Below the pieces are notes generated by a model, which saw only the letters and a list, made by a program, of their open reading frames with translations, did not search any database and was not told the DNA's origin. From an uncultured Sporosarcina sp. (GTDB lineage: Bacteria; Bacillota; Bacilli; Bacillales_A; Planococcaceae), in NCBI GenBank assembly GCA_947644645.1, contig CANSAF010000011.1, positions 1 through 62,838 of the forward strand: DNA of 62,838 nt, read 5' to 3'. A program made the position numbers and the translations under genes. This document shows, one piece after another, positions 1 to 62,838 of this stretch (position 1 is the stretch's first letter; each line of letters opens with the position of its first letter).

Positions 1-81
1 GGAGATTAATGGCTTCTAGGATTTATTTTATCCCCCACAAACATTTTACTCATACTGATGATTTTGTAATGAATCGTCAAG

Positions 82-144
82 TTTCATAAGTTTACAAATT
101 CTTTACACAAGCTTCATACTTCCTCAATAATTTCCAGGTAAAAT
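82..144 (+). promoter_or_regulatory. Tandem PhoP boxes and -10 element of pstB
   Basis: Hexamers TTTACA (91), TTTACA (102), TTCATA (113) and TCAATA (124) recur every 11 bp, matching the Bacillus PhoP box TT(A/C/T)ACA with about 5-bp spacers. A further TTTCATA lies at 82. A -10-like TAAAAT begins at 139, 15 bp after the start of the last box. The pstS promoter shows the same geometry, which supports PhoP-activated transcription under phosphate limitation. Confidence 0.75.
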
Positions 145-175
145 AAAAGTACTTATAAACGAGCGGGGGATCTAT

Positions 176-994
176 ATGACTTTATTGATGGATGCAAAAG
201 AAAAAGTGAATTTACGCGTCATGGAAAATGCGAACTGGCAAAAACCTGTTTATGACACACACGGACTCAATCTTTGGTATGGCAATACTCATGCTTTAAA
301 AAATATTGATTTACCGATTTATGAAAAAGAAGTGACAGCAATTATCGGTCCATCTGGTTGTGGAAAATCAACTTACTTAAAAACATTAAATCGAATGGTC
401 GAAATGGTTCCAGACGTTTCAGTTTCAGGAACGATTTCATTTAAAGAACAAAATATTTTCGACAAATCAGTGCCTGTAGAATTACTGCGCGCAAGAGTCG
501 GAATGGTGTTCCAAAAGCCAAACCCTTTCCCAAAATCTATTTTTGAAAACGTGGCATTCGGTCCAAAAATGCACGGCATTCGCAATAAAGCCCTTCTTGA
601 AAAAATCGTTCAAGAAAGCCTAGAAAAAGCCGCTCTTTGGGATGAAGTAAAAAATCGACTACACACAAGTGCTTATGGTTTATCGGGCGGGCAACAACAA
701 AGACTTTGTATTGCAAGATGTCTGGCGGTAGATCCCGAAGTAATTTTAATGGATGAACCCACATCGGCACTTGATCCAGTGTCTACGCGAAAAGTCGAAG
801 AACTCATTAGTGAGATTAAAAATGATGTAACGATCGTCATCGTGACACATAATATGCAACAAGCAGCACGTATTTCGGACCGCACTGCTTTCTTCTTAAA
901 TGGTGAAGTGATCGAATACGATACAACCGACAAAATCTTCAATCACCCAACAGAAAAATTAACACATGACTATATCAACGGACAATTTGGTTAA
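176..994 (+). CDS. pstB: Phosphate ABC transporter ATP-binding protein PstB
   Basis: Cytoplasmic ATPase of the high-affinity phosphate importer PstSCAB. It is a 272-residue protein with Walker [10 protein letters not shown] at residues 58-66, Q-loop VFQKPNPFP near 111-119, signature LSGGQQQR at 169-176 and Walker B ILMDEP at 190-195, then the switch histidine in VTHNM. Length is typical with a slightly long N-terminus. The start is backed by GCGGGGGA a few bases upstream. In most Bacillales pstB closes the pst operon; here it comes first, is separately terminated and has its own PhoP boxes. No phoU is seen. Family identity is essentially certain. Confidence 0.97.
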
Positions 995-1001
995 TTCATA
1001 T

Positions 1002-1058
1002 AGAGTTATTGTAGAAAATCAAGGCTTGCAACCTAATTTTCTACAATAACTCTTTTTT
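1002..1058 (+). terminator. Rho-independent terminator of pstB
   Basis: A perfect 18-bp stem (1002-1019 with 1036-1053, arm AGAGTTATTGTAGAAAAT) is followed by TTTTTTCT. It separates pstB from the pstS unit, so the two are likely distinct transcripts. Confidence 0.9.
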
Positions 1059-1085
1059 CTGCTGAAATATATTAGGCAGGACGAG

Positions 1086-1158
1086 GTTATCCGCGGCTCA
1101 GACCGATTTATCCGCGCTCCAGAGTAGTTTATCCGCGTTCGGGAGGAGTTTATCCGCG
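1086..1158. repeat. 21-bp-period intergenic array, core TTTATCCGCG
   Basis: Four copies of (T/G)TTATCCGCG start at 1086, 1107, 1128 and 1149, exactly 21 bp apart. The 11-bp spacers differ from each other. The array lies 28 bp beyond the pstB terminator and before the pstS PhoP boxes. It is not coding, since the 7-codon reading is broken by TAG. Function is unknown; two other arrays in the window share the period but not the sequence. Confidence 0.85.
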
Positions 1159-1274
1159 CAACAACAAATTCTTAACAAAATCATACAATATCCACTTAAT
1201 AATTAACCTCCTCAAAACTATCTACACCACAAAACGTTCAGAATCCCCCTCTCCCTCTGGATTTTCTGAGCAGT

Positions 1275-1328
1275 TTTACAGTTTCTTTACATTTCCCACA
1301 TACTTCCTTAACAATCTATTCTTATACT
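1275..1328 (+). promoter_or_regulatory. Tandem PhoP boxes and -10 element of pstS
   Basis: TTTACA (1275), TTTACA (1286), CACATA (1297) and TTAACA (1308) form an 11-bp-periodic PhoP array. A -10 TATACT begins at 1323, again 15 bp after the start of the last box, as upstream of pstB. Confidence 0.8.
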
Positions 1329-1401
1329 AATAATTAGAAAGTGTTTGAACGACAAACGCCTTTCTACTACTACATGAAATGTTCGAGGAGGACAATGGAA
1401 A

Positions 1402-2403
1402 ATGAAACTGAAAAATCTTTTACTATTAAGCATGATTGCGCTAATCGTAGCAATTGCCGCTGCTTGTGGAACGAAAGAAGATGAACCGAGCGGAAATGAA
1501 AATGACAACGCAAACCAAAGTGAAGACGCAGGTGCTGACGAAGATGCAGCAACATTAGAAGGCAGCGTTGTGATTGATGGATCTGGAACGGTTTATCCTT
1601 TAATGGCGAAAATTGCTGAAGAATATATGATTAACGAACAAGAAAATGTTTCTGTAGAAGTAAGCCGTGCTGGGACAAGTGCTGGTTTCAAGAAGTTTTT
1701 AGTAGAAGGTGGAAATGATTTCAACGACGCATCTCGTCAAATGAAAGACGAAGAAGCTGCGGAAGCAGAAAGTTTAGGCATGGAAGTTAAAGAATTAAAA
1801 GTAGCATTAGATGGTTTAACATTTGTTATTAACCCAGAAAATGATTGGGCAAAAGAATTAACACCTGAACAATTAATTAGCATTTTTAAAGCAGATGGCA
1901 ATGTACAAAAATGGTCTGATATTAATCCAGAATGGCCAGCCGAAGACATCAACCCAATGGGACCAAACGAAAACCACGGAACATATGAATTTTTCTATGA
2001 AAATGTATTAGATAAACAAGACTTAGCAGATCACGTCAAATTAGAGCAAGATTATTCAACATTAGTTAACTTAGTATCAGAAGATAAAAACGGAATCGCA
2101 TTCTTTGGTTTTGGTTACTATGTAAACAACACAGATAAATTACAAGCAGTTCATGTTGATTTTGGTAACGGTGCAGTTGAACCTTCATTAGAAACAATTG
2201 CTGAAGACGGCGATTACGCAGATTTCACTCGTCCAGTATTCACGTACTTAAATGTGGATAATGCAAAAGAAAAAGCACAAGTATTAGATTACGCACTTTA
2301 TGTTGTAAACAATGTAAATACATTCGCTGGTGAAACGGGCTTTGCGCCAATTCCAGAAGAAGAAGTTGAAGCAAATATCGAATTCTTAAATGGATTAAAA
2401 TAA
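1402..2403 (+). CDS. pstS: Phosphate-binding lipoprotein PstS
   Basis: Extracellular phosphate receptor delivering phosphate to PstCA. The 333-residue protein has a lipoprotein signal peptide ending in lipobox IAAAC, with acylated Cys22, then an acidic Asn/Asp/Glu-rich linker. The PstS/SBP domain shows phosphate-loop motifs DGSGTVYPL and SRAGTSAGF. GAGGAGG lies 11 bp before the ATG; another ATG at 1395 is out of frame. It is followed by hairpins before pstC, which would let PstS be made in excess over the membrane subunits, as is common for binding proteins. Confidence 0.96.
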   Translation: MKLKNLLLLSMIALIVAIAAACGTKEDEPSGNENDNANQSEDAGADEDAATLEGSVVIDGSGTVYPLMAKIAEEYMINEQENVSVEVSRAGTSAGFKKFLVEGGNDFNDASRQMKDEEAAEAESLGMEVKELKVALDGLTFVINPENDWAKELTPEQLISIFKADGNVQKWSDINPEWPAEDINPMGPNENHGTYEFFYENVLDKQDLADHVKLEQDYSTLVNLVSEDKNGIAFFGFGYYVNNTDKLQAVHVDFGNGAVEPSLETIAEDGDYADFTRPVFTYLNVDNAKEKAQVLDYALYVVNNVNTFAGETGFAPIPEEEVEANIEFLNGLK

Positions 2404-2407
2404 TAAC

Positions 2408-2450
2408 GAGGCTGTCCAATAGCTTTGCTATTGAACGCCTCCTTGCTTTT
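2408..2450 (+). terminator. Hairpin after pstS (bulged-T GAGGC family)
   Basis: Arm GAGGCTGTCCAATAGC pairs with GCTATTGAACGCCTC around a TTT loop, followed by a short T-rich stretch (TTGCTTTTC). Because pstC follows in the same direction, it probably attenuates rather than fully ends transcription. It belongs to the dispersed hairpin family described in the findings. Confidence 0.7.
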
Positions 2451-2540
2451 CTATGCGTTTACTTTGTTCATTCCACTACTTTTGGGCTTTCCTTACTAAA
2501 GCCCAAAAGCAAAAGAATACATCATTTTCAACCACACAAG

Positions 2541-2597
2541 AACGGGAGGCTGTCCCCAAAAGTTGCGTTCTTTCAACTTTCGAGACAACCTCCCGTT
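2541..2597 (+). other. Second intercistronic hairpin between pstS and pstC
   Basis: Arms AACGGGAGGCTGTC and GACAACCTCCCGTT, extended inward by AAAAGTTG and CAACTTT, form a long imperfect hairpin ending about 15 nt before the pstC ribosome-binding site. No T-run follows directly, so an RNA-stability or processing role, or a degenerate terminator, is more likely than clean termination. Confidence 0.6.
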
Positions 2598-2629
2598 CAT
2601 AATTTTATAAAAAAGGAGTGCCAAACAAA

Positions 2630-3586
2630 ATGGATATCCAAAATCATTTAGCTAAAGATGGACAAACAAGTATCCGAGAAATGATCCAAGAGAAAAGAAA
2701 GAAACGTCGTGTAAAAGAAACTTTTGAAAAACTCATTCCTAAATTTCTTCTAGCACTTGCGATGGTTTCGATTTTAACAACAATTGGCATTGTGTTTACA
2801 TTGCTCTCCGAAACGATTGAGTTTTTTAAAAGAGTTCCTATGACAGACTTTTTCACTGGAACTGTTTTAAAACCACTCAGTCAAACACCTGAGTTTGGTG
2901 TACTTCCTTTAATTATGGGAACAGTAACATCCTCTATTATTGCTTTATTTGTTGCAGCACCAATTGGACTGATGTCTGCTATTTACTTAAGTCAGTATGC
3001 TTCAGAGAGAGTTCGAAAGATTTTTAAGCCATTACTTGAATTATTAGCAGGAATTCCAACGATTGTATACGGATTTTTCGCTTTTACATTTGTCACACCT
3101 TTGCTACGCGAGTTCATTCCAAGCCTGGAAGCGACAAATATTTTAAGTCCTGGAATTGTGATGGGGGTCATGATTATTCCGATGATCGCTTCTTTATCTG
3201 AAGATGCGATGAGTTCAGTCCCAAATGCAATGCGTGAAGGCGCCCTTGGATTAGGTGCGACAAAACTTGAAGTGACACGAAAAGTTGTCATTCCAGCAGC
3301 TTTGTCGGGAATTATCGCTTCATTCGTACTTGGAATTTCACGCGCAATCGGCGAAACAATGATTGTGACAATCGCAAGTGGAAGTACGAAAAACTTTACA
3401 TTAGATGTCACACAGTCAATGCAAACGATGACCGCTTATATTGTTGAAGTTACGGGCGGGGATGCTTCAACTGGCTCCACTGTTTATTACAGCTTATATG
3501 CCGTTGCAATGACTTTATTTATTTTCACATTACTCATGAATATTCTTGCGAGAAAAATTTCTCAGAAGTTTAGGGAGGAATATTAA
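2630..3586 (+). CDS. pstC: Phosphate ABC transporter permease PstC
   Basis: One of two membrane subunits forming the phosphate channel. The 318-residue form has a basic cytoplasmic N-terminus, six predicted hydrophobic segments, and the permease EAA-type loop with GALGLGATKLEVTRKVVIPAA that docks on PstB. An upstream in-frame GTG at 2618 overlaps the AAGGAG ribosome-binding site (2613-2618), so the ATG at 2630 is the better start. It ends 1 nt before pstA starts, indicating cotranscription and probable translational coupling. Confidence 0.94.
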   Translation: MDIQNHLAKDGQTSIREMIQEKRKKRRVKETFEKLIPKFLLALAMVSILTTIGIVFTLLSETIEFFKRVPMTDFFTGTVLKPLSQTPEFGVLPLIMGTVTSSIIALFVAAPIGLMSAIYLSQYASERVRKIFKPLLELLAGIPTIVYGFFAFTFVTPLLREFIPSLEATNILSPGIVMGVMIIPMIASLSEDAMSSVPNAMREGALGLGATKLEVTRKVVIPAALSGIIASFVLGISRAIGETMIVTIASGSTKNFTLDVTQSMQTMTAYIVEVTGGDASTGSTVYYSLYAVAMTLFIFTLLMNILARKISQKFREEY

Positions 3587-3587
3587 G

Positions 3588-4472
3588 ATGGATCAAGCTC
3601 AAGAACAAAAAATAACGCGGAGAATTAACTTTCGAATCGTTAAAAATAAAATGGCGAGTGGTGTTTTTCTAGCAGCAACTTTATTTGGATTAGTTGTACT
3701 AGCCATGCTCATTTACCGCGTTGTAGCAGATGGTATCGGTTGGCTCAATATGGATTTCATTACAGGTAAGCTTTCTACACAACCTGAACGTGCGGGTATT
3801 ATGGGTGCAATTCTAGGAACATTTTGGCTCATGCTCGTCGTCACGCCTGTAACAATGTTTTTAGGCATTGGTACAGCGATCTATTTAGAACTTTACGCAA
3901 AAAAAGGACGCTTGCAAGCTTTTATTCAAACGAATATTGCTAACCTAGCGGGGGTTCCTTCGATTGTTTACGGCTTACTAGGATTGACTGTTTTTGCTCG
4001 TGCAATGAATCTCGGGAACGTTGCCTTAGCTGGTGGATTAACAATGTCTTTACTTATTCTTCCTATCGTAATCGTCGCAAGTCAAGAAGCTTTACGTGCA
4101 GTTCCAGGATTTTTAGGCGAAGCTTCTTATGGAATTGGTGCGACAAAATGGCAAACAATCCAAAACGTCATTTTACCTGTTGCTTTACCGAGTATTTTAA
4201 CAGGCGCAATTCTTTCGTTATCACGTGCGATTGGTGAAACTGCCCCGTTAGTTGTCATTGGAATTCCGGCACTTTTAATTCCTTTTCCGGGAAGTATTTT
4301 CGATAAATTTACGGTGCTACCAATGCAAATTTATTACTGGACAATTGACTCATCTTTAACGGCAGAATACGCAAACTTAGCGGCTGCTACGATTATTGTC
4401 TTGTTGCTTTGCTTACTTCTATTAAACTCAGCGGCAATTATTATTCGTAATAAGTTTCAGAAGCAGTTCTAA
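3588..4472 (+). CDS. pstA: Phosphate ABC transporter permease PstA
   Basis: Second membrane subunit of the phosphate importer; 294 residues, six hydrophobic segments, and the loop ASYGIGATKWQTIQNVILP facing PstB. GGGAGGA at 3573 lies at good distance from the ATG at 3588; a longer reading frame from 3546 would overlap pstC by 41 nt and is less likely. pstB does not follow, so the ATPase must come from the separate upstream transcript. Confidence 0.95.
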   Translation: MDQAQEQKITRRINFRIVKNKMASGVFLAATLFGLVVLAMLIYRVVADGIGWLNMDFITGKLSTQPERAGIMGAILGTFWLMLVVTPVTMFLGIGTAIYLELYAKKGRLQAFIQTNIANLAGVPSIVYGLLGLTVFARAMNLGNVALAGGLTMSLLILPIVIVASQEALRAVPGFLGEASYGIGATKWQTIQNVILPVALPSILTGAILSLSRAIGETAPLVVIGIPALLIPFPGSIFDKFTVLPMQIYYWTIDSSLTAEYANLAAATIIVLLLCLLLLNSAAIIIRNKFQKQF

Positions 4473-4621
4473 GCTGCCCTGCGCTTTGCTGGGGCGTCAA
4501 TGGTTGTGTGGTTTAGTGTAGGGATGCGGAGGCTTGCTGAAGTTGTCTGTTTCATTCAAGGGTACCGGGCAAAAAAAACCAAAAGGGAGCACGACAAGCA
4601 AACTAAACATACACACAAACA

Positions 4622-4664
4622 GGAGGCGTCCAATAGCAATAGCTATTGGACAGCCTCCCTTTTA
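4622..4664 (-). terminator. Convergent terminator, pstA and ATP-sulfurylase-like gene
   Basis: Nearly perfect stem (4622-4658) with loop AATA. On the plus strand it is followed by CCTTTTATT, so it can stop pstA. On the minus strand it reads GGAGGCTGTCC...GGACGCCTCC with one bulged T, the standard orientation of the family, and follows the stop of the minus-strand gene at 4665. Confidence 0.8.
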
Positions 4665-6386
4665 TTATTCATCACTACCGCGGTAACGTTTATATGGCAA
4701 TGTATTCCATGTTCGATAGCTTAAATTCTCTTGATCTAACACTTTTGGGATATCTTCTAATACTTTTTTAGCGACTTCCAGTTCACGGATTGATTCGGCT
4801 TTATCTTGGTATAAAAACTCGTCTGAAGCTTTTTCCGGTGCTTGTGCAACTTTTTCTTCCAAGTCCTGAATGACCATTTGCTGATGACGATGAAGTGATT
4901 CTCTCGCCTCCGTAATCCATAATGGCTGTAAACTACGATTTACATCGCCGACTTTACTAAACTCATCAAAGACTTCTTGATAAATTCGGCTCGCATTCGA
5001 TCGCACATCTAAATTCGCAGCTTCTAAATCCAAATTGGTCATTTCTTCAATCGTTAAAGATTTGACACGCTTATGCCCACCGAGACGTGTATGTTCTAAA
5101 TAGAATGGGAACATACTCTTAATCGTTTTTCCAACTGCTGAAATCGCTTCCCCGTCTGCGTCAACACCTTTCGGCTGAATGCCTTGCATCGCTACTCTCG
5201 CAGACTCTGGACGTACAATTTCTTTTGGCGGCATAATGCCATGACGAAGCATTTCCCGAATTCCCGTTCCTGAAATATTAATTTGATATTGTTGATCATG
5301 CGGGCAAGTTTGAGCTGTTGCTGGGCTTGCACATCTTGTACAATAAAATACTTCATGGAAAAGTCGCACATCGATGCCAAGCTCTTTCGGATCAAACTCA
5401 TCGAAAATGCTATGGCTCGCATACTTATCATAATAATCGCCAATTCCCGCATGATCTCGCCCAATTAGCGCATGCGTACAGCCATAATTTTTCATAATTA
5501 ACGCATGCAAAACGGTTTCTCTCGGTCCTGCAAAAATATAGGTTACGCGTAATGCTGACAGAATTGAGCGGTCTTTAGGATAATAAGTATCCAATACAGT
5601 TCGGTAAGCTAGCATACGGAATTCATGACGCGTATACTCTCTTTTTGCCATCTCAACTAATGGCTGGAGAAGTAAACCGTCGATTTCTTCCAACGCATTT
5701 TTATGAATATATTCATGTCCACGATGAAGCGGATTCGCCCCTGTAATAAACCCTGCGACTGAACGAAACTTTTTCTTTTCATAGAACTCATGCCATGTAT
5801 CTTTTGGTTCCAATCGTAATTTTTCAAACGGTCCCCAATCGACGCGGTTTAGTAATTGAATTGGACCCGCCAATGCTGTATCGCCCATTCTTCTATAAAT
5901 CGAATCGACGCCCGGATGATTTCGGTCCACTGTCCCAAACAAATTTGAGGCTCTATATTCTTTATCATAATCAAAAATATCATCCAAATGCATCGTTGCA
6001 ATGATTTGGTTCTTTTCATCTACCAAGGCAATATCATCACCAATAGACAATGCTTTTAAAACTTCTTCATTGCGCTTACCAATCGGCGCAAAACTTAATG
6101 GCACAGGCCAAATTAACCCGTTATCAAGTCTTCCAGTCGTCAAAACTGACTTATAATCTACTTCATTCATAAACCCTTCATTAGGTGATAAAACACCTGT
6201 TGCAATCATTTCAACAGTAATAATTGCTTCCATGTCGATCATAATTTTCGGCAGATGTTCTGCTTTCGCCAGTTCTTCTTCACGTTCTTTCCCTTTTAAC
6301 ACCTTATTGACTAACTTTCCTCCATGCGGTTGTTGCGGATAATTTTCGAAATTAATCTTTTCTTCAACAGTTGTTTGTTGCGTCAT
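4665..6386 (-). CDS. Divergent ATP-sulfurylase-like protein with C-terminal extension
   Basis: Belongs to the ATP sulfurylase (sulfate adenylyltransferase) family, which makes adenosine 5'-phosphosulfate from ATP and sulfate. The N-terminal PUA-like part (HGGKLVNKV at 21-29) and catalytic part (HRGH at 221-224, GRDHAG at 309-314, zinc-type Cys349, Cys352, Cys361, His363) are clear. The canonical sulfate-binding QTRN before PxHRGH is replaced by ITGAN (214-218), losing the Gln and Arg. Ordinary Sat ends near residue 390-400; this protein runs to 573. The charged, probably helical extension has no APS-kinase P-loop. No other sulfur-assimilation genes are adjacent. A strong AAGGGGGA precedes the ATG. 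Fold assignment is firm, substrate uncertain. Confidence 0.85.
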   Translation of the reverse strand: MTQQTTVEEKINFENYPQQPHGGKLVNKVLKGKEREEELAKAEHLPKIMIDMEAIITVEMIATGVLSPNEGFMNEVDYKSVLTTGRLDNGLIWPVPLSFAPIGKRNEEVLKALSIGDDIALVDEKNQIIATMHLDDIFDYDKEYRASNLFGTVDRNHPGVDSIYRRMGDTALAGPIQLLNRVDWGPFEKLRLEPKDTWHEFYEKKKFRSVAGFITGANPLHRGHEYIHKNALEEIDGLLLQPLVEMAKREYTRHEFRMLAYRTVLDTYYPKDRSILSALRVTYIFAGPRETVLHALIMKNYGCTHALIGRDHAGIGDYYDKYASHSIFDEFDPKELGIDVRLFHEVFYCTRCASPATAQTCPHDQQYQINISGTGIREMLRHGIMPPKEIVRPESARVAMQGIQPKGVDADGEAISAVGKTIKSMFPFYLEHTRLGGHKRVKSLTIEEMTNLDLEAANLDVRSNASRIYQEVFDEFSKVGDVNRSLQPLWITEARESLHRHQQMVIQDLEEKVAQAPEKASDEFLYQDKAESIRELEVAKKVLEDIPKVLDQENLSYRTWNTLPYKRYRGSDE

Positions 6387-6595
6387 CGTTTATCCCCCTT
6401 GTCAATATTAACTTTTTTTAGAACGATAAAAAAATTAATGCGAGCTGCCTAACGAAGTTTTAAAACGCTTGCACTGAGGTCAATCTTCCAATAACTTATC
6501 ACATTAACTTGAATACATCAAATATTCTATTAACTTTATCTGTATAACTTTTTTTTCGACATTTTGCGCAAGTTGCAAATCAATTACATACAAAA

Positions 6596-6632
6596 AGCAG
6601 CCTCCCAAAACTTACTTTCAGCTCGGGCAAGC
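6596..6632 (-). terminator. Terminator overlapping the 3' end of yqhG
   Basis: On the minus strand arm AGCAGCTTGCCC pairs with GGGAGGCTGCT, followed by TTTTTG. The first arm is made of the last codons of the upstream gene (6618), so the stem doubles as coding sequence. Confidence 0.7.
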
Positions 6633-7406
6633 TGCTAAATAAAAAAGACCTCCATTAATGATATCAATTTGTATATTCGCCTCATATTGCTCGGCTAATG
6701 CTTGTTGTTCGATTTGATAACGTTCTGGTTTATCTGTCGTATCTTCGTAAAAATAATCTAGAATCATTTTTTCTTTTTCCCATCTTTGCTTCGCTTCTTC
6801 TGCCCATGTATGATCGTCTTTTCGAATAACATTTTCTAATATTGCATCCAATCGATCAACCGCATTTTCAGGTTTAATCGTATACGGTAAACAAAATGTA
6901 TGCTTAGGAATTTCGGTTTGTAAGGAACGTGTCAATAAACTTTCTTGAAAATCTTTTAACACTTCGCCCGTCATTAAATTCATCCCGAGCGAATAAATAA
7001 ACTCTTTCGTCTGATGACTATAATAAGAAACTTTATAATTGATAATCACCCATGGCGTTAAAATCGTTTCGACACCTGATTTCCCTACTTCGTACATTCG
7101 AACGACAGCACCCATTTCATTCATCAGTGAAAATATTTGCGAAAGTCTCGGAGAACCTGCATGAATGACTTCTCCTGTAATTTTCTCGGTTAATTCATTT
7201 TTATTTGTAATAAATGTTAATTGCGCTGGAATAGGCTCATCACCAGTCGCTTCAATATATTGCCAATAATAAGGCCGATTCATCATTTTTTTATCCATTT
7301 CGACCGTTAATTGAACGATTAAATAATGGGCATGATCACTTAAAATTGGACAGTCATTTTCCTTAAAAAAACTTTGTAAATAATGGTGTATTTTTTGAGG
7401 ATACAT
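6618..7406 (-). CDS. yqhG: YqhG family protein
   Basis: 262-residue protein recognised as the Bacillus YqhG family, of unknown function and found next to the YqhH helicase. It is probably cytoplasmic, with no signal peptide or membrane segment. N-terminal MYPQKIHHYLQSFF and conserved central aromatic and charged residues fit the family. The ATG is preceded by AAAGGAAG, and the gene lies 12 nt after yqhH, so the two form an operon. In B. subtilis the pair sits beside gcvT; no gcvT is seen here. Confidence 0.85.
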   Translation of the reverse strand: MYPQKIHHYLQSFFKENDCPILSDHAHYLIVQLTVEMDKKMMNRPYYWQYIEATGDEPIPAQLTFITNKNELTEKITGEVIHAGSPRLSQIFSLMNEMGAVVRMYEVGKSGVETILTPWVIINYKVSYYSHQTKEFIYSLGMNLMTGEVLKDFQESLLTRSLQTEIPKHTFCLPYTIKPENAVDRLDAILENVIRKDDHTWAEEAKQRWEKEKMILDYFYEDTTDKPERYQIEQQALAEQYEANIQIDIINGGLFYLAACPS

Positions 7407-7418
7407 CGAAAACTTCCT

Positions 7419-8981
7419 TTACCCATTCATTTTCCTTACGTCTTGTCTTTTATTTACATAAGACAGTATGTCATCTAACTCACCGACTACTTTTTCAAAA
7501 ACGCCAATCTTTTTATATAAGAGATTTAAAATATGGTCTTCAATTGTATTTTGAACGGCTAAATTATAAATATAGACATCTTCATCTTGTCCAATTCGAT
7601 GGACACGACCAATTCTTTGCTCTAATTTCATCGGGTTCCACGGTAGGTCATAATTGATGACATGGCTACAAAACTGAAGGTTAATCCCTTCACTACCAGA
7701 CTCTGTTGCAATGAGTACTTGTGCTTTTTGTTCAAATAATTGTTTCATCCAATCTCTTTTACTCTTGCTAAAACGACCGTTAAAAGGCACACTTGTAATC
7801 CCTTTCGAATACAAATAACTTTGCAAGTAGATTTGTGTCGCTTCATATTCTGTAAAAATAATGACTTTATCATTTGCTTTTTTTATAATGTCATAAGCTT
7901 TTTCTGCTTTTGAATGATGTTGCAAGCTCATTAATTGCGTAATGACTCGATCAATTTCAGCAATTTCTTCAGCATTTGTACATCTTTCTTTCATTTTCGT
8001 CAGTGTTAAACAAGTCGCTTCCTTACTGCTACACATTTCTCTTTGAAGCGTAATCATTGAAAAGCTATGCGAGAAAATAGGTGATAGCTCTTTTAAATTG
8101 GAAATGCGCTCATAAGCAGCTTGCTCTTCTTTGGTAAATTGAATTGGATATACCTGCACTTGACGGCTTGTCCACTCCATTTCAGTATCTTGTCGACGAT
8201 TTCTTACCATCACTTGATTGACCAATTCATGTAAAAATTCTTCCGCTTCATCATGTTGTTTATTTCCTTTAAATGCGGCTTGAAATGATTCATAATTCCC
8301 TAGATGACCCGGTTTTAACAAGGAAATTAAATGAAACAACTCGAATACATTATTTTGAATCGGCGTGGCCGTTAATAATAAACAAAACTTCTTTTTTAAG
8401 TTTTGAACGAATTGATAGTTTTTCGTTTGATGATTTTTCAATTTATGTGCTTCATCAATAATAATTAAGTCAAAATCCTCTGCATAAATTTGGTCGCGAT
8501 AAGCTTCTCTTTTTGCCATATCAATGCTCATGACGACAATTTGGCAAGCATTTAAAGCATAGTTTTTTCGATAAGCAATTGCTGGGATATGGAATTTTTG
8601 ATTTAATTCATCTACCCATTGATTGACCAAAGATGCCGGTGCTAAAATAAGTGCTTTTTTGACAAGTCCTCTCACTAAATACTCTTTTAAAATTAAACCT
8701 GCTTCTATCGTTTTCCCAAGCCCCACTTCATCTGCCAATATGGCTTTTCCATTCATCTTTTCAATGACTGTTTCCGCCGCTTCTAATTGATGGTCAAAAG
8801 GTTTTAAATTTGGTAGATGCTTCAACGCTTGTAAACCATGAAAATCAGAGATTAAATTTTCTTTTTCTATGTCGTAACTCATCGAATAAAAAAGCCATGA
8901 ATCCCATTTTTCTTGATCATCTAAACGCTTTAAAAACTTTTCTTTCCAATCTGATGTTTTTTCGATACGCAGTGTAATCAC
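7419..8981 (-). CDS. yqhH: SNF2-family helicase YqhH
   Basis: Superfamily 2 Snf2/RapA-like ATPase, a DNA- or RNA-polymerase-associated translocase. Motif I DEVGLGKT is at residues 84-91, DEAH at 176-179 and TATP at 204-207. The C-terminal helicase lobe has EGINLQFCSHVINYDLPWNP and QRIGRVHRIGQ. At 520 residues it is slightly shorter than B. subtilis YqhH. The start is ambiguous: GTG at 8981 lies inside a near-perfect ribosome-binding sequence (AAGGTGATT), while an in-frame CTG at 8972 is better spaced from it. The partner is yqhG. The true substrate of this family is unknown. Confidence 0.9.
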   Translation of the reverse strand: MITLRIEKTSDWKEKFLKRLDDQEKWDSWLFYSMSYDIEKENLISDFHGLQALKHLPNLKPFDHQLEAAETVIEKMNGKAILADEVGLGKTIEAGLILKEYLVRGLVKKALILAPASLVNQWVDELNQKFHIPAIAYRKNYALNACQIVVMSIDMAKREAYRDQIYAEDFDLIIIDEAHKLKNHQTKNYQFVQNLKKKFCLLLTATPIQNNVFELFHLISLLKPGHLGNYESFQAAFKGNKQHDEAEEFLHELVNQVMVRNRRQDTEMEWTSRQVQVYPIQFTKEEQAAYERISNLKELSPIFSHSFSMITLQREMCSSKEATCLTLTKMKERCTNAEEIAEIDRVITQLMSLQHHSKAEKAYDIIKKANDKVIIFTEYEATQIYLQSYLYSKGITSVPFNGRFSKSKRDWMKQLFEQKAQVLIATESGSEGINLQFCSHVINYDLPWNPMKLEQRIGRVHRIGQDEDVYIYNLAVQNTIEDHILNLLYKKIGVFEKVVGELDDILSYVNKRQDVRKMNG

Positions 8982-9034
8982 CTTATTATGTCTGACTTTT
9001 TATCATTAGTATGGACAATCAATCTTAAAAACAT

Positions 9035-9077
9035 ACAAGAGGCTGTCCGATAGCTTCACTGTCGGACAGCCTCTTGT
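9035..9077 (-). terminator. Terminator after the ugp operon
   Basis: A perfect 16-bp stem, ACAAGAGGCTGTCCGA (9035-9050) with its complement (9062-9077), is followed on the minus strand by ATGTTTTT. It lies just past the stop of the phosphodiesterase gene and ends the ugp transcript. Confidence 0.85.
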
Positions 9078-9081
9078 AATT

Positions 9082-9798
9082 TCATTTGCTATAAGGCAAC
9101 ATTTTCTCTGGATAATCTGTGAAAATGGCTTGAATACCGATTGCCTTTAATGCTTCAAGTTCATTCTCTTTATTCACAGTAAATATGCGTACTGGAACAT
9201 TTTCTTCAATGAGTTCCTTCACAAAATCTCCCTTTGCAGATGGCTTATATAAATGCAATCCATCTGTTGGAACAACGCGCAAATAATTTAACGGCTCCAC
9301 AAGTGTTTCCATAAATAATGCAGCTGTGACAAGCTCTGGCTGAAGTTGTTTGATTTTACGAATTGCTCCATGGTTGAAAGAAGAAATAATGACACGCTCT
9401 TCAAATCCATACTGACCGATTAACGCGACAACTTTTTCTTCCAATGCTTCATATGCATAAACATCAGATTTCAATTCAATATTAATTAGATGATTTGTGT
9501 TTACATACACTTGAAAAACTTCTTCCAAAGTTGGGATTGTTTCTCCTGCAAAATCTTGTGCAAACCAACTGCCATAATCATAACGCTTTAATTCTTCTAA
9601 TGTCATCTCTTTAACGGGCCCACTACCATTAGAAGTTCGGTCAATGGTTTCATCATGAATAACGACAATTTCTCCATCTTTTGATAAATGAACGTCTAAC
9701 TCTACGCCTTGAATCGGGAGTCTTGCAGCTTCCTTAAAAGCCGCAAGCGTATTTTCTGGATGTGTTCCTGAAGAACCTCGGTGAGCAAATATCTCCAC
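9082..9798 (-). CDS. Glycerophosphodiester phosphodiesterase (GDPD/UgpQ type)
   Basis: Hydrolyses glycerophosphodiesters to glycerol-3-phosphate and an alcohol. The 238-residue TIM-barrel GDPD domain has HRGSSGTHPENT at the N-terminus, ELDVHLSKDGE with the metal acidic residues, the HDETIDRTSNG motif and IELKSD. It has no signal peptide, so it is cytoplasmic and acts on imported substrate. The longer frame to 9879 overlaps the binding-protein gene; AAGGAGGAA followed 7 nt later by GTG (9798) gives a standard start immediately before EIFAHRG. It is the last gene of the ugp operon. Confidence 0.92.
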   Translation of the reverse strand: MEIFAHRGSSGTHPENTLAAFKEAARLPIQGVELDVHLSKDGEIVVIHDETIDRTSNGSGPVKEMTLEELKRYDYGSWFAQDFAGETIPTLEEVFQVYVNTNHLINIELKSDVYAYEALEEKVVALIGQYGFEERVIISSFNHGAIRKIKQLQPELVTAALFMETLVEPLNYLRVVPTDGLHLYKPSAKGDFVKELIEENVPVRIFTVNKENELEALKAIGIQAIFTDYPEKMLPYSK

Positions 9799-9820
9799 TT
9801 GTACTTCCTCCTTCATATGA

Positions 9821-11164
9821 TTATTGTTTCGTTTTATTGGCAATTTCCATTGCCCGATTTGTCCCCTTTGCTGCTTCATCTAATGCTTCTTGCGGATCTT
9901 TTCCTTGGTATAACTCTTCCAACGCTGTCACAATTTGCTGACGTGATTCCGGGAATACTGAAATAAGTGCGCCTTGTGTTGCAAGACCTGGCACTGTATC
10001 TTGTAATTGGTCAACTGTTACTTTAATTTGCGGTGTTTCTTCCCAAGCTTTTTGAACACTTTCTTCTTCATAAGCGGCTGGGTTAATCGCAAAATAACCT
10101 GTTTCTAAATGCCATTTCGCTTGAATTTCTGGTGTTGTTAAATACTTCATAAACTCCCAAGCTGCCTCTTGCTCTTTTTCTGAAATTCCTTTTGACATCC
10201 ATAATGATGCACCGCCAATCACAACACCATTACGCTCTACATCATCAGCATAAGGAATGTAAGCAACACCCACTTCAAAAGGTGAGTTCGCAATCATATC
10301 CGCCACACCTGCTGATGAATCTAAATACATCGCAACTTTTTCAGTTGAAAATGCCGCTCGAATATCATCCCAATTCGTACCAAAGTTTCCAAATGTCCCT
10401 GCTTTATTCATCGTATCTAAGAAATTAAACACTTTTAATCCTTCTTCTCCGTTAAATAACGCTTCTGTCGCATCTCCCGAACGTCCATTCTCTTCATTGA
10501 CGTAAAGACCGCCTTGCGTTGCGACAAGTTGCTCAAAGAACCAACCATATGTTAATAATGAAAATCCAGCCATCTCATCTGTTTTTAATTTTGCTGCCGC
10601 ATCAATGACTTCTTGGAATGTTTCAGGTGCTTTTTCAGGATCTAATCCCGCTGCTTTAAAAGCATCTTTATTATAAACCATGACAGGTGTCGATGAGTTA
10701 AATGGCATTGAATAGAGCTCACCATCTACTTTATAATAATTTAAAATATTTTCTTCCAACTGCGATAAATCATAATCGTATTTTTCAATGAACGTATTCA
10801 TCGGCTCTACAAAACCGCTATCTATCATATATTTCGTTCCTACTTCGAAAACTTGTGTAATCGCCGGTGCATCTGGCGTGCCTCCTACACTGCGTAACTT
10901 TGTTAATGATTCTTCATACGAACCCTGGAACTCGGCTCTTACGACAAATTCATCTTGTGACTCGTTAAATGACGCAACGATATCATCCAAAGACTCTTGC
11001 CCAGATCCCGTCATCGCATGCCAAAACTCTATTTCCGTTTTCCCCTCACCATTCTCACTTGCATCATTCTTTTCTCCCCCAGAGTCACTGTTCGTACAAG
11101 CTGCAAGCATTAGCACACTGACGATGAACAATAAAAATAATTTCATATTGATAAACTTCTTCAC
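9821..11164 (-). CDS. ugpB: Glycerol-3-phosphate/glycerophosphodiester-binding lipoprotein (UgpB)
   Basis: Extracellular solute-binding protein of the carbohydrate ABC family. The 447-residue protein starts at GTG 11164 (MKKFINMKLF), with AAAGGGA about 10 nt upstream; a GTG at 11173 is too close to that site. The lipobox MLAAC places the acylated cysteine at 23, followed by a Ser/Gly/Asn-rich linker and a type I binding fold (FWHAMTGSGQESL, VGTKYMIDSGFVEPM). Substrate is inferred from neighbouring ugpA/E/C and the GDPD gene; binding of another sugar phosphate is possible. Confidence 0.88.
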   Translation of the reverse strand: MKKFINMKLFLLFIVSVLMLAACTNSDSGGEKNDASENGEGKTEIEFWHAMTGSGQESLDDIVASFNESQDEFVVRAEFQGSYEESLTKLRSVGGTPDAPAITQVFEVGTKYMIDSGFVEPMNTFIEKYDYDLSQLEENILNYYKVDGELYSMPFNSSTPVMVYNKDAFKAAGLDPEKAPETFQEVIDAAAKLKTDEMAGFSLLTYGWFFEQLVATQGGLYVNEENGRSGDATEALFNGEEGLKVFNFLDTMNKAGTFGNFGTNWDDIRAAFSTEKVAMYLDSSAGVADMIANSPFEVGVAYIPYADDVERNGVVIGGASLWMSKGISEKEQEAAWEFMKYLTTPEIQAKWHLETGYFAINPAAYEEESVQKAWEETPQIKVTVDQLQDTVPGLATQGALISVFPESRQQIVTALEELYQGKDPQEALDEAAKGTNRAMEIANKTKQ

Positions 11165-11183
11165 ATTTAACACATCCCTTTTT

Positions 11184-12002
11184 TTATTTTAAAGCCCCTT
11201 GTGATAAACCTTTTTGTAATTGTTTTTGACCTAAAAATAGTAATAATAAGGTTGGAATAATGACGACAATAACACCAGCCATTACAACGCCCCATTCTGT
11301 TGCAGTTTCTTGTGATTGCAATTGTTTCAAACCAATCTGCACGGTACGTACGGAATCATTTGTTGTAATCAATAACGGCCATAAATACATATTCCAAGTC
11401 GTTAAAAAACCGTAAGCGCCTAATGTAACTAGGCTTGTTTTAGATATTGGTAAAATGACTCTACGGAAAAAAGCAAAACGACTAATCCCCGCAATTCTCG
11501 CTGCTTCATGTAATTCAACTGGAATCGTTTTAAAATGCTGTCTTAATAAAAACGTCCCAAATGCTAATGCAAAAAATGGAAATGTTAATCCTTGATATGT
11601 GTTTAACCAGTCTAACTTTTGAATGATGAAGAAATTCGGAATCATCGTCGCTTCCCACGGGATCATCATTGTGGAAATAAATAAGTAAAACACAAAATTA
11701 CTGCCGCGAAACGGTAAAAACACAAATGCGTAAGCAGCTAAACTACATACGATTAATTGTCCCAACATGACGCCTGCCGAAACAATAAAGCTATTCAATA
11801 AATATTTCAGTAAAGGTAAACGTTCAAATACTTTACTGTAATTTTCAAATTGAATAGACTGCGGAAAAAAACGTCCTTGCATAATTTCCGGACCTGTCAT
11901 AAAGGAAATCATCAATGCATAAATCACCGGAAAAAACACGATAAATGATGTGACAATTAATAAGCTGTATAATCCAATCTTTTTTGGAAGGCTCATTGTC
12001 AT
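11184..12002 (-). CDS. ugpE: Glycerol-3-phosphate ABC transporter permease UgpE
   Basis: MalG/UgpE-type inner permease subunit, 272 residues with about six hydrophobic segments. The EAA loop VELHEAARIAGISRFAFFRR contacts the ATPase. Its start overlaps the stop of ugpA by 4 nt, and GAAGGTG precedes it, so translation is coupled. ugpB follows after 19 nt. Pairing with ugpA and the binding protein supports glycerol-3-phosphate or glycerophosphodiester import. Confidence 0.9.
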   Translation of the reverse strand: MTMSLPKKIGLYSLLIVTSFIVFFPVIYALMISFMTGPEIMQGRFFPQSIQFENYSKVFERLPLLKYLLNSFIVSAGVMLGQLIVCSLAAYAFVFLPFRGSNFVFYLFISTMMIPWEATMIPNFFIIQKLDWLNTYQGLTFPFFALAFGTFLLRQHFKTIPVELHEAARIAGISRFAFFRRVILPISKTSLVTLGAYGFLTTWNMYLWPLLITTNDSVRTVQIGLKQLQSQETATEWGVVMAGVIVVIIPTLLLLFLGQKQLQKGLSQGALK

Positions 12003-12901
12003 TGATAATGCACCTTCTTTTCTCCAAATTTAAATTGTAAAACCGTAACAATTAAAATTAAAATAAATAAAAATACTGCTTGTGCACTTGCTGTTCCAAA
12101 TTGATAATTCACAAATGCTTCCCGGTAAATCGAATACACGATTAAATTGGTTGACTGGGATGGTCCACCTTTCGTCAAAATATCAATTTGTCCGAATGAT
12201 TGAAACGCGTTAATCAATGAAATCGTAATAATAAAAAATAAAGTCGGGGATAACATCGGAATTGTGATGCGTCTTAATCTGTAAAAATAACCCGCGCCAT
12301 CGATTCGAGAACTTTCATAAAGATGTTCGTCAATATTTTGCAAACCACCGAGTATAATTAAAAATGAAAAACCAAGATTCATCCAAATTGTTGATAGAGA
12401 AACAGAAAACAAAGCCCACTCCGGATCCAGTAACCACTGGATTTGAGGGATATTGACGACACTTAGTAATCGATTAAACATGCCGATACTTGGGTGAAAA
12501 AGGAATAACCAGACGACTGAAGATGCTGCGACTGAAACACCCATTGTCGATGAATAGATCGTTCGAAAAAAGCCAATTCCTTTTAATTTTTCATTGGCTA
12601 ATAATGCTAAAAATAAGGCAATGATAATTCCAATCGGCACAGTATATAATACGAATAAGCCAGTTGCTTTCATGCTATTCAAAAACTCAGGTGACTGGAG
12701 TAAATAAGCATAATTATCAAAGCCAACATTTAACACTGCTTTTCCAGACTGATCCGTTAAGTAAAAACTTAAATAGATCGTTCGTAACATCGGATAAAAA
12801 ATAAAGACTGAAAACAATAAAACAGAAGGTAAAAGATATAAAATTGCTGTGCGTCCATTTGCCGATTTTGCCCACCAACCATTTTTCACTTCGGTGTTCA
12901 T
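11999..12901 (-). CDS. ugpA: Glycerol-3-phosphate ABC transporter permease UgpA
   Basis: MalF/UgpA-type permease, 300 residues, with a short cytoplasmic N-terminus, six hydrophobic segments and the EAA-type loop LYESSRIDGAGYFYRLRRIT. Overlapping ATGA junctions with both ugpC upstream and ugpE downstream show tight translational coupling in the operon ugpC-A-E-B-GDPD. Confidence 0.9.
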   Translation of the reverse strand: MNTEVKNGWWAKSANGRTAILYLLPSVLLFSVFIFYPMLRTIYLSFYLTDQSGKAVLNVGFDNYAYLLQSPEFLNSMKATGLFVLYTVPIGIIIALFLALLANEKLKGIGFFRTIYSSTMGVSVAASSVVWLFLFHPSIGMFNRLLSVVNIPQIQWLLDPEWALFSVSLSTIWMNLGFSFLIILGGLQNIDEHLYESSRIDGAGYFYRLRRITIPMLSPTLFFIITISLINAFQSFGQIDILTKGGPSQSTNLIVYSIYREAFVNYQFGTASAQAVFLFILILIVTVLQFKFGEKKVHYQ

Positions 12902-14031
12902 AAGCGCACCTCATCTTGCAATGTATAACTCCCCACATTTGAGGGTTTCTTAATTAACCGTTCTGTTTCGCCGTCAAATACACATAATGCGTCAAAATCG
13001 ATTTCTAGTGGAATGATATCGCCAATTTTGATTTGCCATTGTCCACTCCATTTAACCGACCATTCTTTCTGTCCAATCTGAAAAGAGAAAACTGTTTCAT
13101 TCCCTAATACCTCAACATTTGTTACTTTTACATCGACTTTGTTCTTAGGAGCCGTCTCTTCTTTTGCAATTTGTAAATGTTCTGGGCGAATACCAATCGT
13201 TAATAGTCGATTTTCAAATGCTAAACAATCTTCAGACGTAAGTGCGAGAGAAAATTTCTCTTCGATGATTAATTCATTTGTTTTTGGATTCACTTTTGCA
13301 TTGGCTAAATTCATTGCCGGTGAGCCGACAAATGTTGCAACAAAAGGATTCGCTGGATAATTATAAATATCAATCGGTTTTCCAACTTGTTGAATTTCCC
13401 CTTTATGCAAGATCATAATGCGATCTCCCATCGTCATCGCTTCTACTTGATCATGGGTAACATAAATCATTGTCATATTCAGCTCTCTTTGAATACGTCT
13501 TAATTCAGAACGCATTTGTGCACGCAACTTTGCATCTAAATTTGAAAGTGGCTCGTCCATTAAACAAATTGGGGCTTCACTGACAATGGCACGTGCTAAA
13601 GCAACACGCTGTCTTTGCCCACCTGAAAGCTCTCTAGGTTTTCTTTTTAAATAATCTGTTAATCCCAGCATTTCTGCTGCATCGGCTACACGTTTTATTT
13701 GAACGTCTTTCTTTATTTTTTTAACATCCAATCCAAAAGCAATATTCTGCTCAACTGTTAAATGTGGATACAATGCATAGTTTTGAAACACCATTGATAA
13801 CTCACGTTTATTAGGCGGCAAATGATTCGCAACTGTTTCACCAATTTTTAAAGTGCCACCCGTAATTTCTTCGAGCCCTGCAATCATCCGAAGCATTGTA
13901 CTTTTCCCGCATCCCGATGGTCCAACAAGTACAAAAAATTCTCCTGGCTCAATCGTTACATTAATATTTGATATGACATTATCCGTTTTATTATAGCTTT
14001 TCGAGATATCAACCAATTCTACTTTTTTCAC
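12898..14031 (-). CDS. ugpC: ABC transporter ATP-binding protein UgpC/MsmX family
   Basis: ATPase of the CUT1 sugar/glycerol-3-phosphate importer family, 377 residues. Walker [10 protein letters not shown] is at 37-45, signature LSGGQRQR at 135-142, Walker B CLMDEP at 156-161 and the switch His in VTHDQVEAM. The C-terminal 130 residues form the OB/TOBE regulatory domain typical of MalK/UgpC. It is the first gene of the operon, an order unlike E. coli ugpBAEC. Upstream lies a candidate PhoP-box array. In some Bacilli such ATPases serve several importers, so exclusive use by Ugp is not certain. Confidence 0.9.
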   Translation of the reverse strand: MKKVELVDISKSYNKTDNVISNINVTIEPGEFFVLVGPSGCGKSTMLRMIAGLEEITGGTLKIGETVANHLPPNKRELSMVFQNYALYPHLTVEQNIAFGLDVKKIKKDVQIKRVADAAEMLGLTDYLKRKPRELSGGQRQRVALARAIVSEAPICLMDEPLSNLDAKLRAQMRSELRRIQRELNMTMIYVTHDQVEAMTMGDRIMILHKGEIQQVGKPIDIYNYPANPFVATFVGSPAMNLANAKVNPKTNELIIEEKFSLALTSEDCLAFENRLLTIGIRPEHLQIAKEETAPKNKVDVKVTNVEVLGNETVFSFQIGQKEWSVKWSGQWQIKIGDIIPLEIDFDALCVFDGETERLIKKPSNVGSYTLQDEVRL

Positions 14032-14117
14032 ATGTAAACTCCTCTCATTACTATCAAATCAATGATCGTAACTAAATTCATTTTTATCTTACATGGAATT
14101 TTATTTTTTTCTTTACT

Positions 14118-14167
14118 TTTCCAGATTTTTAACAAATGCTTTACAAAACTTGGTTAACCATTTTACC
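14118..14167 (+). promoter_or_regulatory. Candidate PhoP-box array upstream of ugpC
   Basis: TTTCCA (14118), TTAACA (14129), TTTACA (14140), TGGTTA (14151) and TTTACC (14162) stand every 11 bp on the plus strand, that is, on the non-coding strand relative to ugpC. The spacing equals that of the pst arrays and ugp is a classical Pho target. The reversed orientation, a poor fourth unit and no clear -10 keep this a candidate. Confidence 0.45.
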
Positions 14168-14267
14168 AATAAACCTCGACACAATAACATTCGTGCTTAC
14201 TTTTTCTAAATGCCTTATTTACAATTCCTTAATATCATATGTACAAGCAATTAAATGTAGAATGCAA

Positions 14268-14298
14268 AAAAACTCTCCAGCAAATCGCTGAAGAGTTT
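14268..14298 (-). terminator. Terminator of cstA
   Basis: On the minus strand, arm AACTCTTCAGC pairs with GCTGGAGAGTT and is followed by seven T residues. It lies directly after the cstA stop codon. Confidence 0.88.
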
Positions 14299-14304
14299 TC
14301 TTAG

Positions 14305-15735
14305 TTAGTCAACTACAATATCTGTTTCAATTTTATTCGCTTTATTTGATTTTGCTTTCCTAAAGAACCAAATGATGAAAATAACCATCATCGGAATGCC
14401 TGCGATAAACGAAACATTCAAATCTAAATTGAAACCAATTTTTTCGGATAAAATATAAACAAATACCATATAAGTAATGAAAATCGCTGGTACTAATGAC
14501 ACGATATATTTTTTGCCTTTAATATACAAATACATCGTCGCAATCCATAATGCAATTCCTGCTGTTGCTTGGTTTGCCCATGAGAAATAACGCCATAAAA
14601 TATTAAAGTCAATTTGTGTCAATAGAGCTGAAACTGCAAATAATGGCAGTGCAATTAATAATCGTTTGCCAACTTTCTTTTGATCCATTTTAATGTAATC
14701 TGCAATAATCGAACGTGCCGCTCTGAACGCTGTATCTCCTGAAGTAATCGGTAACACAATTGCACCAAGAACAGCGAGCGTTCCACCAACTGCACCTAAT
14801 AATGTCATGGACACTTCATTTACTACCGCTGATGGTGTACCCGAATTGATCATTTCGTTTAATGTTTGTCCATCGAGTAAGCTCATCGCCGCTGCCGCCC
14901 AAATCATTGCAATGACAGCTTCTGCAATCATCATGCCGTAAAATACATAGCGTCCTTCAGATTCTTTTTCGACCGTTCTAGAAATAATCGGTGATTGCGT
15001 CGCATGGAATCCTGATAACGCACCACAAGTAATCGTAAAGAATAAAATCGGGAAAATTGGTACATTTTCTGGATGCATATTTGCCAATGATAATTCTGGA
15101 ATTGTGTAATCAGAAAACAATAATGTAACACCAACACCCAATGTACCTAATAATAAGACTGCACCAAAAATCGGGTAGAAACGTCCGATGATTTTATCAA
15201 TCGGTAAAATCGTTGATAAGAAATAATAAATAAAAATAATCGTAATTAAAATGCCGACTGCCACTTTACCATTTAATAAAATTGCTAATAAAGAAGCTGG
15301 CGTTGTGACAAATACCGTTCCAACAAGCAATAAAAGCAATAGCGCAAAGACGTTTACAATATGCTTACTCACTGCGCCTAAAAACTTTCCTGCCAATTCA
15401 GGAATATGCGCACCTCGATTTCGAATCGAGATCATGCCTGTTAAATAATCATGAACAGCTCCTGCAAAAATAGAACCGACCACAATCCATATAAATGCGA
15501 CTGGACCAAATAACGCCCCCATAATTGGACCGAAAATGGGACCTGTCCCCGCAATATTTAATAATTGAATCAATGCGTTTTTATGTTTATTCATTGGCAC
15601 ATAGTCAACACCGTCACTATTTTCATAAGCAGGCGTTCTACGTGTATCATTTGGTTCAAATACCTTCTCAATGAATTTTCCGTAAATTAAATAACCAAAA
15701 ACTAATAATATGATAGATATCGCAAAAGTTAGCAC
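14305..15735 (-). CDS. cstA: CstA family carbon-starvation transporter
   Basis: Polytopic membrane protein of the CstA family, linked to pyruvate or peptide uptake during carbon starvation. The 476-residue short form has about 13-15 hydrophobic segments, the family motif NIAGTGPIFGPIMGALFGP and the segment ALSGFHATQSPI. AAAGGGG followed 7 nt later by GTG (15735) sets the start at LTFAIS; the frame extending to 15786 lacks a ribosome-binding site and would overlap the cre site. A promoter and a CcpA site lie just upstream. It is shorter than the roughly 600-700-residue E. coli and B. subtilis proteins. Substrate cannot be decided from sequence. Confidence 0.9.
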   Translation of the reverse strand: MLTFAISIILLVFGYLIYGKFIEKVFEPNDTRRTPAYENSDGVDYVPMNKHKNALIQLLNIAGTGPIFGPIMGALFGPVAFIWIVVGSIFAGAVHDYLTGMISIRNRGAHIPELAGKFLGAVSKHIVNVFALLLLLLVGTVFVTTPASLLAILLNGKVAVGILITIIFIYYFLSTILPIDKIIGRFYPIFGAVLLLGTLGVGVTLLFSDYTIPELSLANMHPENVPIFPILFFTITCGALSGFHATQSPIISRTVEKESEGRYVFYGMMIAEAVIAMIWAAAAMSLLDGQTLNEMINSGTPSAVVNEVSMTLLGAVGGTLAVLGAIVLPITSGDTAFRAARSIIADYIKMDQKKVGKRLLIALPLFAVSALLTQIDFNILWRYFSWANQATAGIALWIATMYLYIKGKKYIVSLVPAIFITYMVFVYILSEKIGFNLDLNVSFIAGIPMMVIFIIWFFRKAKSNKANKIETDIVVD

Positions 15736-15771
15736 ATCTATGCCCCTTTCTACTAAGTTCTTAAAGTTTAA

Positions 15772-15828
15772 TGCAACCGCTTTCAACGGACCGTATTCTA
15801 GTATACTTTAATGTCACAAAACTGTCAC
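15772..15828 (-). promoter_or_regulatory. cstA promoter with cre (CcpA) site
   Basis: On the minus strand GTGACA (15828-15823), a 17-bp spacer and TATACT (15805-15800) form a good sigma-A promoter. A cre-like TGAAAGCGGTTGCA (15785-15772) follows about 14 bp below the -10, near +10 to +20; it matches TGWAANCGNTNWCA with one mismatch. That position suits carbon catabolite repression by roadblock. Confidence 0.75.
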
Positions 15829-15842
15829 GTTAATTTTACAAA

Positions 15843-15896
15843 AAAAGAGAGTTATTAGTACAATCCATAGTAGGATTTTTCTAATAACTCTCTTTT
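15843..15896 (-). terminator. Terminator of mqo
   Basis: A perfect 16-bp stem, AAAAGAGAGTTATTAG with its complement (15843-15858 and 15881-15896), is followed on the minus strand by more T residues. Confidence 0.88.
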
Positions 15897-15902
15897 AAAA
15901 GA

Positions 15903-17438
15903 TTATACTGTTTCTAAAACCTTATTTTCCGCAAGCTCCGCCTGTCCATTCGACGCATCACATAACTCAAGCATTTCTGCTGTTGATTGATGTAATTCAT
16001 TGAAAAATGATTCATTTTCCAATAGCGATACGCCGTATGAAGGAATCATTTCTTTAATTTTCGGTTCCCATTCTTGTAAATGTTGTGGGAAACATTTTTC
16101 AATTACTTCAAGCATGACATGTACAGCTGTCGAAGCACCTGGTGATGCACCTAATAATGCAGCGACAGAGCCATCCGCTGAACTGACAACTTCAGTTCCA
16201 AATTGCAATGTCCCTTTACCGCCTTTTTCGGTATCTTTAATCACTTGGACACGCTGCCCTGCAACAACCATATCCCAATCTTCTAATTTCGCATTTGGAA
16301 TAAACTCTTTAAGTTCTTCAAGTCGCTTCTCTTTTGACAACATTAACTGTTGGATTAAATACTTCGTTAAAGACATTTCCTTTACGCCTGCCGCAAGCAT
16401 CGTCGTAATATTATTCGGCTTAATCGAAGCAGGTAAATCAAGCAATGATCCTTCTTTTAAAAATTTTGGCGTAAATCCTGCAAATGGACCGAATAATAAT
16501 GATTTCTTTCCATCAATAAATCTTGTATCTAAATGTGGCACAGACATCGGCGGCGCCCCAACCGCAGCTTTCCCATATACCTTTGCATGGTGTTGACGAA
16601 TCACTTCTGGATTATTACAAACCATAAATAACCCACTTACTGGGAATCCGCCAATATGTTTACTTTCTGGAATACCTGTTTTTTGTAAAAGTTGTAAACT
16701 TCCGCCCCCAGCACCGATGAATACAAATTTAGCACAATGCTTCTCTACAACACCTGTCACAAGGTTTTTCACCGTTACTTCCCATCGACCATCATTTGTT
16801 CTTTTAATCGTTTGCACATTATGCTGATTGTGTAAAGCAACATCTTGCACTTGTAAATGATGGAAGAGTAAACGTGTTAAAGCACCAAAATTTACATCTG
16901 TTCCAGAATCGATTTTAGTTGCTGCGACTGGATTATTCACTTGTCGATTTTCAAACATTAGCGGCATCCACTCTGCTAATTGACCAATGTCATCGGAAAA
17001 CTCCATTCCTTTGAAAAAATGCGTCTTTGAAAGCGCTTCAAATCGTTTTTTCAAAAACTGAACATTATCTTCTCCATGCACATAACTCATATGTGGCAAT
17101 GGCATAATAAAATCTTTTGGGTTCGAAATCAGTCCACGATCAACTAAATAAGCCCAAAACTGTCGCGAAAGTAGAAATTGTTCGTTAATTTTCAATGCTT
17201 TTGAAATATCAATAGAACCGTCTTCTTTTTCAACTGTATAATTCAATTCACAAAGCGCTGCATGCCCCGTTCCAGCGTTGTTCCACTCATTTGAACTTTC
17301 TTCCCCTGAATCTGCCAACTTCTCAAACACCGTCAATTTCCAATCAGGCGCTAACTCTTTTAATAACATCCCAAGCGTTGCGCTCATGATACCCGCACCA
17401 ATTAAAATCACATCTGAATTCTTTTGTTCGTTATTCAT
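15903..17438 (-). CDS. mqo: Malate:quinone oxidoreductase
   Basis: FAD-dependent membrane-associated enzyme oxidising malate to oxaloacetate and passing electrons to quinone, linking the TCA cycle to respiration. The 511-residue protein has an N-terminal dinucleotide motif [19 protein letters not shown] and Mqo motifs [19 protein letters not shown] and [16 protein letters not shown]. The ATG at 17438 (MNNEQ) has GAGG at workable spacing; a GTG at 17444 is closer. Length is standard for the family. B. subtilis lacks this gene, while staphylococci and many Planococcaceae have it. Confidence 0.96.
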
Positions 17439-17516
17439 TTTCACCCAACCTCACACCCTATATTTTAAAAACCTTACATACTTGCTTTTCTGCAACATTT
17501 TTTACTTCTTCTTACT

Positions 17517-17545
17517 ATTATAGGATAATTTCTCCCCAATGAAAA
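17517..17545 (-). promoter_or_regulatory. Predicted sigma-A promoter of mqo
   Basis: Minus-strand TTTTCA (17545-17540), a 17-bp spacer and a consensus TATAAT (17522-17517), about 80 bp before the mqo start. Confidence 0.6.
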
Positions 17546-17700
17546 CTAATCTTTTGAAATTAATAATAATCCTAGTATTTTCCGAAGAATAAAAATAAAA
17601 TAACCATCTTAAAACTCAATCCTATAGGTCGTTAATCGTCCCACAATTACTCTTTTTATCATATCATTATTTGTTAAAAAAAGGGAGGATAATTGAAAAA

Positions 17701-17740
17701 AGAAGCGTCCAGAAAGTCCAATCAACTTTCTAAACACTTC
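17701..17740 (-). terminator. Terminator of the thioredoxin-like gene
   Basis: Minus-strand arm AGAAGTGTTTAGAAAGT pairs with ACTTTCTGGACGCTTCT and is followed by six T residues. Divergent member of the GGAGGC hairpin family. Confidence 0.85.
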
Positions 17741-17745
17741 TGTTT

Positions 17746-18375
17746 TTATTCTGGCTGAAACTTACTGCTTTCTTCTACTAACCATTTAATCGTTTCTACA
17801 TCTAGCGGGATATTCACTTTATCCGTAATAACCCCTTTGGCGTTGATCATATAGGTTGTTGGATAAACCATGACATCATATAAATCCTTCGCCTCGCCTT
17901 TTTCATCCATTAAAATTGGAAACGTCAATCCATGTTTATCAACAAATTCTGGAACTTTTTCTTCGCTTCCTCTTTCAAGTGTTGTCATATTCACTGCCAA
18001 GATTTCAATATTATGTTCTTCTTTAAACTCTTGATAATACGTCTCCATATGCGGCATTTCTACACGGCATGGTGGACACCAAGAAGCCCAGAAATTTAGC
18101 ATAACCATTTGTCCTTTATAATCGGATAATTTAACAGTTTCACCAGATAAAGACGTTAATTCAAAATTTGGCGCCTTTTGTCCAATTTCAAACCCTGCTT
18201 CTACCTCTAAACTTTCATCTACAATATTTTCTGGCAAATCATCAATATTGCCACTTTCATATTCTGCAAATTCGCCTTGATCAGCACCTTTTAAGTTCGT
18301 AAATAATGTAATACTTACCATCGAAATTAAAAGCAAGCCAGCAATGACGAACATGATTATTCTTAATGTTTTCAT
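17746..18375 (-). CDS. Membrane-anchored thioredoxin-like protein (ResA/TlpA family)
   Basis: Extracytoplasmic thiol-disulfide protein of 209 residues. Residues 5-27 form one N-terminal membrane anchor. An acidic linker follows, then an AhpC/TSA-type thioredoxin fold beginning at IGQKAPNFELTSLSGE, with the redox motif WCPPC at 99-103 and cis-Pro region VYPTTYMI. ResA keeps cytochrome c apoprotein thiols reduced and StoA acts in sporulation; no cytochrome biogenesis genes are adjacent, so the partner is unknown. AAGGAGT precedes the ATG at ideal spacing. It is a single-gene unit. Confidence 0.88.
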   Translation of the reverse strand: MKTLRIIMFVIAGLLLISMVSITLFTNLKGADQGEFAEYESGNIDDLPENIVDESLEVEAGFEIGQKAPNFELTSLSGETVKLSDYKGQMVMLNFWASWCPPCRVEMPHMETYYQEFKEEHNIEILAVNMTTLERGSEEKVPEFVDKHGLTFPILMDEKGEAKDLYDVMVYPTTYMINAKGVITDKVNIPLDVETIKWLVEESSKFQPE

Positions 18376-18482
18376 TTAAATTTACTCCTTATCTTCCAAA
18401 TAAGTACAATCGCCCACTGTTGTTACCTACTATGTTAATATACTTCACAATCCATTTGGAAGCCAATTATGACAATTATCGT

Positions 18483-18530
18483 AAGGGTGGCTGTAAAAAA
18501 AGTTAAAGTTCGTAACTTTTTTTACGCCCG
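18483..18530 (+). other. Terminator-like hairpin between divergent genes
   Basis: Arms TAAAAAAAGTTA and TAACTTTTTTTA around AAGTTCG, bordered by GGCTG and CGCC as in the bulged-T hairpin family. It sits between two divergent gene starts, so it cannot terminate either gene. No promoter for an RNA upstream of it is evident. Confidence 0.5.
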
Positions 18531-18675
18531 CGGTTTTGGATTTGGTTACTTTATGTTATTTTCTCTAGATTTTGTGTTCGTTGCAGATTCGCGTGCAAGC
18601 AGAATAAACCGAACTTCCAGTTAATTGAATTTTATGTTATATTTGATTTTACAGATAAATAGTGGGGTGATTTTT

Positions 18676-19452
18676 ATGGTGGGACAAATGAGTGAAGTTG
18701 TAGATAAAGTTTATAAAGCCTATGAAACACAAGAACCGATTGAATTTATTCGACATGATTATACAATCGATGAAAAAACGGCTTATTCCATTCAAGATGA
18801 GCTTGTGGAAAAACTCAGCAACTTATACGGGGCTAAAATTACAGGTTATAAAGTGAGTATGACGAGTAAAGAAACACAAGCAATTGCGAATACGGATGAG
18901 CCAGCTTACGGAACAATCCTGTCAACGCAAGTGAAACAAAGTGGGGAGAATATTGAACTTTCCTCTTTATTTGCGCCATTGATCGAACCGGAAATTATGT
19001 TTATATTAACGGATGATTTATCAGCAAACGCTGATGCAGAAGAGATTTTACAAAAAAGTAAAATTTGTGCAGGACTGGAAATACCCGATGCACGTTATAA
19101 AGATTGGTTTCCAAATTTCTCCTTAGCCGATTTACTCTGTGATAATACTGCAACTGGGCTGATTACTTTATCAGAACCAATTGCTCCTTTATCTATGGAA
19201 GAATTCACGAATATTCAAATGGAATTATTTCATAATGGGGAAAAGATTAGTGAAGGAATTTCTTCTGCCGTACTCGGAAATCCTGTTTCTGCCGTTGCAT
19301 GGCTATCCGAAAAATTAGCGAAGCAAAATAAAACGCTAAAGAAAGATATGATCATTTCTTCAGGCACATTTATTTCACCGCTCGTTGCAGAAAAAGGGAC
19401 TTATCAAGTAAAATATTCTTCTGTTGGTGAAGTTGAAGTAACTTTTGTATGA
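18676..19452 (+). CDS. 2-keto-4-pentenoate hydratase / fumarylacetoacetase-family enzyme
   Basis: MhpD-like member (258 residues) of the hydratase/decarboxylase branch of the FAH superfamily, cytoplasmic and metal-dependent. Family features are KITGYKVSMTSKETQ, the metal-site EPEIMFIL, ICAGLEIPDARYKDW and SAVLGNPVSAVAWL. GGGGTGA 5 nt before ATG 18676 decides the start; the extension to 18625 has no such site. These enzymes normally act in meta-cleavage of aromatic compounds, but no partner genes are nearby, so the real substrate is unknown. The stop codon overlaps the terminator stem. Confidence 0.85.
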   Translation: MVGQMSEVVDKVYKAYETQEPIEFIRHDYTIDEKTAYSIQDELVEKLSNLYGAKITGYKVSMTSKETQAIANTDEPAYGTILSTQVKQSGENIELSSLFAPLIEPEIMFILTDDLSANADAEEILQKSKICAGLEIPDARYKDWFPNFSLADLLCDNTATGLITLSEPIAPLSMEEFTNIQMELFHNGEKISEGISSAVLGNPVSAVAWLSEKLAKQNKTLKKDMIISSGTFISPLVAEKGTYQVKYSSVGEVEVTFV

Positions 19453-19482
19453 GGCTGTCCAATGATTGGACGCCTCTTTTTT
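19451..19482 (+). terminator. Terminator of the hydratase-family gene
   Basis: Arm GAGGCTGTCCAAT pairs with ATTGGACGCCTC with a single bulged T and an almost absent loop, followed by six T residues. The stem begins inside the stop codon. Confidence 0.9.
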
Positions 19483-19569
19483 CTACAGAAAACACCTTTT
19501 ATTTGCCCCTTCAATCATACTATGAAAAGATTTTAAATAACTCATGAAAGAACGGTGGTCAGATATTTA

Positions 19570-20958
19570 ATGGAAAATAATCAAACATTCGATTTTAAAA
19601 AGAATATACCTATCCTTGCCGTCTTACTATCAGGGGCATTTATTACGATTTTAAACCAAACTTTATTAGCAACCGCTTTACCGCCAATTATGATTGACTT
19701 TCAAGTAACTGAAAATACCGTTCAGTGGCTTCAATCCATTTTCATGCTTGTCAATGGCATTATGATCCCAATTACTGCATTTTTAATTGGCAAATTTACA
19801 ACTCGGAAATTATTTATTTTTGCGATGAGTTCTTTTGCAGTCGGTACACTTCTCGCAGCCATTACACCTTTTTTCTCACTGTTATTAGTCGGAAGAATTT
19901 TACAAGGTGCAGGCGCAGGGATTATGATGCCGCTTTTACAGACGATTATGTTCCTTCTATTTCCGGTTGAACAAAGGGGACGTGCGATGGGCATGTTTGG
20001 GCTTGTGATTGCCTTTGCACCCGCAATTGGCCCAAGTTTATCGGGCTATTTAGTCGATCATTATCCATGGCGTAGTGTGTTTTATGTCGTTTTACCAATT
20101 GCAATTGTCATTATTATTTCCGCTTATTTCATCTTAAAAAATATAACACCTTTAACGGATCCTAAAGTCGATTATTTTTCTATTATTTTATCAACACTCG
20201 GATTTGGGGGGCTTCTTTATGGGTTTAGTATTGCGGGAAGTGCTGGTTGGGGAAGTGTTAGCGTCTTAATTTCTTTAATCGTTGGAAACATTACGTTAAT
20301 TATGTTTATCACTCGACAATTAAAACTTGAAACACCTATCTTGGAATTCAAAATTTTTTCCTACAGATTATTTACGTTAACAACCGTGCTCGGAATGATT
20401 ATTTTTTCAGCAATGATTGCCTCGACAGTCATTTTACCTTTGTATATGCAAATTATGCTTGGCTATAATGCCTTTCATTCTGGACTTATGCTTCTACCAG
20501 GCGCAATTGTCATGGGTGTGATGAATCCAATCACTGGTACATTATTTGATAAATACGGCGCGAAATGGTTGCTACGAATCGGACTCTTCTTAGCAACAGT
20601 GACAACATTTATGTTCTCGAATCTTTCCGTAGAAACTTCTTTTCTTTATTTAGCTGTCTTAAACGCGATTCGAATGTTAGGGATTTCCATGGTCATGATG
20701 CCCTCGACAACACTCGGGCTCAATCAGCTTCCGAAGCAACTGATTTCCCATGGAACGGCTATGAATAATACACTGCGGCAAATTGCAGGTGCAGTCGGAA
20801 CCGCAATTCTCGTGACAGTGATGACAACAACTTCACTTGATAATGGCACCGTTTCCGGCGCAATCCAAGGTGTGAATACCTCTTTCCTCATTACAGGATT
20901 TGTGCTAGCTGGCGGACTGATCTTATCTTTCCGAATTAACGACCAGAAAACTGCATGA
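19570..20958 (+). CDS. MFS efflux transporter, DHA2 (14-TM) family
   Basis: Proton-driven drug or metabolite exporter of the EmrB/QacA/LmrB type, 462 residues, with about 14 hydrophobic segments. Signature motifs are NQTLLATALPPIM in TM1 and the motif-C-like GLVIAFAPAIGPSLSGYLVD in TM5. The start is taken at ATG 19570, about 11 nt after GGTGG; a GTG at 19555 overlaps that site. It is transcribed alone with a strong terminator after it. Substrates cannot be predicted from the sequence. Confidence 0.88.
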   Translation: MENNQTFDFKKNIPILAVLLSGAFITILNQTLLATALPPIMIDFQVTENTVQWLQSIFMLVNGIMIPITAFLIGKFTTRKLFIFAMSSFAVGTLLAAITPFFSLLLVGRILQGAGAGIMMPLLQTIMFLLFPVEQRGRAMGMFGLVIAFAPAIGPSLSGYLVDHYPWRSVFYVVLPIAIVIIISAYFILKNITPLTDPKVDYFSIILSTLGFGGLLYGFSIAGSAGWGSVSVLISLIVGNITLIMFITRQLKLETPILEFKIFSYRLFTLTTVLGMIIFSAMIASTVILPLYMQIMLGYNAFHSGLMLLPGAIVMGVMNPITGTLFDKYGAKWLLRIGLFLATVTTFMFSNLSVETSFLYLAVLNAIRMLGISMVMMPSTTLGLNQLPKQLISHGTAMNNTLRQIAGAVGTAILVTVMTTTSLDNGTVSGAIQGVNTSFLITGFVLAGGLILSFRINDQKTA

Positions 20959-20966
20959 ATCATTTT

Positions 20967-21007
20967 GTGTACCTGAGCAATCTACTATTGAACAGGTACA
21001 CTTTTTT
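20967..21007. terminator. Bidirectional terminator between MFS and SCP2 genes
   Basis: Stem GTGTACCTG (20967) with CAGGTACAC (20993-21001), followed by six T on the plus strand. AAAATG on the left gives a weaker T-run for the converging minus-strand gene. Confidence 0.85.
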
Positions 21008-21348
21008 CAAGAGAAATCATATTCCTTTAATATATTTTCCAATTTTAAAGCAAGGCCAATATTGCCTTTAATCTTCAATTTTCCCATCATAAATGCAGCC
21101 GTTGAATTTAAATCTCCTGCTAATAATTTTTTAAAATGTTTCACACTCATTTTTAATGCACAATCGACTTCACCAGGATCTCCTTGAATAATTTCAAACA
21201 CCCCATCTGAAAATTTCAGACCAAATAATTCTCCTTCCAAATCAAAAGAATATGTCGCATTCAGCCCTTCAATTGGCTTTAAGTTTCCAGATAACTGCTC
21301 ATCAATCGCTTCCCAAACTTCATTTAACCCCATTGTCGTCAGTTCCAT
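21007..21348 (-). CDS. SCP2 sterol-carrier-like domain protein
   Basis: Small cytoplasmic lipid-binding-fold protein of 113 residues that consists only of the SCP2 domain. Visible features are YSFDLEGELFGLKFSDGVFE, the DCALKMSVKHFKKLLAGDL strand-helix unit and the final MMGKLKIKGNIGLALKLE. The ATG at 21348 follows AAAAGGAGA; the frame to 21366 lies upstream of that site. Bacterial members may bind fatty acyl-CoA-like ligands, but the ligand here is unknown. Confidence 0.85.
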   Translation of the reverse strand: MELTTMGLNEVWEAIDEQLSGNLKPIEGLNATYSFDLEGELFGLKFSDGVFEIIQGDPGEVDCALKMSVKHFKKLLAGDLNSTAAFMMGKLKIKGNIGLALKLENILKEYDFS

Positions 21349-21447
21349 TTTCAATCTCCTTTTCAAATGAATGATTATTCAGTCATTATACCAATCTTCT
21401 TCCTCTTTTGGCAATATGAGTGTGGGGATTCTTTATAATTTAATTGG

Positions 21448-21580
21448 GATTAACTAAAGTGACGTGAGAATTACCTAAAGTTCGGCGTTAATTCACTAAT
21501 GTTTTGCGGCTATTGCCCAAAGTTCGGCAATAATTCACTAATGTTTCGCGATGATTACCTAAAGTGGCGGCGATTCACTC
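21448..21580. repeat. 21-bp-period intergenic array, core ATTNNCTAAAGT
   Basis: The motif CTAAAGT, CTAATGT or CCAAAGT starts at 21454, 21475, 21496, 21517, 21538 and 21559, always 21 bp apart, each preceded by ATT(A/C/G). Most units end in a CG-rich TTCGGC- or TTGCGG-like segment. A degenerate seventh unit follows at about 21573. The array lies directly past the terminator of the minus-strand SMR gene and upstream of the SCP2 gene. It is non-coding and of unknown function. Confidence 0.88.
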
Positions 21581-21590
21581 AATCACCCCA

Positions 21591-21635
21591 AAAAAAGGTT
21601 GCACAGGAAGCGTTAAACATCCTGAACAACCTCAT
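21591..21635 (-). terminator. Terminator overlapping the 3' end of the SMR gene
   Basis: Minus-strand GGTTGTTCAGGA pairs with TCCTGTGCAACC and is followed by seven T residues. The first arm encodes the last residues of the SMR protein (VVQDV). Confidence 0.88.
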
Positions 21636-21981
21636 CTTCCGGTTTCTTCGCCAAATTCATCACAACAACGCCTGCAATGATAACAATCAAACCTAAAATA
21701 TTCACTCCTGATAATGCTTCTTTAAAAAATAACACACCTGCTAATCCTGCACCTGCAGTACCAAGCCCCGCCCAAACACTATAAGCTAAACTAAGTGATA
21801 ATGTTTTAAGTGCCAAGACTAATAATGTAAAAGATAACCCGAAGAAAATGATCAACAAAATACTCGGCAATAACTTAGTGAAACCCGCAGATAGCTTCAA
21901 CATTGTTGTGCCCGCAACTTCAAATAGAATCGCGCCCGCCAGATATAACTTATTATTTAATTTTCCACAAATAAAAACCAC
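21613..21981 (-). CDS. Small multidrug resistance (SMR/EmrE-like) protein
   Basis: Four-helix membrane protein of the SMR family that usually acts as an antiparallel or hetero dimer. Conserved features are AGAILFEVAGTTMLKLS with the essential TM1 glutamate, and LAYSVWAGLGTAGAGLAGVLFF, the family motif. The start is unresolved: the GTG at 21981 lies in the terminator of the upstream gene. No in-frame ATG, GTG or TTG falls between that hairpin and the first helix (KLYLAG). A lone SMR gene without a partner suggests a homodimer. Identity is firm, N-terminus not. Confidence 0.85.
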   Translation of the reverse strand: MVFICGKLNNKLYLAGAILFEVAGTTMLKLSAGFTKLLPSILLIIFFGLSFTLLVLALKTLSLSLAYSVWAGLGTAGAGLAGVLFFKEALSGVNILGLIVIIAGVVVMNLAKKPEDEVVQDV

Positions 21982-22016
21982 TGTGATTAAGACTTCCATC
22001 TTAACTACAGTGGTTT
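21974..22016 (-). terminator. Terminator after the aromatic acid exporter-like gene
   Basis: Minus-strand AAAACCACTGT pairs with ACAGTGGTTTT (11 bp), followed by TATTTG. It starts in the stop codon of the upstream gene and ends about 30 nt before the first SMR helix codons. Confidence 0.75.
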
Positions 22017-22987
22017 TAAAGTGTTTGGCTCCTCTTAGCAAAAAGCTTTTTCTTGATCTTCAAATAGTTTTCCATCTCGAAAATTAAATAAAATAAGTTT
22101 GCGCGGATTTCAAATTCTTCTCTTGTTTGTGGTAATGCTGTTTTTCGAATTTCTTTTTGCAGTTCGGTTAATTCATCTAAAAATTTATCTGTCGTATTTC
22201 CAGAATGAACATTTTCACTGAGACTCTCCAAAAACTCCGCAAACATTTCTTTCTGCTTCACATGTAACTCTACTGCAGAAAAAACAGCAATAATTCTCAT
22301 CATATGTTTCAACAATTCCAACTGATCTTCCCGCATTTCAAGATAATAATAATCTTTATTTTGCTTGCGCATGAAATGATTTTCAACATCTTGAATCGCA
22401 ATACTTTTTCCTTTATTAATTAAGTCTTCCGCTTCATATATTTCCTTGCCATCCCAATTTCTATATGGATCCCTTAAATGCGCTGCAAATTCCAAAAGAA
22501 TGACTTCAAATTTTTGTTCAATGATACGCTTAGATTTCTCAATATCTTGTTTAAAATTCGGCATAAAACTATTAACGAGAATAGCAATTCCCATGCCAAT
22601 GGAAATGATATATAATTCATTTAAAAACATCGACAAGTTCGCATTTTGTACCACATACACATGTAAAACAACGACCATACTCGTCACAAATCCCGCCTGA
22701 ATTTTTAACTTCATCAGAATTGGCACAAACCCTAAAATAAACAAAGTAAAAACAAGTGGATGATACCCTAACACTTCAAAAAATAAAGCACCAATGACCA
22801 AGGACAAAAGAGAAGCAAAAAACTTATCCTTCATCGTAATCAACGTCTTTTTCTTCGTCTTTTCAATACACATAATGACAATAATTGCAGAAAACGTTGC
22901 AAACTCCAAATCTAATAAGCTCGAAAGCCAAATCGCAAGCCCAGCCCCAATTGCCGTTTTAATCGTCCGATAGCCCATGCCTTTCAC
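22016..22987 (-). CDS. Aromatic acid exporter (ArAE/FUSC) family membrane protein, YgaE/YqjA-like
   Basis: 323-residue protein with about six N-terminal hydrophobic segments (to about residue 145) and a soluble, highly charged helical C-terminal domain, the layout of the Bacillus ArAE_1 plus ArAE_1_C (former DUF939) family. The motif IKTAIGAGLAIWLSSLLDL opens the membrane domain. GTG 22987 is chosen because AGGTGG stands 7 nt before it; an ATG four codons later is possible. Transport function is inferred from the family only. Confidence 0.85.
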   Translation of the reverse strand: MKGMGYRTIKTAIGAGLAIWLSSLLDLEFATFSAIIVIMCIEKTKKKTLITMKDKFFASLLSLVIGALFFEVLGYHPLVFTLFILGFVPILMKLKIQAGFVTSMVVVLHVYVVQNANLSMFLNELYIISIGMGIAILVNSFMPNFKQDIEKSKRIIEQKFEVILLEFAAHLRDPYRNWDGKEIYEAEDLINKGKSIAIQDVENHFMRKQNKDYYYLEMREDQLELLKHMMRIIAVFSAVELHVKQKEMFAEFLESLSENVHSGNTTDKFLDELTELQKEIRKTALPQTREEFEIRANLFYLIFEMENYLKIKKKLFAKRSQTL

Positions 22988-23135
22988 GCAGTGTCCACCT
23001 ACTTTCTTATGATACTTATCTTTAGTTTACCATGTAGAATTAGAATACTCATACACACTTTTAAAATACAGTCAATTCAAACATTCCTTCTGAGCTAAGC
23101 AATATTTTCCCACTAATTGCTTCAATAGCTAAAAA

Positions 23136-23166
23136 CCCGATTCAATCATTTTACGATTGAATCGGG
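23136..23166 (-). terminator. Terminator of the heme-uptake operon
   Basis: Perfect 12-bp stem CCCGATTCAATC / GATTGAATCGGG, followed on the minus strand by TTTTTAG. It lies 5 nt after the isdG-type stop codon. Confidence 0.9.
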
Positions 23167-23171
23167 AATTT

Positions 23172-23507
23172 TTATTTTACCTTCTCTGCTGGATGATGTT
23201 GAATCGCTACTTCAAAGATTGATAGTTCATTACCTAAAATCGGACTTTCTTCTTTCTTTTCACTGTTTTTTTGTGCATGCGCTTTTTCAAAATTTCTATG
23301 CGCTAACCATTGTTCGAAAAACGAACGATCCTCCCATGTTGTACAAATCTTTAACTCATCATACTCTGGACTATCCAACTTCTTTAACACTTCCATCAAA
23401 ATAAAACCTTCAAATGTATGAACTGCTTTTACTTCGCGAAAACGCGCCAACACCTCATCTACTCTACCTTTTTTAATTTGAATCACATTTTCTACTGTAA
23501 TTTTCAT
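23172..23507 (-). CDS. Heme-degrading monooxygenase, IsdG/HmoA family
   Basis: Opens the heme ring and releases iron in the cytosol. The 111-residue antibiotic-biosynthesis-monooxygenase (ferredoxin-like) fold keeps the IsdG catalytic triad at the same numbers: Asn7 (VENV), Trp67 (EQWLAH) and His77 (KAHAQ). GGAGGAAG precedes the ATG, and the start overlaps the ankyrin gene stop by 4 nt. It is the last gene of the Fur-boxed operon, fitting iron release from heme imported by the upstream ABC system. Confidence 0.92.
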   Translation of the reverse strand: MKITVENVIQIKKGRVDEVLARFREVKAVHTFEGFILMEVLKKLDSPEYDELKICTTWEDRSFFEQWLAHRNFEKAHAQKNSEKKEESPILGNELSIFEVAIQHHPAEKVK

Positions 23508-23914
23508 TGTACTTCCTCCAATTTTGTAATTGATTGTAAATAATCATAAACATCTTTTGCTTGTTCTTTCCCCATTCTCGCATGATGAATTAAAGGAATG
23601 CCATGTGGACCAGGTGCATTTATTGCATTCGGCTGTACAGCTAATATTGATTTCACAACTTCTAATTCTCCTAACATGGCTGCTGTGTAAATATCCATGC
23701 GTGCGCCGCGTTCTAATAACCATTCAGCAATGTCTCGATTGCCAGTATGTGCCGCAGCACCAAGACCACTTTCCCAATCATCTCCTCCCCAGTTCATCAC
23801 CGCATTAACAAGCCCCGGTTCTAAATTCACCAATGCTTTTACTTCCTCAAAATCTTTATGCGCTGCCATTACATAAGCTCTGACAAGCTCTTGATCTAAT
23901 GCTTCTTGACTCAT
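23504..23914 (-). CDS. Ankyrin-repeat protein in the heme operon
   Basis: 136-residue soluble protein with about three ankyrin-like helix pairs: EEVKALVNLEPGLVNAVM, AAAHTGNRDIAEWLLERGAR and AAMLGELEVVKSILAVQPNA. There is no signal peptide and no catalytic motif, so it is probably a protein-interaction module. It overlaps hmuV and the IsdG-type gene by 4 nt on both sides, hence translationally coupled to heme uptake. Role unknown; it may act as adaptor or inhibitor for one of the operon's enzymes. Confidence 0.85.
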   Translation of the reverse strand: MSQEALDQELVRAYVMAAHKDFEEVKALVNLEPGLVNAVMNWGGDDWESGLGAAAHTGNRDIAEWLLERGARMDIYTAAMLGELEVVKSILAVQPNAINAPGPHGIPLIHHARMGKEQAKDVYDYLQSITKLEEVQ

Positions 23915-24696
23915 ATAATCCCTTCTTTCGGTAATCTAATAGGTGTGAAAAATGTTTTTCCCTTTTCCTCATAAATATCTGCATCAATTTCAAAGATCGA
24001 TTGAAACATTTCTCTGCATAAAACACATTGAGGGAGCCCGTCATATTGAATCTCACCATTTTTAAAGACAATCAGACGATCGCTATAACGTGCCGCTTGA
24101 TTAATATCATGAAGAACCATCACAATTGTCATATTAAATTTTGCATTTAATTCTTTCACCAACTCCATTACTTCGAGTTGGTGAGCAATATCTAAAAACG
24201 TCGTCGGTTCATCCAGTAGAAGCACTTTCGGACGTTGAGCAACTGCCATCGCAATCCAAGCACGCTGCCTTTCACCGCCTGACAATGATTGAAGGAGTCG
24301 GTCTTTATACGTGCCTAACTTGGTAACATGCAAAGCCCATTGAACAATTTCTTCGTCCTCTCGCGACAACCTTCCATGCGCACCCCTATGCGGATATCTG
24401 CCGAATTCGACCAATTCTCCAACTGTTAAATCCAATTGGTGGTCTTGTATTTGTGGAAGCATCGCCAGTTTCTTTGCTACATCGATACTTTTCATCGTTT
24501 GAACCAGTTGCCCGTCAATGACAACCTCACCTTTTTGGGGCTTAATCAACCGGGATAAAACGCGTAAATACGTTGATTTCCCAGAACCATTTGGCCCTAT
24601 GACACTCACAATTTCTCCTTCTTTAATATGAAGATCAATCTCATTTAATTGAAATGAATCTGAATGTTTAAATGATACTTTATCAGTTAGCAGCAA
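23911..24696 (-). CDS. hmuV: Heme/siderophore ABC transporter ATP-binding protein
   Basis: FecE/HmuV-type ATPase, 261 residues: Walker A GPNGSGKST near residues 34-42, signature LSGGERQR, Walker B VLLLDEPT and D-loop, then switch His in VLHDINQA. The TTG start (24696) has AGGGGG 7 nt upstream within the permease gene and overlaps it by 14 nt. The C-terminal tail after the ATPase core contains a Cys-Arg-Glu-Met stretch. Heme is the inferred substrate because of the adjacent IsdG-type gene; a siderophore is possible. Confidence 0.88.
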   Translation of the reverse strand: MLLTDKVSFKHSDSFQLNEIDLHIKEGEIVSVIGPNGSGKSTYLRVLSRLIKPQKGEVVIDGQLVQTMKSIDVAKKLAMLPQIQDHQLDLTVGELVEFGRYPHRGAHGRLSREDEEIVQWALHVTKLGTYKDRLLQSLSGGERQRAWIAMAVAQRPKVLLLDEPTTFLDIAHQLEVMELVKELNAKFNMTIVMVLHDINQAARYSDRLIVFKNGEIQYDGLPQCVLCREMFQSIFEIDADIYEEKGKTFFTPIRLPKEGII

Positions 24697-25720
24697 AGTC
24701 TTTCCCCCTTCGTTGAATCATATATAAGAAGAATGGTCCGCCTAAAAATGATAATAAAATACCTACAGGCAACTCAATCGGATCAAAAGCACTTCTCGCT
24801 ACTGTATCTGCGAACACGACAAGAAATGCGCCGCCTAAAGCAGATGCCGGCAATAAATATCGGTAATCCCCACCAATTATAATTCTTAAAATATGCGGAA
24901 CGACTAAACCAACAAATCCAATAAGACCAGCAACACTTACTGCAATTCCAGCTAAAAGCGTACTCAGTACAATTAAGAAAAAACGGCTTCTCTCTACGTT
25001 ATGCCCCAGTAACTTTGCAACTTCATCACCTAGTCTTAAAATGCGAATATGACGAATTGCATATAATGAAAAGAGCACCGCAATCACCGCATAATAAATA
25101 ACCATTTCAAATTGTTTCCAGCCAACACCAGCAATTCCGCCCGCTAACCAAGGCAAGACAGCCTGTACTCTTTCACTATATAAAAGCATTAATGCACTCA
25201 TAACCGCACCAAGTACGGCATTTATTGCCACCCCGACTAAAATAATACGCATCGGAGAAGTGCCACCTTTCCACGACATCAAATAAATGACGAGCGCTGT
25301 AATAAAAGCACCTAAAAATGCCGCTAAAGGTAAAAACATAATATACGCCGGATAAATAATCATAATCGTAGTTGCCGCTAAACCAGCACCAGATGTCACA
25401 CCAATAATCCCTGGATCTGCAAGTGGATTTTTCATAATTCCTTGTAAAATACTGCCTGACATTGCAAGGCACATCCCAACCAACATGCCAATTAACACTC
25501 TAGGGAAGCGTAAATCCCAGACAATCCTTCTTTCCAGCGTATTTTCATTGACAAAAATTCCATTCCATATTTCTTGTAAAGTAAACGACACTTGTCCAAT
25601 CATTAAGCCTGAAATACAAGCAACAATCAGTAACACACTTAATGTAATCATGACGATCATTCTTTTTCTTGCCAAAGGATGTGTGCGTTTTGTTGTCATG
25701 TCCTGATTTACTGCAACCAT
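24683..25720 (-). CDS. hmuU: Heme/siderophore ABC transporter permease (FecCD family)
   Basis: Polytopic permease (345 residues, about nine to ten hydrophobic segments) of the BtuC/FecCD family. Characteristic stretches are MKNPLADPGIIGVTSGAGLA and GLIGFVGLVVPHILRIIIGG, the latter including the loop that contacts the ATPase. The ATG directly follows the stop codon of the binding-protein gene; its own ribosome-binding site is weak (GGCGG), so translation is likely coupled. A single permease gene implies a homodimer. Confidence 0.9.
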   Translation of the reverse strand: MVAVNQDMTTKRTHPLARKRMIVMITLSVLLIVACISGLMIGQVSFTLQEIWNGIFVNENTLERRIVWDLRFPRVLIGMLVGMCLAMSGSILQGIMKNPLADPGIIGVTSGAGLAATTIMIIYPAYIMFLPLAAFLGAFITALVIYLMSWKGGTSPMRIILVGVAINAVLGAVMSALMLLYSERVQAVLPWLAGGIAGVGWKQFEMVIYYAVIAVLFSLYAIRHIRILRLGDEVAKLLGHNVERSRFFLIVLSTLLAGIAVSVAGLIGFVGLVVPHILRIIIGGDYRYLLPASALGGAFLVVFADTVARSAFDPIELPVGILLSFLGGPFFLYMIQRRGKDFAAN

Positions 25721-26686
25721 TTATTTAACCGCCGAAAGACTTTCAACCATCACTTGTAGCGCTTCGCTTACTTGTGTTCCAGGGTTCGAACCAAATAAAT
25801 GTGAAGGTAAAACGACAACATTTCCATTTTTAACTGCGTCTAAATTTTTCCAAGCCGCATTCTCACTCATTTCTTCTTCAAACGCAGCTTTCACCGCTTC
25901 AGGTTCACCATGTGTAATCAACATAATCATCTCTGGATTTCTTTCAATAATCTTTTCGATACTTAAACTAGCGTATTGTGGATAATTTTCTTCTTGTGTA
26001 AAGTCTGATGCAATATTTTCTCCACCCGCTTTTTCCAATAAATCACCCGATAATGAATTCGGCAATGCCGCTAAATAAGTACCCGGTGCACCGTAAACTA
26101 ATAATGTTTTAACTGGTTCTGCTTTTTCTACTGCTTCAATCTCTTGTTGAATCTTTTGGATAACTTTCTCAGCATCTGCTTTCTTATCAAAAACTTCACC
26201 AAAATTTTCGATTGTCTTCAAAATATCATCAACTGAATTTGCTTGCGTATAAACAACTTTTGTTCCTTGTTCAGTAATATTTCCCGCATATTGCTGGAAG
26301 CTCAATGGCACTGCTAACACATCTGGATTCACTTCGGCAATTTTCTCGAAATTCGGTTGATGCGGATTTCCAATTTCTGTGATGCCCTCGATTTCTTGAT
26401 CAACTGGACCACTTGCAGTCGGTCTTCCTGTTACATTCACGTCTAACCTGCGTAAAATATCTAAATCGCCTGAATTTAGTACTGCGATTGATTCCGGTGT
26501 TGTTTCAAAAATAACCGTTTCTCCTGATGCATCTTTTATTTCAACTTCCAACGACGTACTTTCTTCGACCTCTGGAGTTTCTGCGTTTGCATTTGCTCCT
26601 TTATTTTCATCTGTAGAATTTGCCTTTCCACATGCTGCAAGGACAAATAATACAGATAATACAATAAATAATAATGCTTTTCTCAT
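25721..26686 (-). CDS. hmuT: Heme/siderophore-binding lipoprotein (HmuT/IsdE-like)
   Basis: Surface receptor of a class III (FecB-type) ABC importer, 321 residues. The signal peptide ends in lipobox VLAAC with acylated Cys19. An Asn/Glu-rich linker precedes the two-lobed binding domain (ESIAVLNSGDLDILRRL, then VLLVYGAPGTYLAAL-like and MIMLITHGEPEAV). First gene of the operon, directly behind two Fur boxes. Ligand assigned from the downstream IsdG-type oxygenase; not proven. Confidence 0.88.
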   Translation of the reverse strand: MRKALLFIVLSVLFVLAACGKANSTDENKGANANAETPEVEESTSLEVEIKDASGETVIFETTPESIAVLNSGDLDILRRLDVNVTGRPTASGPVDQEIEGITEIGNPHQPNFEKIAEVNPDVLAVPLSFQQYAGNITEQGTKVVYTQANSVDDILKTIENFGEVFDKKADAEKVIQKIQQEIEAVEKAEPVKTLLVYGAPGTYLAALPNSLSGDLLEKAGGENIASDFTQEENYPQYASLSIEKIIERNPEMIMLITHGEPEAVKAAFEEEMSENAAWKNLDAVKNGNVVVLPSHLFGSNPGTQVSEALQVMVESLSAVK

Positions 26687-26705
26687 TTCTCATCCTCCTT
26701 ATTTT

Positions 26706-26761
26706 ATTGAGAACAATTCTCAATTAACCTCATTCTAATTGATAGTGATTCTCATTGTCAA
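26706..26761 (-). promoter_or_regulatory. Fur-regulated promoter of the heme operon (two Fur boxes)
   Basis: On the minus strand TTGACA (26761-26756), an 18-bp spacer and TAGAAT (26737-26732) make a sigma-A promoter. One Fur box (26740-26754, TGATAGTGATTCTCA on the plus strand, two mismatches to the 7-1-7 consensus) fills the spacer. A second, TGAGAACAATTCTCA (26708-26722), inside a perfect 8-3-8 palindrome, covers the likely start site. Iron repression is strongly implied. Confidence 0.88.
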
Positions 26762-26855
26762 TTAGAATTTGGAAATATTTCAATACAATACCTCTATGAA
26801 ATTGAATAAACATTGATAAATCAATCTTCTATTGCCTTATTTTTCTGAATAAAAA

Positions 26856-26888
26856 AAGCATATTAAGAGTTAATTTCTCAATACGCTT
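26856..26888 (-). terminator. Terminator of the EamA permease gene
   Basis: Minus-strand AAGCGTATTGAG pairs imperfectly with the AATATGCTT side and is followed by seven T residues. It lies about 180 nt past the eamA stop; the interval from 26889 to 27068 shows no gene. Confidence 0.65.
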
Positions 26889-27068
26889 GTTTTTCATTCA
26901 TTATTCACTTATTACTTTGTTTAAATGATTTTCAATAATAAATCTCCAGGAACTTTATTCGCCAGTAATCGCAGTCACTTTATGCAAATTAAGATCAGTA
27001 ACATTCGAAACTATTTTTAAAGGTCTATTGCTTTTATTTTATTTAACTTTTGGCTAGCATGCACTTAT

Positions 27069-27968
27069 TCACTTTTTTACCAATGATAAATAAAGTACAA
27101 GCACTAAAATTAATAGCATTCCTATAACCTGCCAAATACCGAATGGAAGATGCAACCAAAGAATGCTACTGACAACCGCCATTAAAGGCTCGACCGTTCC
27201 CAGTAAAGTAGTCTCCTTCGCTTCGAGATACTCTAAACTCTTAATTACCATCCAAAAAGCCAATGTTGTTCCAAATAAAATTGTGAAGCCTAATATAATC
27301 ACTGTTGTAAAAGACCAATCATGTTCAACTACCCATATCGGGTGAATAAAATTCATACAAACTCCTGCAATAATCATAGCCCATCCTACAACCGTAACTG
27401 ACGAATAAAAATCGAGCAATTTTCGTGCATATAGTGTGTAAAATGCTAATGAAATTCCTGAAATTATCCCCCAAATAAGTGCCGTACTCGACACGGCTAA
27501 CTCTTTAAATGAACCATTCGTTAATAAAAGTAATGTTCCAACGATTGTGAGCAAGATTGCCCCCACATCTGAAACTTGTAATTTCTGATGCCCTTTAAAA
27601 ATGAGCCATATAATAATATAAATGGGCGCTAAATATTGCAGTAAAGTAGCTACTGCAGCATTTCCTGAATTGATGGAAGCCATATAAGAGTATTGAACCA
27701 ATAGCATTCCAAACAAACTAAAAACGATTAAAGCACTTCTTCTTTTAGAATCTTTCCATATGGTAAAAATAGTCTGTTTGCCAGTCAATATCATTTGAAC
27801 ACCTAGCAAGAGAATCCCACTGATAATAAGCCTTGCTGATACAAACCAATTAATATTGACACCCGCATTTTGAAATAAATAACCAGAAGCCGTACCGCCA
27901 ATTCCCCAAAAACTTGCCCCTAAAAGGACAAAAATAATTCCCCTCATGCGTTTATCTCTGTTTTGCAT
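27069..27968 (-). CDS. EamA-family (DMT) permease
   Basis: Ten-helix drug/metabolite transporter of 299 residues made of two EamA repeats; the first begins GIIFVLLGASFWGIGGTASG and the second near TALIWGIISGISLAFYTLYA, with the family motif LGTVEPLMAVV at the end of the second. The ATG at 27968 follows AGGGGATTGGAG; the frame continues to 28061 without a ribosome-binding site and would add a non-typical tail. Substrate unknown (often amino acids or metabolites). No operon partner. Confidence 0.88.
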   Translation of the reverse strand: MQNRDKRMRGIIFVLLGASFWGIGGTASGYLFQNAGVNINWFVSARLIISGILLLGVQMILTGKQTIFTIWKDSKRRSALIVFSLFGMLLVQYSYMASINSGNAAVATLLQYLAPIYIIIWLIFKGHQKLQVSDVGAILLTIVGTLLLLTNGSFKELAVSSTALIWGIISGISLAFYTLYARKLLDFYSSVTVVGWAMIIAGVCMNFIHPIWVVEHDWSFTTVIILGFTILFGTTLAFWMVIKSLEYLEAKETTLLGTVEPLMAVVSSILWLHLPFGIWQVIGMLLILVLVLYLSLVKK

Positions 27969-28286
27969 TCTCCAATCCCCTATAACATTAAGATATGAAT
28001 AATATACCGTATAAACCGAGATAAGATAAGAGCGAGTGATGAATAAATGCATTTTAAACACAAATCAACAACTGTTGCAATTCAGCTTGCTTAAATTAAA
28101 CCGATAGAATCACTAACATTCCAAAGCATAATAAGTTTAAGAAGTGCTTGGTCGATATGGGTATCGTAAAATCTTTTATTCAGAAACCTTTGCAAGGCCG
28201 CCCCGGTACCCGATACTAAAAAAACCGAATCATGGTAGAATGGTAGCTAATGATGTTTTATAGCAAATTAAAGAGAGTGATGAATC

Positions 28287-29165
28287 ATGAAAAAGTTTAA
28301 GAAGTTTTATTTGGAAATCACAAGCGTTTGTAATCTTGCTTGTCATTTTTGTCCACCTACCTTACGTGCGAAGCAATTTATTTCGATAGAAGACTTTGAA
28401 AAAAGATTGGATCAAATTAAACCGCATACAGATTATATTTATTTACATGTAAAAGGCGAACCGTTGCTGCATCCTAAAATTGGGACACTGTTAGATATGA
28501 GCCATGAGAAAGGATTTAAAGTCAATATTACAACGAACGGGACAATTATTCATAAAAAACGAAATGATTTATTAGGGAAACCAGCGCTTAGGCAAATGAA
28601 TTTTTCCCTTCATAGTTTCGATGGCAATACAGGGCTTCAAGATAAATCGGTGTATGTGCGCAATATTTTAGATTTTGTCAAAGACGCGACGCGCGAATCA
28701 GATTTAATCGTTTCTTTACGTTTATGGAATCTTACCCAGGACAATAAAACAAATGCCGAAGTCAAGCGCAACCGAGATTTACTGGCGATGATTGAAGAGG
28801 AATTCGAACTAGATTATGAAATTCAAGAACGTGTTAAACCAGGTAAAGGCATTAAAATTGCGGAGCGTGTTTTCATTAACCAAGATTATGAATTCAAGTG
28901 GCCTGCATTACACGAAGAAGAAGACGATGGACGTGGTTTTTGTCACGGTCTTCGAAACCAAGCGGGAATCTTATCAGATGGAACAGTCATTCCTTGTTGC
29001 TTAGACGGTGAAGGTGTGATCAATCTTGGAAATATTAACGAAAACTCGTTTTCCGATATTATCCAAATGGAACGCGCGACCAATCTTGTAGATGGTTTCT
29101 CACGGAGAGAAGCAGTGGAAGAATTATGCAGAAAGTGTGGATATCGACAGCGATTTGGGAAGTAA
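28287..29165 (+). CDS. Radical SAM/SPASM-domain enzyme, unknown function
   Basis: 292-residue cytosolic iron-sulfur enzyme. The radical SAM cluster motif CNLACHFC is at residues 16-23, followed by GEPLLHP and TTNGTI, the usual SAM-binding strands. The C-terminal part has a SPASM-like cysteine set (FCHG, PCCLDG, LCRKCG) that would hold a second cluster. SPASM enzymes usually modify peptides or proteins, but no precursor peptide gene is visible within 300 bp on either side. The ATG follows GAGTGATG. Single-gene unit; nothing decides the substrate. Confidence 0.85.
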   Translation: MKKFKKFYLEITSVCNLACHFCPPTLRAKQFISIEDFEKRLDQIKPHTDYIYLHVKGEPLLHPKIGTLLDMSHEKGFKVNITTNGTIIHKKRNDLLGKPALRQMNFSLHSFDGNTGLQDKSVYVRNILDFVKDATRESDLIVSLRLWNLTQDNKTNAEVKRNRDLLAMIEEEFELDYEIQERVKPGKGIKIAERVFINQDYEFKWPALHEEEDDGRGFCHGLRNQAGILSDGTVIPCCLDGEGVINLGNINENSFSDIIQMERATNLVDGFSRREAVEELCRKCGYRQRFGK

Positions 29166-29167
29166 TA

Positions 29168-29227
29168 TTTTTTGAGTACCAGGTACAGAAACTATTATAA
29201 GTTGTTTGGGTACCTGGTACAAAAAAA
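29168..29227. repeat. GTACC hairpin element, copy 1 (left of fic)
   Basis: GTACCAGGTAC (29176-29186) and GTACCTGGTAC (29210-29220) form a hairpin with a 23-nt loop; a T-run precedes and an A-run follows. Neither strand has the T-run after the stem required of a terminator. Its outer end (TTTTTTGAGTACCAGGTAC) recurs inverted at 29917-29935. Confidence 0.8.
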
Positions 29228-29243
29228 TCAACTGACACTGGTA

Positions 29244-29858
29244 CTAATCGTCTAATAGATCCTCTGCTTTGTAGACGTAATACCCTTCATAATGATAGCT
29301 TGCATCGATACCTTTCATATACACTTCACGGTCATTGATTTTATCAGTCAATGCAGCTTCCAGAAGTACTTTAATTTCGATGTCTTTAATCGGACTTCTT
29401 TCCATCGCAAGAAGATAGTCTTCTTTATTCACTTTTCGCCAATCAATAACTTGTTTCTGTTCTTTTTTCAGTAAATGATCAAGCCATATTCTCGCACTTC
29501 TTCCATTGCCTTCTCTGAATGGATGTGCGACATTCATTTCTACATATTTTTCAATAATTTCATCGAAAGTAGACTGCGGCATCTTGTCAATATTTTGAAG
29601 TGCTACTTTGAGATACATAACAGGTGCAAAGCGAAAACTGCCTTTTGCAATATTGACATCACGGACTTTTCCAGCGAAGTCATAAATATCTTCAAAAAGA
29701 CGGTTATGAATTTCCGCCAATGTTTTAAACGTCCCAGGTTCCAATTTATCTAATAAACCCGATTCAAAAAGACGAAGAGCCTTCTTCTTACTAATTTTTT
29801 CTTCCATACGCGCAAGTTCTGCAGACTCAGTAATCCCTAACTTGTTTTCTAGCACCAT
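29244..29858 (-). CDS. fic: Class III Fic AMP-transferase with self-inhibitory helix
   Basis: 204-residue Fic-domain protein that would transfer AMP from ATP to a target hydroxyl. The core motif HPFREGNGR is at residues 112-120 and the target-flap region YDFAGKVRDVNIAKGSFRF at 60-78. Near the C-terminus S187-YHY-E191-G192 matches the inhibitory motif (S/T)xxxE(G/N) of class III Fic proteins, so it should be auto-inhibited and need no separate antitoxin; none is seen nearby. AGGAGGAG precedes the ATG. It is flanked by inverted hairpin elements, suggesting a mobilised accessory gene. Target unknown. Confidence 0.92.
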   Translation of the reverse strand: MVLENKLGITESAELARMEEKISKKKALRLFESGLLDKLEPGTFKTLAEIHNRLFEDIYDFAGKVRDVNIAKGSFRFAPVMYLKVALQNIDKMPQSTFDEIIEKYVEMNVAHPFREGNGRSARIWLDHLLKKEQKQVIDWRKVNKEDYLLAMERSPIKDIEIKVLLEAALTDKINDREVYMKGIDASYHYEGYYVYKAEDLLDD

Positions 29859-29881
29859 AATCTACTCCTCCTATTGTTTTT

Positions 29882-29935
29882 GGAACCAGGTACCGATAAT
29901 ATTCGGAATTTTCCAAGTACCTGGTACTCAAAAAA
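29882..29935. repeat. GTACC hairpin element, copy 2 (right of fic)
   Basis: AACCAGGTACC (29884-29894) and GTACCTGGTAC (29917-29927), with a T-run before and an A-run after. It is the same element as copy 1 in the opposite orientation; stems agree, loops differ. Confidence 0.8.
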
Positions 29936-29938
29936 TCC

Positions 29939-31270
29939 CTACAACTCCAAAAACACAACACATTCCACATGCGCGGTCTGTGGGAACATATCTACAGGTT
30001 GAATTTCCTTCACTTTATACCCTTTTTTCGTTAAATAATGTAAATCCCTTTTCAATGTAACTGGATTACAAGAAACATACACGACTTTTTTAGGTGCTAA
30101 TTTTACAAGTGAAGATAAGAACTTTTCATCACTTCCCGCTCTTGGTGGATCCATAATTACAAGGTCCATCTTCTTCTTTTCATTTGCTAATTTCACCATG
30201 AAGTCCCCTGCGTCATCATTGAAAAACTGGGCATTTTTAATCTGATTGTTTTTAGCATTTCTAATTGCATCTCTTACGGCATCTTTATTTACTTCGACAC
30301 CAATCACTTTTTTCACTTTGTCGCTGACAATTAACGAAATCGTACCAATGCCACAATATGCATCAATTGCGGTTTCATTTCCCTTTAAATTCGCCATTTC
30401 TATGCCTGTATTGTATAAAATCTCTGTTTGAATTGGATTCACTTGATAGAATGATTTCGCAGATATTTGGAATCTTTTCCCGCATAATACATCTTCAATG
30501 TATCCTTTTCCATATAAAACGATTTCTTGATTTCCGAGAACGACTGATGTTTTACGATTATTGATATTCATAATGACTGTCGATATTTCTGGATGCACTT
30601 TTCTTAATGCTTTGATGAAGTTGTTTTTTCCAGGGAATACGTTCGTAGACGTAACGAGTACAACCATTACTTGATTCGTGGCAAATCCTCTTTTGATTAA
30701 AACATGTCTTAAAAAGCCTCGACCTGTGTCTTCATCAAATGGATGCATTTTAAAAGACTTCATAAAACCTTTAATCGTTTCAATGATTTCATCCGCTTTA
30801 GGGTCATGAATTAAACATTTATCTATATCAATCACATGATGACTATCTTCTTGGTAAATGCCTGATATAACCTCTTTCTTTTTGCCATAAGCAAATGTTG
30901 AATGAACTTTATTTCGATAATGGTATGGTGCTTTCATTGTTAAAATACGATTCACTTTGCCAAATGGCTTTAAAAGATCTTCGACTAACTTTTGCTTAAA
31001 TTGATCTTGGGCTTGCTGCGACATATGCTGAAGTTGACAACCACCACATTCACCATAGTATATACAAGGCGGTTTCACCCGCTCTTTTGATTCATTTTCA
31101 ACTTTGACTAGATTAACAAACGTTTTATATTTCGTTCTTTTCATATCAACGATTGCGGTTTCACCTGCAAGTAAACGGGGTACGAGATATTCTTTCCCTT
31201 TAATCTTAACAATTCCTTTTCCACTTTCATGCAGACCTATACACTTAACTTTTAACGTTCCTTTACTCAT
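29939..31270 (-). CDS. 23S rRNA (uracil-5-)-methyltransferase paralogue (RlmD/RlmCD-like)
   Basis: TrmA/RumA-family SAM-dependent RNA methyltransferase, 443 residues. The N-terminal TRAM domain is followed by the iron-sulfur cysteines CIYYGECGGC (first three) and DKCLIH (fourth). The C-terminal Rossmann domain has [21 protein letters not shown] and catalytic SCNPVTL. GAAGGTG precedes the ATG. A second member, the likely rlmCD orthologue, lies 4 kb downstream. Comparable to the B. subtilis pair YefA/YfjO, so this copy may methylate another uridine or be redundant. Confidence 0.88.
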   Translation of the reverse strand: MSKGTLKVKCIGLHESGKGIVKIKGKEYLVPRLLAGETAIVDMKRTKYKTFVNLVKVENESKERVKPPCIYYGECGGCQLQHMSQQAQDQFKQKLVEDLLKPFGKVNRILTMKAPYHYRNKVHSTFAYGKKKEVISGIYQEDSHHVIDIDKCLIHDPKADEIIETIKGFMKSFKMHPFDEDTGRGFLRHVLIKRGFATNQVMVVLVTSTNVFPGKNNFIKALRKVHPEISTVIMNINNRKTSVVLGNQEIVLYGKGYIEDVLCGKRFQISAKSFYQVNPIQTEILYNTGIEMANLKGNETAIDAYCGIGTISLIVSDKVKKVIGVEVNKDAVRDAIRNAKNNQIKNAQFFNDDAGDFMVKLANEKKKMDLVIMDPPRAGSDEKFLSSLVKLAPKKVVYVSCNPVTLKRDLHYLTKKGYKVKEIQPVDMFPQTAHVECVVFLEL

Positions 31271-31735
31271 TATGCACCTTCCTCTACCTTATTCAAACAT
31301 AACTTTGAACAAAGAAACCCGGTACTCTATTCGCAGAAACCGGGACATCTATTATCATTTATATCAATTTCTTTCTAACTTTTCCACTTTATCATCTGTT
31401 TCATTAAAAAATACTCCCCCATCTTCCCCAACTCAAACCCGCATTCCTTCATTGCCGTTTAAAATAAAGTCTGTCATCTTCCCCTCATTACCAAACATTC
31501 CCCGTCACGTTTTGACTACTTTTTACTGCTCTTCTCGTTTTAAAAAGAAGTTTTTGACGTTCGAGATTAAAGAAAGAGAGTAGTGACAAAGGTTTCAGGG
31601 ATTTTGGGTACAGGACTTTGTTTTAAAAATTTCTTGTATGAATGGGCAATGTCCTTTAAGTCGAAAATGCAAGCTACCGCTGTTTAACTTTGCTTGTCCA
31701 AGGGAACTAAAATCAAGAGTAGGGGAGGAATTTCA
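31271..31735. other. 465-bp gene-poor stretch before the phospholipase-D-like gene
   Basis: No convincing gene. A weak hairpin (CCCGGT / ACCGGG, 31318-31344) lies near the rlmD-like start. The unusual composition in 31400-31560 is pyrimidine-rich. A 33-codon frame, 31638-31739 (MNGQCPLSRKCKLP...), ends in ATGA overlapping the next gene, but has no ribosome-binding site. A plus-strand frame over 31104-31583 is mostly antisense to the methyltransferase and is not a gene. Confidence 0.5.
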
Positions 31736-33199
31736 ATGAAAAAAGTGCAGAAGAAATGGAACAGCTGGCGTCCCAGAAATAAAGTTATAAGCGCTCTTAT
31801 ACTTCTTTTTATTTTGCTATACATAGGAGAAATCTTATGGCATACATATAAACCGTTGCCGGAAGGCGTTTCTTATGAAGGAGACTTGCATAGAACAGAC
31901 AATATTGAAATGATAACGGATTTAACTTATGCGCAAGATCAAAAAGGGACCAATCGGAAACATGATAATCATATATTTGACGAAGTTTATACATTGATTG
32001 ATGAAGCTGAACAGTTTGTTGTGGTGGATTTCTTTTTGATGGATGGATATTTCGATGAAAAAGAAGATTTCCCGCCAATCGCGGATACCCTCTCTGACAA
32101 GCTTGCCGAGAAAAAGATAAAAAATCCCGATATGCCGGTTGTTTTCATCACCGATCCGCTTAATAAGGGCTATGGCTCCTATGAAACTCCATGGTTCAAG
32201 AAAATGCGTGAAGCCGGGGTAGAAATTATTTACACTGATTTAGCACCACTGCGGGATTCCACGCCGATTTATTCAGGCTTCTACCGATTAATTTTTCAAT
32301 GGTTCGACCATGACGACAAGGGTTGGATTGCCAACGCGATGTCAAGCCAAGCGCCAAAAATGACCTTATCTTCCTATTTGGAACTAATCAACGTGAAAGC
32401 CAACCACCGCAAAGCAGCCGTTTCGGAAAAGGAAGCGGTTATCACATCTTCAAACCCGCATGACGCAAGTGGTTTCCACGGAAATCTTGCTTTTAAAGTA
32501 TCGGGGCCTGTCATAAACGATATTCTTGAGGCAGAAGAAGCGGTGTCGCTCATGTCGGATGGTCCAAAATTACCAAGGGCTGACATTTCCCAGCAAGCTA
32601 ACGGCCAGTATGCTGTACAATATTTGACCGAGAAGAAAATTCTGGACGCCTTGCTTGAAGATCTAGCAGCGACAAAAGCAGGAGATAAAATTTGGATTGG
32701 CATGTTCTTTGTTGCCAAGCGTGACATTGTCAATGCCTTAACAGATGCAGTAAACCGGGGCGTGCAGGTGAATATGATTTTAGATCCAAATGAAAACTCA
32801 TTCGGCCAGGAAAAGTCCGGTCTGCCGAATCGACCGGTTGTGAACGAGCTGCTTGAGGATACAAACGAACAAATCAACATTCGCTGGTACAACACCGTAG
32901 TCGGTCAATACCATACAAAAGCCATCTGGATTCAAACAGCGAAACAAACAATCATTTCAAGCGGTTCTGCCAACTATACGGAACGAACATTGGAGAATTA
33001 CAACCTGGAAAATAACGTACGCATCCTCGCTCCAAATGATAGCGCGCTCACCTTAGATATGGAACAATATTTTAAACGGCTGTGGAAGAATGAAGATGCC
33101 CTCTACACGCTTGATGTGGAAGAATATCAGGATAACCTTTCCTGGTGGCAGCGCTGGATTTACACGGCTCAAAAAGCAACCAAGCTCACCACTTATTAA
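31736..33199 (+). CDS. Membrane-anchored phospholipase-D-like protein
   Basis: 487-residue member of the PLD/cardiolipin-synthase superfamily. A basic N-terminus and one membrane anchor (about residues 17-35) precede two catalytic half sites: HRKAAV in the first and YHTKAIW...GSANYTERT in the second. The second is the clearer HKD motif; the first lacks a clear downstream Asp. AGGGGAGG lies 7 nt before ATG 31736. Base composition is visibly more GC-rich than its neighbours, suggesting transfer. It is followed by a recombinase remnant. Substrate (phospholipid or nucleic acid) is not determinable. Confidence 0.85.
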   Translation: MKKVQKKWNSWRPRNKVISALILLFILLYIGEILWHTYKPLPEGVSYEGDLHRTDNIEMITDLTYAQDQKGTNRKHDNHIFDEVYTLIDEAEQFVVVDFFLMDGYFDEKEDFPPIADTLSDKLAEKKIKNPDMPVVFITDPLNKGYGSYETPWFKKMREAGVEIIYTDLAPLRDSTPIYSGFYRLIFQWFDHDDKGWIANAMSSQAPKMTLSSYLELINVKANHRKAAVSEKEAVITSSNPHDASGFHGNLAFKVSGPVINDILEAEEAVSLMSDGPKLPRADISQQANGQYAVQYLTEKKILDALLEDLAATKAGDKIWIGMFFVAKRDIVNALTDAVNRGVQVNMILDPNENSFGQEKSGLPNRPVVNELLEDTNEQINIRWYNTVVGQYHTKAIWIQTAKQTIISSGSANYTERTLENYNLENNVRILAPNDSALTLDMEQYFKRLWKNEDALYTLDVEEYQDNLSWWQRWIYTAQKATKLTTY

Positions 33200-33207
33200 C
33201 GAAAAAA

Positions 33208-33241
33208 GAGATGCCTCCTAATTGAATATGGCATCTCCTTT
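33208..33241 (+). terminator. Terminator of the phospholipase-D-like gene
   Basis: GAGATGCC (33208-33215) pairs with GGCATCTC (33230-33237), extended by flanking A/T pairs, and is followed by CTTTTTTC. Confidence 0.85.
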
Positions 33242-33351
33242 TTCCCCCCTGAAACATCCCTATATGTATATGAACCTTTAACAAGTAGAGAGTGTCAAAC
33301 CCTTTACAATTTCACTTATACTTCTATTTAAATACATGAAATCATGATAAA

Positions 33352-33666
33352 GTGCAACTTACTAAACTTCTAGCCCAATCTAATATAACAATGGAAGTTT
33401 ATCGCTTAACGATTGATCGTATTGATCAGCAATTAAATACGCTGCTTTCTGAAAAGTACGGGTTAGAAGAATCAAGCTCCAAATCAGAAGGTACAATGCC
33501 AACTGATATCGAACAAGTAAAAAAGATGCTCAATCATTTCCTTCAATTCAATGAACTGACAAGAGAAATGTTAAACCGCCTTGTACATCGAATCGAAATT
33601 AAAGAAGAGGAATCCCGAAAATCTTTTATCGATTTTCAAATGAGTGGCGTTAACTATGTAATTTGA
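33352..33666 (+). pseudogene. C-terminal remnant of a serine site-specific recombinase
   Basis: 104-codon frame whose end (NHFLQFNELTREMLNRLVHR, then IEIKEEE) matches the C-terminal coiled-coil/zinc-ribbon tail of large serine recombinases. The catalytic and DNA-binding domains are missing; stop codons lie just upstream in frame, and no ribosome-binding site precedes the GTG. It is therefore a truncated relic of an integrated element rather than a functional gene. It sits next to the GC-shifted phospholipase-D-like gene, so both may have come with the same insertion. Confidence 0.7.
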
Positions 33667-33702
33667 AAAGCTCGCCTTCAAAAAATCAAACGACGAGCTT
33701 TT
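33666..33702. terminator. Bidirectional terminator before rlmCD
   Basis: Stem AAAAGCTCG / CGAGCTTTT (33666-33674 and 33694-33702). T-runs follow on both strands, so it can end the minus-strand rlmCD and any plus-strand transcript. Confidence 0.75.
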
Positions 33703-33709
33703 CTATTTA

Positions 33710-35074
33710 TTATATTTTTCTTAACCACGCAACACACTCCACATGACTACTATGCGGGAACATATCTACTGGCTGCACTTCCTCTGTACGATACCCGCCG
33801 TCTTCAAGAATTCTTAAATCCCTTGCCAACGTTGCTGGGTTACAGGATACATATACAATTCTGCCTGGTTTATGCGTTAAGATCGTGTTCAGCAGTTGTT
33901 CATCGCATCCTTTTCTTGGTGGATCGACAACCAGCACATCGAATTTCTTTCCAGACTTATACCAGTTTGGAATGACAACTTCTGCTGGGCCTGCTTCAAA
34001 ATAAGCATTTTCAATATGATTTAATTCGGCATTTCTTTTTGCGTCTTCAATTGCTTGAGGCACAATTTCAACACCGTATACTTCTTTCGCTTGCTTCGCT
34101 AAAAATAAAGAGATTGTGCCAATGCCGCAATAAGCATCAATCACAGTTTCGTCCCCTGTTAACTGTGCGTATTCAAGCGCTTGTCCGTATAATACTTCTG
34201 TTTGCTCAGGGTTTATTTGATAAAATGAGCGCGCTGAAATTTCGAATTGTGTATCGCCAATTTTATCTACAATGACAGGTTTTCCGTATAATAAAATTGT
34301 TTCTTCACCGAAAATCACATTCGTCTTTTTAGAATTCACATTTAGCATAATTGACGTGACATCTGGGACAACAGTTTTTACGACATCAATGATAGCTTCT
34401 TTTTGCGCTAAATTTTTCGTACGTGTGACGAGTACGACCATTACTTCACCAGTCGCACGCGCTTTTCGGACGACAAGATGACGCAGCATACCACGATGCT
34501 TCACTTCGTCATATGCATGAAGCCCTAATTCGTGAAGTTTGTGTTTAATTGTTGCCATTAATGCATCCGCTTCTTCAGTTTGAATGATACATTGATCGGT
34601 ATCTACGATGTCATGCGTTCTTGTTTCATAAAAACCCGCAATCGTCTTGCCATTACGTTCGCTGAAAGGGATTTGAGATTTATTGCGGTAACGCCAAGGA
34701 TTGTCCATTCCTTTTACTGGATGAACAGGAACATGCGGCAGTTTTCCAATGCGATCCATCACATCACGCACTGTTTTTCGTTTTTGAACAAGTTGTCCTT
34801 CATAAGACAAATGTTGCAGCTGACAACCGCCACAGTCCCAAAATACAGGACAAGGTGGTTCAATACGATCCGGAGAAGCTTTCTTCACGTCAATCAGCTT
34901 CGCAAAACCGTACTTTTTATTCGTCTTTGTTACTTGCACTTCTACTTCTTCTCCCGGCAATACATTGGGGATAAATAGTGGATATCCTTCCACTTTTGCA
35001 ACGCCAGCACCGTCATGCGTTAAGTCTTCAACAGAAACAGTTAAGCGGTCATTTTTATTTACAGTATAAGCCAT
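33710..35074 (-). CDS. rlmCD: 23S rRNA (uracil-5-)-methyltransferase RlmCD
   Basis: 454-residue TrmA-family enzyme; in B. subtilis the orthologue (YefA) methylates U747 and U1939 of 23S rRNA. N-terminal TRAM domain, iron-sulfur cysteines [10 protein letters not shown] plus TDQCII, SAM motif [24 protein letters not shown] and catalytic SCNPATL. GGAGG lies 8 nt before ATG 35074; the extra MEEKR codons overlap that site. The position beside dgkB and gatCAB matches B. subtilis, which supports orthology over the copy at 29.9 kb. Confidence 0.92.
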
Positions 35075-35184
35075 TCTTTTTTCCTCCAAATTTCATCTAC
35101 CTTTAGTTTAGCACGCGGCGCATGAAAATACAGGCAAACTTATCCGAAGCTGTCCGTATACTTATGCACTATAAGTTTCAACAC

Positions 35185-35213
35185 TTGCGAATTTAAGGAA
35201 TATTTAGTACAAT
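35185..35213 (+). promoter_or_regulatory. Predicted sigma-A promoter of the Nudix gene
   Basis: TTGCGA, a 17-bp spacer and TACAAT, about 28 bp before the start codon. Confidence 0.6.
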
Positions 35214-35241
35214 GTGAAATACAAAAAGGTGGCGATAGATA

Positions 35242-35673
35242 GTGGATATTAACAGGAAAGTACTTGCTTATATTACGAACGGAGAAGAACCGAACTTGGA
35301 GCTTCTTGTTTTTAGGCAAGAACGAGACGGAGAACAAGATTTTAGAGTACCTGGGGGAACAATCGAAAAAGATGAACTCATTATCGATGCGCTGTACCGG
35401 CAAATCCAAGAAGAAACAGGACTAAAAAAGGAACAACTTGAGTTTCTTGGCAAAGTAAATAAAACAAATTTTTTCCCCGAAGACAGAGAAAAAGTTTATG
35501 AGCGCACGATTTTTCATCTTTCCTTCATTGGAGATCCTCCGAAAGCATGGGAACATCGAGTAACTGGAGATAACACCTACAAAAACAGTACATTTTACCT
35601 TCGATTCATCCCAATCAAAAAACTACCCGATCTTGCAAGTAACCAAGGACAAAGTATTCCTTTAATGATGTAA
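35242..35673 (+). CDS. Nudix hydrolase
   Basis: 143-residue cytosolic pyrophosphohydrolase. The Nudix box runs from GGTIEKDE to YRQIQEETGL and fits Gx5Ex7REUxEExGU except that the first Glu of REU is Gln; the metal-binding EE pair is kept. GTG start with AAAGGTGG 10 nt upstream. The substrate of such small Nudix proteins (modified nucleotides, sugar nucleotides) cannot be predicted. The divergent partner rlmCD shares only the promoter region. Confidence 0.9.
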   Translation: MDINRKVLAYITNGEEPNLELLVFRQERDGEQDFRVPGGTIEKDELIIDALYRQIQEETGLKKEQLEFLGKVNKTNFFPEDREKVYERTIFHLSFIGDPPKAWEHRVTGDNTYKNSTFYLRFIPIKKLPDLASNQGQSIPLMM

Positions 35674-35675
35674 AA

Positions 35676-35722
35676 GGAGGCTGCCTTGAAAGTCCAGTTG
35701 ACTTTCAGGGCGCCTCTCTTTT
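35676..35722 (+). terminator. Terminator of the Nudix gene
   Basis: GGAGGCTGCCTTGAAAGT pairs with ACTTTCAGGGCGCCTC, with one bulged T, and is followed by TCTTTTTG. It also faces dgkB, which converges. Confidence 0.88.
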
Positions 35723-35744
35723 TGTCTATCATGTGTTTATATCT

Positions 35745-36656
35745 TTATACACGATCTTGTGGACGTAATTCCTCAACAGGCGCATACATCTCAACATGGC
35801 GATATAAGTTTTCAAATGTCGCCGGCAACACACCGCCGTATTCCCCGTCTAAATTCAGTAAAACTTTTTCAGGTGATGTCACTGTAATTTTCTCTGCTTT
35901 TGCAGAAATGACAAGTGGGTCATCTAAATGTTCACCGCGAAGTGCTAATGTAACAATGCGAATAAACTCTGCAATATTACATTTTTTCAAAATAAGCAAT
36001 GTAAATTTACCGTCATTTAAACTCGATTCAGGCGCTAATTTTTCAAAACCGCCAACAGAATTTGTTAAACCAACGAGAAACATCATCGCTTCATCATCAA
36101 AAACTTCACCATCATATTCAATGCGAACATGTGATGAATTAATCGATGGTAGCATTTCAATTCCTTTTAAATAATAAGCAAGTTGCCCGAGCACTGTTTT
36201 TAACTTACTCGGCACATCGTATGTGAGTTCAGTTAATCGACCTCCACCTGCAATATTAATAAAATGACGGTCATTCATTAAACCGACGTCTACCGGAATT
36301 GAGTCTCCTTGTAAAATAATATCTACAGCACCATCAATGTCCCTAGGAATTTTTAATGCTCTTGCGAAGTCATTTGTCGTTCCCATCGGAATGAGTCCAA
36401 TTTTCGGGCGTTTTTCAAATGGGCTAACGCCAGCAATCACTTCATTTAACGTACCATCTCCCCCGACTGCTACGACAAGGTCAAATTCACGTTCTACTGC
36501 CTGTTTAGCAGCTACAGTTGCATCGCCTTCGCCAGTTGTTGCATGACAAGAGGTTTCATAACCGGCTCTTTCAAACTTCTCCAATACTTCACCGATATGC
36601 CTCCGAAAAACTTCTCGTCCAGCTGTCGGGTTATAAATGATTCGTGCACGTTTCAT
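35745..36656 (-). CDS. dgkB: Diacylglycerol kinase DgkB
   Basis: Soluble lipid kinase recycling diacylglycerol (from lipoteichoic acid synthesis) to phosphatidic acid. The 303-residue protein carries the DAGK catalytic signature VVAVGGDGTLNEVIAG, the early RIIYNPTAG and GLIPMGTTNDFAR. The ATG at 36656 follows AAAGGGA; the longer frame to 36680 is less likely. It sits between rlmCD and gatB as in B. subtilis (yerQ). Confidence 0.95.
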   Translation of the reverse strand: MKRARIIYNPTAGREVFRRHIGEVLEKFERAGYETSCHATTGEGDATVAAKQAVEREFDLVVAVGGDGTLNEVIAGVSPFEKRPKIGLIPMGTTNDFARALKIPRDIDGAVDIILQGDSIPVDVGLMNDRHFINIAGGGRLTELTYDVPSKLKTVLGQLAYYLKGIEMLPSINSSHVRIEYDGEVFDDEAMMFLVGLTNSVGGFEKLAPESSLNDGKFTLLILKKCNIAEFIRIVTLALRGEHLDDPLVISAKAEKITVTSPEKVLLNLDGEYGGVLPATFENLYRHVEMYAPVEELRPQDRV

Positions 36657-36820
36657 AAGCGTAATCCCTTTCCTTCTCACTTATCAAATCTATTTTATCC
36701 TGTAAAAGAACCGATTGTTTCGGGCAACAGGATGTTGGTCACTTTATCAGACAATTTTTTCATTCATCTTTTATTGTACGTTTTCATCATACATGATTCA
36801 ACTTTCGCGTTTTCTTCCAT

Positions 36821-36856
36821 AAGAAAAACGCCCTACCTACTAGATAGGACGTCTTG
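36821..36856 (-). terminator. Terminator of the gatCAB operon
   Basis: Minus-strand ACGTCCTA pairs with TAGGGCGT around TCTAGTAGG and is followed by TTTTCTT, just after the gatB stop. Confidence 0.75.
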
Positions 36857-36862
36857 TATTCA

Positions 36863-38293
36863 TTAATGTTTCGCAATTTCCTCAGCAAGAATTTTATTAA
36901 CAAGCTGTGGATTCGCTTGACCTTTGGAAACTTTCATCACCTGTCCGACTAAGAAACCAAGTGCACGGCCTTTTCCTTCTTTAAAGTCAACGATTGATTG
37001 TGGGTTCGCTTCTAGTACTTCCGTAACCATTGTGCGTAAAGCACCTTCATCAGAAATTTGTACAAGCCCTTTTGCTTTTACAATTTCTTCAGCGTTTCCA
37101 CCATTTTCGATTAGTTCTTTAAAGACTTTCTTCGCAATTTTAGATGAAATCGTACCATCTTGGATTAATTTAATCATGCTCGTTAATCCTTCTGGTGTTA
37201 AGGCTGTTTCACCTAGTTCTTTTTGTTCTGCGTTCATATAAGCAGATACTTCACCCATTAACCAGTTTGAAGCAAGTTTTGCATCTGCGCCTGCTGACAC
37301 TGTCGCTTCGAAAAAGTCCGACATGGCTTTTGTTAATGTTAATACCATCGCGTCATATGCTGGTAAACCAAGATCTTTGATATAACGTTCTTTACGTGCA
37401 TCTGGAAGCTCAGGAATTTCCGCGCGAATGCGTGCTTTCCAGTCTTCATCGATATGAATTTCAGGTAAGTCTGGATCTGAGATGAAACGGTAATCGGCTA
37501 CGCCGCCTTTAATACGCATTAAATCAGTTTTACCTGTTGCTTCGTTATAACGACGTGTTTCTTGTTGAATCACACCACCAGCAAGTAATACATCTTCTTG
37601 ACGTTTTACTTCGTCAATAATTCCACGACGTACATAGTTAAATGAGTTTAAGTTTTTCAACTCTGTTTTCGTACCGAATTCTTTCTGACCACGTGGACGA
37701 ATAGAAATATTCGCATCACAACGTAGAGATCCTTCTTCCATACGAACATCAGAAACACCTGTATACTCAATAATTGCTTTTAGTTTTTCTAAATAAGCAT
37801 ATGCTTCTTCTGCAGAGCTAATATCTGGTTCAGAAACAATTTCAATTAATGGCGTTCCTTGACGGTTTAAGTCGACAAGAGAATACCCTTTATCTGTATG
37901 CGTTAATTTACCCGCATCTTCTTCTAAGTGAATGCGCGTAATACCGATTTTCTTCTTCTTACCATCTACTTCAATTTCGACCCAACCATGTTCTCCAATT
38001 GGACGATCTTCTTGTGAAATTTGGTAAGCTTTCGGATTATCCGGATAGTAATAATGTTTACGGTCAAAATGCATGACATCTGCGATTTGACAGTTTAATG
38101 CCATTGCTGCTTTCATCCCAAAATCAACAACTGACTTATTTAATACCGGCAGTACACCTGGGTATGCAAGGTCTGTTGCATGAATATTCGTATTTGGTTC
38201 CGCGCCGAAATGAGATGGCGCAGGTGAAAAGATTTTTGTGTTTGTTTTTAATTCGACATGTACTTCAAGTCCAATTACTGTTTCGAAGTTCAT
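36863..38293 (-). CDS. gatB: Asp/Glu-tRNA amidotransferase subunit B
   Basis: tRNA-binding and kinase subunit of GatCAB, which converts Glu-tRNA(Gln) and Asp-tRNA(Asn) to the amide forms. 476 residues with the opening [32 protein letters not shown] and [14 protein letters not shown], then the helical and tail domain (YqeY-like) at the C-terminus. AAGGAGG precedes the ATG; the gene begins 2 nt after gatA ends. Last gene of the gatC-A-B operon. Confidence 0.97.
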
Positions 38294-38295
38294 AA

Positions 38296-39759
38296 TTAGT
38301 TTTCCTCCTTTACTTCTGGAGTGCGTTTATGAAAGTCTGTTGCTTGTTCAAACGCATGTGCAACTTTATAAATCGTCGCCTCATCGAAATGATTTCCGAT
38401 AATTTGTAAACCAAGTGGTAAACCTTCTGCAAATCCACATGGAACAGAAATTGCCGGTACACCTGCAAGGTTAATTGGTGTTGTTAAAATATCGCTCATA
38501 TATTTTGTAACGATATCTGCTTCTTCAGCACCTAATGCCATTGCTGTCGTTGGTGCAGCTGGACTAATCAGTACATCGTATTTTTTAAATGCATTTTGGA
38601 AATCTTGTGCAACGAGCATTCTAGCGCGTTGAGATTTTTTATACACATCGTCATAATGTCCAGCGCCTAATGTATACGTACCCAGTAAAATACGACGTTT
38701 AACGTCTGGGCCAAATGCTTCTGCACGTGACTTTCTATAAATCTCATCTAAGTTTTTAGCGTTTTCTGAACGGTAACCATAATGTACACCATCATAACGT
38801 GCAAGTACTGAAGATGCTTCTGCCGATGTGATGAAATAATAAGCTGGTAAAGCATATTCAGAATGTGGAAGAGAAACTTCTTCAACAATTGCCCCTAAAG
38901 ATTCCAAGACTTTTAATGCTTCAAGTGTTGCTGTTTTCGCTTCTTCGCTTACACCTTCACCTAAATACTCTGTTGGAACTCCAATTTTCAGTCCTTTAAT
39001 ATCACCTGTTAATGCCGCTTTATAGTTTGGCACTTCAATTGGTGATGATGATGAATCTTTGGCATCTAATCCCGCAAGAATTTGTAAAAGCAATGCGTTA
39101 TCTTCAACTGTACGCGTCATTGGACCGATTTGGTCGAATGATGGTGCAAGTGCGATTAAACCTGAACGTGAAACACGTCCATATGTTGGTTTTAAACCGA
39201 CAATTCCACAAAAAGCAGCTGGTTGACGAATTGAACCGCCTGTATCTGATCCAAGTGCAAATGGGACTTGACCTGCAGCAACTGCAGCAGCAGAACCACC
39301 AGAAGAACCACCTGGTACACGGTTAAGATCCCATGGATTTTTTGTCGTTTTAAAAACTGATGTTTCTGTTGTAGAACCCATTGCGAATTCATCTAAATTT
39401 AATTTACCAACAGAAACCATACCTGCAGCATTTAATTTTTCAACAATTGTCGCGTCATAAACAGGCACAAAATCTTCCAACATACGGCTTGCTGCTGTAG
39501 TTGTGATTCCTTTTGTCACGATATTGTCTTTAATGCCAATTGGTAAACCGAAAAGAGGTCCTCTGTTTTCCATCGGCTCTTGGTCTAATTGTTCTGCACG
39601 ATTTAGCGCTACTTCTTTGTTTAACGAAATAAACGCTTGTACATCATCATCTGTTTTTTCAATACGCGCATATGATGCTTCTGTTAGTTCTTTAACGGAA
39701 ACTTCTTTATTATGTAGCAGTTCTTGAAGTTCTGCTGTCGTTTTATTTAAAATTGTCAT
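38296..39759 (-). CDS. gatA: Asp/Glu-tRNA amidotransferase subunit A
   Basis: Glutaminase subunit of GatCAB; releases ammonia from glutamine. The amidase signature [20 protein letters not shown] with catalytic Ser-cisSer-Lys residues is intact; 487 residues is the normal length. Two adjacent ATGs follow AAGGAGG; the second (39759, MTILNKT) has the better spacing. The frame extending to 39834 runs into the gatC region and is not used. Confidence 0.97.
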
Positions 39760-39778
39760 CATTTTTCCTCCTTGTACA

Positions 39779-40072
39779 TCATTCTGAAAGGATTGTTGGT
39801 ACTTTAATTTCACCGTCTTGGTGTTCTTTTGCACCTTTTAACATTTCTTCACGGTCAAGTACATCCGCAACAACGTCTTCACGCATCACGTTTACTTGCT
39901 GTAGGGCATGTGTCATCGGCTCAACACCATCTGTATTTAACTCATTTAGTTTATCTGCATACGCCATAAACGCCGATAAATCTTGTGCATACATTTCTAC
40001 TTCTTCATCTGTCAGCTCTAACATTGCAAGTTCTGCAACGGATAATAATTCTTCTTTAGTAACTTTCGACAT
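39779..40072 (-). CDS. gatC: Asp/Glu-tRNA amidotransferase subunit C
   Basis: 97-residue stabilising subunit that wraps around GatA. Typical start [20 protein letters not shown] and the proline-rich end [24 protein letters not shown] precedes the ATG. First gene of the gat operon, 66 nt below the camS stop. Confidence 0.95.
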
Positions 40073-40138
40073 GATAATTCCTCCTTGTCATTTAATCGCC
40101 TCTTTAATCATAGCATTGTCGAAAAGTGATGGAAAGAT

Positions 40139-43328
<3,190 letters not shown>

Positions 43329-43364
43329 GTTTTCCTATTCATTCTCAACAAGCGCTTGTCCCGA

Positions 43365-45596
43365 TTAACCTTTTTCAATCGGCGCAAATTTCGCAAGTAG
43401 ACGTTTAATACCTACTGGATCTGGAAAGGCAATATCTAATTCCATATCATCCCCGGTGCCGTTTGTACTGACAACCATGCCTGTTCCCCACTTTTTATGG
43501 ACCGCTTTATCACCTACACGCCAGCCCAGCTTTTCACCGCCACTCACCGTATAACCTGGTCTTTTCACAGCTGGACGTCTCGCTGCAACTTGTGGGCGCG
43601 CACGCATGCCACCATTAAATGAAGATCCACCTTCTGATAAGTCTTCAACAATGTCCGCAGAAATTTCTCCAATAAATCTAGAAGGCTGGTTATAGCTTGA
43701 GCGTCCGAATAACATTCTATAACGTGCAGATGTTAAATAAAGCTTTTGTTCGGCACGAGTGATACCAACATACGCAAGTCGCCTTTCTTCCTCCATCTCA
43801 TCGTCATCATGCATCGAACGCGCATGTGGGAAGACATTTTCTTCCATACCGATAATGAAAACAACTGGATATTCAAGCCCTTTTGCACCATGCATCGTCA
43901 TTAATACGACTTTTTCAGCTTCTTTATTTTCTTCTTTATCTAATGAATCAATATCCGCAATCAATGCCAAATCTGTTAAAAAGGCAACGAGTGATTGATC
44001 TTCATCTTCAGAACGTTTTTCAAATGCTTGCGTAACTGATAAAAATTCTTCAATATTTTCCAAACGACTTTCTGACTCAATTGTTTTTTCTTTCTTCAAC
44101 ATTGCACGGTAACCCGTTTTATCAAGCACTTCTTCTACCAGTTCAGAGACTGATAAATACTCTTGCATTTTCGTAAAGTTTTTAATCATTTCATAGAATT
44201 TAGCTGTTTCATTTGCCGCACGCGCTGATAATCCCATGAAATCTAATTCTTGTAAGGAATCATAAATCGAGCGATCATGCATAATCGCAAACGTCGCCAT
44301 TTTTTCAAACGAAGTTGCACCGATGCCACGTTTCGGTTCGTTAATAATTCGACTTAAAGCTAAATCATCTTCATTGTTCGCAATTAAACGTAAGTAAGCC
44401 AGTAAGTCTTTAATTTCTTTTCGGTCATAGAACTTTGTGCCGCCAACGATTGTATAATCAATATTCGACTTCACAAGAAACTCTTCTATCACACGTGACT
44501 GTGCATTCGTACGATAAAGAATTGCAAACTGGTCTAGCGTCAGTCTTTCTTCTTGCTGCAATTCTAAAATTTTACTCACAACAAACTGCGCTTCTGATTT
44601 TTCATCGCTCGCTTTATAAACATAAATCGGATCACCTTCGTCATTATCCGTTCGAAGTTTTTTATCGTAGCGAGAGCGATTATTTAAAATGACATCATTG
44701 GCTGCTTGTAAAACATGTTTTGTAGAACGATAATTTTGCTCAAGTAAAATGACTTCAGCATTTTGATAATCTTTTTCGAAAGACAAAATATTACCAATAT
44801 CAGCACCGCGCCATCTATAAATCGACTGGTCTGAATCCCCTACTACACAAAGATTTTTATGTTTCGCAGCTAATAAATTTACTAATTGATACTGTGCATT
44901 GTTCGTATCTTGGTACTCATCCACGTGAATATAATGAAATTTGTTTTGATAAAATTCTAGCACTTCAGGTACTTTTTCGAATAACACGAGCGTTTTCATA
45001 ATTAAATCATCAAAATCAAGTGACTGATTTTGACGTAGCTTTTTCGCATAAGCTTCGTATACATCTGCAATTTTTCGCTCATATGGATTTTGATTGTTCA
45101 TCAATTCACGGTATTTCTTTTCATCAATACATTCGTTTTTCGCATCACTAATTGCGCCGAGCATTACCCGCGGCTCATATTGTTTTGGATCTAAATTCAA
45201 TTCTTTTAATACTTGTTTAATCGCCGTTAATTGGTCTGCTGTGTCAAGAATTGAAAAGCTCTTTGCATAGCCAATCTGGTCAATATTTCGGCGTAAAATG
45301 CGTACGCACATGGAGTGGAAAGTCGATACCCACATCCGTTCCCCTGTTCCCGCGCCGAGTAAGCCGTCAATTCTTTCACGCATTTCTCTTGCTGCTTTAT
45401 TGGTAAACGTAATCGCTAAAATATTCGATGGATACATTTTCTTTTCAACGATTAAATAAGCAATTCGATGCGTTAATACCCGCGTTTTCCCCGAACCAGC
45501 ACCCGCCATAATGAGCAAAGGTCCTTCTGTTGTTTGCACAGCACGTGCTTGTTCAGGATTCATCCCTTTTAATAAGTTTTCCGCTATTGATTTCAT
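43365..45596 (-). CDS. pcrA: ATP-dependent DNA helicase PcrA
   Basis: Essential UvrD/Rep-type 3'-5' helicase used in repair and rolling-circle replication. 743 residues. Motif [10 protein letters not shown] near residues 32-40, motif Ia [11 protein letters not shown], motif [10 protein letters not shown], motif [19 protein letters not shown], motif IV EQNYRS, motif [15 protein letters not shown] and motif [16 protein letters not shown]. The C-terminal tail ends in the Tudor-like RNA-polymerase-interacting segment ([16 protein letters not shown]). AAAGGGCGG precedes the ATG; pcrB lies 44 nt upstream. Confidence 0.97.
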
Positions 45597-45639
45597 TCAT
45601 AACCGCCCTTTCGGAACATTTGTTCTTTCATTATACCTC

Positions 45640-46341
45640 TTAGTGCTCTGATTGGACAACTGATTGCACAGCTTTTACTGTCGATAAAGCTGCTTTTAAA
45701 TCTTCATAAATAATATTGCCAACAATGACAGTATCTGCGATTTCAGCCATTTCTACAGCATCTTTCGCATTTCGAATACCGCCACCATAAAATAATTTCG
45801 TTTTGTCAAGAATTTCTGCAGCTGCACGAACCATATTGACATCTCCGTATGTGCCGCTGTACTCCATATAAAAGACGGGTAATTTAAAAAGATGTTCCGC
45901 CATTTGTGCGTAAGCAATTAAATCATCTTCATCTTGAATCGGTTTTGCTTTCGTTGCATGCGCAACTTTACAATCTGGATTTAATACACAATATCCTTCT
46001 ACTGCAATTTCTTCCCAATTCATCATATGACCATACTCACGAAGTGCCCCATGATGTAAGCCATTAATCCACTTTGTGTCCGACGAATTTAACACTGTTG
46101 GAATAAAGTAATAATCAAATCCTGGTGTTACCGATTCTACCGTCGAAACTTCCAATGCAACTGGCACGGAAAAGCGTCGAATCCGCACAAGTAAATCGAG
46201 TACGCCATCAAGCGTTACATCATCTGTTCCACCTACAATAATTCCATCTGTTCCCGATTCAGCAATTTTCTCTAAATCTTCATCTGAGATTGTTTTTGCT
46301 GGGTCTAATTTAAAGGCATGACGCCATTTTGTATAATCCAT
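45640..46341 (-). CDS. pcrB: Heptaprenylglyceryl phosphate synthase PcrB
   Basis: TIM-barrel prenyltransferase joining heptaprenyl diphosphate to glycerol-1-phosphate, first step of an archaeal-like ether lipid. 233 residues with GTDGIIVGGTDDVT, YFIPTVLNSSDTKWI and the phosphate-binding KLFYGGGIRNAKDA and ADTVIVGNIIYED. AGGTGG lies 6 nt before ATG 46341; the TTG at 46347 is less likely. Placed before pcrA as in B. subtilis. Confidence 0.95.
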   Translation of the reverse strand: MDYTKWRHAFKLDPAKTISDEDLEKIAESGTDGIIVGGTDDVTLDGVLDLLVRIRRFSVPVALEVSTVESVTPGFDYYFIPTVLNSSDTKWINGLHHGALREYGHMMNWEEIAVEGYCVLNPDCKVAHATKAKPIQDEDDLIAYAQMAEHLFKLPVFYMEYSGTYGDVNMVRAAAEILDKTKLFYGGGIRNAKDAVEMAEIADTVIVGNIIYEDLKAALSTVKAVQSVVQSEH

Positions 46342-46390
46342 TGTCAACCACCTAATCTTTTAAGTTCGTTAAACCATTATACCAAAAGAG

Positions 46391-46440
46391 GAGGCTGTTC
46401 AGAAAGTCTTAGTGCGTGACTTTCTGAACGCCTCGCGTTT
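46391..46440 (+). other. Plus-oriented terminator-like hairpin A (yerC-pcrB gap)
   Basis: GAGGCTGTTCAGAAAGTC pairs with GACTTTCTGAACGCCTC, with one bulged T, and is followed by GCGTTTTTG. Its family orientation and T-run point right, though both neighbouring genes run left. Confidence 0.7.
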
Positions 46441-46525
46441 TTGAGTGTTTGGATGTGATGTGTTTGTTCTCTTTTTGAGGGTTTCATGTGGAGTTTTTCG
46501 TGGCCTTAGTGCTGTGTTTTTTTAG

Positions 46526-46577
46526 GAGGGAGGGTTCAGAAAGCCATAGTCTATGACTTTCTGAACCCTTCCTTGTT
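46526..46577 (+). other. Plus-oriented terminator-like hairpin B (yerC-pcrB gap)
   Basis: GGAGGGTTCAGAAAG... pairs with GACTTTCTGAACCCTTCC, followed by TTGTTTTG. Near-copy of hairpin A 85 bp away. On the minus strand A residues, not T, follow the stem. Confidence 0.65.
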
Positions 46578-46612
46578 TTGATTATTCATCTTTCAGTTCA
46601 TGCAATACTATT

Positions 46613-46915
46613 TTATAACTCTTCTTTCACATCTAATCTGCTTAAAATCTTTTGATAGCCACCTGAACCGTAGTCTACGCAGCGACGTACACGAGAAATT
46701 GTCGCGGTGCTTGCACCAGTTTCTAGTTGAATCGTATCATATGTTTTTCGTTCATTCAGCATTTGCGCAACTTCTAAACGTTGGGCAAGTGATTGGATTT
46801 CACTGATTGTACATAAATCATCAAAAAGTTCATAGCATTCTTCAATATTTTCTAGCTTTAAAATCGCTTCAAATAATTGGTCCGTTTGCGGTCCACGAAT
46901 TTTATCTAACTGCAT
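46613..46915 (-). CDS. yerC: TrpR-like regulator YerC/YecD
   Basis: 100-residue helix-turn-helix protein of the Trp repressor fold (YerC/YecD family). The HTH lies in RLEVAQMLNERKTYDTIQ and LETGASTATISRVRRCV. The regulon is not known from sequence. ATG preceded by AGTGGGGA. Position between yerB and pcrB is conserved with B. subtilis. Confidence 0.92.
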   Translation of the reverse strand: MQLDKIRGPQTDQLFEAILKLENIEECYELFDDLCTISEIQSLAQRLEVAQMLNERKTYDTIQLETGASTATISRVRRCVDYGSGGYQKILSRLDVKEEL

Positions 46916-46942
46916 ATTTAAATCCCCACTCTCTCGCTCGAT

Positions 46943-47998
46943 TTAAGGTGTGTAGGAAGCATTCATTTCAATGCCAGGGTCTGTACGAATAATGTGAATC
47001 CATGTTTTACCAGGAACCAATTTAGCCGGTACACCATTGTCAACAGGCATGAATATGCCATTTGCGTTACGCCAAGCCATTTCTTTCACAGCGCCTGCTT
47101 GAAACAATAATGCTTTTCCACCAGATTCAAGGTCAATCGATTGTCTTCCCTCTGCATCGATCGTATGATGTTCTGCTTCAATTACAAGAATATTCGATAG
47201 CTTAACAGACTGTCCATTTGCCTTATCAATTGTCTCGACATCGTTGACAAACTGTTGATAAACACCCGCGTCAGCATCATACGTGTACACACTTGTAAAT
47301 TGCGGATGGGAACCATTTTGTACCGTAATTGAAGATGCCTCTTCCTCTATTTTAACATCTTCCACTGAGTCATGGAAAGAAAGTGCCGGCATTTTCTGAA
47401 TGACTGTAGACGCATTCACTTGTTCTTCAGCAAGCTTTATATTTTCACCAGAAATATACGAATTATGTGGCGCACGACGTTCCGGTGAGCGTTTAAATAA
47501 AGTACCATCATGCTGCATTCCGTTCACATGATCTACGACGCCTGCTTGTAGTAATGCAAGCGCATCTGGACTATAACCATGCGCAATATAAAAAGCATCT
47601 AATCCTTTGGCCGTGTGAATAAACATATCTCTAGAACTTCGAATCGGGCCAATTTCATCAGGCAATGAGCTTTGGAACAACGCTAAATATCTCGTCATAT
47701 TTCCTTCAGCAATCAATTCATAAATAATATCCGCTTCACTTAATCCAGATTGTGGACGCGCTTTTGGATCATTATTAATCGTCGCAAGAACTGGACGCAT
47801 CGTACTTTCTTCTTCTAACATCATCCCTGTAAATGGTGCCATAAACTTTTCTTCTTCCACTTCTTGGGGCTGTTCGTTTTCTTTCGGTTTATTTACAGGA
47901 ATCTTCGGCTCTTCCTCTTGTTCATTCGACTTGGAACAAGCTGTCAATAAAACGAACATCATCGTCAATGCCACAATTGACAGAATTACTTTTTTCAT
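46943..47998 (-). CDS. yerB: DUF3048 lipoprotein YerB
   Basis: Secreted lipoprotein of about 351 residues. The signal peptide ends in LLTAC, then a Glu/Pro/Lys-rich linker, then the DUF3048 body (DNDPKARPQSGLSEADIIYE-like, IGPIRSSRDMFI and HGYSPDALAL). Function unknown. The start is chosen among adjacent ATGs; AGGTGG lies 5 nt before that at 47998. The gene begins 9 nt after the yerA stop, with which it is cotranscribed. Confidence 0.88.
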   Translation of the reverse strand: MKKVILSIVALTMMFVLLTACSKSNEQEEEPKIPVNKPKENEQPQEVEEEKFMAPFTGMMLEEESTMRPVLATINNDPKARPQSGLSEADIIYELIAEGNMTRYLALFQSSLPDEIGPIRSSRDMFIHTAKGLDAFYIAHGYSPDALALLQAGVVDHVNGMQHDGTLFKRSPERRAPHNSYISGENIKLAEEQVNASTVIQKMPALSFHDSVEDVKIEEEASSITVQNGSHPQFTSVYTYDADAGVYQQFVNDVETIDKANGQSVKLSNILVIEAEHHTIDAEGRQSIDLESGGKALLFQAGAVKEMAWRNANGIFMPVDNGVPAKLVPGKTWIHIIRTDPGIEMNASYTP

Positions 47999-48007
47999 CA
48001 TTTCCAC

Positions 48008-49726
48008 CTATCTCTCCGTTACAGGAACGAGTACTTTATTTTTCATTACATCATAAATTCCTTGCGGTGTCACCCTCACATATGGTAAATGTGTCGATTG
48101 TAAGAATAAAAATGTATAAATTGCATCTGCATGGTGATATCCACGTTCTTTTAAAGCCTTTTTTAAAGTGAGTTCTTGCTGCATTAAAGGTTCCACAGCC
48201 TCTTCCGATAATCCGCCCGCAATCGGTAAAGGAAGCGTGACAAGTGGCGCTCCGTCTTCCATTAACACCATGCCGCCACCGATTCTTTTCATTTCATTAA
48301 AAGCTTGATGCATCGCTTTTTTATCTTTTCCAATTAAAATAATATCGCCAGTATTTGAGTAAGACGATGCAAATCCTTCTACTTTTGAAGCAAAGCCTTT
48401 TAATAATGTATTGACGCGCCAATTTCCCGCACGATCAATAAGCATGATAAAGCTTTCATTATGATCCGTAGAAAGCGCATTACCTGACGTATCAACGGTA
48501 ATCTCATAAGGCTTTGTAATGACATCATTAACCATTTCGATGCCAAATGCATGATCAAATGTAAAATCTTCTGCATATAACTCAAAAGTAGGCGTAAACT
48601 CTCCAAGCGCCGACCAATCTAGCGGTTCAAAGACATCTCGGGCTTGTCCATCTTTTTTCAGCCAAACTCCTTTCGCTAACACATCTGTCGGAACAGGGTT
48701 TTGTTCATCTTCTAGAAAATTCAATGTCGCATAACGCCCTGTTGCAATGACTCCATGCTTGTCGGTCATATCATAATAGCGCGCAACATTATACGAAGCC
48801 ATTAAGTACGCATCAATCGCGGGCACACCCGTATCAAGTGCTACTTGAATACATTTGTCCATCACACCGTCAATATGAAAAGAAGGTGTCGAACCGTCCG
48901 TTGTCATCATGATATGATCAAACACATCTAATTTATGATCAACAATCTCTTTTAATAAATGAGGCAAATCTGGACGAATTGAAGAATGGCGTAATGTAAC
49001 GGCATAACCATGCAGTAGACGATTCTCTACTTCTTCCAAAGTCATTGCCTCGTGATCTCCGTCGATGCCAAGTAATTTCATACGTGCCAATGTTTTTTCT
49101 GATGCTCCTGGTAAATGTCCTTCAATTTTCTTCCGTGATTCTTTTGCTGCTTGAACAGTTGCAAACATATTCGGATCTCCGCCAAGTAGTCGCGGCCATC
49201 CCGTTAATTCCCCAGCAAGTAGCACATCTTCACGAAGTAACCAGGGCATGATTTCCTCTGGATTAAATTGTTCTGTTTCGTCTTGTAATGCTGTTTGTGA
49301 ATCCATTCTCGCCCACCAATAATAATGGAATGGCTGTTTTTTTAATTGATCAAGCAAAGTAAAACTTGTTTCATTATCCCGATTCATAAAAAACGTCAGA
49401 TTATCTGAGATAAAAGTTGTTGTACCAAGAGCTCCTGCAAATTCTGCAAACGTTTTCGGATTATAGAGCTGAAACGGATGAACATGCGGCTCAATATATC
49501 CTGGCACAATTTTCTTCCCTGTTGCGTCAATGATTTCTGCGCCCTCCGTCGTCTCCGGCATCGCTTCCCCTGCATAGACAATCCGGTCATTATGTATCCA
49601 TATATTCCCTGTCAGCCATTTTTTATAAATCGCATGTAAATAAGTTGCATTTATAATGATCAAATTGGGTGCTTCCGTTCCGTTAATCATTTGAAGTTGT
49701 TCATGAATTTCTTTTTGCGTCCACAT
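48008..49726 (-). CDS. yerA: Adenine deaminase-like protein YerA
   Basis: 572-residue amidohydrolase of the adenine deaminase family; probable purine salvage or related deamination. The metal-binding HxH is in GYIEPHVHPFQLYNP, another site region is GHLPGAS, and DHIMMTTDG contains the catalytic acid area. The protein is distinct from classical AdeC (Glu-Pro before HVH, Pro after). Substrate is therefore not certain. Lies beside the purine operon as in B. subtilis; no purine box seen upstream. Confidence 0.88.
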   Translation of the reverse strand: MWTQKEIHEQLQMINGTEAPNLIIINATYLHAIYKKWLTGNIWIHNDRIVYAGEAMPETTEGAEIIDATGKKIVPGYIEPHVHPFQLYNPKTFAEFAGALGTTTFISDNLTFFMNRDNETSFTLLDQLKKQPFHYYWWARMDSQTALQDETEQFNPEEIMPWLLREDVLLAGELTGWPRLLGGDPNMFATVQAAKESRKKIEGHLPGASEKTLARMKLLGIDGDHEAMTLEEVENRLLHGYAVTLRHSSIRPDLPHLLKEIVDHKLDVFDHIMMTTDGSTPSFHIDGVMDKCIQVALDTGVPAIDAYLMASYNVARYYDMTDKHGVIATGRYATLNFLEDEQNPVPTDVLAKGVWLKKDGQARDVFEPLDWSALGEFTPTFELYAEDFTFDHAFGIEMVNDVITKPYEITVDTSGNALSTDHNESFIMLIDRAGNWRVNTLLKGFASKVEGFASSYSNTGDIILIGKDKKAMHQAFNEMKRIGGGMVLMEDGAPLVTLPLPIAGGLSEEAVEPLMQQELTLKKALKERGYHHADAIYTFLFLQSTHLPYVRVTPQGIYDVMKNKVLVPVTER

Positions 49727-49880
49727 TCACATCACTCCTTTGAATTATCGCCTACTCATAACTTTATCCTAGCATAGTACAAAAGTTTTAAACAGATTTT
49801 TCGAATAATTATCAAAGGATTTAAATGAATTATCACGAATTAAGTAAATTAGAAAGTGATAAGAATAGGAGTTTGTGAAA

Positions 49881-50573
49881 ATGAATGAACAAATGAATTT
49901 CGATGCAAATATGGCTACCGAATATGACCGTGGCATTCGCCGCACGCTGCCAACTTATGATGCTTTATTTAGACTCACACAAGCATATTTCAGGAAAAAT
50001 ATCGGAGTAAATAGCGATGTGCTCATCGTTGGTGCTGGGGGTGGAACAGAACTGACAACATTTGGTCCGGAAAATACTGGGTGGGCTTTCACCGCTGTAG
50101 ATCCCGCTGCTTCAATGTTAAAGCTGGCAAAGCATAAAGCAACGCAACTCAATTTAATAGACCGCGTTCGGTTTATTGAAGGGACAATTGACCAAGTTCC
50201 AGAATCAAATTTATATGACGCCGCCACGTTTATGCTTGTGCTTCACTTTATAGAAGATGACGCTGTTAAATTACAGCAACTAAAAAGCATTCGAAAACGC
50301 TTAAAAAACGGCGCACCTTTCGTCTTATCCTCAATGTATGGTGACCCTGAAAGCGAGGAGTTTGAGACGTTATTTTCTTTATGGAAAGCTTATTGGCTTG
50401 ATACGACAAAGCTCTCTGAGGAAGAAATAGATGAAATGGAAAAGACCGTTAGAAAAGTATCTTTTATTCCAGAAGAAAAAATCATTGAGATGCTGGCAGA
50501 AGCGGGATTCGGTCATATTGCAAAGTTTTTTACGACGAATATGTTTGGTGGATGGATTTGTAGAGCGGGATAA
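49881..50573 (+). CDS. Class I SAM-dependent methyltransferase
   Basis: 230-residue methyltransferase with SAM motif I VLIVGAGGGTEL, motif II TAVDPAASML and AATFMLVLHFIEDD. The ATG at 49881 follows AGGAG at good distance; a GTG two codons upstream is too close. No partner gene; the substrate cannot be deduced. Gene converges on purD and is followed directly by the third repeat array without an obvious terminator of its own. Confidence 0.85.
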   Translation: MNEQMNFDANMATEYDRGIRRTLPTYDALFRLTQAYFRKNIGVNSDVLIVGAGGGTELTTFGPENTGWAFTAVDPAASMLKLAKHKATQLNLIDRVRFIEGTIDQVPESNLYDAATFMLVLHFIEDDAVKLQQLKSIRKRLKNGAPFVLSSMYGDPESEEFETLFSLWKAYWLDTTKLSEEEIDEMEKTVRKVSFIPEEKIIEMLAEAGFGHIAKFFTTNMFGGWICRAG

Positions 50574-50590
50574 CATGAAGTTTTGATTGT

Positions 50591-50721
50591 GAGTTTACAG
50601 CAATATGCCATGAATTTACACCGCTCAAGCGAGTTCACAGCGCGGAGCCGCAAATTTACAACAACTTGTGTTGAGTTTACAGCAATCGGCGACGAGTTTA
50701 CATCGCACAAGCGAGTTCACA
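50591..50721. repeat. 21-bp-period intergenic array, core GAGTTTACA
   Basis: GA(G/A)TT(T/C)ACA-like cores start at 50591, 50612, 50631, 50652, 50673, 50694 and 50713. Spacings are 21, 19, 21, 21, 21 and 19; both 19-bp units end in (A/C)AAGC. The array lies between the 3' ends of convergent genes, before the purD terminator. The 19-bp units break any reading frame, so it acts as DNA or RNA, not protein. Function unknown. Confidence 0.85.
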
Positions 50722-50738
50722 GCCCTAAAATCTAAAAA

Positions 50739-50775
50739 CTCCACTCACCCATAAAAGAGTAAGTGGAGCTTTTTT
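50739..50775 (-). terminator. Terminator of the purine operon
   Basis: Minus-strand CTCCACTTAC and its complement GTGAGTGGAG around CTCTTTTATGG, followed by TTTTTAG. It lies directly after the purD stop. Confidence 0.85.
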
Positions 50776-50777
50776 AA

Positions 50778-52037
50778 TTATTCAAACGTTCTCCAACCAA
50801 TATCTGTACGGAAGAAGAAGCCATCCCATTTTAAATCTCTTAAACTATTGTAAACATCGGCTTGTGCTTCTTTTAATGACGAAGCTTTCGCTGCGATTAA
50901 AAGAACACGTCCGCCGTTTCCAATATAGTCGTCGCCTTCCAGTTTCGTGCCCGCATGGAAAACGTCTAAACCTGCATCTGTTAGCACCTTTAAATCTGGT
51001 AACTTCGCGCCTTTAATCGGATTTTCAGGATAACCTTCTGCCGCAATGACAACGCCGAGTACTTCATCATCATTCCATACTAACTCATAAGGTTCACCTT
51101 TCATTAATGCAGTCATAAACTCACCGAAATCAGAAGCCATTCTTGGTAAAACAACTTGCGCTTCCGGATCACCGAAACGTGCGTTAAACTCGATTACTTT
51201 CGGGCCGTCTTCCGTTAAGATTAAGCCTGCATATAAAATTCCCGTAAACGGTGTACCTTCCGCCGCCATTGCTTCCACTGTCGGCGCCACCACTTTTTCA
51301 TAAGCTTCTTGAACAACGTCTACAGAAATTTGTGGGACTGGCGAATAAGCGCCCATTCCACCTGTATTTGGCCCACGGTCTCCATCATACGCACGTTTAT
51401 GATCTTGTGCGATGACCATTGGGTAAATTTGTCCATCATGTACAAATGACATGAATGAAAACTCTTCCCCATCTAAAAACTCTTCGATGACAACTTTAGA
51501 TGAAGAATCTCCGAATTTTTGATTGCCAATCATATCATCCACTGCGTGAAGCGCTTCTTCCAATTTCATCGCAACGATAACGCCTTTTCCAGCTGCAAGA
51601 CCATCTGCTTTGACAACAATTGGTGCACCTTTTTCGCGGATAAATGCTTTCGCTTCTTCCGCATCTGTGAAGGTACCATGGGCTGCTGTTGGAATATTGT
51701 ATTTATCCATTAAATCTTTCGCAAATGATTTACTACCTTCAATTTGCGCCGCAGCTTTTGTTGGACCGAAAGCTGTTAATCCGTGATCGGCGAAATAATC
51801 TACAATACCGCCCGCTAACGGATCTTCTGGACCTACAAATGTTAAGTCAATCTTGTTTTCTTTTGCGAATGAAACAAGACCTTCAAAATCATTCGCTTGA
51901 ATATCGACGATTTCTGCATCATTTCTCATACCATCATTTCCAGGTGCAACAAAAACATTTGTGACCGATGGAGAGTTTGAAAATTGTTTCGCAATCGCAT
52001 GTTCACGACCGCCGCTTCCAACTACGAGTACTTTCAT
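50778..52037 (-). CDS. purD: Phosphoribosylamine-glycine ligase
   Basis: Second step of purine synthesis: ATP-dependent joining of glycine to phosphoribosylamine. 419-residue ATP-grasp enzyme: MKVLVVGSGGREHAIA, DGLAAGKGVIV, PNTGGMGAYSPVP and FNARFGDPEAQVVLPR. AGAAGGAGTTG precedes the ATG. Last gene of the operon. Confidence 0.97.
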   Translation of the reverse strand: MKVLVVGSGGREHAIAKQFSNSPSVTNVFVAPGNDGMRNDAEIVDIQANDFEGLVSFAKENKIDLTFVGPEDPLAGGIVDYFADHGLTAFGPTKAAAQIEGSKSFAKDLMDKYNIPTAAHGTFTDAEEAKAFIREKGAPIVVKADGLAAGKGVIVAMKLEEALHAVDDMIGNQKFGDSSSKVVIEEFLDGEEFSFMSFVHDGQIYPMVIAQDHKRAYDGDRGPNTGGMGAYSPVPQISVDVVQEAYEKVVAPTVEAMAAEGTPFTGILYAGLILTEDGPKVIEFNARFGDPEAQVVLPRMASDFGEFMTALMKGEPYELVWNDDEVLGVVIAAEGYPENPIKGAKLPDLKVLTDAGLDVFHAGTKLEGDDYIGNGGRVLLIAAKASSLKEAQADVYNSLRDLKWDGFFFRTDIGWRTFE

Positions 52038-52055
52038 CGAAAGAACAACTCCTTC

Positions 52056-53591
52056 TTAATGTTTAAAGTGACGAACGCCTGTGAAGACCATCGTAATGCC
52101 ATATTCATTGGCTTTTTTGATTGAATCTTCGTCTTTTACTGAACCACCTGGTTGAATGATTGCAGTAATTCCAGCTTTCGCCGCTGCTTCTACTGTATCA
52201 TCCATTGGGAAAAATGCATCTGATGCAAGTGCTGCACCTTTTGCACGTTCGCCCGCTTGTGTTAATGCAATACCTGCTGCACCGACACGATTCATTTGAC
52301 CTGCACCAACACCAAGTGTCATTTGGTCATCTGAAACAACAATCGCGTTCGATTTCACATGCTTCACAACTGCCCAACCAAGTTTCATCGCTTCCCATTC
52401 AGTTTCTGTTGGTTCACGATCTGTTGCAACGCGAATTTCTGCATCTTTAAAACCGAAGCGATCCGGCTCTTGCATCAGCAATCCACCTTCAACAGATACA
52501 GTGTTCCACTGATCTTGTTTGTTTTGGTCAAATGAAATCGTTAATAAACGAATATTTTTCTTCTTCGTTAAAATTTCTTTCGCTTCATCAGTAAATGACG
52601 GCGCGATAATAATCTCTAAGAAAATTCCGCTTAATTGTTCCGCAGTCTCTGCATCTACTTCACGGTTTAACGCAATAATGCCACCGAAAATTGACACTGG
52701 GTCTGCTTCGTACGCTTTATTGAACGCTGCTGCAATCGTTTCTGCTGTTCCAACACCACATGGATTCATATGTTTAACTGCAACTGCTGCCGGAGCGTCA
52801 AATTCTTTTACGATTTGAATTGCTGCGTTGGCATCTTGAATATTATTATAAGATAACTCTTTACCATGTAATTGGTTCGCATAAGCAATCGAGAAATCTG
52901 AACCAAGTGGCTTACTATAAAACGCCGCTTTTTGATGTGGATTTTCTCCGTAACGAAGTGGCTGTTTTAATTCGTATGTGTAAGTGACTTGCTCCGGGAA
53001 TTCTTCGCCTGTTAAATCCGTTAAATAGCCTGCAATCAATGCGTCATATGCTGCTGTATGACGGAATACTTTTGCTGCTAGACGTCTGCGTGTTTCATGC
53101 GTTGTTTCACCATCTGCATTTAATTCCGCTAATACTTGCTCGTAATCTGCTGCATCAACAATAACCGTTACGTAAGCATGGTTTTTCGCAGATGCACGTA
53201 ACATTGCCGGTCCACCAATATCGATATTTTCAATCGCATCTTCCGTCGTCACGTCTGGTTTTGAAATTGTTTCTTTAAATGGATATAAGTTTACACAAAC
53301 AATATCAATTGGCTGAATGCCGTGCTGTTCCATTTGCGCTTGGTGTGTTGGATCGTCTTGTTTTGCCAGTAAGCCACCGTGAATTAACGGATTTAACGTT
53401 TTCACACGACCTTCCATAATTTCAGGAAAACCCGTCACTTCGTCAACCGCCGTAACAGCAACACCATTCTCTGCAAGATGCTTCATCGTTCCACCTGTTG
53501 ATAAAATCTCATATTCCATACTTTCCAATGCTTTCGCAAACTCTAAAATCCCACTTTTATCAGAAACACTCAGCAGTGCACGTTTTTTCAC
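52056..53591 (-). CDS. purH: Bifunctional AICAR transformylase/IMP cyclohydrolase
   Basis: Last two steps to IMP. 511 residues: N-terminal MGS-like cyclohydrolase domain ([19 protein letters not shown]), C-terminal AICAR transformylase ([50 protein letters not shown]). The GTG at 53591 follows GGAGGG by 8 nt; the five extra codons upstream include that site. Confidence 0.97.
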
Positions 53592-53628
53592 GAATAAACC
53601 CTCCAATAATTATCTCTCAAATTAATCG

Positions 53629-54204
53629 TTATTTTCTAGTCAATAAGCTATGTAACGTCTCTTTAAACAACGTATGTTCAATCGCATGAATCGCTTCCGC
53701 CGTCTTCTCAACATCACCATCAATTACACGAACTGCCTCTTGCGCCAAAATCGGTCCTGTATCCATTCCTTCATCAACTAAATGAACTGTGACACCTGTC
53801 ACTTTGACACCATGCAAAACCGCTTGTTCAATCGCAGCCTTACCTGGAAATGACGGCAATAATGATGGATGAATATTAACGATATGTGACGGATACGCCT
53901 GTAAAAGTGTTTCGCCAACTAAACGCATATATCCCGCAAGCACCAACCACTCAACATCACTTGCTTGTAATCGATCTAAAATGGCTTGCTCGTACTGCGC
54001 TTTTGTTCCATATGCTTTCGGTGAAAATGCAGCCGTTGTAATGCCTAATTTTTGCGCACGTTCTACCGCATAAGCTTCAGGCTTGTCAGTAATCAACAGC
54101 ACGACTTCTGCATTTAATTCACCTGCTAAACAAGCCTTTGCAATCGCCTCAAAATTACTGCCGCTTCCAGATGCGAAAACGGCAATTTTTGTTTTTTGAC
54201 TCAT
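53629..54204 (-). CDS. purN: Phosphoribosylglycinamide formyltransferase
   Basis: Formyl-tetrahydrofolate-dependent GAR transformylase, 191 residues: [13 protein letters not shown], the catalytic [12 protein letters not shown] and [13 protein letters not shown]. The start overlaps the purM stop by 4 nt. Stop codon lies about 38 nt before purH. Confidence 0.97.
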
Positions 54205-55259
54205 GCTTCTAAGCTCCCGTCATGTTCACCAACGAAAGCAACGCCTTCCCCTTGAATCACACGACCAATTGTATAAGCTTTTTCACCATGTGCTTCTGCA
54301 ATTTCAATTGCACGAGCAGCTTCTGCCTCCGGTAATGCAATGACAAATCCAACACCCATATTGAAAACACTATATAAATCTTTATCAGTTAGTTGTCCTT
54401 TTTCTTTTAACATTTTGAAAACAGGCAACACTTCCCAAGATTCAAGCGTCACTTCAGCCGCTAATCCTTCTGGTAACATACGTGGTAAGTTTTCAAAGAA
54501 TCCTCCGCCCGTAATATGTCCCATTGAATGAACATCTAATTCACGGTGCATTTCTAATACTGGTTTCGCATAGATTTTTGTCGGTTCTAATAAAGCTTCG
54601 CCAACCGTACCAAGTGCTTCATAACCTTCAATTTTATCATTTACTGTGTACCCGGCATCTTCTAAAACAATTTTACGCACGAGTGAAAACCCGTTTGAAT
54701 GAATTCCACTTGAAGCAATGCCCACAAGTACATCCCCTTGAACTACTTTTTCACCTGTTACGATATCGCTCTTTTCACAAGCACCAACAGCAAAACCTGC
54801 TAAATCATACTCATCTTCTTCGTAAAGACCTGGCATTTCAGCAGTTTCCCCGCCAATTAACGCAGCTCCTGATTGCACACAACCATCCGCAATTCCTTTA
54901 ACAATTGCTTCAACTTTTGCTGGAACTGCTTTTCCAAGCGCAACATAATCTAAGAAATAAAGTGGCTCCGCTCCTTGTGCAACGATATCATTCACACACA
55001 TTGCCACACAGTCAACACCAATTGTGTCGTGTTGATCGGCCATAAATGCTAATTTTAATTTCGTACCGACGCCGTCCGTTCCAGAAATTAAAACAGGCTC
55101 TTTATAATTTAAAGCAGATAGGTCGAACATTCCGCCAAATCCACCAAAAGATCCCATAACTCCTAGACGTTCCGTTCTTTCAACATGAGACTTCATACGT
55201 TTTACCGACTCATAACCTGCTTCAATATTAACCCCAGCTTTTTCATATGCATTCGACAT
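54201..55259 (-). CDS. purM: Phosphoribosylformylglycinamidine cyclo-ligase
   Basis: AIR synthetase, 352 residues, PurM-type ATPase: [44 protein letters not shown] and [22 protein letters not shown] precedes the ATG. Confidence 0.97.
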
Positions 55260-55271
55260 TTAAAATGCCTC

Positions 55272-56699
55272 CTATTTTACAATTTCTTTTTCATGTGGCA
55301 ATACAGTATCTCCGTAAATTTCAGTTGGATATTCTCCTGTAAAACAAGCTAAACATTGTCCACAGTTTTTCATTGTTTCTGGTCGTCCGATTGCTTCTAG
55401 CATTCCTTCTGGTGATAAGAATGTTAATGTATCTGCATCAATCAGCTCGCGGACTTCTTCTACTGTACGTCCCGTTGCGATTAACTCCGAGTCCGTACTA
55501 ATATCTACCCCATAAAAACATGGATTGACAAGTGGTGGCGAGGCAATCACAACATGTACTTCTGTTGCACCCGCTTCTTTTAACATTTTTACGATTCTTC
55601 TTGACGTTGTTCCACGTACAATCGAATCATCTACCATCACGACTCTTTTACCTTTCACAACTTGTAAAACTGGCGATAATTTCATCTTAACGCCTTGTTC
55701 ACGTAATGATTGTGACGGTTGAATAAATGTACGCCCAACATAACGGCTCTTAATTAGCCCAAGTTCATATGGAATGCCTGTTGCTTCTGAAAAACCAATT
55801 GCAGCTGAAATACTTGAATCTGGAACACCTGTTACAACGTCCGCTTCAATATCGCCAATTTCTTTTGCCAATTGTTTTCCACAACGTTTTCTTGCCATAT
55901 GGATGTTAATGCCGTCAATATCTGAATCTGGACGTGCAAAATATACATATTCCATTGAGCACATTGCCGAATCCGCTGCTTCTGAAAAGCGTTCAGAATG
56001 TAAGCCATTGCGGTTAATAATGATTAACTCCCCAGGTTCAACCGAACGAACACATTCCGCACCAATAATATCAAAAGCACAAGTTTCAGATGCAACAACC
56101 CATGATTCGCCGACTTTTCCTAGTGATAAAGGTCTCAAGCCGTTCGGATCTTGTGCAATCATCAAACTATCTTCCGTTAAAATCACAAAAGCAAATGCAC
56201 CTTTTAACATCGAAAGTGCTTTTTTCACACGGTCTCTTTGCGTTAAAGAACCACTGCTTCTTTTGATCAAATGCGCGAGCACTTCTGTATCTGAATTCGT
56301 TTGAAAAATACTTCCTTGCTTTTCAAGATGCTCTCGTAACTCTGCTGCATTGACAATGTTTCCGTTCATCGCAACTGATAAACTGCCCGTTGTCGAGCGG
56401 AAAACGAGCGGTTGAACATTTTCAATCCCGCGCCCGCTTTCCGTCGAATAACGAACTTGCCCAATCGCCGCATGACCTTTTAAATCATCTAGGGTTAAAT
56501 TGGAAAACACATCATTTACAAGTCCTTCGCCTTTAATCACTTGTAAGCCATCACCGGTCGTTGTCACAATACCAGCGCCTTCTTGCCCGCGATGTTGCAG
56601 GGCATGAAGACCATAATACGTATACTGTGCCGCTTCTTCACTTCCCCATATCCCGAAAACGCCACACTCTTCATTTAGTCCTCTGAGTTCAGCAAGCAT
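55272..56699 (-). CDS. purF: Amidophosphoribosyltransferase
   Basis: Committed step: PRPP plus glutamine to phosphoribosylamine. 475 residues. The start at 56699 gives an 11-residue propeptide before Cys12 (ECGVFGIWG), which becomes the N-terminal nucleophile after cleavage, as in B. subtilis. PRTase motif [13 protein letters not shown] and C-terminal CGQCLACF help bind the [4Fe-4S] cluster. The start lies inside the 3' end of purL (25-nt overlap), with GGAAGGAG 8 nt upstream. Confidence 0.97.
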
Positions 56700-58894
56700 T
56701 GAAGAGCTCCTTCCCATTCCTTTTGAAATTCTTCAACAGTTCCTTCAATTAATACTGCATTTTCTTCACCGCGAACTGATAACTTCGCATCGTCTGTTAC
56801 GACACCAATTTTCACCGCGTCTTGTACAGCTGCTTCAAATGCAGCGATATTTTCTTCTTTAACAGTCACTAAGAAACGTGATTGTGTTTCACTAAATAAC
56901 GCCGTAACTGCAGAACCTGCAATTGTCACGTCCGCTCCTAAATTTTCAGTGCCAAATACTTTTTCACATAATGCAACAGCAAATCCACCTTCTGATAAAT
57001 CCGTCGCAGATGCAACAAGGTCATTTTGAATTGCAGAAAGTAAAGCTTTTTGACGTGCTGCTTCAACTTCTAGGTCGATTGCAGGTGCTTGACCTGTAAT
57101 TTTTCCTTCTGTCATTTGTTGTAATTCACTTCCACCAAATGAAAGATCTGCTTCACCAATCACATAAATTGAATCCCCTGCAGATTTCGCATTTGTTGTC
57201 ATCACATGTGATAAATCATGCACTAACCCAACCATACCGATTGTTGGTGTCGGTTGAATCGCAACACCATTCACTTCGTTTGACATCGACACGTTACCAC
57301 TAATCACCGGTGAACCTACCGCTAAACATGCCGCAGAAATGCCATCTGCTGCTTTCTCAAACTGCCAGAATACTTCTGGTTTATCTGGATTACCGAAGTT
57401 TAAGCAATCTGTTAATGCGAGTGGTTCTGCACCTGAACAGATTAAGTTACGTGCCGCTTCCGCTACAGCAATTTTCCCGCCCGTTTCAGGATCTAAATAA
57501 ACATAGCGTGAGTTACAATCTGAAGTCATCGCAAGTCCTTTATTCGTTCCTTCAACACGAATCACACCTGCAGATGAACCTGGTGCAACAACCGTGTTAC
57601 GACGTGCATGCGTATCAAATTGCTCGTAAATCCATTTTTTAGAAGCAATCGTTGGACGTGCCAATAATGCTTTTAATGTTTCTTTATAATCATTCACAAC
57701 CGGCTCAGTCATTTCCATTGCTTGGAATTCTTTGAAGTAATCCGGTTCTTTTGATTCTTTATAATAAACTGGTGCATCTTCTGCTAAAGCATCTGCCGAA
57801 ACTTCTGCAACGACTTCTCCTTTATGCACAAGACGAAGCATCTTATCATCTGTTACATGACCAACAGCAACTGCTTCAACACCATACTTTGTAAATAAAT
57901 CAATGACTTCTTGTTCGCGACCTTTTTTAACAACGAATAACATACGCTCTTGAGATTCTGATAGCATCATTTCGTATGCAGTCATACCTTCTTCACGTTG
58001 TGGCACTAAATCTAAGTTTAATTCGACACCGTAACCCGCACTTGAAGCCATTTCTGCCGCAGCAGATGTTAATCCTGCAGCTCCCATATCTTGCATACCA
58101 ACTAGCGCATCCGATTTAGCAAGCTCTAAACAAGCATCCATCACAAGTTTCTCAAGGAATGGGTCTCCTGCTTGCATAACTGGGAACTCTGTATCTTCTT
58201 CCACTGTTAATTCTGACGAAGACATTGTCGCACCGTGAATGCCGTCTCTTCCTGTTTTAGCACCAGCATACATAACCGTATTGCCAACACCTGCCGCACG
58301 CCCTTTTTGAATATCTTCATGATTTAAAAGACCGACCGCCATTGCATTCACAAGTGGACGCGTTGAATAGCAATTATCAAATTGTGCTTCTCCAGCAATT
58401 GTCGGAATACCGATTCCGTTTCCGTAACTTGCAATCCCAGCCACCGCTTCTCTGAATAAAAAGCGATCTCTTGCTGCTGATAAGTCACCGAAACGCAATG
58501 AGTTCACAAGCGCTACTGGACGTGCGCCCATTGAAAATACGTCACGTAATACCCCACCAGCACCCGTTGCTGCACCGATAAATGGTTCAATTGCAGATGG
58601 TGAGTTATGGGATTCCATTTTGAATACTGCCGCTTGGTTATCGCCAATATCTACGATTCCAGCACCTTCACCAGGTCCTTGTAGTACACGCTCGCCCGAT
58701 GTAGGGAATTTCTTTAGAACAGGTTTAGAACTTTTATATGAACAATGCTCAGACCATAAAGCAGAAAACAAGCCCGTTTCCGTGTAGTTTGGTAAACGTC
58801 CTAAGCTATTCACAGCACGATCGAATTCCTCATCTGTCATACCCATTTGACGATATAGTTTTTCTTCTTTTACTTGTTGTGCATTTGGCTCCAT
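56675..58894 (-). CDS. purL: FGAM synthase large subunit PurL
   Basis: Small-type PurL (739 residues) that works with PurQ and PurS to make formylglycinamidine ribonucleotide. [48 protein letters not shown] and [16 protein letters not shown] are family motifs. ATG 58894 is preferred because AGGTGGAG stands 8 nt upstream at the purQ 3' end; the GTG at 58903 overlaps that site. Confidence 0.97.
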
Positions 58895-58899
58895 CGTTT

Positions 58900-59568
58900 T
58901 CACTCCACCTTTTTTAAAATTGACTTAAATAAACGTTGACCGTCAACATGTCCTAAAATTTCTTCGACAGCTCTTTCTGGAAGCGGCATCATACCTAATA
59001 CATTTCCTTCTTTATTTAAAACGCCAGCAATTTTTTCAGTGCTGCCTTGATCAAATTCGTCGGCATACGTAAATGCGATTTGATCATTTTCTTTCATCTC
59101 TTTCAAAGTTTCCTGATCCACATAATAATTTCCATACTGATGTGCAAATGGGATTGTAATTTCTTCTCCCTTGTTGTATTCAGCTGTAAATTGTGAAATT
59201 GCATTTTCAACCGTTAATTTTGCTGCGCCAGTTTGAAATTTAAGGCTTTTATTTTGTAATAATGCACCTGGTAAAAGTCCAGCCTCTGTTAAAATTTGGA
59301 ATCCATTTCCAACGCCTAATACTAATTTTCCTGACTTCGCAAATGCTTGCAAATGAGTCATTGCATCTGATCCCTTTGCCAAAGCGCCTGGACGTAGATA
59401 ATCTCCATAAGCCGCTCCGCCTGGTACAACAACTGCGTCATAATCAGCCAATTGTGCAGCGTCTGTATGCCAAACAAGTGTCGCTTCCTTGCCAAATACA
59501 CCGTTAAGTGCACGATGCATATCTACATCACAACCAGAACCTGGAAATACTAAAATAGCAAATTTCAT
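58900..59568 (-). CDS. purQ: FGAM synthase glutaminase subunit PurQ
   Basis: Class I glutamine amidotransferase feeding ammonia to PurL. 222 residues: [19 protein letters not shown], the nucleophile region [12 protein letters not shown] and FAHQYGNYY. In the usual motif GVCNGFQ the nucleophilic cysteine stands where this sequence has Gly (GVGNGFQ); this is noted as an anomaly. GAGGAGG in the last purS codons serves as its ribosome-binding site. Confidence 0.93.
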
Positions 59569-59573
59569 CGATG

Positions 59574-59819
59574 TCACGCCTCCTCAATTTCAAAGCGATA
59601 GTCTTCAATTACACGATTCACAAGAAGTTCTTTACACATGCCATCCACGCGTGCTTCAACTTCAGCCGATGTTCCTTCAAGTTCTAATTCAATTAATTTA
59701 CCGATACGGACACTTTTTACTTCCTCGTACCCTAAATTATGTAAAGCTGTTTCCGCTGCTGATCCTTGTGGGTCTACTACACTTTCACGTAATGTTACAT
59801 ATACATTTACTTTTGTCAT
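59574..59819 (-). CDS. purS: FGAM synthase subunit PurS
   Basis: 81-residue structural subunit bridging PurL and PurQ: VNVYVTLRESVVDPQGSA and a conserved (I/V)RIGKLIELELE core. AGGAGGAAC precedes the ATG. It follows purK directly (29-nt gap), where B. subtilis has purB and purC. Confidence 0.96.
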   Translation of the reverse strand: MTKVNVYVTLRESVVDPQGSAAETALHNLGYEEVKSVRIGKLIELELEGTSAEVEARVDGMCKELLVNRVIEDYRFEIEEA

Positions 59820-59848
59820 TGTATGTTCCTCCTAAATGGAATTTAATT

Positions 59849-60973
59849 TTATTTATTAAACCAAATGTTTGATGCTTCAATTTCCGTTAATGTTTTTTCA
59901 AGGTTCTCTGTCATAATTGTCACATGACCCATTTTACGCTTTTCCTTCGCTTCCGCTTTCCCGTATAAATGAACTGACCATTCCGGATAACGATGCATTT
60001 CTTTCACCAATGGCTCTACATGCTCTCCAAGAACATTCACCATAATTGAAGGCGCCCAAAGCTTTGGCTTACGTAATGGCCAACCACATACTGCACGAAT
60101 ATGTTGATGGAATTGCGATACATTACAAGCTTCAATAGAGTAATGCCCAGAATTATGTGGGCGTGGTGCCAATTCATTAATCACGATATTACCATCTTGA
60201 AGCACAAACATTTCTACAGCCAATGTCCCCACCAAATCTAGATGATTGGCAATTTTCTCTGCAGCTTCAACCGCTTTTTCTGCAATTTCTTGATCAACAC
60301 GTGCCGGCACGATAGATTCATGTAAAATATGATCTTTATGAATATTCTCTGCAATCGGCAAGCAATATGACTGACCATTTCGACCACGTTGAATAATGAC
60401 CGAGATTTCCTTTACAAACGGTACAAATGCCTCCGCAATACATGTTGAATGTTCAAATAACGATTTCGCTTCTTCCAGTTCTTCAATGCTATCTAACTTA
60501 ACCTGCCCTTTTCCGTCATAACCACCAAATGCAGTTTTTACAATACAAGGGAAACCAACTTGTCCAATTTTCTCCGACAACTCTTCAAATGAATATGCCG
60601 TTATATAATTTGCTATAGGTGCACCTGATGATCGAATTTCCGCTTTTTCATTCATACGGTTTTGCGTAATTCGAACAAGTTCAGCCCCTTGTGGTACATA
60701 CGCAATCGTTCCAAGTCTTTTTAAACCTTCATAGTCAATATTCTCAAATTCGTAAGTAATAACATCACTAACTTTTGCAAGCTCTTGTAATGCTGCCTCA
60801 TCATCATACGCAGCGATGATTTTAATATCTGCAATTTGTCCACATGGTGAGTCTGCTGTTGGGTCTAAAACCGCAATTCTAAAACCAGCTTCTTTAGCCG
60901 CCAGTCCCATCATGCGCCCAAGTTGACCGCCACCAATAATTCCGATCGTCTGTCCTGGTAAGATTGTTTTCAT
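59849..60973 (-). CDS. purK: N5-carboxyaminoimidazole ribonucleotide synthase
   Basis: ATP-grasp enzyme converting AIR and bicarbonate to N5-CAIR. 374 residues: [35 protein letters not shown] and [18 protein letters not shown]. The start overlaps the purE stop by 4 nt. Full length. Confidence 0.97.
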
Positions 60974-61458
60974 ACTAATTCACTGCTACTTTCTAATGCG
61001 ATTTGTCGCATATTCTCTCGATGTTCCGCAATTCGTTTCGTCAATGCCTCATCCGTTGTACCAAGTAATTGCGCAGCATAAATTCCTGCATTTGTTGCAC
61101 CCGCTTTTCCAATTGCCATCGTCGCAACTGGAACGCCACCAGGCATTTGTACAATTGATAGTAATGAATCTTTTCCACTTAATGCGCGAGACTGGATAGG
61201 AACGCCTATAACAGGTAATAATGTTTTCGAAGCAACCATTCCCGGTAAATGAGCTGCGCCGCCCGCACCCGCAATAATTACTTTCAGGCCACGCTCCGCT
61301 GCTGTTTCAGCATACTCAAACATAAAATCTGGTGTACGATGTGCTGATACGACTTTTTTTTCATATGGCACCTTCAATTCATCCAGTACTTCACAAGTAT
61401 GTTTCATCGTATCCCAGTCACTTTTACTTCCCATAATTACGCCAACTTTTGGTTCCAA
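60970..61458 (-). CDS. purE: N5-carboxyaminoimidazole ribonucleotide mutase
   Basis: Converts N5-CAIR to CAIR. 162 residues, class I Pur[30 protein letters not shown] and [18 protein letters not shown] start with AAGGAGT 8 nt upstream. First gene of the operon, behind the riboswitch. Confidence 0.97.
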
Positions 61459-61563
61459 CAGTTCCCACTCCTTTTAATTTATGTAATCAGTCTTTTAAAA
61501 AGATAATACCCTATTCATAATATTTCACTCGTTAATTTAAGGGGTTCTCTTTATTTTTAAGCA

Positions 61564-61772
61564 AGAAAAAAAGTCCTCGAATAGCCTTCTCTTCATGCGC
61601 GAAAAGCAGGTCATTCTAGGACTTTGAAGTATGCGTGTTTATTGGTCATCCAATTCATCAGTAAAGCACACACCTTTCCCAATCTTCCTGACAGTTGCTT
61701 TCCCGCATAGTCCAGACATTCCGGTGTCCTGGTAGAAACGTTGAAGCCAATTCTTCAACTTATATGGGGAAT
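61564..61772 (-). ncRNA. Guanine-type purine riboswitch of the pur operon
   Basis: On the minus strand the aptamer (61772-61700) has P1 UUCCCCAUA/UAUGCGGGAA, J1/2 AUAUAA, P2 GUUGAAG/CUUCAAC, J2/3 GUUUCUACC, P3 ending UGUCUGG and J3/1 GACUAUG. The C in GACUAUG indicates guanine/hypoxanthine rather than adenine. The terminator (61625-61565) is a long stem AAAGTCCTAGAAT / ATTCGAGGACTTT followed by T residues. A region of the aptamer 3' half (TCTGGACT) can pair with AGTCCTAGA of the terminator, giving an antiterminator. Confidence 0.93.
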
Positions 61773-61788
61773 ATTCAACAATACATTT

Positions 61789-61866
61789 AGTTTAACAATA
61801 AATTCTCCATCCGTCAACGTGAAAAGCGAACAATATGAATATCAAATATCATATCGTTCGCCTTTT
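61789..61866 (-). promoter_or_regulatory. pur operon promoter with PurR PurBox pair
   Basis: Minus-strand TTGACG (61817-61812), 17-bp spacer and TAAACT (61794-61789). Upstream are two inverted PurBoxes: AAAAGCGAACAAT (61822-61834, plus strand) and AAAAGGCGAACGAT (61866-61853, minus strand). Their CGAA cores are 26 bp apart, the spacing of B. subtilis PurBox pairs. Repression by PurR relieved by PRPP is expected. Confidence 0.85.
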
Positions 61867-61870
61867 GCGC

Positions 61871-62062
61871 TTATTCTTTTATTAAAGTCCCTTTAAATCT
61901 TATCATTTGGCGAATTGGAATGATTTCTCCTTCAATCTCTTGGAATAAAGGTTCTTCTTTTTTTCCTGAAACCATATAACCGGCTGCTTCCATTCTTTTT
62001 AAACATTCGTCAATTGTTTCATTTTCCCCAACTTCAAACCAAACTGTTTTCTTCTGACTCAC
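61871..62062 (-). CDS. yebG: NETI-motif protein YebG
   Basis: 63-residue protein with the NETI motif at residues 14-17 ([13 protein letters not shown]), a family found beside pur genes in Bacillales. Function unknown. Starts in a 4-nt overlap with yebE, so translationally coupled; the stop lies a few bases from the distal PurBox, so no strong terminator separates it from the pur promoter. Confidence 0.9.
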
Positions 62063-62586
62063 TTAAATAACTTTCCTTTCCTGACCGATTTAACCCAAAA
62101 TCCTCCATGAATCGCTTTTGGTTCATAAGAAATAATAAATGCTTTTGGATCCAATTCTTTAATCGTTGCATATAATTTTAATTCGTATTTGCGCGGCGTT
62201 AAAATTTGAAGCGCAGATCGATTTCCTTCCAATCCATTCGCCGACCAATCCGTAACACCATAACCGTGGTCTCTTAGTATACGTGGAAGTTGTTTATCTT
62301 CATCTGCGGTAATCACATTCACCGTAATATAACCAAGCGCTAATTTCTCTTCAATTTTAGTTCCAATAATAACTCCGCATCCATATCCCAATGCATAGGC
62401 AATTAAATTTTGAATTTCATTTAAGTTGTCTAACACAAGCCCAAGCCCTAATACATAAATTAGAATTTCAACTGTACTTACTCCGGCTGCAATATATCGA
62501 TATCCTTTTAATGTTAGAATCATACGGATTGTAAAAAACGTTACATAAACTATATTGATGATAAAAATAATCAATACCATTTGCAT
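62059..62586 (-). CDS. yebE: UPF0316/DUF2179 membrane protein YebE
   Basis: 175-residue protein with about three N-terminal hydrophobic segments and a C-terminal DUF2179 domain ([21 protein letters not shown], then [20 protein letters not shown]). ATG 62586 follows GGGGAG by 6 nt; the frame to 62643 has no such site. Function unknown. Order yebE-yebG-purE is as in B. subtilis. Confidence 0.9.
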
Positions 62587-62655
62587 AGAGATCTCCCCTT
62601 TCCCTAGTCTACATAGCTTAACGCTGAAAGCCAATAAATTCAACCATCCCAGGAA

Positions 62656-62695
62656 TATTACCTTACTGAATTAGAATATTCTCAGTAAGATAATA
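62656..62695. repeat. Inverted repeat upstream of yebE
   Basis: TATTACCTTACTGA (62656-62669) and TCAGTAAGATAATA (62682-62695) are complementary but for one position, with a 12-bp spacer. It lies between the 5S rRNA terminator and yebE with no T-run, so an operator is possible. Confidence 0.55.
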
Positions 62696-62745
62696 CTATG
62701 AATAATCAACAAAAGTGTATAGCAAATAAAAAAATGAATATATAC

Positions 62746-62781
62746 AAAAAAAGCCACTACCATAAAGGTAATGACTTTTTT
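62746..62781 (-). terminator. Terminator of the rRNA operon
   Basis: Minus-strand AAGTCATTACC pairs with GGTAGTGGCTT around TTTAT, followed by seven T. It lies just below the 5S 3' end. Confidence 0.88.
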
Positions 62782-62784
62782 AGT

Positions 62785-62838
62785 GCTTGGCAACGTCCTA
62801 CTCTTGCAGGGGCTAACCCCAACTACCATTGGCGCTGA
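62785..62838 (-). rRNA. rrf: 5S ribosomal RNA, 3' part (cut by window edge)
   Basis: The last 54 bases, read on the minus strand, give TCAGCGCCAATGGTAGTTGG, then AGAGTAGGACGTTGCCAAGC, the conserved 3' half of Bacillales 5S rRNA. The 5' part and the rest of the rRNA operon lie beyond the window. Confidence 0.95.

Follow-up and report, generated by a model that had tools for sequence, protein, structure and literature searches.

Intergenic direct-repeat arrays with a 21-bp period form several families with different cores in a Sporosarcina genome

Intergenic arrays of short direct repeats that share a 21-bp period and differ in their cores were found in a 62,838-nucleotide stretch of DNA from an uncultured Sporosarcina sp. 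(here called the window). The phenomenon is larger than the three arrays of the window, as families of such arrays run through the host genome and are also present in two sampled congeners. We favor, with a probability of roughly one-half, the interpretation that these are chromosomal protein-binding arrays, on which putative family-specific proteins would bind cooperatively and take part in chromosome organization.

The preliminary description of the window had reported three arrays with unlike cores and a single 21-bp period, all lying outside genes and beside a terminator or convergent gene ends. The arrays and their cores stand (Table 1), and none overlaps an open reading frame (ORF) of at least 80 amino acids, but A3 is not purely 21-bp and instead mixes 21- and 19-bp steps in the order 21, 19, 21, 21, 21, 19. 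The account of the borders was accurate for A1, which has a terminator-like hairpin and co-directional genes on either side, and for A3, which lies between convergent genes and adjoins a hairpin. It failed for A2, an array of six to seven units of two types between two co-directional minus-strand genes, where a terminator scan of the window detected none. A TTTTGATTG-like box was seen directly ahead of several arrays of the A3 family, F3 (window positions 50566 to 50590; host contigs C41 and C24), and is a possible start boundary for them. Rfam covariance models applied to the window at gathering score matched no array; the sole match was a purine riboswitch (RF00167; 61688 to 61787, minus strand) on the same strand as purD (50778 to 52037), the gene bordering A3.

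Table 1. Arrays of the window and the features that border them
Feature	Position	Strand	Description
A1 (family F1)	1079–1158	+	Four TTATCCGCG cores at 1087, 1108, 1129 and 1150; exact 21-bp steps
AT-rich tail of A1	1159–1182	+	F1 tail consensus, in register with the unit that would follow
A2 (family F2)	21449–21578		ATTACCTAAAGTTC and ATTCACTAATGTTTC units alternating; 21-bp steps, 42-bp higher-order repeat
A3 (family F3)	50591–50724	+	Seven cores: GAGTTYACA / GAATTTACA / AAATTTACA
Terminator-like hairpin before A1	1002–1053		Perfect 18-bp inverted repeat, then T run; after ABC gene 176–994
Hairpin and T run just after A3	50734–50773		purD 3′ end

The best lag-21 score per 63 positions was 44 for A1, 39 for A2 and 34 for A3. 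When the whole window was resampled 60 times at order 1 and 60 times at order 3, the maxima at lag 21 were 35 and 36, respectively; for any lag from 12 to 60 they rose to 39 and 38. A1 is clearly beyond chance. A2 exceeds chance at lag 21 and equals the resample extreme when all lags are considered. The lag-21 score of A3 by itself does not exceed chance, and we consider this array real because it carries an 82-bp higher-order repeat (87%) and because its family recurs genome-wide. An unselected host sample of 463 kb, made up of the window and the first 20 kb of 20 contigs, contained 12 lag-21 segments scoring at least 36/63, compared with none at lags 19, 20 and 23, one at lag 22, and zero at lag 21 in a single first-order resample. 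Further peaks appeared at lags 42 (9 segments) and 63 (6 segments), and we conclude that lag 21, together with 42 and 63, dominates the de novo scan. Weak 21-bp periodicity was also seen in coding-looking host DNA with 7-codon repeats (C2:67976-71325, C5:70227-71013 and C51:10846-11205 of the host genome, G000), which is a source of false positives for lag-21 scans.

To survey the host genome (3.36 Mb in 160 contigs), the window arrays were used as BLAST queries, which at an E value of ≤10, and with the window copies included, matched 29 times (A1), 18 times (A2) and 38 times (A3). At E ≤0.01 there were 13 A1 loci and 15 A3 loci, and strong A2 matches lay on two other contigs only. All three window arrays are thus members of families dispersed through the host genome. 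An 881-kb host set, enriched for A1 and A3 sites, held 76 lag-21 segments of at least 34/63, many of which are arrays and others of which look coding, and yielded at least six core families: F1 (TTTATCCGCG), F2 (CCTAAAGTT), F3 (GAGTTTACA), F4 (TTTTCAGTGC), F5 (GCGGACATT) and F6 (GGACAACTC), the last seen at one place only. Twelve array loci were counted by hand in the unselected 463 kb, which corresponds to roughly 90 per host genome. Moreover, 76 of the 80 exact TTATCCGCG words in the F1-enriched 881 kb lie inside arrays, and the 4 single words fit the first-order expectation of 5.7 for the whole set.

Distances between cores (at most one mismatch, 10 to 66 bp apart, in the 881 kb) define the geometry. 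F1 pairs recurred only at 21 bp (62 pairs), 42 bp (46) and 63 bp (30), F4 pairs at 21, 42 and 63 bp, and F5 pairs at 21 and 42 bp. F2 and F3 use 19, 40 and 61 bp besides, and F3 a few others including two pairs at 20 bp; steps of 19 and 21 bp are therefore both in use in these families and steps of 20 bp hardly ever. Phase is not absolute because 19-bp steps occur, and these, like the 41-bp double steps common in one congener (G158), speak against strict helical phasing. The core is 9 to 10 bp long and the spacer 11 to 12 bp with base preferences; over its nine bases the F1 core holds 1.9 to 2.0 bits per column (78 units, at most one mismatch), and the spacer holds little. An AT-rich end box with the consensus CWAYRACATATTTTTAAYAAAAA and seven invariant columns is present in all 16 host F1 arrays with at least three cores, and five units is the commonest array size, both in the host (11 of 16) and in Planococcus. 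In these 16 arrays, F1 spacers at equal positions were alike at 5.17 of 12, versus 5.02 elsewhere (P = 0.083), with composition predicting 5.17, and block copying, by which spacers would be more alike at equal positions, was dropped as not significant. A common alignment of all cores seemed possible by eye and was abandoned when orientations disagreed.

Selection on the core was examined in 20 orthologous F1 array pairs from four Planococcus/Planomicrobium species, 14 of which had at least 400 aligned bases and were used. Differences were found at 14 of 640 core positions, 104 of 495 spacer positions and 1100 of 6875 flanking positions. As the cores had first been chosen by matching, the count was repeated with cores defined by their phase, so that mutated cores also counted and end cores formed a class of their own. 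In ten pairs, differences then numbered 8/310 in inner cores, 7/200 in end cores, 105/451 in spacers and 723/4380 in flanks, and for six Planococcus loci represented by one pair each, end cores differed at 3/120 and flanks at 381/2639. The sequence comparison indicates that the F1 core is under purifying selection in Planococcus, because inner cores at the six loci differed at 4/190 positions and spacers at 60/275 (P = 4e-11). Moreover, orthologous F1 arrays differ by the gain or loss of whole 21-bp units. Slippage, which had been put forward as a generator of the arrays, may account at most for this gain and loss and is insufficient alone because cores are ten times less diverged than spacers. 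In a separate case, one orthologous array of another family is common to three close Sporosarcina congeners with its cores mostly kept, judged by eye, and is absent from a more distant congener.

Protection of the core from change in F1, the family covered by this comparison, fits binding by a protein family and suggests that putative proteins bind the arrays. The mostly exact two-turn spacing, the asymmetric and conserved core, the free spacer, the defined ends and the selection on the core together match what is expected of a cooperative protein-binding array. On such a model, each family would be an element in which a 9- to 14-bp asymmetric core recurs about 4 to 8 times, mostly every 21 bp, or two helical turns, and neighboring copies of one putative DNA-binding protein would line up along the same face of the helix and bind cooperatively, making the array polar. 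Selection would maintain the core and leave the spacer free, and whole units would be gained and lost, probably by slippage or unequal recombination. A genome would carry several families and its relatives other cores at an unchanged period, with the core and its putative binding protein presumably changing together. The role would be one of chromosome organization coupled to replication rather than regulation of neighboring genes.

Consistent with a polar element, F1 and F3 arrays in four genomes have the core on the C-rich, lagging strand in 40 of 42 cases. Among host loci with enough cores, counted after merging, this orientation was found for 12/13 F1 and 12/14 F3 loci (24/27 together; P = 5e-5), and host loci picked by BLAST at E ≤0.01 gave 12/13 and 14/15 (26/28 together). 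The other three genomes gave 8/8 (G097), 5/5 (G105) and 2/2 (G112), loci that are partly orthologous. All seven convergent host F1/F3 loci have the core on the lagging strand, and of six loci whose tandem neighbors are transcribed against the leading strand, four have the array oriented by the skew; among all F1/F3 loci between tandem genes, the core shares the strand of the genes at 5 and lies on the opposite strand at 13. We conclude that core orientation in the host tracks replication more closely than transcription. The orientation is not universal, as two weaker F3 host loci (C39 and C64) go against it and two others (C86 and C126) agree, and hand assignment gave 4 for and 3 against in F2, 2 and 1 in F5, and 3 and 1 in F4. 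Nor was there a significant bias in G158, where 20 of 31 arrays had the replication orientation (P = 0.15). The G158 count draws on the 100 places listed out of 145, locates the origin and terminus by sampled skew and leaves out three clusters at 2.2 to 2.4 Mb.

Location relative to genes gave no comparable signal. Convergent gaps hold 7 of 29 placed loci against 37 of 267 gaps in the background (P = 0.17), so that convergent gene ends are not significantly enriched, and divergent gaps hold 2 of 29 against 46 of 267 (P = 0.19). The scanned neighbors, which comprise 20 of the 43 ORFs that flank arrays and ten genes of the window, are ordinary and unrelated (topoisomerase-like, tRNA synthetase, PEPCK, ferritin-like, transporters and others) with no evident theme. 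We prefer a chromosome-level role over local gene control because the neighbors are themeless and because strand in the host tracks replication better.

The exact F1 pair pattern is patchily distributed, being present in 5 of 151 genomes of the family, the host among them, and in none of 16 other congeners. Of 80 F1-pattern loci listed from a named collection, 42 belong to Bacillales or to one Bacillota bin (the Bacillales include Neobacillus, Bacillus renqingensis, B. canaveralius, Planococcus, Planomicrobium, Pseudalkalibacillus, Amphibacillus and others), and the rest are scattered over other phyla. Among the 35 loci that were inspected, 32 of them from Bacillota, the bases flanking the core vary from genus to genus. 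The F1 word also stands in 21-bp arrays in a Flammeovirgaceae MAG (L152) and in Nocardioides limicola (L103, followed by an inverted copy), occurrences that so large a collection may yield by chance. In Bacillus massilionigeriensis (NZ_LT630337), 14 of 18 F1 unit pairs fall within about 550 kb of record coordinate 0.

Congeners carry the period with other cores. One family in G158 comprises 145 unit pairs (at most one mismatch; 0 for the reversed-pattern control), and one in G110 comprises 456 (at most two mismatches; control, 1). In 400-kb samples, de novo scans found 9 lag-21 segments of at least 36/63 in G158 and 7 in G110. By eye, some of these are coding or simple sequence, and two of the G110 seven are masked N stretches that count at every lag; lags 15 and 24 reach 5 segments in the G110 sample, and at 39/63 there remain 1 segment in G158 and 3 in G110 (2 masked). 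A strong lag-21 peak is thus seen in the host and a weak one in the congener samples, and for that reason it is the family counts that carry the claim for the congeners. Together with the host lag-21 scan and the resample controls, they support the proposal that the arrays are a real class in which the period is shared and the cores are not. Among the plus-strand places listed for G110, dense clusters of the CGCTCWAT family occupy 2.23 to 2.25 and 2.37 to 2.41 Mb, with longer repeats above the 21-bp unit, and G158 has about 13 arrays of one family within 180 kb (2.83 to 3.01 Mb), all but two on the same strand, where sampled GC skew is near zero. In raw counts, from which we draw no claim of positional conservation, an array stands right behind purD in 2 of 19 congener loci (one weak, 35/63) and at ABC/PBP genes in 7 of 19, with unrelated cores and with four of the seven upstream of the ABC gene rather than in the gap used by the host. 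In another congener, G162, a 21-bp array of about 39 units of ACGAGCGGGTT type (L280:518-1334) lies directly upstream of a PBP gene related to that at 1402 to 2403 of the window.

Several known repeat systems resemble the arrays in part. Plasmid-origin iterons (of Rep_3 and similar initiators) comprise about five direct repeats near 21 bp with an AT-rich stretch beside them, and the arrays likewise are tandem direct repeats at two-turn spacing with a conserved core and, in F1, an adjoining AT-rich tail. Iterons mark plasmid origins, whereas the arrays occupy many chromosomal sites in several families; a Rep_3 iteron origin was rejected for the host, as PF01051 (Rep3_N), the one Rep family searched, is absent from it and in all from five of six array-bearing genomes. 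RacA-associated motifs, KOPS/SRS and Chi are dispersed chromosomal motifs, some oriented with replication and species specific, but they are single sites or palindromes with no fixed 21-bp period. CRISPR loci also alternate a constant word with a variable spacer, with repeats of some 20 to 50 bp and spacers of similar length; the core and spacer found here are far too short. TTATCCGCG agrees at 7 of 9 positions with TTATCCACA, which we take to be the DnaA box, and DnaA boxes were dropped as the other families and the congener cores are unlike it. A literature search, with subscription journals mostly beyond its reach, found no paper on intergenic arrays of 21-bp period.

REP/BIME elements are short, extragenic, dispersed, high-copy and family specific, as the arrays are, and bring up the alternative of a self-spreading, REP-like or nonautonomous repeat, in which the core would be recognized by the enzyme that copies the element, with no benefit to the bacterium, and insertion into single-stranded DNA at the fork would produce the lagging-strand bias. 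The large per-species families, the defined ends, the strand bias and the patchy occurrence of F1 fit such a repeat, and we consider this explanation unlikely but the likeliest of the alternatives. REP/BIME form hairpins, whereas F1 arrays are tandem every 21 bp, and folding of the 16 host F1 arrays revealed neither a palindromic hairpin-forming unit nor RNA structure on either strand (z around 0, from −1.8 to 1.8). Y1 transposase is the REP enzyme family; RAYT/Y1 (PF01797) had 0 matches in G000 and G112, whereas each of the four remaining genomes of the six searched had one to three, and REP/RAYT was rejected for the host, which lacks the enzyme. Moreover, orthologous arrays persist across several Planococcus species with their cores kept, unlike a decaying insertion, and a search of phages and plasmids with one Planococcus array as the query found no copy. 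Four stretches in viral contigs match the F1 pair pattern.

An RNA-level element, transcribed with the core as a single-stranded site for an RNA-binding protein, is improbable. A comparable proposal exists for the TAACTGA direct repeats of Beggiatoaceae, which resemble the 21-bp arrays as many intergenic sets of short direct repeats whose neighbors have no common function, and differ in having a 7-bp unit, a location mostly just upstream of start codons and one fixed word (PMC4679880). The excess of tandem F1/F3 cores on the strand opposite the gene, the agreement of all convergent loci with the skew and the lack of F1 structure argue against transcripts as the site of action.

An origin by chance, or by neutral duplication and slippage of tandem units in AT-rich DNA between genes, is very improbable. 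Whole-unit gains and losses would be expected of it, and A3 taken alone is no better than chance at lag 21, but the resample maxima stay below A1 and, at lag 21, below A2, A3 rests on its family, the reversed-pattern controls are nearly empty, the same period recurs in unrelated families and genomes, and the contrast between core and spacer refutes neutrality for F1. On the F1 core strand, two reading frames each have a stop in 1 of the 16 arrays, and stops alone do not decide the matter of coding because these frames are nearly stop-free. Least probable of all are coding heptads or their relics (21 bp being 7 codons), for example coiled coils: those two frames and some lag-21 signals that look coding by eye, such as chemoreceptor-like and Cys-rich ORFs, point that way, but the 19-bp steps of F2 and F3 break any reading frame, nine contiguous core bases are kept where all spacer codon positions vary, and no ORF of the length given above covers the window arrays.

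The interpretation as protein-binding arrays may be extended, tentatively and with less than even probability, to an undescribed system of the Bacillales, in which each genome would encode several paralogous DNA-binding proteins, each with its own core at a two-turn period in dozens to more than 100 intergenic arrays, some families oriented with replication. Protein and core would change together between species as the 21-bp geometry stays constant, comparable to fast-evolving satellite or centromere binding in eukaryotes. If the interpretation is correct, a layer of bacterial intergenic repeats that looks like junk would be selected for a geometry of 21 bp and a sequence chosen by the species, and the rapid turnover of cores would be a bacterial case of coevolution between repeats and binding proteins. 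Should the link to replication direction hold up, these arrays would also be a further class of polar motif on chromosomes.
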